A stretch of 29,047 bases of DNA from a virus, in IMG/VR virus record IMGVR_UViG_3300036800_000535, positions 1 to 29,047 of that record; one strand, 5' to 3'. The number at the start of each line of letters is the position of its first letter. Positions within the stretch are counted from its first letter, which is position 1. Both the position numbers and the translations under genes were made by a program. The notes under the pieces are model-generated. The model did no database searches and was not told the origin of the DNA. It worked only from the letters and a program-made list of their open reading frames with translations. Shown piece by piece: positions 1-29,047 of the stretch.

Positions 1-627
1 ATGGACGATTCTCGCTCAGTCCAGTCGTACGCCTACCCTGAACCGCCGGCTTCGGCCCGGTTCCTGCTTCCTCCCTCAACCGCTTCCTCGCCCCGCTTCC
101 AGTGCGGCGTCTGCGCCGGCTCCGAGTTCACCATCGAGACCTGGCGGCGCGCCGAAGATATTCAGGAAATCTGGGCCGCGTGCGGCACGCAAGCCTCGCT
201 GGCGCCGCATCAGCGCGTCTTCTTCAATTCCTCAGCCTGCCCGGAGATTCAGACCTGCGTGCGCTGCGCCGCAGCCGAGCAGCGCGACCGTGGCGACAAG
301 CATGCCGCGCTGGTGGGCCAGCTGGTGTTTGCCTCGCGCGACCTGGCGGAGAACCAGTTCTGCACCGCCCGCGAGCATGGGCGGTTCCTGCTGAAGTGCG
401 CGGAGTGCCGCAAGGTGCAGACCGATGATGTCCGCAAGTGGGACCACCAGCTCTGGTGCCGCACCGGCCGGGTGCTGCGGCTGCTGGAATCGCTGATGCA
501 GCTCAGCGCCGCCCAGGAAGCGCTCATGGGATCGAAAACGGGTGGCGCAGGGATACGCCTTCCCGACGCCGACGCGGGGGTTTTGTCCTTTCCCTCCGCC
601 GCCGGCGCGAAAGGGGGCGTGCGATGA
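1..627 (+). CDS. Cys-rich protein of unknown function
   Basis: I do not recognise this 208-residue protein. It is rich in paired cysteines: C35/C38, C86/C89 (with C80 just before) and C133/C136, spaced like zinc-binding knuckles, so a zinc-binding fold is a reasonable inference. The N-terminal 30 residues are Pro/Ser-rich and probably disordered. The ATG is the first base of the window, so the true start could lie upstream. Its stop overlaps the start of the ParB-domain gene (ATGA), which suggests translational coupling and a related role. No enzyme motif is visible. Confidence 0.6.
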   Translation: MDDSRSVQSYAYPEPPASARFLLPPSTASSPRFQCGVCAGSEFTIETWRRAEDIQEIWAACGTQASLAPHQRVFFNSSACPEIQTCVRCAAAEQRDRGDKHAALVGQLVFASRDLAENQFCTAREHGRFLLKCAECRKVQTDDVRKWDHQLWCRTGRVLRLLESLMQLSAAQEALMGSKTGGAGIRLPDADAGVLSFPSAAGAKGGVR

Positions 628-2474
628 CAGAAACCATTGCCGCCCCCGCTTCGATGTCTCCGCATGCCGTGATGGGCGCGGAGATGATCGACCCCAAACG
701 CCGGGACTCATCGCAGAAGGTGCAGCAGATCGCGATTGGCAATCTGAATCCGTCGCCGCTCAACCCCCGTAAGACTATCGATGCCGCCTTCCTCGCACAG
801 CTCGCCTCGTCGATCGAGCAGCTCGGCGTGCAGGTTCCGCTGCTGGTGCGGCCGGCGAGCTTTGCGAAAGGAAACATTTCAGTTTACGAAATTGTCGCTG
901 GGCATCGCCGCTACTTTGCCGCGCAGCATACCAAGCTGACCACGCTGCCCTGCATCGTGCGTGAGATGACGGACGATGAAGCCAGCGAAATCATGGTGGT
1001 CGAGAACCTGCAGCGCGAGGACCTGCCGGCGCTCGAAGAGGCCGACGCCTACGAGGGTTTGCTGGCCACGCTGGGCTCGGCGCCGGCGGTGGCCGCGCGG
1101 GTGGGCAAGCCGGTCGAGTATGTGACGCGGCGGTTGAAGCTGCGCACGCTGATTCCGTTCTCGCGCCAGGCGCTGGGCGGCAAGCTGATCGCCGTCGACC
1201 ATGCCTTGCTGCTGTCGAAGCTGGCCGATAAAGAGCAGGAGACGGCGCTGCGGTTTGTGCTGCAGCCCGGCGCGACCCGCAAGGACAAAACCGCGGACAT
1301 TGTCGCCAGTGCGCTGAAGGACCTGCGCGGCGGTGATGATGACGCCGGCGAGTCGCGCTGGCATCGGCATTACTGGCAGCCGCAGTCGGTGCAGAATTTG
1401 AAGTCGTTTATCGAGCGCGAAATCAAGCTGGAGCTGAAGCGCGCGCCCTGGGACCTGGGAGACGCGAACCTGCTGCCCTCGGCCGGGGCGTGCTCCGGAT
1501 GCGCGAAGAACACGGCGGCCAACACCGCGCTCTTCGGCGATCTGGCGGTGAGCGATGCGCGCTGCACCGACGCCGTTTGTTTCAATGCCAAGCGCGACGC
1601 CTTCGTCCAGGTGCAGCTCGCCGCGGTCCAGTCGGCCGGGAAGGATGCGGTACGGATCTCGTGGAAGCGTACGAGCGCGAAGCCGTCGAAGCTGCAAGAG
1701 AGCAGCGAGAAGTACCTGGCTCAGACTTTCAAGGCGGGGCAGTGGGTTGAGGCGAAGAAGGGCTCCTGCGGTTTCGTGCATGCAGGCGTGACCGTTGATT
1801 TTGACGAACAGATTTACGGCACGGCCGACGCGAAGAAGAAGCCGGGGATGACTCTGCTGGTGTGCGTGGCCGCGGGCTGCAAGGCGCACAAAAAGGAGTG
1901 GGAGAAGCCGGCGCCGTCGAATGGGGGCATGGTCAATCAGAACTCGGCCGAGGCGCGGGCGAAGCGAGAAAAAAATGAGCAGCTCGTTAAGGCCGAGAAC
2001 GCGATTCGAGCGGAGCTGGTAAAGAAGGCGATCGCGAAAGTGGACAGGCTGGCCGGGGAGCTTCTGCGGTCGGTTGTGTTGCGTGCCCTGCCGTCGTGGC
2101 TTGATCGGGATGATGAGGCAATGTTTCCCGGTCTGGAGTCCAGTCTTGGGAAATGCAAGGTTGACTCTCCTGAATTCGCTCGCGCCGCCGCGTGTCTGCT
2201 GTTCGTCGGTGATGATTGCGAGGCCTTTCTAGCACCGTGGGCGGACGGCCTGGAAGGTGGACGCAAGGAATTGATAGCGATTTTGAAGGTGCTCGGCTTT
2301 GATGCGGGCTCCGTCTGGGATGCAAAGCGGCCCTCCCCCGCCAAGCCGGAAGCGCCGGTGAAGAAGTCGTCACCGGCGCGGAAGGCGACATTTACGAAAG
2401 AGCAGCGGGCGAAGGTCGTTGCCGCGCAAAAGAAGCGTTTATCGGCGGCGAAGAAGAAAGCGGTGCGCAAATGA
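624..2474 (+). CDS. ParB/RepB/Spo0J-domain protein with C-terminal Cys cluster
   Basis: A 616-residue protein with a ParB N-terminal domain (about residues 25-135): the nucleotide-binding box appears as GHRRYFAA (93-100) and is followed by VVENLQREDL (125-134), matching the conserved ENxQRxDL box. A ParB-like helical DNA-binding segment follows (about 140-220). C290/C293 and C314/C319 form a four-Cys cluster, probably zinc-binding, and the C-terminus is Lys/Ala-rich and basic. ParB proteins are CTP-dependent DNA clamps in plasmid and chromosome segregation; phage relatives include nuclease or regulatory versions. No parA or parS is visible, so a segregation role is unproven. I chose the ATG at 624 (ATGA overlap with the previous stop) rather than an upstream in-frame start that would run through the previous gene. 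Confidence 0.85.
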   Translation: MTETIAAPASMSPHAVMGAEMIDPKRRDSSQKVQQIAIGNLNPSPLNPRKTIDAAFLAQLASSIEQLGVQVPLLVRPASFAKGNISVYEIVAGHRRYFAAQHTKLTTLPCIVREMTDDEASEIMVVENLQREDLPALEEADAYEGLLATLGSAPAVAARVGKPVEYVTRRLKLRTLIPFSRQALGGKLIAVDHALLLSKLADKEQETALRFVLQPGATRKDKTADIVASALKDLRGGDDDAGESRWHRHYWQPQSVQNLKSFIEREIKLELKRAPWDLGDANLLPSAGACSGCAKNTAANTALFGDLAVSDARCTDAVCFNAKRDAFVQVQLAAVQSAGKDAVRISWKRTSAKPSKLQESSEKYLAQTFKAGQWVEAKKGSCGFVHAGVTVDFDEQIYGTADAKKKPGMTLLVCVAAGCKAHKKEWEKPAPSNGGMVNQNSAEARAKREKNEQLVKAENAIRAELVKKAIAKVDRLAGELLRSVVLRALPSWLDRDDEAMFPGLESSLGKCKVDSPEFARAAACLLFVGDDCEAFLAPWADGLEGGRKELIAILKVLGFDAGSVWDAKRPSPAKPEAPVKKSSPARKATFTKEQRAKVVAAQKKRLSAAKKKAVRK

Positions 2475-2743
2475 GAATGTCGCGCCTGGCCTTTATCACC
2501 GAGGACCGCGTGTGTATCGGGAAGCGGAATCCCCGGGTCTGTGTGGAGGCCACTCCTGAAGCGGTAGTCATGCGTCTGGAGCGCCAGCCTGACAGTCAAG
2601 CAATCCAGGTCTCCTGGGCCACCATGTATGCCTATGCGCGGAATCTCAATGCGCTCGCGCAGCGGGAACGCGTGCGCGCCGAACGGGTCGACCTGGTGCG
2701 CCGCGAAGGCGCGCGGAAGGCGGTGGCCCATGGAAGCCGATAA
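2471..2743 (+). CDS. small protein of unknown function
   Basis: A 90-residue protein whose ATG overlaps the stop of the ParB-domain gene (ATGA). The first half looks like short beta strands (RLAFITEDRVCIG, EAVVMRLERQ). The second half is a charged, Arg-rich helix. I recognise no domain. Coupling to the ParB-domain gene and the strong G/C preference at third codon positions support it being real. Confidence 0.6.
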   Translation: MRMSRLAFITEDRVCIGKRNPRVCVEATPEAVVMRLERQPDSQAIQVSWATMYAYARNLNALAQRERVRAERVDLVRREGARKAVAHGSR

Positions 2744-2984
2744 GCATGCCATCCCGCCGCCGCAGCATCCCTTCGACGTGCGCATCAGCATCGGCGCGAA
2801 CAACTGGGACTATGTGCTGCGGGCTGCCGTCCAGGTCCTCGAAGATCTGCGCCGCGCCGGACCAGATTGCAACGTGTGCTCGGGCGGCTGGGACGGCTCG
2901 TTTTCGATCACCGTGCATCGCCGACCCATCAGCGCGGATGAGTATCGCGAGGAGCTGCGGCGGTGGACGGAGGCGACGCGATGA
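2730..2984 (+). CDS. small protein of unknown function
   Basis: An 84-residue protein starting at an ATG that overlaps the previous gene by 14 bases. The open frame extends further upstream, but that part lies entirely inside the previous gene, so the start at 2730 (MEADKHAIPP) is preferred. It reads as a small alpha/beta protein: a helix near residues 25-40, then a Gly-rich turn and a strand ending in FSITVHRR. Its stop overlaps the next start (ATGA). Function unknown. Confidence 0.55.
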   Translation: MEADKHAIPPPQHPFDVRISIGANNWDYVLRAAVQVLEDLRRAGPDCNVCSGGWDGSFSITVHRRPISADEYREELRRWTEATR

Positions 2985-3253
2985 GCGCGGGCACCTGCAT
3001 CTTCTGCGGCTGCACGGAGGACAAGGCCTGCAGGCTGCCCAATGGAGACACCTGCTGCTGGACCACTAAGCTGCGCAACAAGTGCAGCGCTCCGGGGTGC
3101 ATCCGCGCGCACCGCGTCATGCAGAAGCGTCACGGCGAGGAGTTGCTGGAGCTGCGCAAGCAGGCCTCGGACGCGCTCAGCCCGGGCCAGAGTTATATGA
3201 AGCGCAAGCGGGAACGCGAGCGCCGGTACGGCGGAAGGAAGAAGACAGCATGA
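2981..3253 (+). CDS. small zinc-finger-like protein
   Basis: A 90-residue protein with a dense Cys cluster at its N-terminus (C6, C9, C11, C17, C25, C26, C35, C40; motif CIFCGC), very likely binding zinc. The C-terminal third is strongly basic (MKRKRERERRYGGRKK), suggesting nucleic-acid contact. The ATG at 2981 overlaps the preceding stop and its own stop overlaps the next ATG. Phages often carry small proteins with this FCGC-type N-terminus and no assigned function; binding DNA, RNA or a host protein is inference. Confidence 0.65.
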   Translation: MSAGTCIFCGCTEDKACRLPNGDTCCWTTKLRNKCSAPGCIRAHRVMQKRHGEELLELRKQASDALSPGQSYMKRKRERERRYGGRKKTA

Positions 3254-3384
3254 CCTGGGCCTATTTGTCGCCGCGGCCCTGCCGAAGCTGGTGGCGCTGG
3301 ATGTTTCAACGCGAAGCGCCGCACTGGGCGCATCGCCAGCTCCGCATCTGCGGATTCACTTTCTGGTGGCTGAGGCTTCGATGA
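3250..3384 (+). CDS. very small Trp/Arg-rich protein
   Basis: A 44-residue open frame whose ATG overlaps the previous stop and whose stop overlaps the next ATG, both as ATGA. That double coupling is the main support for it. It is unusually rich in Trp and Arg (SWWRWMF, FTFWWLRLR), consistent with a membrane-surface or protein-binding peptide, but this is speculation. No family recognised. Confidence 0.4.
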   Translation: MTWAYLSPRPCRSWWRWMFQREAPHWAHRQLRICGFTFWWLRLR

Positions 3385-3596
3385 GGGAGACGATGATCAT
3401 TTCGGAATTGCAGGAGGCGTATCAGCACGCGGCGCGCGCGAACGACGTGTTTGCGAACCAGCCGCGTGAGACCGGAACGATGCCGGAAGACGATGCGCCG
3501 GGGATCAGGCTTCATTGGCTGGGCGCGGCGCTGCTTGTGGGCGGCCTTCTCTGGATGCTGCTGGCGCGGGGCGCATGGATGTGGTGGGGACGATGA
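3381..3596 (+). CDS. small single-pass membrane protein
   Basis: A 71-residue protein with a charged, probably helical N-terminal half and one hydrophobic segment (about residues 46-61, WLGAALLVGGLLWMLL) followed by RGAWMWWGR. This predicts a tail-anchored inner-membrane protein with its N-terminus in the cytoplasm. The ATG at 3381 overlaps the previous stop; an in-frame ATG four codons later is possible. It lies far from the lysis genes, so a holin role is not favoured. Function unknown. Confidence 0.55.
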   Translation: MRETMIISELQEAYQHAARANDVFANQPRETGTMPEDDAPGIRLHWLGAALLVGGLLWMLLARGAWMWWGR

Positions 3597-3952
3597 AGCA
3601 GATTGAGATTCAGCTGGCCTGCGAGCTGTCGCAGGAAGAGATTCAATTCCGCGCGCAGGAGCTGGGCGTGTCGGTGGCCGACTATGACGTCGTGGACGAT
3701 GAGAAGAAGTCGGTCATGAAGAATTTCAAGGAGCGGCTGGAGGTCATCAGCCATCGCATGCGGCGGCTCTCGAGGATCGTTCAGGAGAAGCGCGAGTTTC
3801 GCATGGTGCCGTGCGCGGTCGAGTTCCATGTGCCGGCGGTAGGAAGCAAGCGCATCGTGCGCACCGATACCGGCGAGATCGTGCGCGAGGAGCCGATGAA
3901 CGCCGAGGAGCGGCAAAACAATTTGTTTGAGGCCGCACCGGCTCCGGAATAA
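3593..3952 (+). CDS. conserved-looking phage protein, unknown function
   Basis: A 119-residue protein beginning MKQIEIQLACELSQEE, with the ATG overlapping the stop of the membrane-protein gene. A long charged helical region (about 40-65, KSVMKNFKERLEVISHRM) is followed by a beta-rich part (FRMVPCAVEFHVP, KRIVRTDTGEIVREE) ending in a Glu-rich tail. The helix-then-TGEIV pattern resembles small early phage proteins, but I cannot name one. An upstream in-frame ATG at 3575 is possible and less likely. Confidence 0.6.
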   Translation: MKQIEIQLACELSQEEIQFRAQELGVSVADYDVVDDEKKSVMKNFKERLEVISHRMRRLSRIVQEKREFRMVPCAVEFHVPAVGSKRIVRTDTGEIVREEPMNAEERQNNLFEAAPAPE

Positions 3953-4002
3953 AAAGTGGAATAATTTGTGCCCGATTTTACACGCGAGAGGAAGACGGAA
4001 AG

Positions 4003-4285
4003 ATGGGTCTGAAGATCGAAACAGTTTCGATGGAGCATGTGCCTGACCCGCCGCAGGGCGGTCGCACCTCCAAATGGTCTCCGCTTTACACCGCTGTGAA
4101 GGCATTGGGGGGGGGGCGAGCGCCATGCGGTGAAAGTTGGCCTCTCGAATGAAAAGCAGTTCCTGGCCGCTCGAACGGTGCTGCGCAAGCTCGCCGAGCG
4201 CGACGGATGGCGCTGCGTGAGCAGTCGCAATGCGGATTCGACTGAGGCGTATTTCTGGCTGATCAAGCCGGAGGCTAAGAAATAA
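4003..4285 (+). CDS. small protein interrupted at a ten-G run (frameshift)
   Basis: From the ATG at 4003 (GAGAGGAAG upstream) the frame reads sensibly to codon 35, then meets ten consecutive G (4107-4116) and stops at 4150-4152 after 49 codons. If the run held nine G, the frame would continue as a coherent protein of about 93 residues through VGLSNEKQFLAARTVL and AYFWLIKP to the TAA at 4283-4285. The downstream part looks properly coding, so the intact product was probably about 93 residues. A sequencing error, a slippage site or a real mutation are all possible. Function unknown. Confidence 0.5.
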
Positions 4286-4329
4286 CACAAGCTTCTCCGT
4301 ATACGAGATGCGGAGGGGGCGACGTTGAG

Positions 4330-4375
4330 GCCGCGTTTTAGCAAGAGGCGCGGCTTCCGTCCCTGAAGGGTTTTT
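4330..4375 (+). terminator. weak terminator-like hairpins
   Basis: The 105-base gap before the Gp37/Gp68 gene holds a 6-bp stem (GCCGCG at 4330-4335 with CGCGGC at 4349-4354), then a very short CCC/GGG hairpin (4361-4370) followed directly by TTTTT (4371-4375). This could terminate weakly, but the second stem is only three or four pairs. Confidence 0.2.
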
Positions 4376-4390
4376 GAGAGGAATGAGCGA

Positions 4391-5434
4391 GTGAGCGCGA
4401 AGACGGGCATTGAGTGGACGGACGCGACCTGGAACCCGCTGCGCGGCTGCTCGCGGGTGAGCGAGGGCTGCCGGCACTGCTATGCGGAGCAGGTGGCCTA
4501 TCGCTTCAGCGGGCCGGGCCAGCCGTATGAGGGGCTGGTGCGCATCAACGCCGCCGGCGAGCGCGTGCCGGAGTGGAGCGGCGTGGTGAAGTTGGTGGAG
4601 AAGCATCTGCTCGATCCGCTGCGCTGGAAAGAACCGCGCCGCATCTTCGTGAACTCGATGAGCGACCTGTTCCATCCGAACGTGCCGGATGAGTGGATCG
4701 ATCGCATCTTCGCGGTGATGGCGCTCTGCCCGCAGCATGAATTTCAGGTGCTGACCAAGCGGCCGGAGCGGATGCTGGCGTACTTATCCCGAGAAGGGCT
4801 GTGGTTTCGTATCCAGCTAGCCTCGGAAAGGCTGGCCTTTGGCACCAAGTGGAGTGTCGATCGCGCTGCGCATCGGCGCGGTGATTTTCTGGATCATGTG
4901 TGGCTGGGTGTATCGGTCGAGGATCAGAAGACGGCGGACGAGCGCATTCCGCTGCTGCTGCAGACGCCCGCGGCGGTGCGGTTCATCTCGGCGGAGCCTC
5001 TGCTGGGGCCGCTAGACATCGCTCCTTGGTTAATCCGTCTTCCGCTAGCCGCAGGAGCAGCGAGATTAACTGGCGGCGTGGCGTTCGAAATCGCGGATCG
5101 TGTTCTCGATTGGGCCATCGGCGGCGGGGAGAGCGGGCGCGAGGCGCGGCCCATGCATCCGGACTGGGCGCGCTCGCTGCGCGATCAGTGCCAGGCCGCC
5201 GGCGTTCCCTTCTTCTTTAAGCAGTGGGGCGAGTGGAAGCCTGCAGAGCGTGGCGACCCTGACTTCCTCCATCCCAATGGCGGCATGCGTCAGGACGGCT
5301 CAGTGACGCGTTGGCCTGATGGCCCGGGATTCGATAACCCGCTCTGGAGCATTCGCGTCGGCAAGCACGCCGCGGGCGCGCTGCTCGATGGCCGCGAGTG
5401 GCGCGAGTTTCCTTCACCGGAGGTGCGGGCGTGA
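4391..5434 (+). CDS. phage Gp37/Gp68-family protein (DUF5131)
   Basis: A 347-residue protein that I place in the phage Gp37/Gp68 (DUF5131) family from its N-terminus (IEWTDATWNP), its Cys motif C20-x6-C27-x2-C30, the segment FVNSMSDLFHPNVP, LTKRPERM, SAEPLLGPLD and the C-terminal GGESGREARPM...FFFKQWGEW. The three cysteines recall iron-sulfur or radical-SAM type ligands, but the family's reaction is not something I can state. Start is GTG at 4391 after GAGAGGAA; the nearby ATG at 4383 reads into a stop. Relatives are common in phage early regions. The next GTG overlaps its stop. Confidence 0.88.
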   Translation: MSAKTGIEWTDATWNPLRGCSRVSEGCRHCYAEQVAYRFSGPGQPYEGLVRINAAGERVPEWSGVVKLVEKHLLDPLRWKEPRRIFVNSMSDLFHPNVPDEWIDRIFAVMALCPQHEFQVLTKRPERMLAYLSREGLWFRIQLASERLAFGTKWSVDRAAHRRGDFLDHVWLGVSVEDQKTADERIPLLLQTPAAVRFISAEPLLGPLDIAPWLIRLPLAAGAARLTGGVAFEIADRVLDWAIGGGESGREARPMHPDWARSLRDQCQAAGVPFFFKQWGEWKPAERGDPDFLHPNGGMRQDGSVTRWPDGPGFDNPLWSIRVGKHAAGALLDGREWREFPSPEVRA

Positions 5435-5838
5435 CGGTGGATGGAGCTTCTTTCTGTGTGGGTGGGGCGGCGGGCATGTGGGCCATGCGTCTGCTGGGGC
5501 GCAGGCGGGCGCGGGTGGCGCGGCTGTGTGCTTTACGGAATGCGAAAGAAGCGGCGCTGCGCCGGGGAGAGAGTGACCCAGACGCCGCCGCGGCTCCATT
5601 GGCGGAGGTTGGCCTGGGCCTGGGCGGTGTCTCCCTGCAGCCGGGCGATGATGCGCAGCAGCGGCGCGGGGCTGGGGCCGGAGCCGGCGACGCGGATCCA
5701 GCCGGTAAGCGGGGTGCGGCGGTCGGCGGAGAGCAGGTGGAAGCTCCAGCCGTCGCGCAGCATGAAGTAGAGGTAGGCGCGCACCTGGGAAGCATAGCGC
5801 GTTTGCGGATCCGCAAGCTCCAGCAGGAACCGCGATGA
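5431..5838 (+). CDS. doubtful open frame linking two coupled genes
   Basis: This 135-codon frame starts with a GTG overlapping the previous stop and ends overlapping the ASCH gene's ATG, which fits the coupling seen across the operon. The first 45 codons look plausible (a hydrophobic start, then LLGRRRARVARL). The remainder is Ala/Gly/Asp-rich, has unusually high G/C at first codon positions and weaker G/C at third positions, the pattern expected when reading the opposite strand of a real gene. A minus-strand gene (5533-5784) occupies the same DNA and fits better. A short real protein ending earlier by frameshift cannot be excluded. Confidence 0.25.
   Translation: MTVDGASFCVGGAAGMWAMRLLGRRRARVARLCALRNAKEAALRRGESDPDAAAAPLAEVGLGLGGVSLQPGDDAQQRRGAGAGAGDADPAGKRGAAVGGEQVEAPAVAQHEVEVGAHLGSIARLRIRKLQQEPR
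5533..5784 (-). CDS. probable minus-strand gene embedded in the + strand operon
   Basis: An 83-codon frame on the minus strand starting at GTG (5784), with an in-frame ATG at 5763. It has G or C at the third position of all but about six codons and a natural-looking composition (WSFHLLSADRRTPLTGWIRV, LLRIIARLQGDTAQAQANLR). The same frame stays open without an ATG up to about 5826 (RFLLELADPQTRYASQV), so the true gene may be longer with an unusual start, or be a fragment that lost its 5' end. No Shine-Dalgarno is obvious. I recognise no family. It is the only minus-strand gene I support in the window. Confidence 0.5.
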   Translation of the reverse strand: MRAYLYFMLRDGWSFHLLSADRRTPLTGWIRVAGSGPSPAPLLRIIARLQGDTAQAQANLRQWSRGGVWVTLSPAQRRFFRIP

Positions 5839-6344
5839 AGATGAAGGCGCTGTCGCTGTGGCAGCCGCATGCGCAGGCCATTGCGCTGGATTTGAAGCCG
5901 TGGGAGACGCGGGGCTGGCCGACCAGCTATCGCGGGCCGCTGGCCATCCACGCGGCCAAGCGTCTGTGGACGGAGTCCGATGCGTGGCATGACGAGGCGC
6001 GGCGGCTCATGCGCGGCTTCGACTTCCGGCTGGCCTACGGCGCGGTGGTGTGCGTGGTGGAGCTGGTCGACTGCGTGCGCACCTCGGAGCTGCGCGGCAA
6101 GATTACTCCGGAGGAGGAGTTCTGGGGCGACTTCTCCGACGGCGAGCGCGGCTGGGGACGGTACGCGTTCAAGCTCGCGAATGTGCAGGTGCTGGCGGAG
6201 CCGCTGGTAACGCGCGGGCATCAGGGATTTTTTGAAGTGGAACTCGACGGCTTTCGTGCGCCGGATACGCTCACGCTGCCGTTGTTTAACCACCCCGGCG
6301 ACGTGGACCTGTCGCCGGGGAACCGGAGGGAGCGCCATGAGTGA
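5835..6344 (+). CDS. ASCH-domain protein
   Basis: A 169-residue protein opening with the ASCH hallmark (ALSLWQPHAQAIAL, KPWETRGWPTSYRGPLAIHA), a fold related to the PUA RNA-binding domain. ASCH proteins are thought to bind RNA or modified nucleosides, and some are hydrolases; the precise role here is unknown. The ATG overlaps the preceding frame's stop. The last 20 or so residues (NHPGDVDLSPGNRRERHE) are encoded by copy 1 of the hairpin repeat, so the natural C-terminus may have been replaced or extended by that element. The next ATG lies within its last codons. Confidence 0.8.
   Translation: MKMKALSLWQPHAQAIALDLKPWETRGWPTSYRGPLAIHAAKRLWTESDAWHDEARRLMRGFDFRLAYGAVVCVVELVDCVRTSELRGKITPEEEFWGDFSDGERGWGRYAFKLANVQVLAEPLVTRGHQGFFEVELDGFRAPDTLTLPLFNHPGDVDLSPGNRRERHE
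6291..6326 (+). repeat. hairpin repeat, copy 1
   Basis: A perfect 10-bp stem: CCCCGGCGAC (6293-6302) pairs with GTCGCCGGGG (6311-6320) around the loop GTGGACCT. It is preceded by CA and followed by AACCGG. It lies at the 3' end of the ASCH gene, ending about ten bases before the ATG at 6337. Related copies occur at 8616, 13816 and 19390. Confidence 0.85.
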
Positions 6345-6603
6345 AGCGGCGAAAGAAAAATATGCGGAAGAGCAGAAACCCTGTGTCGTAGCGCGGCTGG
6401 CGTGTGGGCATTTTGTTGCGGCCAGCATGTTAGATGTCGCCGGACGGGATGGCTGCATCAGCTTGGAGTCGCTGTTGGAACTTAAAGAGTTCATGCAGGA
6501 GTTCCCCGACGATACTGCTTTCGAGTTGCGGCCAGTCAGCTTTGTGCGCAGGGGCGGCTTAACCTTCGGGGCCCACTGCACAGGGAAATCGGCTCATGAG
6601 TAA
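6337..6603 (+). CDS. small protein of unknown function
   Basis: An 88-residue protein starting at ATG 6337, with GGAGGG about seven bases upstream; it overlaps the ASCH gene by eight bases. It contains the segment VVARLACGHFVAASML, then DGCISLESLLELKEFM and a final strand region. A CGH pair is seen, but no full metal motif. The hairpin repeat copy lies directly upstream and could affect translation. Function unknown. Confidence 0.6.
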   Translation: MSEAAKEKYAEEQKPCVVARLACGHFVAASMLDVAGRDGCISLESLLELKEFMQEFPDDTAFELRPVSFVRRGGLTFGAHCTGKSAHE

Positions 6604-6874
6604 GCAGCGGTGGGACCTGACCTCGACGCATGCGCTGGAGGCGGCGGCGGAGTGGCTTCGCAAGGGCTCCGACGCGACCGTGGTGATGGTTATTCGCGGG
6701 CAGGACTTCGCCTTTGCGGTGGCCGAGGATTGCGCGCCGTCGGATGCGGCGGAGCTGGTGCGCGAGCTGCTGCCGCAGATGGTCGAAGAGACGAATCGGG
6801 CGCGCGTGGCCCGGCGCGAGGAGAAAACCAGAAAACGCGCCGCGTCGATCCTCGACCAGGCTCGCGGGCTTTGA
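6596..6874 (+). CDS. small protein of unknown function
   Basis: A 92-residue protein overlapping the previous gene by eight bases. It reads as a compact alpha/beta fold: helix (THALEAAAEWLRKG), strands (ATVVMVIRGQDFAFAVAE), then a long helix with a basic C-terminus (RREEKTRKRAASILDQ). No family recognised. A T-rich 37-base gap follows, with GAGGGGAG as the ribosome site for the next gene. Confidence 0.6.
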   Translation: MSKQRWDLTSTHALEAAAEWLRKGSDATVVMVIRGQDFAFAVAEDCAPSDAAELVRELLPQMVEETNRARVARREEKTRKRAASILDQARGL

Positions 6875-6911
6875 GGTTGTTTGATTTTTTTGTTGTGAGG
6901 GGAGAACGGGG

Positions 6912-7241
6912 ATGAGGGTAAATATCTACGCGGAAGAGCTGACAGATCGGGTCGAGCTCGTCGTAAAAGAAATCGAAGGCCGCAGCTATACGGCGGTGCG
7001 ATTCTATCTGGAGCTGCCGTGCACCATTAACAACCAAGGCCCGTATGCCAGCCCTAACGATGACCGTCCCACGAGAAACGTGAGGGGCCCATTCATTCAT
7101 CGGCCCGGTGACGACGATTCCGCGGCAGTCACATTCTGGGGCAAGCGCGATCTGCGGACTCTCCTGCGCAAGGCGCTGGACCTGCTGGATGCGCACTACG
7201 CCGAACCGGTCGAGCTGCCGCCTCCGGAGCCCGCGCCTTAA
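6912..7241 (+). CDS. conserved-looking early phage protein
   Basis: A 109-residue protein beginning MRVNIYAEELTDRVELV, with paired features GRSYTAVRFYLELP and DDDSAAVTFWG followed by a helix (LRTLLRKALDLLDAHY). This start and the SAVTFW segment recall a small protein family I have seen in many phage early regions, without known function. The ribosome site (GAGGGGAG) is strong. The C-terminus is Pro/Glu-rich. Confidence 0.65.
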   Translation: MRVNIYAEELTDRVELVVKEIEGRSYTAVRFYLELPCTINNQGPYASPNDDRPTRNVRGPFIHRPGDDDSAAVTFWGKRDLRTLLRKALDLLDAHYAEPVELPPPEPAP

Positions 7242-7257
7242 TTCCATAAACGAAAAC

Positions 7258-7316
7258 GCTACGTAGCAGCTCGCCGGGGCGGCGAGGACGGTGAAGGTGT
7301 GCGCGCAGTCTTCACC
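7258..7316 (+). promoter_or_regulatory. candidate operator region before the XRE-type regulator
   Basis: The 118-base gap ahead of the regulator gene holds a perfect palindrome GCTACGTAGC (7258-7267), a CTCGCC/GGCGAG hairpin at about 7270-7286, and an inverted repeat GGTGAAG (7290-7296) with CTTCACC (7310-7316). XRE-family regulators commonly bind such dyads near their own promoter, so these are operator candidates. No convincing -35/-10 pair was found. Confidence 0.35.
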
Positions 7317-7359
7317 GCGATGGGGTGAGTGTGCGTGGGGCGGGAACGGGCTGGAGACG

Positions 7360-7653
7360 ATGGCGAATAGGAATGGACGGCCGCGGCGGACGGATGCCGA
7401 TCGTGCGTACCTGCTGGCGCTGGGAGCTCGCATTGTGGAGGTGCGCAATCGGCGGCAATGGTCGCGGCGCGAGCTGTCGGAGGCGGCGCAGTTGAGCGAG
7501 GAAACGCTGCACCACTACGAGCACGGAAGCAAGATGCCCACGGTGGCCTCGGCGCTGCGCCTGGCGAAGGCGCTGGATGTGGGGCTGGGCTGGCTGCTGA
7601 AGGGTCCGAAAGAGAACGTCGCCGCGGCGGCGAACGACAAGGGGCAGGCATGA
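7360..7653 (+). CDS. XRE-family helix-turn-helix regulator
   Basis: A 97-residue protein with a Cro/C1-type helix-turn-helix (about residues 20-82): LGARIVEVRNRRQWSRREL, SEAAQLSEETLHHYEHGSK, then PTVASALRLAKALDVG and LGWLLKG. This is the usual XRE layout, with the basic N-terminus as a possible DNA arm. There is no protease or dimer domain, so it resembles Cro or a small repressor rather than LexA/C1. I chose ATG 7360 after GGAG over the GTG at 7291. It likely controls early transcription, perhaps through the dyads just upstream. Its stop overlaps the next ATG. Confidence 0.88.
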   Translation: MANRNGRPRRTDADRAYLLALGARIVEVRNRRQWSRRELSEAAQLSEETLHHYEHGSKMPTVASALRLAKALDVGLGWLLKGPKENVAAAANDKGQA

Positions 7654-7895
7654 CACCGAAGCGGACAGATCAAGAATTTGTAAGAAGTCGGTGGCGCTCA
7701 GCGTGCGTTCTTCCCGGTGGCGTTGACTCGCACCCTCGGCTCAACATGTATGCGGTTTTCGTCGGGGCTTCTAACCTCAAAGGCGGAAATGGTAAGCGGA
7801 GAAAAACTGGCTGGTATACATCCGAATCCGAAGCCTGGATGGCCGCCGCAAAGAGATTGGGCAATGCTAACGAAGCGGGGCGGGGGCGGGCGTGA
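7650..7895 (+). CDS. small protein of unknown function
   Basis: An 81-residue protein coupled by ATGA to the regulator upstream and by GTGA to the replication gene downstream. It contains a conserved-looking block (KTGWYTSESEAWMAAAKRL) that resembles small phage proteins found beside replication genes; that resemblance is only by eye. The DNA is visibly less GC-rich than its neighbours. Confidence 0.55.
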   Translation: MTPKRTDQEFVRSRWRSACVLPGGVDSHPRLNMYAVFVGASNLKGGNGKRRKTGWYTSESEAWMAAAKRLGNANEAGRGRA

Positions 7896-8980
7896 GCGGA
7901 CCGGTGGAGATACCGAAGCGCGACAAGCGCAACCCCGGCCACTGCTGGCAGGACAACGAGCTCTATGACGTCTTCCAGCCGGTGTTGGGCGCGCTGCCGA
8001 CGCATGTTTTCGCGGTGATGAGCCGCTGGTGTTACGGGCATGAGGTGCAGATGGGGGTGCGGGAGATCGCGGCCCGGGCGGGCGTGAGCCGGAGCACGGT
8101 GCAACGCGCCATGCTGGCCATGCAGGCGCTCAACATGATCCGGATCTGCGAGGGGCGGGGACGCACGGCGGCGACCTGGGACCTGCTCGATCTGAAGGAG
8201 GCGGCGCGGGCGCTGGGCGCTGGTTTCGATGCCCGCGAGCGCTGCTGGACGCTCAGCGCTCACCAGCAAAAAGATGCGCGGAAGCGGATCGCGGATGCCT
8301 GGCGCGGGGCGGGAGTTTGTGTCTCTGACGGGGACGCAAAACATGATGAGGAAAACAGCGTGGAAAAGGCCTGTTGTGTCTCTGACAGGGACGCGACGGG
8401 TTCGGTTGTGTCCCACGTTGTGTCCCAGAATCGGGGTGTTTGTGTCCCAAATCGGGGGGGGCTATTAGATATACAAGACACAAAGACTCTAAACAAAAAC
8501 CCATCCCCTGCCCCTTCCCGCACAACGCGGGAAGGGGTGAGTGTTTCACCGGCTCGCGATACGGCTAATCCCCTCGCAACGCGGCGGGAAAAGGCGACGG
8601 CTCTCGACGAGAGCTCACCCCAGCGACGTGGACCTATCGCCGGGGACCCCGAGGGCGCGGCAGTGGCGGCGGATCGGGTGATGCGGGAGTGCTGCTTCGG
8701 AGGCCGACGGCTGCCGAAGCTGCTGGGCGAGGTGCTGGCGCGGTATGCGCAGCAGCTAGCTCAGGTCGAGGGTGAAGAGCCCGATGACGCAGCCTTCGAC
8801 GCGTCTGCGTCCGCGATGATTGCCGCCTGGCGCGAGTACGAGGAAAGCAAGCAGCATCTGCGCTGGGTCTGCGGCCCGGCGAAGTTCTTCTCTGGCGGGA
8901 TGTGGCTGAACGCCGACGGCTGGCCCTGGGACCGCGAGCGGATGGAGCGCGAGCGCGGCGCGAGAGTGGGTGCGCGATGA
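7892..8980 (+). CDS. phage replication initiator, lambda O-like layout
   Basis: A 362-residue protein from a GTG overlapping the previous stop. The N-terminal part (about 20-105) is a winged helix-turn-helix: LPTHVFAVMSRWCYGHEVQM, then REIAARAGVSRSTVQRAM and a wing at RICEGRGRTAATWDLL. A long low-complexity linker (about 140-255) encodes the iteron-like repeats and hairpin repeat copy 2. The C-terminal domain (about 258-362; RLPKLLGEVLARYAQQL, LRWVCGPAKFFSGGMWL) probably recruits helicase machinery. A DNA-binding head, an origin within the gene and a distinct tail match the lambda O plan. No phage polymerase or helicase is in the window, so host enzymes may be recruited. The initiator role is inferred. 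Confidence 0.75.
   Translation: MSGPVEIPKRDKRNPGHCWQDNELYDVFQPVLGALPTHVFAVMSRWCYGHEVQMGVREIAARAGVSRSTVQRAMLAMQALNMIRICEGRGRTAATWDLLDLKEAARALGAGFDARERCWTLSAHQQKDARKRIADAWRGAGVCVSDGDAKHDEENSVEKACCVSDRDATGSVVSHVVSQNRGVCVPNRGGLLDIQDTKTLNKNPSPAPSRTTREGVSVSPARDTANPLATRREKATALDESSPQRRGPIAGDPEGAAVAADRVMRECCFGGRRLPKLLGEVLARYAQQLAQVEGEEPDDAAFDASASAMIAAWREYEESKQHLRWVCGPAKFFSGGMWLNADGWPWDRERMERERGARVGAR
8317..8500 (+). other. candidate replication origin: iterons plus AT-rich stretch
   Basis: Five direct copies of TTGTGTCYCW start at 8317, 8374, 8406, 8418 and 8440, and one inverted copy (AGACACAA) lies at 8476-8483. The first two are part of a longer near-identical block, 8318-8337 and 8375-8394, differing at one base. 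They run into an AT-rich stretch (about 8462-8500) that contrasts sharply with the GC-rich surroundings. Repeats beside an easily melted segment inside an initiator gene are the arrangement of lambdoid origins. The repeats stay in the reading frame of the initiator linker. Confidence 0.6.
8616..8651 (+). repeat. hairpin repeat, copy 2
   Basis: CCCCAGCGAC (8618-8627), loop GTGGACCT (8628-8635), ATCGCCGGGG (8636-8645), then ACCCCG. The stem has two mismatches (A·C at the fifth pair and C·A at the loop end). It lies in frame inside the linker of the replication initiator, encoding QRRGPIAGDPEG, so it was tolerated as protein. Confidence 0.75.
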
Positions 8981-9450
8981 GGGCGCGCAAGCGGGTGTTG
9001 GTGGCGTGTGTGGCGCAGGTGGATGCGGAGTGGCTGAAGTTTCTGTTGGAGCTGCGTGGTCCGTATGCGGTGACGGTGGTTGCGGGTGCCGCAGATGCGC
9101 TGCAGGTGCTGGATGGGGCGCAGCATTGCGGGCAGCGCTTCGATCTGCTGCTGGCGAGTCTGGGATGGACGGAAGAGTCGAACCTGATGGCGCTGGAAGC
9201 GAAGCGCGTGCATGAGGGTTTGAAGGTGGTTATCTTCAGCCACACCTCCTGCTCGTATGAGCGGGCCTGTCACGCCGACGTGTTTCTTCCCAAGGCGCGG
9301 TGCAGCCCTGTCGAAATGCTGGAGTGTGTGCGGATCGCGACGGCGCGCAAGCGCGGGCCGATGAAGTGGGCGGTTGGCACGGTGCGGGAAGGGCCGCGGC
9401 GCCGCGAGGGCGTCAAGCTAACCGCCAAGGGAGGGGGTAACTGGGGATGA
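8977..9450 (+). CDS. receiver-like (CheY-fold) protein lacking the phosphorylation Asp
   Basis: A 157-residue protein coupled by ATGA to the replication gene. Residues 5-120 follow the alternating strand/helix pattern of response-regulator receivers: VLVACVAQ, YAVTVVAGAADALQVL, FDLLLASLGW, LKVVIFSHT, ADVFLPKA. K106 matches the conserved receiver Lys, but S61 stands where the phospho-accepting Asp belongs and the N-terminal acidic pair is missing. It is probably an atypical, unphosphorylated receiver fold used for protein contacts. The C-terminal 40 residues are basic and probably disordered. Receiver-only proteins are unusual in phages, and I cannot name its partner. Confidence 0.6.
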   Translation: MRARKRVLVACVAQVDAEWLKFLLELRGPYAVTVVAGAADALQVLDGAQHCGQRFDLLLASLGWTEESNLMALEAKRVHEGLKVVIFSHTSCSYERACHADVFLPKARCSPVEMLECVRIATARKRGPMKWAVGTVREGPRRREGVKLTAKGGGNWG

Positions 9451-9650
9451 GTTGGCATGAGAATGAAGTCCGCAAGATTGCCGATGTTTCATGCCGCAAG
9501 TTTGGCCATCGAATTTATGTTGTAAAGATCAATCGAGGAGCTGTGATCGGCAAAGCCGTATCCCCTTATGGTGCCTACGTCAGGGCCTATCAGTTCCTAC
9601 GGACTACATTGCCACCACCTGAAGCAGAGCAAACCATGCGTCGAGGTTGA
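9447..9650 (+). CDS. small protein of unknown function
   Basis: A 67-residue protein coupled by ATGA to the receiver-like gene. It is basic and reads as alpha/beta (VRKIADVSCRKFGHRIYVV, GAYVRAYQFLRTTL). Base composition is less GC-rich than its neighbours. It is the last gene before the long intergenic region. Function unknown. Confidence 0.5.
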   Translation: MSWHENEVRKIADVSCRKFGHRIYVVKINRGAVIGKAVSPYGAYVRAYQFLRTTLPPPEAEQTMRRG

Positions 9651-9998
9651 CGGGGGATTGGATGCGGTGTTTGGTCACTTATAGGCAACCACGCAGCAGA
9701 TTTTCCTTGCGCGACGGGCAACCGGTGATATGGTTTGCTTCGTAACCCAGAACAATTGGCCGTCGCGAGACGGAGCCGACTTATCCCCGGCTTAAACCAA
9801 CCCAGATAGTAACGCCCAAAGATACGCGAACCCGTGTCTGGGCGTTTGTGTTTTTGAAGTATCTCCTGGCCGTGCCGCACGCCGGCTGGGGAAATCCGGA
9901 GAGCAGGGGTGGCCGGTGCGGAGGTGTAGTGCCCACTCCGGAGTTTTTCTGGCCGCAGGCTAAGGAAAGCTAAACACTTGTTGACGAGGAAGGGATTC
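9651..9998 (+). other. 348-base intergenic region with stacked hairpins
   Basis: No gene is supported here. The stretch is less GC-rich than the rest and holds several structures in series: a CCGTC/GACGG stem closed by a GCGA tetraloop (9760-9773), a GCCG/CGGC hairpin (9775-9791), the strong terminator at 9811-9855, and a weaker hairpin (about 9920-9940) before TTTTT at 9944-9948. A poor sigma70-like pair (TTGCGC 9707-9712, 16-base spacer, TATGGT 9729-9734) is possible. It likely separates early from late transcription and should contain the promoter for the genes at 9999 onward. Confidence 0.5.
9811..9855 (+). terminator. strong rho-independent terminator
   Basis: AACGCCCA (9811-9818) pairs with TGGGCGTT (9839-9846), and inside it GATACG (9821-9826) pairs with CGTGTC (9833-9838) with one G·T pair, leaving a six-base loop and a two-base bulge. 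The T-rich tail TGTGTTTTT (9847-9855) follows directly. It ends the early operon. Confidence 0.8.
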
Positions 9999-10214
9999 AT
10001 GTCTGACGGGCGTCCGCGAATAAGAAAACGTTTCCATCTGTACGCTGCGGAGCCCGCGATGCCCTCGCGAATCATTTTCAGCACGTCATTCGAGAAGGGT
10101 GAAGCTGCTGTTGCGGAAGGCAGGTTCCGGCGCGTGAAGGACCAGCAGACCGGCGAACACGTCGGGTATCAGATCATGCCGGAACATCTACGAGGAGAAA
10201 AGGCGCATGTCTGA
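9999..10214 (+). CDS. small protein, paralogue of the next gene
   Basis: A 71-residue protein starting MSDGRPRIRKRFHLYAAE after GAGGAAGGG. It aligns along its length with the first 60 residues of the next gene: MSxGR, FHxY, RII, SF, a VAxG spaced before RRV, then GxHxGYQI. The two are therefore a tandem duplication, this one lacking the partner's C-terminal half. An in-frame start at 9978 is less likely because the ribosome site favours 9999. Function unknown. Confidence 0.65.
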   Translation: MSDGRPRIRKRFHLYAAEPAMPSRIIFSTSFEKGEAAVAEGRFRRVKDQQTGEHVGYQIMPEHLRGEKAHV

Positions 10215-10662
10215 AGGGCGCAAGAGCTTTCACGTGTATCACTCCGAGACGGTACTCGGCTGGCGCATCATCCGCAAGATTTCGTTTGACGCCGGCGAGA
10301 GCAAGGTAGCGCAGGGCGTGTGGCGTCGGGTGAATGACGAGCTGGGCAACCACATCGGCTATCAGATTCTTTCGGCGGCGGCGCATCGCGTGGATCTCGA
10401 TCTGCCCTCGCGTCCGCAGCCGGTGTCGATCACCGCGGCGCAGTCGGAGCTGAATGCTTACACCGTGTTCACCGATGGCAGCTCGCGCACCGCGGGCATG
10501 ACCGAGGAGCGGCGCATGGAGCGGGCGGCGCGCGGTCTCGATCCCGAAGATGAAGTGGAGCGGCTGCAGATGAAGATTTCCGTATTCAAAAAACTTGGCG
10601 CGGCCAGGGGCGACATTATCCGGGTGTGGCCGCTTGATCGCGCCGAGCCGGTAGGAGTGTAA
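10207..10662 (+). CDS. protein of unknown function, longer paralogue
   Basis: A 151-residue protein overlapping the previous gene by eight bases. Residues 1-60 are paralogous to it (SFDAGESKVAQG, WRRVNDELGNHIGYQI). The C-terminal half is separate: a Thr/Ser-rich linker, then a charged helix (MTEERRMERAARGLDPEDEV) and a final strand region (DIIRVWPLDRAE). No known domain recognised. It is the first substantial gene after the terminator. Confidence 0.65.
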   Translation: MSEGRKSFHVYHSETVLGWRIIRKISFDAGESKVAQGVWRRVNDELGNHIGYQILSAAAHRVDLDLPSRPQPVSITAAQSELNAYTVFTDGSSRTAGMTEERRMERAARGLDPEDEVERLQMKISVFKKLGAARGDIIRVWPLDRAEPVGV

Positions 10663-10670
10663 GCGAATTT

Positions 10671-10790
10671 ATGAGACTTCCTTTTCCTTTGGACTTCAGT
10701 CCATGCAACCGCAAACGCACGCCGGCGATGATCGGGAAACGTCATCGCTCTCTGAAAGCCCGCGCCAATCGGCGCAAGGCTAAGCGATAA
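10671..10790 (+). CDS. very small basic protein
   Basis: A 39-residue frame, MRLPFPLDFSPCNRKR then a strongly basic C-terminus (KRHRSLKARANRRKAKR). The GGAG in TAGGAGTG lies rather far upstream (about 14 bases), so initiation may be weak. The basic tail suggests nucleic-acid binding, but there is no direct evidence. It fills the gap between two better supported genes. Confidence 0.4.
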   Translation: MRLPFPLDFSPCNRKRTPAMIGKRHRSLKARANRRKAKR

Positions 10791-10794
10791 CGAT

Positions 10795-11091
10795 ATGGCA
10801 ATTCGAGCTGGGCACGGCGGACAGACAGGGGTTGACTTCAACGTCGTGGCCTCGCCATCGGTGGGCAGTGTGGTTGAGCCGAAGTATTGCGAGATTTGCG
10901 GGCGGCAGTTCTTTCGTCTGCGTGGCTCCGGCGTAAAGCTGTGCGCGCCGCATGCGGAGAGTGCGGCGAGGCGGGCGATGGCTGAATCGGGCGTCCTCGT
11001 TGACACGAATCCTTCGCAGTCCTTTGGGCGCAGGATTCGGCGGGTGGGCGCGGTGTCGAGACGGAAGTTCGTACCGGCGAGGATTGCTTGA
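10795..11091 (+). CDS. small zinc-ribbon-like protein
   Basis: A 98-residue protein with a short zinc-knuckle-like part: CEICGRQFFRLRGSGVKLC followed by AxH, so two Cys plus a Cys/His pair could bind one zinc. The remainder is Ala/Arg-rich and probably flexible. Its stop overlaps a possible TTG start of the next gene. The ribosome site is weak. Function unknown; a nucleic-acid-binding role is a guess. Confidence 0.55.
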   Translation: MAIRAGHGGQTGVDFNVVASPSVGSVVEPKYCEICGRQFFRLRGSGVKLCAPHAESAARRAMAESGVLVDTNPSQSFGRRIRRVGAVSRRKFVPARIA

Positions 11092-11108
11092 CGTTCTGCG
11101 GAGGCCAG

Positions 11109-11429
11109 GTGATCAAAGTGAGTTTGAAGTGCGCGATTCTCGGGATGTGTCTGTTTGCGGCGATGGACGGCAAGTATCCGCCGGTGCTGGCCCAGCAGCA
11201 TGAGATGAGCGCGGAAGACGCCACCCAGGACGCGAACATTACCGAACTGAACAAGCACCTGGAGAACACGGACAGGAACGTCTCGTCGCTGCAGAGTGCG
11301 GGCAACTCGAACGCTCTGGCGATTGCCGAGATGCAGGGCGAGGAGCGGGTGTTCTTCACCATTCTGGGGATTTTGTCGGGCGCGGGCATCGTGCTGCAGG
11401 TGAAGACGAAGAAGACGGTGGCCGCTTAG
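11109..11429 (+). CDS. membrane protein of the lysis region (XhlA/holin-like layout)
   Basis: About 106 residues from GTG 11109, which has GGAGG four bases upstream; a TTG overlapping the previous stop (11088) is an alternative. It has a signal-like N-terminus (LKCAILGMCLFAAM), a polar helix of coiled-coil type (DANITELNKHLENTDRNV) and a C-terminal hydrophobic segment (FFTILGILSGAGIVLQV) ending in Lys. A polar coiled coil followed by a C-terminal anchor resembles XhlA-type holin accessory proteins, and the neighbours are a two-helix membrane protein and a muralytic enzyme. The lysis role is inferred from layout and context; a spanin-like role is the alternative. Confidence 0.5.
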   Translation: MIKVSLKCAILGMCLFAAMDGKYPPVLAQQHEMSAEDATQDANITELNKHLENTDRNVSSLQSAGNSNALAIAEMQGEERVFFTILGILSGAGIVLQVKTKKTVAA

Positions 11430-11451
11430 TGACGTTTGCGGGCGAGGCGGC

Positions 11452-11628
11452 ATGATGACGGATGCTTTGGTGATCTACCTGCTGATCGGGATCGTACTGT
11501 CGGCGCTCGTGTCGCGGACGATTGGCGATAGAGACCTGGTTCTGCTCAGGGACTGGCTTGACTTCGTCGCAGTGTTTGTTTTGATCGCCCTGCTGTGGCC
11601 GGTGGTTCTTTGGTGTCGCGCATCATGA
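11452..11628 (+). CDS. small two-helix membrane protein, holin candidate
   Basis: A 58-residue frame from ATG 11452 (GGCGAGGCGG upstream). Two hydrophobic segments (LVIYLLIGIVLSALV and FVAVFVLIALLWPVVLW) flank a charged loop (RTIGDRDLVLLRDW). The size, two-helix topology and ATGA overlap with the muralytic gene fit a class II holin, which would open the inner membrane for the enzyme. It could also be another small membrane protein. Confidence 0.55.
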   Translation: MMTDALVIYLLIGIVLSALVSRTIGDRDLVLLRDWLDFVAVFVLIALLWPVVLWCRAS

Positions 11629-12146
11629 CCTTTGCGCGTGAGGATGTAGCGGCACAGTGTCGTCGCTGGGGCGGATCGTTGTGGCTGCCTCCGGAGATTG
11701 ACGGCGTGAAGCTGCTGTGGGCGCTGGCCGGGAATGAATCGAGTTTTGGCGCGAACGCCGCGCCCAGGCATGAGCCGGCCTATGACGTGGGCGGGAAGTT
11801 CGCGAAGGTTCCCGCGCAGGCCAAGCTGCTGGAGCTGTATGGCTCGGCGGGCGCGTGCAGCTATGGGCCGTGGCAGGAGATGCTGGTGAACTGCGTGGCG
11901 GGCACGAAGCCGGACGATATGGCGCAGTTGGGCCGCTGCGGGCTGGAGACGACGGCCTTCATCAATCGCCGCATCCTGAAGGGCGAGCATGCGACGACGA
12001 TTGCCGAGATTGCCGAGGCGTACAACTCCGGCAAATGGCAGTGGGAGACGGTTCCGCGCGGTGTGGAGACCTACGCGGAGGATTGCGTGAAGTACTACGA
12101 GACGTTTCCGATGCCGGCGGCGGTGGTGAATCAGGAGGCGATATGA
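11625..12146 (+). CDS. lytic-transglycosylase-like endolysin
   Basis: A 173-residue protein with the lysozyme/SLT-fold signature: NESSFG with E38 as the likely catalytic acid, GPWQEM (81-86) in the position of the G-x-x-Q motif, and AYNSGKW (132-138) matching the AYN-x-G motif. Such enzymes cut the MurNAc-GlcNAc bonds of peptidoglycan. It has no signal peptide, so export would depend on a holin; the small membrane protein encoded just upstream is coupled to it (ATGA). A virion-associated role is possible, but the lysis-cassette position favours endolysin. Confidence 0.75.
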   Translation: MTFAREDVAAQCRRWGGSLWLPPEIDGVKLLWALAGNESSFGANAAPRHEPAYDVGGKFAKVPAQAKLLELYGSAGACSYGPWQEMLVNCVAGTKPDDMAQLGRCGLETTAFINRRILKGEHATTIAEIAEAYNSGKWQWETVPRGVETYAEDCVKYYETFPMPAAVVNQEAI

Positions 12147-12301
12147 GTCTGTTTGGCAAGGTTGTCCGGACGGCGGTGAATGTGGCGACGTTGCCCGTCT
12201 CCGTCGCGAAGGATGTGGTGACGCTTGGAGGGGTGACGCGCCCCAAGGGAAGCTATCTGGTCGAGAAGCTTCAGAAGATCAAAGACGAAGCGGAAGACTA
12301 A
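12143..12301 (+). CDS. small phage protein with amphipathic N-terminus
   Basis: A 52-residue protein coupled by ATGA to the endolysin gene, with a good ribosome site (CAGGAGG). The segment VSVAKDVVTLGGV resembles a widespread family of very small phage proteins with the pattern DVVKDVxTLGG followed by a charged helix; their role is unknown. The N-terminal half could lie on a membrane. It may take part in lysis, by location only. Confidence 0.6.
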   Translation: MSLFGKVVRTAVNVATLPVSVAKDVVTLGGVTRPKGSYLVEKLQKIKDEAED

Positions 12302-12475
12302 AAAACAAGTTTGCAGCGGCGGCTGTCTGAAAGGTTCGCCGGGAAGATTGCCGGGCATTGCGACCTGGCTGCGTGTCGATGCATGCGCCGAGCCTTGTAA
12401 GCCGGACCGCACCGATTCCGCTCGACGCCGCTGCAGAGCAACAGTTTCGATTCATTCGAAAAAGAGGAGAAAGTT

Positions 12476-12937
12476 ATGGCAAACGGAGTAGAGACATTTC
12501 TCAGCAAGGTAGGCAAGGGCTTCAAGAACGTATGCGCTTTCCTCGGCAGCACGCCGGGGCAGGCGGCCATCTCCGGTGCCGAGACAGCCGCAACAATGAT
12601 CGCCACCGCAGTCGGCGGTCCCGGTCTGGGCGCAGCTGTTTCCGGGATTGAAGGTCTGGTGAACGCGGGACTGAGGAACGTCCTCAGCACCGAAGCGACC
12701 GCTGCCGCTCTCGGCGCGCAGACCGGTACGGGAACGCAGAAGGCTGCGATTGTGACAGCGTCGGTTGCCTCGGATGCGGGCGCGTTCCTCAAGTCCATCG
12801 GCGTAAGCGATCCTACCGACGAAGAGGTGCAGTCTCTCGCGACGGTCATCTCCACCGCGTCGGCGAACATTCTCAACGCGATTCCCGCTCGTGCGACGGC
12901 GGCGCTTCCTGCGCCTGTAGCGGCTCCGGCGGCTTAA
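12476..12937 (+). CDS. Ala/Gly-rich phage protein of unknown function
   Basis: A 153-residue protein after a strong ribosome site (AGAGGAGA). It is Ala/Gly/Thr-rich with long hydrophobic helical stretches (AAISGAETAATMIATAVGG, GLGAAVSGIEGLV), a central TGTGTQKAAIVTASV segment and an Ala/Pro tail. The hydrophobic stretches are too Gly/Ala-rich to be sure membrane segments. Its place between lysis genes and a papain-like hydrolase suggests a lysis or envelope role, but I cannot assign one. The 174-base gap before it (12302-12475) shows no other feature. Confidence 0.6.
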   Translation: MANGVETFLSKVGKGFKNVCAFLGSTPGQAAISGAETAATMIATAVGGPGLGAAVSGIEGLVNAGLRNVLSTEATAAALGAQTGTGTQKAAIVTASVASDAGAFLKSIGVSDPTDEEVQSLATVISTASANILNAIPARATAALPAPVAAPAA

Positions 12938-12967
12938 CGATATACCCCAAACGACGACTGCAGTAAA

Positions 12968-13014
12968 CGCCCATGTGCGCTGGATCGCCAAGTCGGGAAT
13001 CCAGCGCGTGGGCG
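12968..13014 (+). promoter_or_regulatory. hairpin next to the ribosome site of the papain-like gene
   Basis: GCGCTGGAT (12977-12985) pairs perfectly with ATCCAGCGC (12999-13007), and the stem extends through CGCCCA (12968-12973) with TGGGCG (13009-13014) across a small internal loop. There is no T-tract, so it is not a classic terminator. It ends one base before GTGAGGAG, the ribosome site for the ATG at 13026, and may affect translation or protect the transcript. Confidence 0.4.
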
Positions 13015-13025
13015 CGTGAGGAGCT

Positions 13026-13550
13026 ATGGCCAGCATTCGGGTGCGATTTATTCGGAACGCGGGCTTTACGTCCGGCGGCATCTCGCGGCTGACGGGTAGC
13101 CTGTTTTCCCATGTGGAGTTCGGTACGCCGGAGGGAACCTGGATCGGCGCGCACATCGGCGGCGGCATTCAGGAGCGGCCCGCCGACTATTGCAATCCGG
13201 TGCTGGAGTACGTCTACGAGGTTCCCTGCACGGCGTTGCAGCAGACGCAGGGGCTGGCGAAGATGCGCGCGGGGATCGGCACCAAGTACAACACGCTGGA
13301 CATCGTCGGCCTGATGTTTCAGGCGCGCTCGCTGCGCTCTCCGCATCGGCTGATCTGCAGCCAGTTCTACGCCGACATCATGCTGTTCGTGTTCGGCGCG
13401 ACGCGCTTCCTGAATGTGAATGAGGACTGGACCTACAGGATCACTCCGGAGACCGGGCATCTTAGCCCGCTGCTGGTGGGCCACCGGGTGAAGGCCCTCG
13501 TGTCCGGCAGAGAGCTGTCGCCGGAGATGTTCGGGCGGATCCCGCGCTAG
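13026..13550 (+). CDS. permuted papain-like (NlpC/P60 superfamily) hydrolase
   Basis: A 174-residue protein with the two marks of permuted papain-like enzymes: an early His in GSLFSHVEFG (H29) and a later Cys in RLICSQFYADI (C111), with a strand pattern between them (TWIGAHIGGGIQERP). Such enzymes cut peptide or amide bonds, often in peptidoglycan. The gene sits between the lysis and packaging modules, so a lysis or virion-entry role is likely. Its last residues (ELSPEMFGRI) are encoded by a 37-base repeat also found at the start of the large tail gene, so the C-terminus may be a recombination product. Confidence 0.65.
   Translation: MASIRVRFIRNAGFTSGGISRLTGSLFSHVEFGTPEGTWIGAHIGGGIQERPADYCNPVLEYVYEVPCTALQQTQGLAKMRAGIGTKYNTLDIVGLMFQARSLRSPHRLICSQFYADIMLFVFGATRFLNVNEDWTYRITPETGHLSPLLVGHRVKALVSGRELSPEMFGRIPR
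13504..13540 (+). repeat. 37-base direct repeat, left copy
   Basis: This segment near the end of the papain-like gene matches 23450-23486 in the large tail gene at 36 of 37 bases (mismatch at 13509). The last 31 bases (13510-13540) are identical. Both copies are read in the same frame as ELSPEMFGRI. Confidence 0.95.
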
Positions 13551-13564
13551 CGGAAGGCGGGACG

Positions 13565-13813
13565 GTGCAGGACGAAGACTGCGCGCAGGTGGTGGCGATG
13601 CAGTTCGCCGGCGGAATGTCGCTGGCGAAGCTCGCCGAGGAGTGGGAGCGCGACCCGGCCTGGGTTGAGGAAGCGATTCGACGGGCGCTGCTGGAGGCGA
13701 TTCCGCAGCGAGACGGCGGATTGAAGATGCCGCGCTCGGAGGAGCGCGCGGCGCGTAGCGAAGAGGTTGAGGCGTTGAGCGGTGTGCAGCGCAAGCTGAA
13801 CTTATGGACGTGA
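13565..13813 (+). CDS. small helical protein, possibly DNA-binding
   Basis: An 82-residue protein from GTG 13565 (GGAAGG upstream). The central part (MSLAKLAEEWERDPAWVEEA) reads like a helix-turn-helix, as in small phage regulators or packaging accessories placed before terminases. The C-terminal half is charged. It ends three bases before hairpin repeat copy 3. No exact family recognised. Confidence 0.5.
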   Translation: MQDEDCAQVVAMQFAGGMSLAKLAEEWERDPAWVEEAIRRALLEAIPQRDGGLKMPRSEERAARSEEVEALSGVQRKLNLWT

Positions 13814-13815
13814 AG

Positions 13816-13852
13816 CACCCCAGCGACGAGGACCTGTCGCCGGGGACCCCGG
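13816..13852 (+). repeat. hairpin repeat, copy 3
   Basis: CCCCAGCGAC (13818-13827), loop GAGGACCT (13828-13835), GTCGCCGGGG (13836-13845), then ACCCCGG. Nine of ten stem pairs form, with A·C at the fifth pair. It lies in the gap between the small helical protein and the small terminase; its 3' flank runs into the GGAG ribosome site (13851-13854) for the ATG at 13860. Confidence 0.85.
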
Positions 13853-13859
13853 AGACAGT

Positions 13860-14384
13860 ATGAAGATGACGCCGAGAAAAGCCACCTTCATCACCGAGTA
13901 CTCGCTGCATGGCAACGGGACACAGGCGGCAGTGAAGGCCGGAGTTCCGGAGAGCAGCGCCCATGTAACCGCTTCGCGGTGGCTGAAGGAGCCGAAGATC
14001 GCGGCGGCCATCGATGAGCAGAAGGAGCGGCTAAAGGCCAAGCTGGAACTCACGGCGGAGCGTGTGCTGCTGGAGCTGATGCGGATCGCGTATTACGATC
14101 CTGCGAAGCTCTACGACGAACATGGCGAGCGCATTCCGGTGCATCTGCTCGATGAAGACACGCGGCGGGCGGTGGCATCCATCGAAGACGAGACCCGCAA
14201 GGCGAGCGGTACGACTACGCGAAGCCAGTACGTGAAGATGGCGGACAAAAAAGGCGCTGCCGAGCTTCTGGGCAAGTACCTGAAGCTGTTCACCGAGCGC
14301 GTGGAGCATGACGGGCGGGTGACGCTGGAGACGCTGATTTGCGGGAGCAAAGTTGATAGAGCAGGCGACCCAGAGGGTAGCTGA
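13860..14384 (+). CDS. terS: terminase small subunit
   Basis: A 174-residue protein with the Terminase_2-type N-terminal DNA-binding region: TPRKATFITEY, GNGTQAAVKAGV, SRWLKEPKIAAAI (about residues 3-50), followed by a helical oligomerisation segment (DEQKERLKAKLELTAERVL) and a C-terminal domain ending in GKYLKLF. It recognises the phage packaging site and loads the large subunit. It directly precedes the large-subunit gene, overlapping it by 32 bases. Translation starts close to hairpin repeat copy 3, which may influence expression. Confidence 0.85.
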   Translation: MKMTPRKATFITEYSLHGNGTQAAVKAGVPESSAHVTASRWLKEPKIAAAIDEQKERLKAKLELTAERVLLELMRIAYYDPAKLYDEHGERIPVHLLDEDTRRAVASIEDETRKASGTTTRSQYVKMADKKGAAELLGKYLKLFTERVEHDGRVTLETLICGSKVDRAGDPEGS

Positions 14385-15828
14385 GTGGCGGCGCGATCCG
14401 GCTCGCTTTGTAAGGGACGTGTTCGGCGCCGAGCCGGATCTGTGGCAGGCGGAAGTGCTGGGGCTGCTGGGCAAGCCGGGACGCAAGCGCGTGGCCATGA
14501 AGGCCTGCGCAGGTCCGGGCAAGACGGCGGTGCTGGCCTGGGCGGGATGGCATCGGCTGGCGTGCTTTGCCGCGCCGATGGAGCATCCCAAGGGAATCGC
14601 GGTCTCGATCACCGGCGACAACCTGAAGCGCAACCTGTGGGCGGAGATGGCGCGCTGGAGGAATGCGAGCCCGTTTCTGCAGCGCGCGTTTGAGTGGACG
14701 GGGTCGCGGATCGCGGCGCGGGATCATGCGGAGACGTGGTTTCTGACCGCGACCAGCTGGCCGAAGACGGCGGACCTTGAAACCATCGGGCGCACACTGT
14801 CGGGGCTGCATTCGCGTTTTCCGTTTTACCTGATCGACGAGAGCGGGGATATTCCGCCCAACCTGCTGCGCTCGGCCGAGCAGGGGCTGTCGAGCTGCGA
14901 GGACGGGCTGATCATTACCGCCGGGAACACTACCAGCCAGACCGGGCTGCTCTACGAAGCGTCGGTGCGGCTGAGGGGCGAATGGAAAGACGGCAAGTGG
15001 GTGGTGATCTCGATCACCGCCGATCCGGAGAGTGCGCGGCGGACGCCGCGGGTAGACATCGAGTGGGCGCGGCAGCAGATCGCCGCTTACGGGCGCGAAA
15101 ATCCGTGGGTGATGGCCTATGTGCTGGGCGAGTTCCCACCCGGGTCGATCAACGCGCTGCTGAGCGTGGAAGAAGTGGAAGCGGCGATGAACCGCTCGCC
15201 GGCGGCGGGCAGCTACGAATGGGCGGTGAAGCGGCTGGGTGTGGACGTGGCCAGGTTTGGCGACGATCGTACCGTGCACTTTCCGCGGCAGGGGCTGGCG
15301 GCGTTTCAGCCGGCGATTATGCGCCATGCGCGGGGCAGCGCGGTGAGCGTGGATATTGCCAACCGCACCATGGGTATGATGAACGACCTGGGCGCGGAGG
15401 AAGCGTACTTCGACGACACGGTGGGATGGGCGCATGGAGCAGTGGACGTGCTGCGCGCCGCCGGCCGCCAGGTGTACGCGATTCAGTTCGACGCGCCGAG
15501 CGGGAACCCGCGCTACCTGAATATGCGGGCGCAGATGTGGATGGAGATGGCGGAGTGGGTGAAGACGGGATGCCTGCCGAATATTCCGGAAATGGTGGCG
15601 GAGCTGACCACGCCGACCTACTTCTTCTCCAAGGGCAAGTTCCAGATCGAGGCCAAGGATCAGGTGAAGAAGCGGCTGGGGCGGTCGCCTGACCTGGGTG
15701 ACGGATTGGCGCTGACCTTTGCGCTGCCGGATACACCCAAGCGCGAGGGATCGGGCGTGATGGGCAAGCGATCGGAAGGGCGGCGGCTTGAGGAGTACGA
15801 CCCTTATGCGCACATGGGCGGACAGTGA
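14353..15828 (+). CDS. terL: terminase large subunit
   Basis: A 491-residue packaging motor. Walker A is ACAGPGKT (51-58), Walker B is FYLIDES (158-164, with D162 and E163), and the RNase H-like nuclease acidic residues appear as D298 (GVDVARFGDD), D354/D355 (AYFDDTVGW) and D447/D450 (SPDLGDGLALTF). The ATPase pumps DNA into the prohead and the nuclease cuts the concatemer. The start is TTG at 14353, preceded by GGGAG with good spacing; it overlaps the small subunit by 32 bases. All catalytic parts are intact. Confidence 0.95.
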   Translation: MIEQATQRVAEWRRDPARFVRDVFGAEPDLWQAEVLGLLGKPGRKRVAMKACAGPGKTAVLAWAGWHRLACFAAPMEHPKGIAVSITGDNLKRNLWAEMARWRNASPFLQRAFEWTGSRIAARDHAETWFLTATSWPKTADLETIGRTLSGLHSRFPFYLIDESGDIPPNLLRSAEQGLSSCEDGLIITAGNTTSQTGLLYEASVRLRGEWKDGKWVVISITADPESARRTPRVDIEWARQQIAAYGRENPWVMAYVLGEFPPGSINALLSVEEVEAAMNRSPAAGSYEWAVKRLGVDVARFGDDRTVHFPRQGLAAFQPAIMRHARGSAVSVDIANRTMGMMNDLGAEEAYFDDTVGWAHGAVDVLRAAGRQVYAIQFDAPSGNPRYLNMRAQMWMEMAEWVKTGCLPNIPEMVAELTTPTYFFSKGKFQIEAKDQVKKRLGRSPDLGDGLALTFALPDTPKREGSGVMGKRSEGRRLEEYDPYAHMGGQ

Positions 15829-16295
15829 TGAGTGAGATGGATGTGGTGATCGAGCAATGCCTCGTCGGTGAGCTCTTTAACGATCCCGATATGGGGGAAC
15901 TCTGCGCAGAGTATGAGCAGGAATGCGCGAACCCGGAGTTGGGCAAGACGACTCCTCAGCGTTCGCTCTATGAGCGTCTGGAGGGGTGTGGAGCGGGACG
16001 ATGCTTTGCCGCGCGGCTTGAGGGAAGGCTTCGCGGGTTCGCGTTCATGCTGTTGGCGGATTTGCCTCACTACGGTAAGAAATGCGCGACGGTTGAAAGC
16101 CTGTTTATCGCGCGTGTAGCTCGGGCTGGGCAGCTCGGCTGGCGCATGATGGAAACCATCGATGCGCACGCCAAGGCGGCAGGATGCGAGGCGATCTTCT
16201 ACAGCGCGCCGGTGGATAGCAGGTTTGCGCGGCTGCTGCTGGGTACCACCCATTCCCTCTGGACAGGCTACGTCTTCACGAAGAGCTTGCGGTGA
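15828..16295 (+). CDS. GNAT-like acetyltransferase-fold protein
   Basis: A 155-residue protein from ATG 15828 (TGATG overlap with the terminase stop; a GTG one codon upstream is possible). The pattern FAARLEGRLRGFAFML, then ATVESLFIARVARAGQLG and WRMMETIDAHAKAAGCEAIF, follows the strand/helix order of the GNAT fold, with ARAGQLG in the place of the acetyl-CoA-binding R/Q-x-x-G-x-G/A loop. The motif is imperfect, so activity is uncertain. Such proteins are common near phage packaging and head genes, with unknown substrates. Confidence 0.55.
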   Translation: MSEMDVVIEQCLVGELFNDPDMGELCAEYEQECANPELGKTTPQRSLYERLEGCGAGRCFAARLEGRLRGFAFMLLADLPHYGKKCATVESLFIARVARAGQLGWRMMETIDAHAKAAGCEAIFYSAPVDSRFARLLLGTTHSLWTGYVFTKSLR

Positions 16296-16816
16296 GCGCC
16301 CTGATTCATACGGACGCGGTGGGAGCCGTGGGACGCAAGGCGACTGTTAGCACGTTGCAGCCGCGGTATGCAACGCTGCCGTCGACGACTCCGGAGCTGC
16401 TCGCGCAGATCGGCGAGTTTGAGAATGCCGTGCTCGGTAATGGAGCGGTCGAGGTGCCGACGCAGCATGTGATTCATGCGGGGATGTACGCGCGGACGAT
16501 TGTGATGCCTGCGGGTGTGGTGCTGACCGGCGCGCTGATGAAGCGGGCGACGCTGGTGATCGTGACGGGAAAGGCTGCGGTGCTGGCCGGTGACGTATGG
16601 GTTGAGCTCGACGGGTACAACGTGATGCCGGCGAGCGCGGGACGGAAGCAGGTGTTCGTGTCGCGCTCGCAGGCGGTTATTACGATGGTTTTCCCGACGG
16701 CGGCGAAGACAGTGGAAGAAGCCGAGGCGGAGTTCACGGATGACTGTGCGCGGCTTTTGAGCCGGCGTCAGGATGCGAACACGGTTCTGATTACCGGGAC
16801 CCCGGAAGGAGCGTAG
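16292..16816 (+). CDS. cupin-like phage protein
   Basis: A 174-residue protein from a GTG overlapping the previous stop. The middle (about 55-140) is a run of short strands with cupin-like turns: PTQHVIHAGMYARTIVMPAG, ATLVIVTGKAAVLAGD, VMPASAGRKQVFVSRS, VITMVFPT. The C-terminal helix (EEAEAEFTDDCARLLSRRQD) is typical of a small family seen beside podovirus portal genes. The metal ligands of enzymatic cupins are mostly lacking, so a structural or binding role is likelier. Function is not established. Confidence 0.6.
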   Translation: MSALIHTDAVGAVGRKATVSTLQPRYATLPSTTPELLAQIGEFENAVLGNGAVEVPTQHVIHAGMYARTIVMPAGVVLTGALMKRATLVIVTGKAAVLAGDVWVELDGYNVMPASAGRKQVFVSRSQAVITMVFPTAAKTVEEAEAEFTDDCARLLSRRQDANTVLITGTPEGA

Positions 16817-16818
16817 CC

Positions 16819-17172
16819 ATGTCGGGAGCAATTTCGGCGACCGCGATTGCGGCGATTGTAGGAGCTGGGGCGGCGGTGGGCGGCACAGCCTACAGCGTCT
16901 ACAACGGCCAGCAGCAGAACGCGCAGCAGAAGAAGGCGCTTGCCGCGCAGAACACCGCGCAGCAGCAGGCCGAGGCGAACTCGCTATCCACCGAGCGGCA
17001 GAGCGCGGTGGCCGAGAACGCGGCCAACCAGCAGAAGCCGAATGTGTCGGCGATTCTGGCGCGCGCGGCCACCATGGGCAATAACGGTTTGAGCAGCACC
17101 ATGCTGACCGGACCGACGGGCGTGAGCGCGGGCAATCTGAACCTGGGCAAGCAGACGTTGTTGGGGAGCTGA
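16819..17172 (+). CDS. small virion-type protein (hydrophobic N-terminus, Gln/Ala-rich middle)
   Basis: A 117-residue protein after AAGGAG. It starts with a hydrophobic, Gly/Ala-rich segment (AIAAIVGAGAAVGGTAYSVY), continues with a Gln-rich helix (QQQNAQQKKALAAQNTAQQ) and ends STMLTGPTGV...LGKQTLLG. This three-part form, with a MLTGP-type segment near the end, is typical of small podovirus proteins found around the portal gene, possibly minor ejected proteins. The exact role is unknown. Confidence 0.6.
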   Translation: MSGAISATAIAAIVGAGAAVGGTAYSVYNGQQQNAQQKKALAAQNTAQQQAEANSLSTERQSAVAENAANQQKPNVSAILARAATMGNNGLSSTMLTGPTGVSAGNLNLGKQTLLGS

Positions 17173-17696
17173 TGCAACGAGAGATTGAAACAGATAAACG
17201 CGTGCTTGACCCCTGCTGCGGCGGTCGCATGATGTGGTTCGACCGCAGCCACCCGGATGTGGTGTACGGCGATATACGAACCGAAACCATAATGGTTACT
17301 GACCGCTCGCATGGTAGAACCGATGGCACACGTACATTGCGCATCGAGCCAGATGTGACACTTGACTTCAGAGCGCTCCCTTACACTGATGGATCGTTTA
17401 AGCTCGTGGTTTTCGATCCGCCACACGTCGTACGATCCGGGCCAAAATCTTGGTTAGCAGCGAAGTACGGTAAGCTCGCCAACTCGTGGCGGGATGATCT
17501 GACCATGGGATTCGCGGAGTGCTTCCGCGTCCTCGATGCTGATGGAGTTCTCATCTTCAAATGGAATGAGACTCAGATAAAGCTGACTGAAGTTCTGAGC
17601 TTGGTTCCATGTCAGCCGCTGTTCGGCAACCGAAGCGGTAAGAAAGCGGGCACGCATTGGCTCGTATTCATGAAGCCACGCGAGGCCTCACGATAG
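17172..17696 (+). CDS. SAM-dependent methyltransferase, probably DNA-modifying
   Basis: A 174-residue protein. VLDPCCGGRMMWFD (11-24) is the SAM-binding motif I region, and VVFDPPHVV with D82-P83-P84-H85 is the catalytic motif IV, as in amino-group DNA methyltransferases (usually DPPY). The C-terminal GVLIFKWNE and THWLVFMKP are typical of small phage versions. Its base composition is visibly less GC-rich than its neighbours, with ATA, TTA and AGA codons, so it looks like a recently acquired moron. It probably protects phage DNA from host restriction. TGATG couples it to the previous gene. Confidence 0.8.
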   Translation: MQREIETDKRVLDPCCGGRMMWFDRSHPDVVYGDIRTETIMVTDRSHGRTDGTRTLRIEPDVTLDFRALPYTDGSFKLVVFDPPHVVRSGPKSWLAAKYGKLANSWRDDLTMGFAECFRVLDADGVLIFKWNETQIKLTEVLSLVPCQPLFGNRSGKKAGTHWLVFMKPREASR

Positions 17697-17708
17697 AGAT
17701 CGAAAATT

Positions 17709-19388
17709 ATGGCTGAGAATTTTACGTCGACGCGGCAGAAGCTGCTGATGCGCTGGGGACAGATGCGCACCGAGCGCGCCAGCTGGTGGGGGCACTGGCA
17801 GGAAGTCTCCACTTACGTGCTGCCCTGGTCGGGGCGCTACTTCCGGCAGGACCGCGACAAGGGCACGCGGCGCGGCAATCAGATTTACGACAACACCGGC
17901 ATCCGCGCGCTGCGCACGCTGGGTGCGGGGCTGATGGCCGGCGCGACCAGTCCGGCGCGGCCCTGGTTCCGGCTGGCCACGCACGATCCGCAGCTGAACC
18001 AGGCGCAGCCGGTCAAGCTGTGGCTGAGCGAAGTGGCGGACCGCATGCACGCGGTGTTTCAGAAGTCGAATACCTATCGTGCGCTGCACCAGGTGTATGA
18101 GGAGCTGGGCGCGTTCGGCACCGCGTCGTCGATCGTGCTGCCCGACTTCAACACCGTGATCCACCACTATCCGCTGACTACCGGCGAATACGCGATCGCC
18201 ACCGACTGGCAGGGACGCGTGAATACGCTCTACCGCGAGTTTGAAAAGCCGGTGAGCGAGATGGTGAAGGAGTTCGGCCTGGCCAATTGCTCGACCATGG
18301 TGCAGTCGCTCTACGGCAACGGAAACCTGGGGGCGTGGATCCCCATCGTGCATGCCATCGAGCCGCGTTCCGACCGCGACCCTTCGAAGCGCGACGCGCG
18401 CAACATGGAATGGGCCAGCTACTACTTCGAGCTTGGCGGAGACACGAGCCAGGTGCTGCGGGAGAGCGGCTTCAAACAGTTTCCCGCGGTGGTGCCGCGC
18501 TGGGCGGTGGCCGGTGGCGACATGTACGGCAACTCGCCGGGCATGGAAGCGCTGGGCGACATCAAGCAGCTGCAGCATGAGCAATTGAGGAAGGCGCAGG
18601 GCATCGATTACCAAACCAACCCTCCGCTGCAGGTTCCTGACAGCCTGAAGAACCGCGACGTGGAGCGGCTGCCGGGCGGGATCACCTTTGTGCCGGCGGG
18701 AAGCGGAAACGCCAAAGTGGAGACGGCGTTTGAGGTCCAGCTCAACCTGGGCGAGCTGCTGGGCGATATTCAGGATGTGCGCGAGCGCATCCGGCAGAGC
18801 TTCTTCTCCGATATTTTTCTGATGCTCGCTAACTCCACCAACCCGCAGATGACCGCGACCGAAGTGGCCGAGCGGCACGAAGAGAAGATGCTGATGATGG
18901 GCCCGGTGCTGGAGCGGCTGAACAACGAGCTGCTGTTTCCGCTGGTGGAGGCGACCTTCACGCACATGGTGGAGATGGGCGCGGTGCCGCCGGCGCCGCC
19001 GGAGCTGGCCGGGATGGACCTGAATGTGGAGTTCATCTCCATGCTGGCACAGGCGCAGCGGGCGATCGGCACCAACAGCGTGGACCGCTTTGTGGGCTCG
19101 CTGGGCACGGTGGCGCAGATGAAGCCGGATGTGCTGGACAAGTTCGATTCGGATGCCTGGGCGGACGCGTACAGCGACATGCTGGGCATCGATCCGAAGT
19201 TGGTTCTGGCGAATGATCAGGTGGCGATGATCCGGCAGTCGCGGGCGCAGGCCCAGGCGGCGCAGCAGAAGATCGCAGCGGCGGCGCAGGTAAGCGGCGC
19301 GGCCAAGAACTTTGCGCAGGCTGGAGCGGCAGCGCCGGGCGGAGCTGGTCCGCAGAGCCCGATCGATATGTTCAGCGGATACCAGTAG
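17709..19388 (+). CDS. portal protein (T7-type head-tail connector)
   Basis: A 559-residue protein recognised as the T7-like head-tail connector family: RASWWGHWQEVSTYVLPW near the start, IYDNTGIRALRTLGAGLMAG, VYEELGAFGTASSIV, GNSPGMEALGDIKQLQ and RIRQSFFSDIF...TATEV. Twelve copies form the ring through which DNA enters and leaves the head. The length matches the family (about 500-600). The last 50 residues are Ala/Gln-rich. A weak ribosome site precedes ATG 17709. Hairpin repeat copy 4 follows its stop immediately. Confidence 0.93.
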   Translation: MAENFTSTRQKLLMRWGQMRTERASWWGHWQEVSTYVLPWSGRYFRQDRDKGTRRGNQIYDNTGIRALRTLGAGLMAGATSPARPWFRLATHDPQLNQAQPVKLWLSEVADRMHAVFQKSNTYRALHQVYEELGAFGTASSIVLPDFNTVIHHYPLTTGEYAIATDWQGRVNTLYREFEKPVSEMVKEFGLANCSTMVQSLYGNGNLGAWIPIVHAIEPRSDRDPSKRDARNMEWASYYFELGGDTSQVLRESGFKQFPAVVPRWAVAGGDMYGNSPGMEALGDIKQLQHEQLRKAQGIDYQTNPPLQVPDSLKNRDVERLPGGITFVPAGSGNAKVETAFEVQLNLGELLGDIQDVRERIRQSFFSDIFLMLANSTNPQMTATEVAERHEEKMLMMGPVLERLNNELLFPLVEATFTHMVEMGAVPPAPPELAGMDLNVEFISMLAQAQRAIGTNSVDRFVGSLGTVAQMKPDVLDKFDSDAWADAYSDMLGIDPKLVLANDQVAMIRQSRAQAQAAQQKIAAAAQVSGAAKNFAQAGAAAPGGAGPQSPIDMFSGYQ

Positions 19389-19389
19389 C

Positions 19390-19425
19390 CACCCCACAAA
19401 CGAGGACCTGTTTGCGGGGGCCCCG
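19390..19425 (+). repeat. hairpin repeat, copy 4 (compensatory changes)
   Basis: CCCCACAAAC (19392-19401), loop GAGGACCT (19402-19409), GTTTGCGGGG (19410-19419), then GCCCCG. Relative to copies 1 and 3, three inner stem pairs differ on both arms (G-C to C-G, C-G to A-T, G-C to A-T), so pairing is kept while sequence is not; the fifth pair is A·C as in copies 2 and 3. It lies in the portal-staple gap, 25 bases before ATG 19451. Confidence 0.85.
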
Positions 19426-19450
19426 TGACCAACCCCAATAGGAGGCAACA

Positions 19451-19786
19451 ATGCCATCGCTCATCAATATGGAGAACACGCCGCAAGAGGCGAACGCGCA
19501 GGTTGGCATGCCGTCTGCTGCGGATGCTCCGAAGTATCCCTGGGGGCTGAGCATTTCCCTCGACGACGGTTCGCTCGACAAGCTGGGCGTGAAGACGCTG
19601 CCGGCGGTGGGCACCGAGGTGACGATTGTCGCCAAGGCCACGGTGAGCTCGACCAGTGAGTATTCGACGGAGGGTGCTGGCGCGTCCGCCAGCATGAGCC
19701 TGCAGATCACCGACCTGCAGCTGGACGGGCTGGACCGGGACGTCTTCAGCCGCGCTGCCGAGATGCTGTACGGAAAGGCGAAGTAA
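19451..19786 (+). CDS. capsid staple-like small structural protein
   Basis: A 111-residue protein after a strong GGAGG site. The order of a Pro/Asn-rich N-terminal arm, PKYPWGLSISLDD, LDKLGVKTLPAVGTEVTI and a terminal ASMSLQITDLQL resembles small podovirus head proteins annotated as capsid staple or stabilising proteins. Position between portal and capsid supports a virion role. The assignment rests on pattern memory only; 'conserved structural protein' is the safe form. Confidence 0.6.
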   Translation: MPSLINMENTPQEANAQVGMPSAADAPKYPWGLSISLDDGSLDKLGVKTLPAVGTEVTIVAKATVSSTSEYSTEGAGASASMSLQITDLQLDGLDRDVFSRAAEMLYGKAK

Positions 19787-19796
19787 ACACCCAGCC

Positions 19797-20138
19797 ATGA
19801 CCAACGGATACGACCCCACCGACCTGCGCGGGCAGCAGGAGGGCAAGCAGGAAGCGGAGGCTGCCGAGCGCCTGGCGCGCGAGACGGAGATCGCCGACCT
19901 GAAATGGCTGATGAGTTCGAAGCGCGGGCGCCGCTTTGTGTGGCGGTTGCTCGAAATGTCGGGCCCGTTCCGGATGTCCTTCAACACGAACGCCATGCAG
20001 ATGGCCTTCAACGAAGGTTCCCGGAACCTGGGCAACCGGCTGTTCAACGAGGTAATGACGCTTTGCCCGGAGATGTATCCGGTGATGGCGAAGGAGCAAC
20101 AAAATGACAGAGACGGCAACGGCAAACAATCCAACTGA
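19797..20138 (+). CDS. Bbp19-like phage protein
   Basis: A 113-residue protein. Its core (DLKWLMSSKRGRRFVWRLLE, then NTNAMQMAFNEGSRNLGNRL and TLCPEMYPVMAKE) matches my memory of the Bordetella phage Bbp19 family, small proteins encoded just before scaffold and capsid. The role is not established; head assembly is likely by position. The scaffold start lies inside its last 35 bases. Confidence 0.75.
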   Translation: MTNGYDPTDLRGQQEGKQEAEAAERLARETEIADLKWLMSSKRGRRFVWRLLEMSGPFRMSFNTNAMQMAFNEGSRNLGNRLFNEVMTLCPEMYPVMAKEQQNDRDGNGKQSN

Positions 20139-20763
20139 AGCCGCAGCCTCTACGGAGGCGTCCGCGACGCTGCTGGCAACGGCCGGCAACGGGACGGGCG
20201 AAACCCAGCAGACGCAGACTACGCAGACTCAGACGCCGCCAGCGGCTGAGACGACGGCGACCACCACCACGACCACGGAGACAGCCGCACCCGCCGCAGC
20301 GCCGGAGAAGTACGCCTTCACCGCGCCCGAGGGAACGACCTACGACTCCGAAGTTCTGGAGGCTTTCACCGGCGCGGCCAAAGAGGCCAATCTGACGCAG
20401 GATGCGGCGCAGAAACTGATCGAGAAGATGGCGCCGGCGTTAGCCGCGCGGCAGGTCGATCAGGTCAAGGCGATCCACCAGGAATGGCACACCGCTTCGA
20501 GCGCCGACAAGGAGTTCGGCGGGGAGAAGCTGGCCGAGAACCTGGGTGTGGCTCGCAAGGCGCTCGATAACTTCGGGACGCCGCAACTGCGCACGCTGCT
20601 GGACGAAACCGGGCTGGGCAATCATCCGGAGGTAATCCGGTTACTGTTCCGCGCCGGCAAGGCGATCAGCGAGGACAAGTTCGTGGGCGGCGCACCCGGT
20701 GGCAAGGGTGCGGTGAATCCGGCGGCGGTCCTCTACGACAAAACTCAAACTCAGAAGGGATAG
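20104..20763 (+). CDS. head scaffolding protein
   Basis: A 219-residue protein directly upstream of the capsid gene. The first 65 residues are a Thr/Ala/Gln-rich, low-complexity tract; the middle is KYAFTAPEGTTYDSEVLEAF and a helical part (AAKEANLTQDAAQKLIEKM, KEFGGEKLAENL). Acidic, helical and disordered composition plus position fit podovirus scaffolds, which guide prohead assembly and then leave. The ribosome site is AAGGAG. Overlap with the Bbp19-like gene implies coupling. Confidence 0.8.
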   Translation: MTETATANNPTEAAASTEASATLLATAGNGTGETQQTQTTQTQTPPAAETTATTTTTTETAAPAAAPEKYAFTAPEGTTYDSEVLEAFTGAAKEANLTQDAAQKLIEKMAPALAARQVDQVKAIHQEWHTASSADKEFGGEKLAENLGVARKALDNFGTPQLRTLLDETGLGNHPEVIRLLFRAGKAISEDKFVGGAPGGKGAVNPAAVLYDKTQTQKG

Positions 20764-20770
20764 GTGAGAC

Positions 20771-21811
20771 GTGCCGAATCTGATTGATATCGCAAAGTCC
20801 TTCGACCCGCAGGGCAAGGTCGCGGTGGTGGCCGAGCTGCTGAACCAGTCGAACGAGGTCATCCAGTACATGAACTTCATCGAGGGCAACCTGCCCACCG
20901 GCCATAAAGGCGTGGTGCGTGCAGGGCTGCCCAGCGTGACGCTGCGCCGTTTCTACAAAGGCGTTACGCCGTCGAAATCCGGCCGCGACACCATCGAGGA
21001 CGTATGCGCGATGCTCGAAGGCCGCAACGAGATCGACAAGGATCTGGCCGACCTGAACGGGAACGCCGCGTCCTTCCGGCTGTCGGAGGGCCTGGCCTTC
21101 ATCGAAGCGATGAACCAGGAGTTCGCGCAGCAGGTGCTCTACGGCGACACGTCCTCGAACAAGGACGGCATCCTGGGGCTGGCGCCGCGCTACAACGCCA
21201 TCTCCGGCGCGACCAACGGCGCGAACGTGATCGACGCCGGGGGCACCGGCTCGGACAACACCTCGGTGTGGCTGGTGGTGTGGGGCGAGAACACGGTGAC
21301 CGGCGTTTATCCCAAGGGATCGAAGGCCGGGCTGGTGCAGGAGGACCTGGGGGTGATCGACGCGTTCGACGCCAACCAGAATCGCTTCCGCGCCTACGCC
21401 GAGCTCTACCAGTGGAAGTTCGGGCTGCACGTCAAGGACTGGCGCTACGCGGTGCGCATCGCCAACGTGGACGTGAGCGACCTGATCGGACAGACGGGCA
21501 CGCAGCTGAATACCGCCGTGACCTGGCTGCCGTACCTGATGATGCGGTCGTTCGCGCGCATCCCTTCGATGGGCATGGGCACGGCTACCTTCCTCGCCAG
21601 CCGCACGGTGAAGGAAATGCTGGGCGTGGCCGCAGTGGCCAAGACGGTCTTCGGGCTGACCATGGAGCAGGCCGGCAACCAGTTCGGCAACGTGACGGCG
21701 GGCAGCGTGGCGGGCACCGGAACCGGCATCCGCGGCGGGCAACTGAAATTCTTCGGAGTTCCGGTGCTCACCGTCGACCAGCTGCTCGGGACCGAAGCGC
21801 GCGTGGTCTAG
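20771..21811 (+). CDS. major capsid protein
   Basis: A 346-residue protein from GTG 20771, following the scaffold gene by seven bases. Diagnostic segments are LIDIAKSFDPQGKVAVVAEL, VTLRRFYKGVTPSKS, RLSEGLAFIEAMNQEFAQQV, DTSSNKDGILGLAPRYN and ELYQWKFGLHVKDWRY, as in the BPP-1-like podovirus capsids. It should adopt the HK97 fold and form the shell. There is no N-terminal cleavage domain. It lies between scaffold and cement genes, as expected. Confidence 0.92.
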   Translation: MPNLIDIAKSFDPQGKVAVVAELLNQSNEVIQYMNFIEGNLPTGHKGVVRAGLPSVTLRRFYKGVTPSKSGRDTIEDVCAMLEGRNEIDKDLADLNGNAASFRLSEGLAFIEAMNQEFAQQVLYGDTSSNKDGILGLAPRYNAISGATNGANVIDAGGTGSDNTSVWLVVWGENTVTGVYPKGSKAGLVQEDLGVIDAFDANQNRFRAYAELYQWKFGLHVKDWRYAVRIANVDVSDLIGQTGTQLNTAVTWLPYLMMRSFARIPSMGMGTATFLASRTVKEMLGVAAVAKTVFGLTMEQAGNQFGNVTAGSVAGTGTGIRGGQLKFFGVPVLTVDQLLGTEARVV

Positions 21812-21875
21812 GCGCAGCGCAGGCCATCCCCTCAAACGAAATTTCTAACCCTCGCACTCGGAAGGAGCAAGCGAA

Positions 21876-22316
21876 ATGGGAATGTTGGATTCGCAGTTGA
21901 TTTTTGCGGAAGGGCAGACGGTGACGGCGATCGGCGACACCGCCAGCACCAGTGTCTACCAGGCGGCCAACGCGGCGCTGGGAGACGAAGGACTGACGGG
22001 TGAGAACCTGTGGGTGCAGGCGCTCGTCTCGACCGCTGTAACCTCGGCCGGCGCGCCCACCGTGCAGGCCGTGTTCCAGGACTCAGCGGACGGCGCGACC
22101 TACGCCGATGTGGTGGCGGGGCCGGTGTTTGCCCTGGCGGCGCTCACTGCGGGCAAGCAACTGCTCGCCGTGCAGCCGCCTCCAGGCACGCGCCAGTACC
22201 AGCGCATCGCCTGGCGGGTAGCGACGGCAGTGCTGACGGCGGGCAAGTTCGACGCCTTCATCTCGAACACGCTGCAGCGCAACGTGTCCCAGCCCTCGGG
22301 CTTCACCGTAGGCTAA
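21876..22316 (+). CDS. Bbp16-like capsid cement (decoration) protein
   Basis: A 146-residue protein after AAGGAG. The pattern of an N-terminal MLDSQLIFAEGQTVTA, then LWVQALVSTAVTSAG, PTVQAVFQDSADGATY, PPPGTRQYQRIAWRVA and a terminal SNTLQRN...SGFTV is the Bbp16-type cement protein, a jelly-roll-like trimer that clamps the capsid shell. Length and placement right after the capsid gene agree with this. Confidence is from recognised pattern, not search. Confidence 0.8.
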   Translation: MGMLDSQLIFAEGQTVTAIGDTASTSVYQAANAALGDEGLTGENLWVQALVSTAVTSAGAPTVQAVFQDSADGATYADVVAGPVFALAALTAGKQLLAVQPPPGTRQYQRIAWRVATAVLTAGKFDAFISNTLQRNVSQPSGFTVG

Positions 22317-22409
22317 ACCGGCTGACGCAAGCGTACCTAAACAGGACAGGCTGAAGAAGCCCGCGCGGGTGAAAGGCCCGCACACTTTTGAAACACGACG
22401 GGAGCGAGT

Positions 22410-22610
22410 ATGGAAGTGAAAGCGATCAGGGACTGCTTTGTGGGCAGCTACCGCAAGGCGCAAGAGGAATTCGAGTACAGCGGCCCGAAGAACACGAACC
22501 TTCAGCCGCTGGGCGGGGCCAAGTGGCCAGCCGCCAAGCCGGAGAAACCGAGCACCGGAAACCCGGTGCAGGTGAATGTCGGCGTCGGCGAGGCTGAGGC
22601 GGCAAAGTAA
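22410..22610 (+). CDS. small protein between capsid and tail modules
   Basis: A 66-residue protein starting MEVKAIRDCFVGSYRKAQEE after GGGAG. The N-terminal half looks folded (GSYRKAQEEFEYSG); the rest is Pro/Lys-rich. Many phages have a tiny protein of this sort (VKAIxxCFVGxxRxxGEEFEY pattern) after the capsid genes; its function is unknown. A terminator follows 18 bases after its stop. The 93-base gap upstream has only a weak GCGGG/CCCGC hairpin (22375-22391). Confidence 0.65.
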   Translation: MEVKAIRDCFVGSYRKAQEEFEYSGPKNTNLQPLGGAKWPAAKPEKPSTGNPVQVNVGVGEAEAAK

Positions 22611-22628
22611 GTTAAGCGGTTTTGCGGC

Positions 22629-22665
22629 GCGGGCCGGGGCGTAATCGTCCCGGTCCGCTTTTTTT
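22629..22665 (+). terminator. rho-independent terminator after the head genes
   Basis: A 12-bp stem with two G·T pairs: GCGGGCCGGGGC (22629-22640), loop GTAATC, GTCCCGGTCCGC (22647-22658), followed by seven T (22659-22665). It lies between the small post-capsid gene and the tail tubular A gene, so head transcripts probably end or are reduced here. Confidence 0.88.
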
Positions 22666-22689
22666 ACGGAAACAGACGCGGAGGCGTGA

Positions 22690-23415
22690 ATGAGCGAGGT
22701 CGTGATCTGCAACCTGGCGCTGTCGCATCTGGGCGACACGGCGACGGTGGCCAGCATCAAGCCGCCGGACAGCTCGGTGCAGGCGCAGCTCTGTGCGCGC
22801 TTCTACTGGGTGGCCCGCAACGCGCTGCTCGAAATGGCGAACTGGGGGTTTGCGACGCGGCGCGTGGCGCTGGCGCTGGAGCAGGAGGCGGTGGACGACA
22901 GCACGCCGCGCGTCTACCCGGATAATTCGCCGGCGACCTGGCGCTACATGTACGCGCTGCCGAGCGGCGTGATCAACGTGCTGGCGGTGCTGCCGGCGGA
23001 AGCGCGGGACGATTACGAAGAGCGGTTCGGGCCGGTCGAGAACGATCACTACCCGCCTTATCCTCAAGGTTATTTACCGGTGCCGGGCGCGCCGGACTAT
23101 GTTCCGCAGCCCTATGCGGTGGAGACGCGGCCGGACGGATCGCAGATTGTGCTGACCAATGTTTGCGACGCGGTGCTGCGCTACACCGGGCTGGTGGAGG
23201 ACACGACGAAATTCAGCCCGCTGTTCACGCTGGCGCTGAGCTATCTGCTGGCTTCGATGCTGGCCGGGCCGCTGATTAAGGGCGATGCCGGGATGGCTGC
23301 CGCGGCGCAACAGCTACAGGCGTTCGAAGCGATCAAGGGGCAGGCCGTGGCGAGCGATGCGAACCAGCGCAAGACGAACGTGGAGCCGGCGGTGAGCTGG
23401 ATAAGAGGGCGATAG
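22690..23415 (+). CDS. tail tubular protein A-like (gp11 type)
   Basis: A 241-residue protein, MSEVVICNLALSHLGDTATV at the start, CARFYWVARNALLEMANWGF, and then the characteristic WRYMYALPSGVINVL region; the C-terminal half is helical (LFTLALSYLLASMLAGPLIK). This matches podovirus tail tubular A/gp11-type proteins, which attach the nozzle to the portal. The following tail gene starts on the next base (23416). Position after the head genes supports the call. Confidence 0.82.
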   Translation: MSEVVICNLALSHLGDTATVASIKPPDSSVQAQLCARFYWVARNALLEMANWGFATRRVALALEQEAVDDSTPRVYPDNSPATWRYMYALPSGVINVLAVLPAEARDDYEERFGPVENDHYPPYPQGYLPVPGAPDYVPQPYAVETRPDGSQIVLTNVCDAVLRYTGLVEDTTKFSPLFTLALSYLLASMLAGPLIKGDAGMAAAAQQLQAFEAIKGQAVASDANQRKTNVEPAVSWIRGR

Positions 23416-26400
23416 ATGCCGAGCACGCGCACCTATTCCCGTAGCTTTGCCGGCGGAGAGCTGTCGCCGGAGATGTTCGGGCGGATAGACGACGCCAAGT
23501 TCCAGGCCGGCGCGGCGACGCTCAGAAACTTTATCGTGAACCCCACCGGGGCGGCGATGAACCGCGCCGGCTTCGCCTATGTGAACGCGACCAGGAACAA
23601 CGGCGTCGCCCGGCTCATCCCCTTTACCTACGATGTGAACCAGACCATGGTGATCGAGCTGGGCGATAAGTACGCCCGCTTCCACACCCAGGGCGAAACG
23701 CTCGAGTACTCGAAGGCCGGGATGCCAGCGTGGATCCCGCCCTCGGGCGCCCTCACCTTTGCCTACGCGACGCCGGGCATCGTCACCTGGACGGCTCACG
23801 GGCTGGCGACAGGCGCTCCTATCCGCTTCTACGCGTACGGCAGCTCCACGCCTGTGGTTCCCGGCGGCATGCAGCTCGGCTACACCTACACCGTCCAGGT
23901 CATCGACGCCAACAACTTCACTCTCCTCGATCAAAATGGAAACGCGGTCACCCTGACCGATCCTTCCGGCGGCGGCGGATCGTCGACCAACTATCCCGGC
24001 AGCGGGTCGCCCACGGTCTCGCTGAACCTCGCCCCCGGGCAATCCTCAAGCATCAACGGAGGCGCCGTAGGTGGGCTGGCCAATGTGCCCGTCACGGGCG
24101 GCCTGGCGACGCTGAACGCCACCATTTCGGCTTCGGTCTACGCCTACCAGGGCGGCGGCGCCGTGAGCTTCCAGTATTCGATCGACGGGGTGCACTGGAA
24201 CAACTTTGCCATCGCGAACGCCTCGGAGATCCGGACGTTGAGCGTGTCGATCGCGATCGCCAACCTGGACACGCTGCAGATTCGCTGCACGGCCGGCGGC
24301 AGCGCGGGTCCTGGCGGCAGCGTGCATCTTTCCGGAACCATCAGCGCGTGGAGCGTGGATGTGCCGACCAGCGGCGGCGGGCCTTCGTCGGCGGATGTTC
24401 GCGCCTATGCCTACTACGCGGCGGGCGACAACGTTCTCTATGGTGGCGCCGCGTATCTGGCCGTCGTCGACGATACCGGAGGAGTGACCACGCCGGGCAC
24501 AAACGCGGCGGTGTGGTATGCATTGCCCACCGACCTGACCTACGAGATTCCCACGCCCTACGCGGCCGCCGACCTCTTCGACATCCATTACACGCAGAGC
24601 GCGGACGTGATGACGCTGGTGCATCCGAACTACCCGCCTGCCGAGCTGCGGCGGCTGAGCGCTGCCGAATGGGCGCTCGCGCCTATCGTGTTCGGACCGC
24701 CGCTCAATGCTCCGCTGGGAGTGGCCGTGACAGCCAGTCCCGGCTACCTGGCGCAAATCCAAACCATCTCGACCGCCGACCCGGCGCTGATCACCACAAA
24801 ATCGAACCACACGCTGGCCATGGGCGACGGCATCTACATCGCCAACCTGACCGCGACCATCGGCGGCGTGGCCACGGTGATGGACGGCTTCTACATGGTG
24901 CAGAGCGTGCCGGTGGACGGCAGCGGCAACCTGATCCCCAACGAGCTGACGGTGATGGACTACAGCGGCAACTCGCTCGACTCTACCGGCTGGTCGAGCT
25001 ACCACGCGACGGATGGGACGAAGCCGATCACCATCCAGTACGGGACGAAGATCTTCGACATCGTCAACCCCTATGCGGTGCAGGCGATTGCCTCGGACGG
25101 CGTGAGCACCAGCGCGCTGAGCGCGTCGGCCAGCGTGCTGAACAACCTCGACGTGCCCGGCTCTTTTAACACCATCAGCTGGATCGCTGCGGCCGGAGCG
25201 CAGAGCTACAACGTCTACAAGCAGTTCAACGGGCTGTGGGGCTACATCGGCAACACCACGGACACCAGCCTGGTGGATGACAACATCGCGCCGGATATGA
25301 GCATCACGCCGGGAACTCCGGACGCGGTGTTCTCGGGCGTGGGAAACTATCCGGGCGCGGTGTGCTACTTCCAGCAGCGGCGCTGCTTTGCCGGGACCAC
25401 CAACGGGCCGGACAATGCGTGGATGTCGAACTCCGGCACGGAGAGCATGTTCAGCTATTCGCTGCCCTCCGAGGATACGGACCGCATCGCTTTCCGGGTG
25501 GCCGCGCTTGAGGCCGACGTCATTCAGCACATGGTGCCCATGCTGCAACTGGTTCTGCTCACCAGCGAATCGGAATTCGCGCTGGTGCCGGGCGGCTCGA
25601 CCGCCATCACTCCGACTTCGATCTCCGTGAACCCGCAGAGCTATGTCGGCGCTTCCGGCGTGCAGCCGACGATTATCAACACCACGCTGGTCTATGCGGC
25701 GGCGCGCGGCGGGCATGTGCGCGAGCTGGGATATGCGTGGACGGTGAACGGCTACATGACCGGAGACCTCTCGCTGCGGGCCGCGCATCTGTTCGATACG
25801 CTGACCATCGTCGACCAGGCGTATTCGAAAGCGCCATGGCCGATTGTGTGGTTCGTGTCGAGCAGCGGTAAGCTGCTGGGGCTGACCTACATTCCCGAAG
25901 AGCAGGTGGGCGCGTGGCACCAGCACGATACCCAGGGCAGCTTCGAGAGCATCTGCTGCGTGGCGGAGGGAGCGGAGGACGTTCTCTATGCCGTGATCAA
26001 CCGCACCATCGGCGGCGAGACGGTGCGCTATGTGGAGCGCATGGCGACGCGGCTCTTCGACACCCTGGTGGATGCGTTCTTCGTGGACGCGGGCGCCTCG
26101 CAAAGCTTCGGCACAGCGGTAACCGAGATCAGCGGGCTGACCTGGCTCGAAGGCCAGAAGGTCGCGGTGCTGGCCGATGGCGGCGTGCAGTCCCAGAAAA
26201 CCGTGACCGGCGGCGCGATCACGCTGGACCATGCGGCCAAAGTGATTCAAGTGGGGCTGCCCTACACCAGCGATCTTGAGACGCTGCCGGCGGTGCTGCA
26301 GCTGGACGGCTACGGGCAGGGGCGGATGAAAAACATCAACAAGGCCTGGGTGAAGGTCTACCAGTCGAGCGGGATCCTGGTGGGGCCGGATGAGGATCAT

Positions 26401-26583
26401 CTGACCGAGATCAAACAGCGGACCACGGAGCCGTGGGGCTCGCCGCCGGCGCTTGCGAGCGCGGAGCTGATGGTGATGACTACGCCGAGCTGGCAGGAGA
26501 ACGGGCAGACGCTGATCCGGCAGCAGAATCCGCTGCCGCTGGACGTGGTGGGACTGACTCTGGAGGTGGCCATCGGTGGGTAG
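23416..26583 (+). CDS. large tail protein, tail tubular B/stabilisation type
   Basis: A 1055-residue protein. The N-terminal part (SFAGGELSPEMFGRIDDAKF, then LRNFIVNPTGAAMNRAGFAY) is the hallmark of phage tail-tube B/stabilisation proteins, expected to form the tail nozzle. Residues about 110-340 are a Gly/Ser-rich insert with a strand-rich unit (SFQYSIDGVHWNNFA, about 250), probably sugar-binding. Residues about 551-625 form an FN3-like unit (ISWIAAAGAQSYNVYKQFNG). The remainder (650-1055) is beta-rich, with the conserved-looking FQQRRCFAGT and EFALVPGG. Family members are often 600-900 residues, so the inserts lengthen it. The start of the gene carries the right copy of the 37-base repeat. 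Confidence 0.85.
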   Translation: MPSTRTYSRSFAGGELSPEMFGRIDDAKFQAGAATLRNFIVNPTGAAMNRAGFAYVNATRNNGVARLIPFTYDVNQTMVIELGDKYARFHTQGETLEYSKAGMPAWIPPSGALTFAYATPGIVTWTAHGLATGAPIRFYAYGSSTPVVPGGMQLGYTYTVQVIDANNFTLLDQNGNAVTLTDPSGGGGSSTNYPGSGSPTVSLNLAPGQSSSINGGAVGGLANVPVTGGLATLNATISASVYAYQGGGAVSFQYSIDGVHWNNFAIANASEIRTLSVSIAIANLDTLQIRCTAGGSAGPGGSVHLSGTISAWSVDVPTSGGGPSSADVRAYAYYAAGDNVLYGGAAYLAVVDDTGGVTTPGTNAAVWYALPTDLTYEIPTPYAAADLFDIHYTQSADVMTLVHPNYPPAELRRLSAAEWALAPIVFGPPLNAPLGVAVTASPGYLAQIQTISTADPALITTKSNHTLAMGDGIYIANLTATIGGVATVMDGFYMVQSVPVDGSGNLIPNELTVMDYSGNSLDSTGWSSYHATDGTKPITIQYGTKIFDIVNPYAVQAIASDGVSTSALSASASVLNNLDVPGSFNTISWIAAAGAQSYNVYKQFNGLWGYIGNTTDTSLVDDNIAPDMSITPGTPDAVFSGVGNYPGAVCYFQQRRCFAGTTNGPDNAWMSNSGTESMFSYSLPSEDTDRIAFRVAALEADVIQHMVPMLQLVLLTSESEFALVPGGSTAITPTSISVNPQSYVGASGVQPTIINTTLVYAAARGGHVRELGYAWTVNGYMTGDLSLRAAHLFDTLTIVDQAYSKAPWPIVWFVSSSGKLLGLTYIPEEQVGAWHQHDTQGSFESICCVAEGAEDVLYAVINRTIGGETVRYVERMATRLFDTLVDAFFVDAGASQSFGTAVTEISGLTWLEGQKVAVLADGGVQSQKTVTGGAITLDHAAKVIQVGLPYTSDLETLPAVLQLDGYGQGRMKNINKAWVKVYQSSGILVGPDEDHLTEIKQRTTEPWGSPPALASAELMVMTTPSWQENGQTLIRQQNPLPLDVVGLTLEVAIGG
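23450..23486 (+). repeat. 37-base direct repeat, right copy
   Basis: It matches 13504-13540 in the papain-like gene at 36 of 37 bases (mismatch at 23455). Here it encodes the family-typical GELSPEMFGRI, so this copy is the native one and the left copy is probably derived. Confidence 0.95.
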
Positions 26584-27358
26584 CGGATACACAGTTCCTT
26601 ACGGCTTGCAGCCGAACGATCCGGCGCTGACCGACACCATCCAGCCGCCGAACTTCCTGACTTCAAGCTGGGACAGCATCGACAGCTGGTTCAAGGGCGG
26701 CAACGTCGACACCACGGGCATGTCGCCTTCGATGGCCTCGACGGCGCAGACCGGGCAGACGGCGAAGAACCTCGGCCTGCTTACCAGCGTGCTGGGCGGC
26801 GTGAATTCGGCCATCGGAACGTTTTACGCGGCCAAGACAGCGCAGTACCAGGAGAAGTCCGAGGCATCAAGCCTTGCCTTCCAGAGCGACATGGCGTCGA
26901 TCAACCAAAGCCGGGCAGAGATGACGGCGCAGTCGATCGAGGAAGCGGGCAAGAGCCAGGTGGCCAACTACACCATGCAGGCCGGGCAGCAGAAGGCGGC
27001 GGCCACGGCCAGTATGGCGGCGCGCGGCATCGCGCTGGGCGTGGGCTCTGCAGCCGATGTCTCGGCCAGCATGGATGTCGAAAAAGACTTGAACGTGATG
27101 GCCATCAACTCCAACACCACGCGGCAGGCGTGGGCGGCGCGCGAGCAGGGCACGAATTACCAGAACGAAAGCCTGCTGGACCGCACCAGCTCGGCGAACG
27201 CGCTGCGCTCGGGCAACTCCATCAGCCCGTGGGGATCGACGGTGAATAGTTTGATGGGCACGGCGACGAAGGTCGCAGGGCAGTGGGACTGGAACCGCTG
27301 GATGCAGCAGCGGATGGCGAATGGCTCGCCGGTGTCGCAGGTAGGGATAGGAGCTTAG
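26576..27358 (+). CDS. internal virion (core) protein, gp14-like
   Basis: A 260-residue protein from a GTG overlapping the end of the tail gene. An N-terminal Pro/Ser-rich stretch is followed by a long Ala/Gln/Ser-rich helix with the pattern YEAK-type, here AAKTAQYQEKSEASSLAFQS, then ARGIALGVGSAADVSASM and RQAWAAREQGTNYQNES. These features match podovirus internal core proteins of the T7 gp14 type, which are ejected to form the DNA channel through the cell envelope. Position after tail genes and before a large ejection protein agrees. Confidence 0.75.
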   Translation: MGSGYTVPYGLQPNDPALTDTIQPPNFLTSSWDSIDSWFKGGNVDTTGMSPSMASTAQTGQTAKNLGLLTSVLGGVNSAIGTFYAAKTAQYQEKSEASSLAFQSDMASINQSRAEMTAQSIEEAGKSQVANYTMQAGQQKAAATASMAARGIALGVGSAADVSASMDVEKDLNVMAINSNTTRQAWAAREQGTNYQNESLLDRTSSANALRSGNSISPWGSTVNSLMGTATKVAGQWDWNRWMQQRMANGSPVSQVGIGA

Positions 27359-27361
27359 CAG

Positions 27362-29047
27362 ATGCCGATGAATCCGATGCGTCCCGACTTCGGGACCCAG
27401 GCTGCGTCCACTCCAGCCATCTTCGCGCCCAGCGTGGCCCAGGGCGAGACGCCTATGTCGCCGGCGATTGCGCCGGGCGTAAGGCCGATGCGGAACTCCG
27501 CGCCGGGGCTGTTGCAGCAGACCGGCGAGACGCTCGACCAGGCCGGCGCACTCGAAACCAAGCTGGGCAACACCATCGGCGACCGCGTGCAGGAGACGAT
27601 GGATGACGCGACGACCAAGGCGGCGGAGAACCAGTTTCTGCAATCGTCGCTGCCGCTACTCGGCCAATACCGGACGACGGAGGGCCTGACCGCGACGCAA
27701 CAATTCGATCCCACCGCGCAGGCTATTGCCAAGGCGCGGCAGGACGCGCGCGGGACGCTGACCAACCCCATCCAGCAGCGCATGTTCGACCAGGTCACCA
27801 ATGACCATATGCTCACCTTCGGGCAGCAGATGGCAGACCACGAGAACGTGCAGAGGGTGCAGTATGGCAAGCAGCAATCGAGCGATCGCGCCGACAGCAT
27901 GAACGGGCTGGCGCGGATGGCGTATCTGAACGGCGACCAGGCCGGCTACCAGAAATACACCGCGGCGGCTGACGCCGAAGCTCTGAACGTGGCGCAACTG
28001 AGCGGAGCGGCGCCGGACTCGGATGTGGCGCAGGCCATGCTGCGAGCCAAGCGCAGCAGCCTGGCGCAGGGCGTGGTGGCCGGGCTGCTCGACAAGCATG
28101 CCGTGAATGAAGCGGACCAGTACTTTCAGAACGTGCAGGGCAGCATCGATTCGCGCACCGCGACGGCGCTGGACGGCGCGTTGAAGAGCGCGCACATGCA
28201 GGAAGATCCGAAGGTGTACGGGCAGCGGGCCATTGCCGCCGCGCTGGGTGTGACCGGCCCGGGCGTACTGCAGGCACCGATTCCGGGGGGAACCATCACC
28301 ACCACCCAGGGCGTGGACGGAATCGATATCCACGCGGCACAGGGAACTCCGGTGCATGCGCCGGCCAGCGGTACGGTGTCGAAAGTCTGGATGGACCCGC
28401 AGATGGGCCGCTCCGCCGAGATCGCGCTGCCGGGCGGTTATACCGCGACCTTCAACGGCCTCTCTGCCGTGAACTACGAAGCGGGGCAGAAGATCACCGT
28501 GGGGCAGGTGCTGGGCCAGACCGGCAAGGATGACTCGGGCCAGGGCGTGATGCACTACGCGATGACCGGCGCGGACGGGAAGTATATCGATCCGCGGCAG
28601 GCCTCGAGCGCGCCCATGGACCCGAAGAACTTCAACTCGCCGGAAGCCGAGGAAAAGGCTATCAACTGGGTGAACCAGAATGTTTCCGACCCGGACACGC
28701 AGAAGCTCACCGAGGGCTATGTGCGCGGGATCGCCAGCACCAACCGCCAGATCGAGAACCAGGAGCACTCCGCGGCGGTGAAGCAGGCGACGGATTACTG
28801 GTTCCAGAACGGCCAGTCGCTGAATGGCCTGCCGGCGGACGTGCAGATGAAGCTGACACCGGAGGATATCGACAGCTTCTCGCAGCAGACCAAGGCCAAG
28901 AACGATGTGAATGTGATGGCCAACTGGATCGAGCACCCGGAGCAGATGACGGTGGACGCGGTGCGGCAGGCGCACGCACAAGGGCAGCTCTCCGACTCGG
29001 GCTACCTGACCGCGCTGCGCCAGGCGACCAATTTGCAGGCGGATTCG
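27362..29047 (+). CDS. internal virion/ejection protein with degenerate M23 domain (3' end beyond the window)
   Basis: The frame is open from ATG 27362 (GGAG upstream) to the window end, at least 562 residues, no stop reached. The first 300 residues are Ala/Gln-rich helix, as in podovirus ejection proteins. Residues about 305-410 are an M23 (LytM) peptidase-like domain: GIDIHAAQGTPVHAPASG, then KITVGQVLGQTGK. Two zinc ligands are lost: V318 replaces the first His of the HxGxD motif, and HYA (398-400) replaces HxH; FNGL (364-367) stands for YxHL. It is probably inactive and used for binding. Helical sequence resumes afterward. Confidence 0.8.
   Translation, partial: MPMNPMRPDFGTQAASTPAIFAPSVAQGETPMSPAIAPGVRPMRNSAPGLLQQTGETLDQAGALETKLGNTIGDRVQETMDDATTKAAENQFLQSSLPLLGQYRTTEGLTATQQFDPTAQAIAKARQDARGTLTNPIQQRMFDQVTNDHMLTFGQQMADHENVQRVQYGKQQSSDRADSMNGLARMAYLNGDQAGYQKYTAAADAEALNVAQLSGAAPDSDVAQAMLRAKRSSLAQGVVAGLLDKHAVNEADQYFQNVQGSIDSRTATALDGALKSAHMQEDPKVYGQRAIAAALGVTGPGVLQAPIPGGTITTTQGVDGIDIHAAQGTPVHAPASGTVSKVWMDPQMGRSAEIALPGGYTATFNGLSAVNYEAGQKITVGQVLGQTGKDDSGQGVMHYAMTGADGKYIDPRQASSAPMDPKNFNSPEAEEKAINWVNQNVSDPDTQKLTEGYVRGIASTNRQIENQEHSAAVKQATDYWFQNGQSLNGLPADVQMKLTPEDIDSFSQQTKAKNDVNVMANWIEHPEQMTVDAVRQAHAQGQLSDSGYLTALRQATNLQADS

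Follow-up and report, generated by a model that had tools for sequence, protein, structure and literature searches.

Four similar hairpins are scattered over the DNA of a phage, and they raise the question of whether they act on the genes next to them or are copies of something that moves. An earlier note on this DNA had offered both readings, an RNA control element before start codons or a mobile REP-like palindrome spreading through the phage. The window analysed here is a 29,047-base virus record from IMG/VR. It carries a podovirus-like late cluster, in which genes for the major head, tail and internal virion proteins accompany those for the small terminase and the portal (Table 1). Searched with a degenerate pattern that tolerates 3 mismatches, the window matched exactly four times, always on the + strand (35-nt hairpins at 6291, 8616, 13816 and 19390), whereas 100 dinucleotide shuffles gave no match. 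This confirmed the four copies already described and added none. Their stem, 8-nt loop and trailing GGGG were also as described, while several details had to be corrected. The A.C mispair at pair 5 is present, but copy 2 has a second mispair that had been overlooked (C.A at pair 10). The 3' CCCC ascribed to the copies exists in copies 2-4 (ACCCC, ACCCC and GCCCC) but not in copy 1 (AACCG). Start codons, said to follow three of the copies after 8-26 nt, come about 11-17 nt (copy 1), 10-15 nt (copy 3) and 27-32 nt (copy 4) after the hairpin, the ranges reflecting the choice of the element's 3' end.

Table 1. Positions of the hairpin copies and of neighbouring features in the window
Feature	Position	Strand	Remarks
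ORF	5835-6344	+	169 aa; end partly supplied by copy 1
Copy 1	6290-6325	+	36-nt element; perfect 10-bp stem; 3' tail AACCG; CM 51.8 bits
ORF	7892-8980	+	362 aa; helix-turn-helix region; host gene of copy 2
Copy 2	8615-8650	+	CM 56.3 bits
Copy 3	13815-13850	+	flanked by ORF 13565-13813 and the small terminase gene; CM 60.4 bits
Small terminase	13860-14384	+	PF03592
Portal			PF12236; ends directly before copy 4
Copy 4	19389-19424	+	directly 3' of the portal stop codon, 5' of ORF 19451-19786; CM 56.1 bits

Our results indicate that the element is mobile DNA, a new and unusually well-resolved family of very small size, rather than a gene switch. The four copies very probably represent a mobile palindromic element, non-autonomous in kind, that is shared by Acidobacteriaceae and the phages presumably infecting them. 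Taken as a whole, the earlier interpretation is partly supported.

The element is about 36 bp long, and its family consensus is C-CACCCC-NNNNAC-GWGGACCT-GTNNNN-GGGG-ACCCC. It runs from C-CACCCC to GGGGACCCC and consists of a conserved 8-nt loop on a 10-bp stem, whose CCCC/GGGG clamp is invariant and whose middle part covaries. As had been pointed out before, three inner pairs of copy 4 are changed on both arms relative to copy 3. Among 60 distinct copies, from the window and elsewhere, both-sided changes were found at 6 of the 10 stem pairs. The covariation check suggested earlier gave 79 double-change cells versus 25 in shuffles, and a score of 0.324 versus 0.102 (0 of 500 shuffles).

A degenerate-motif scan of genome contigs returned 65 stretches, most of them in Acidobacteriaceae, including Edaphobacter, Granulicella, Occallatibacter and Terracidiphilus. 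We took eight loci outside this family (Streptomyces, Phycicoccus, Cellulomonas and others) to be chance matches and left them out, since most of them pair poorly, although one (L037) has 9 of 10 pairs. The motif was also present in about 45 IMG/VR contigs. A covariance model built from 60 distinct copies, the kind of search that the earlier note had recommended, found many further copies in phages and host chromosomes: 11-98 per genome in the ten host genomes counted, and 55 in one 134-kb phage contig that has a large-terminase match. The family thus extends beyond the phage, the setting of the spread proposed before, and is common to host chromosomes. From where the family occurs, the window's own host appears to belong to the Acidobacteria. 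The distribution is patchy, with 10 of 247 genomes sampled across the phylum positive under strict filters, and 17 of 150 within one family, where the reversed control pattern gave zero. The element is unusually dense in some phages. The 134-kb contig has about 0.40 copies per kb and the window 0.14, compared with 0.002-0.016 in host genomes, a contrast that is only indicative since both phages and hosts were picked for carrying copies.

The script-based copy counts and gene contexts depend on a scoring scan written by hand and on crude ORF calls. For one genome (G009), the covariance model gave 55 copies and the script scan 31, because the script initially required ACCT in the loop. No Rfam 15 covariance model matched the window up to E = 1, and a distant search of phages (INPHARED) and plasmids (PLSDB) did not find the element. 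Megablast of the first 25 kb of the window against phage records gave no match. A search of open papers for the sequence and for such repeats in Acidobacteria turned up no mention of the element.

Insertion should leave traces in the flanks, and these were found. Target-site duplications (TSDs) were recognised at 33 of 244 copies, whereas about 2 were obtained by shuffling; the host set contributed 24 of 150 and the viral set 9 of 94 (1.8 and 0.6 when shuffled). In a set of 87 copies, from which the chance-match loci had been left out, 18 showed an in-register flank repeat of at least 5 nt, whereas 2000 flank shuffles averaged 1.03 and never exceeded 6. When host flanks were compared in a fixed 42-nt register, positions 3-6 matched in 50-57% of cases (25-29% shuffled), and the match was absent at position 7, the usual place of the element's own C. 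The added length was 42 nt in 24 of the 29 copies with a clear TSD, which corresponds to the 36-nt element plus a 6-nt duplication, and tandem copies were spaced by 42 nt in 12 of 17 cases. The targets listed were mostly C|GGNNNN, with some exceptions. A recognisable TSD is missing from most copies.

Empty sites were also identified. In a host repeat, CAGCCGGCGAGGACGCCGGCGCTAC in one locus (L077) corresponds to GGCGAG-C-[35 nt]-GGCGAG in two others (L014 and L055). The RNase R genes of two species carry the element at different sites and in opposite orientations, so that each gene provides the empty site of the other, and each insertion makes a difference of exactly 14 residues. Two Edaphobacter-type genomes that are close relatives show a difference of 42 gap positions at each of three orthologous sites. 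These last differences lie within a larger composite repeat and have no matching TSD, one of the three alignments is split, and gene conversion is a possible cause. TSDs, empty sites, insertion polymorphism and many dispersed copies together lend good support to the mobile REP-like palindrome of the earlier note.

An intact TSD is missing from all four window copies, so that relatives and the family as a whole are what identify them as insertions. Close to the C-terminus of ORF 5835-6344, copy 1 is translated in frame as NHPGDVDLSPGN. This ORF matched no Pfam family, and the alignment with its homologue in two related phages (L008 and L166) stops at residue 137. Copy 2 is in frame within ORF 7892-8980 (translation SPQRRGPIAGDP), and homologues of that ORF in related phages show a gap that spans copy 2 and is larger than the element. 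Where the window has copies 3 and 4, the element is absent from related phages whose portals are 83-86% identical. Three phages (L004, L008 and L166) are near-identical to one another and have one copy each, located elsewhere. Another related phage (L168) offers a further empty site, a gap across copy 4 with homology on both sides; it measures about 35 rather than 42 and falls in a poorly conserved stretch.

The mispairs point to the strand that folds. Among 81 distinct viral sequences, the non-Watson-Crick pairs were 57 A.C/C.A, 5 G.T and 22 others; the 96 host sequences gave 36, 4 and 16, and as the copies share ancestry these counts are not independent events. An A.C on the strand shown is a G.T on the complement, which thereby keeps pairing at the departures. 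The complement, 5'-GGGGT-CCCC...GGGG-TGG, is thus probably the folded strand, and the A.C mispair reported earlier, which was indeed observed, makes better sense as a G.T/G.U wobble of the other strand. RNA folding of copies 2-4 gave -18.5, -20.5 and -16.9 kcal/mol for the complement compared with -12.3, -17.4 and -14.5 kcal/mol for the strand shown. DNA folding likewise favoured the complement in both copies tested. One dominant hairpin was obtained on either strand, and the earlier idea of two competing folds was not supported. From these sequence features, we infer that the element is recognised as a folded single strand.

The covariation could instead be a by-product of mutation, if changes in one arm of a quasi-palindrome are transferred to its other arm by template switching. 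Template switching is a known process at quasi-palindromes, and the middle stem of the element is free to vary and yet stays paired, also inside one phage contig. The invariant clamp and the conserved loop, on the other hand, imply recognition of something, and the strand-asymmetric mispairs (93 A.C versus 9 G.T, the two sets taken together) demand a strand-specific cause. We consider such a by-product improbable. The asymmetry could reflect strand-biased deamination rather than mark the recognised strand, and deamination or arm-to-arm template switching could each contribute to the mispair pattern. Template switching bears on the covariation only and leaves mobility unaffected.

A similarly unlikely origin is a REP sequence moved by a resident acidobacterial Y1 transposase (RAYT/TnpA-REP). 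The element has a REP-like size, with a 5' tag and a hairpin on one strand, and its fold is strand-specific, as TnpA-REP needs a single-stranded REP (PMC8266576). Of the 19 carrier genomes examined, 17 had Y1 matches, and Y1 genes of this type have been described in acidobacteria (PMC3733652). Moreover, 17 of 150 host copies are nested within REPs flanking Y1 genes, with GGGGCACC or its complement at most 45 nt away, whereas about one was expected. However, the element occurs as a flanking pair at none of the 47 Y1 loci, and as a single copy at only two weak, partial Y1 matches (L141 and L144). A different tag, GGGTGCCCC/GGGGCACCC, is borne by 14 of these loci, and the element itself has neither the GTAG nor the CGTC tag. 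No Y1 match was found in G003, which has 98 copies, or in G250, both draft assemblies and hence weak as absences. To our knowledge, Y1 transposition is not expected to duplicate its target, so the TSD also counts against this origin. A reverse transcriptase was rejected as universal partner, with no RVT_1 match in 4 of 12 carriers (G002 and G025 among them), which is weak evidence in drafts. A brief look at the ORFs between or beside neighbouring copies at three loci revealed nothing obvious.

Within the mobile-element reading, we tentatively propose, at somewhat less than even chances, a separate class of trans-mobilised hairpin that is neither a Y1-REP nor a TIR-bearing MITE. It would combine a folded 36-nt strand (ssDNA or RNA), a stagger of about 6 nt and a fixed, frame-preserving gain of 42 nt, with phages as a very-high-density reservoir and a vehicle between hosts. 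The main reading, of a non-autonomous mobile palindrome, already involves a putative enzyme supplied in trans, which would recognise one folded strand of the element (most likely the complement) and join it to a target cut with the stagger of about 6 nt. The folded form, 5'-GGGGT followed by the hairpin and TGG-3', would be compatible with ssDNA and RNA alike. Insertion takes place mostly at C|GGNNNN-like targets and duplicates about 6 bp, which gives the usual gain of 42 bp (14 codons). Phages probably acquire copies from their hosts, some build up many of them (54 in 134 kb), and they could ferry the element from host to host.

As 42 bases make 14 codons, the reading frame is kept when the element enters a gene. 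It is translated as HP(T/S)DEDLSxGTP or SPHGRGPVxGDP, or as GVPTDRSSSxGW on the other strand. In-frame copies in both orientations were found in genes that, on inspection of their translations, we take to encode PEP carboxylase, RNase R, FolP, Dus and ComEC, and a phage DNA methylase contains two. Relative to the local genes, host copies show no preferred direction (47:48, with:against), and phage copies run 51:27, a bias due mainly to a single contig. Between genes, host copies lie more often in convergent than in divergent gene pairs (24:5, with crude gene calls). GC skew was erratic across the sampled windows of one chromosome, and the origin could not be placed from it. That the hairpin is a cis-acting RNA control element, a phage-leader hairpin governing translation or transcript ends of the next gene, is very improbable: three window copies lie shortly upstream of a start codon, phage copies lean along the gene direction and the stem pairs covary, but host copies point either way, many copies are intragenic, in both orientations and several frames, intergenic host copies prefer convergent pairs, related phages retain the genes without copies at the window sites, and the mRNA-sense strand is the poorer folder in copies 2-4.

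Judged by the architecture of the sequence, REP sequences and the Rickettsia palindromic elements (RPEs) seem to be the closest kinds. GTAG/CGTC REPs (PMC3733652) and REPtrons (PMC8266576) are likewise dispersed hairpins of 20-40 nt that are patchy by species, with complementary stem changes within families, some intragenic copies and a strand-specific structure. Many dispersed copies of a short palindrome per genome, as in REPs, were found in all ten host genomes counted (11-98). Unlike REPs, the element lacks the GTAG/CGTC tag (its ends are CCACCCC and GGGGACCCC), is unpaired around Y1 genes, has a TSD, occurs in phages, and is mainly found singly or in head-to-tail tandem arrays with a period of 42. 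Bacterial MITEs (Correia, ERIC, RUP and YPAL; PMC2229807) share with it that they are non-autonomous and short, have a TSD and in some cases form in-frame ORF fusions. In contrast, the palindrome of the element is internal and its outer ends, CCA and ACCCC, are not complementary, so it has no terminal inverted repeats; it is also three to five times shorter than MITE units of about 100-200 bp (PMC2229807). RPEs roughly 100-200 bp long are listed with unknown TSD (PMC2229807), whereas the element has 36 bp, a TSD of about 6 bp and a fixed 42-bp gain. RPE-4 and RPE-6 have been described as CGTC REPs (PMC2229807; PMC3733652). The RPEs are alike in being small palindromes found both in frame within protein genes and between genes, with an unproven mechanism of movement; they belong to a different lineage and are likened to the element by behaviour. 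Small dispersed repeats of a few tens of bases, apparently mobile, occur in Nostoc and differ from the element in sequence and lineage. Since the known-REP tag and flanking pairs and the terminal inverted repeats of MITEs are missing and the behaviour is RPE-like, the element is a new variant.

According to a review (PMC2229807), transposase-driven movement of very small palindromic repeats still lacks experimental support. The family described here is favourable for finding out how such repeats move, with its measurable TSD, nearly fixed insertion length, direct empty sites in housekeeping genes and strand-asymmetric mispairs, which indicate a single folded strand. The 14-codon gain illustrates how conserved proteins can acquire in-frame peptides from a selfish repeat while their reading frame stays intact. 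Judging by the density in some phages, where a single 134-kb contig has 54 copies, phages could transport such elements between bacteria.

The 36-nt element was also found in head-to-tail arrays of 2 or 3 copies with a period of 42 nt, in both phage and host. The 134-kb phage contig IMGVR_UViG_3300035696_000011 (stretches L145-L151) carries about 54 copies, several of which are tandem or clustered, and one of its DNA methylase genes holds two in-frame copies.

The window itself contains a direct repeat of 37 nt with 97% identity, which reads GELSPEMFGRI. Through this repeat, the start of the tail gene (23416) recurs at the end of the ORF 13026-13550.

Features of the window and of loci (L numbers) from host genomes or phages
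Feature	Location	Remark
678-aa frame	438-2474	ParB_N + HTH_ParB domains; close to the window's left end
DUF5131 protein	4391-5434	strong Pfam match
37-nt direct repeat	13504-13540 and 23450-23486	
Head-to-tail arrays of the 36-nt element	L156 5519-5637 and 5957-6033; L307; L313	
Y1 loci with the REP-like tag	L123, L125, L126, L127, L134, L138, L139, L140, L376, L377, L382, L386, L388, L390	
Larger repeat enclosing the 36-nt element	L299-L306, L253-L255, L413-L414	Edaphobacter-type genomes

A separate REP-like tag, GGGTGCCCC/GGGGCACCC, is present at Y1-transposase loci of Acidobacteriaceae, and 17 of the 150 host copies of the 36-nt element are nested beside tags of this type. In Edaphobacter-type genomes, the 36-nt element is enclosed at a constant position by a larger repeat (ACTGCGC...GCGGTCACTTCGTGA), and the two seem to multiply together as a composite.
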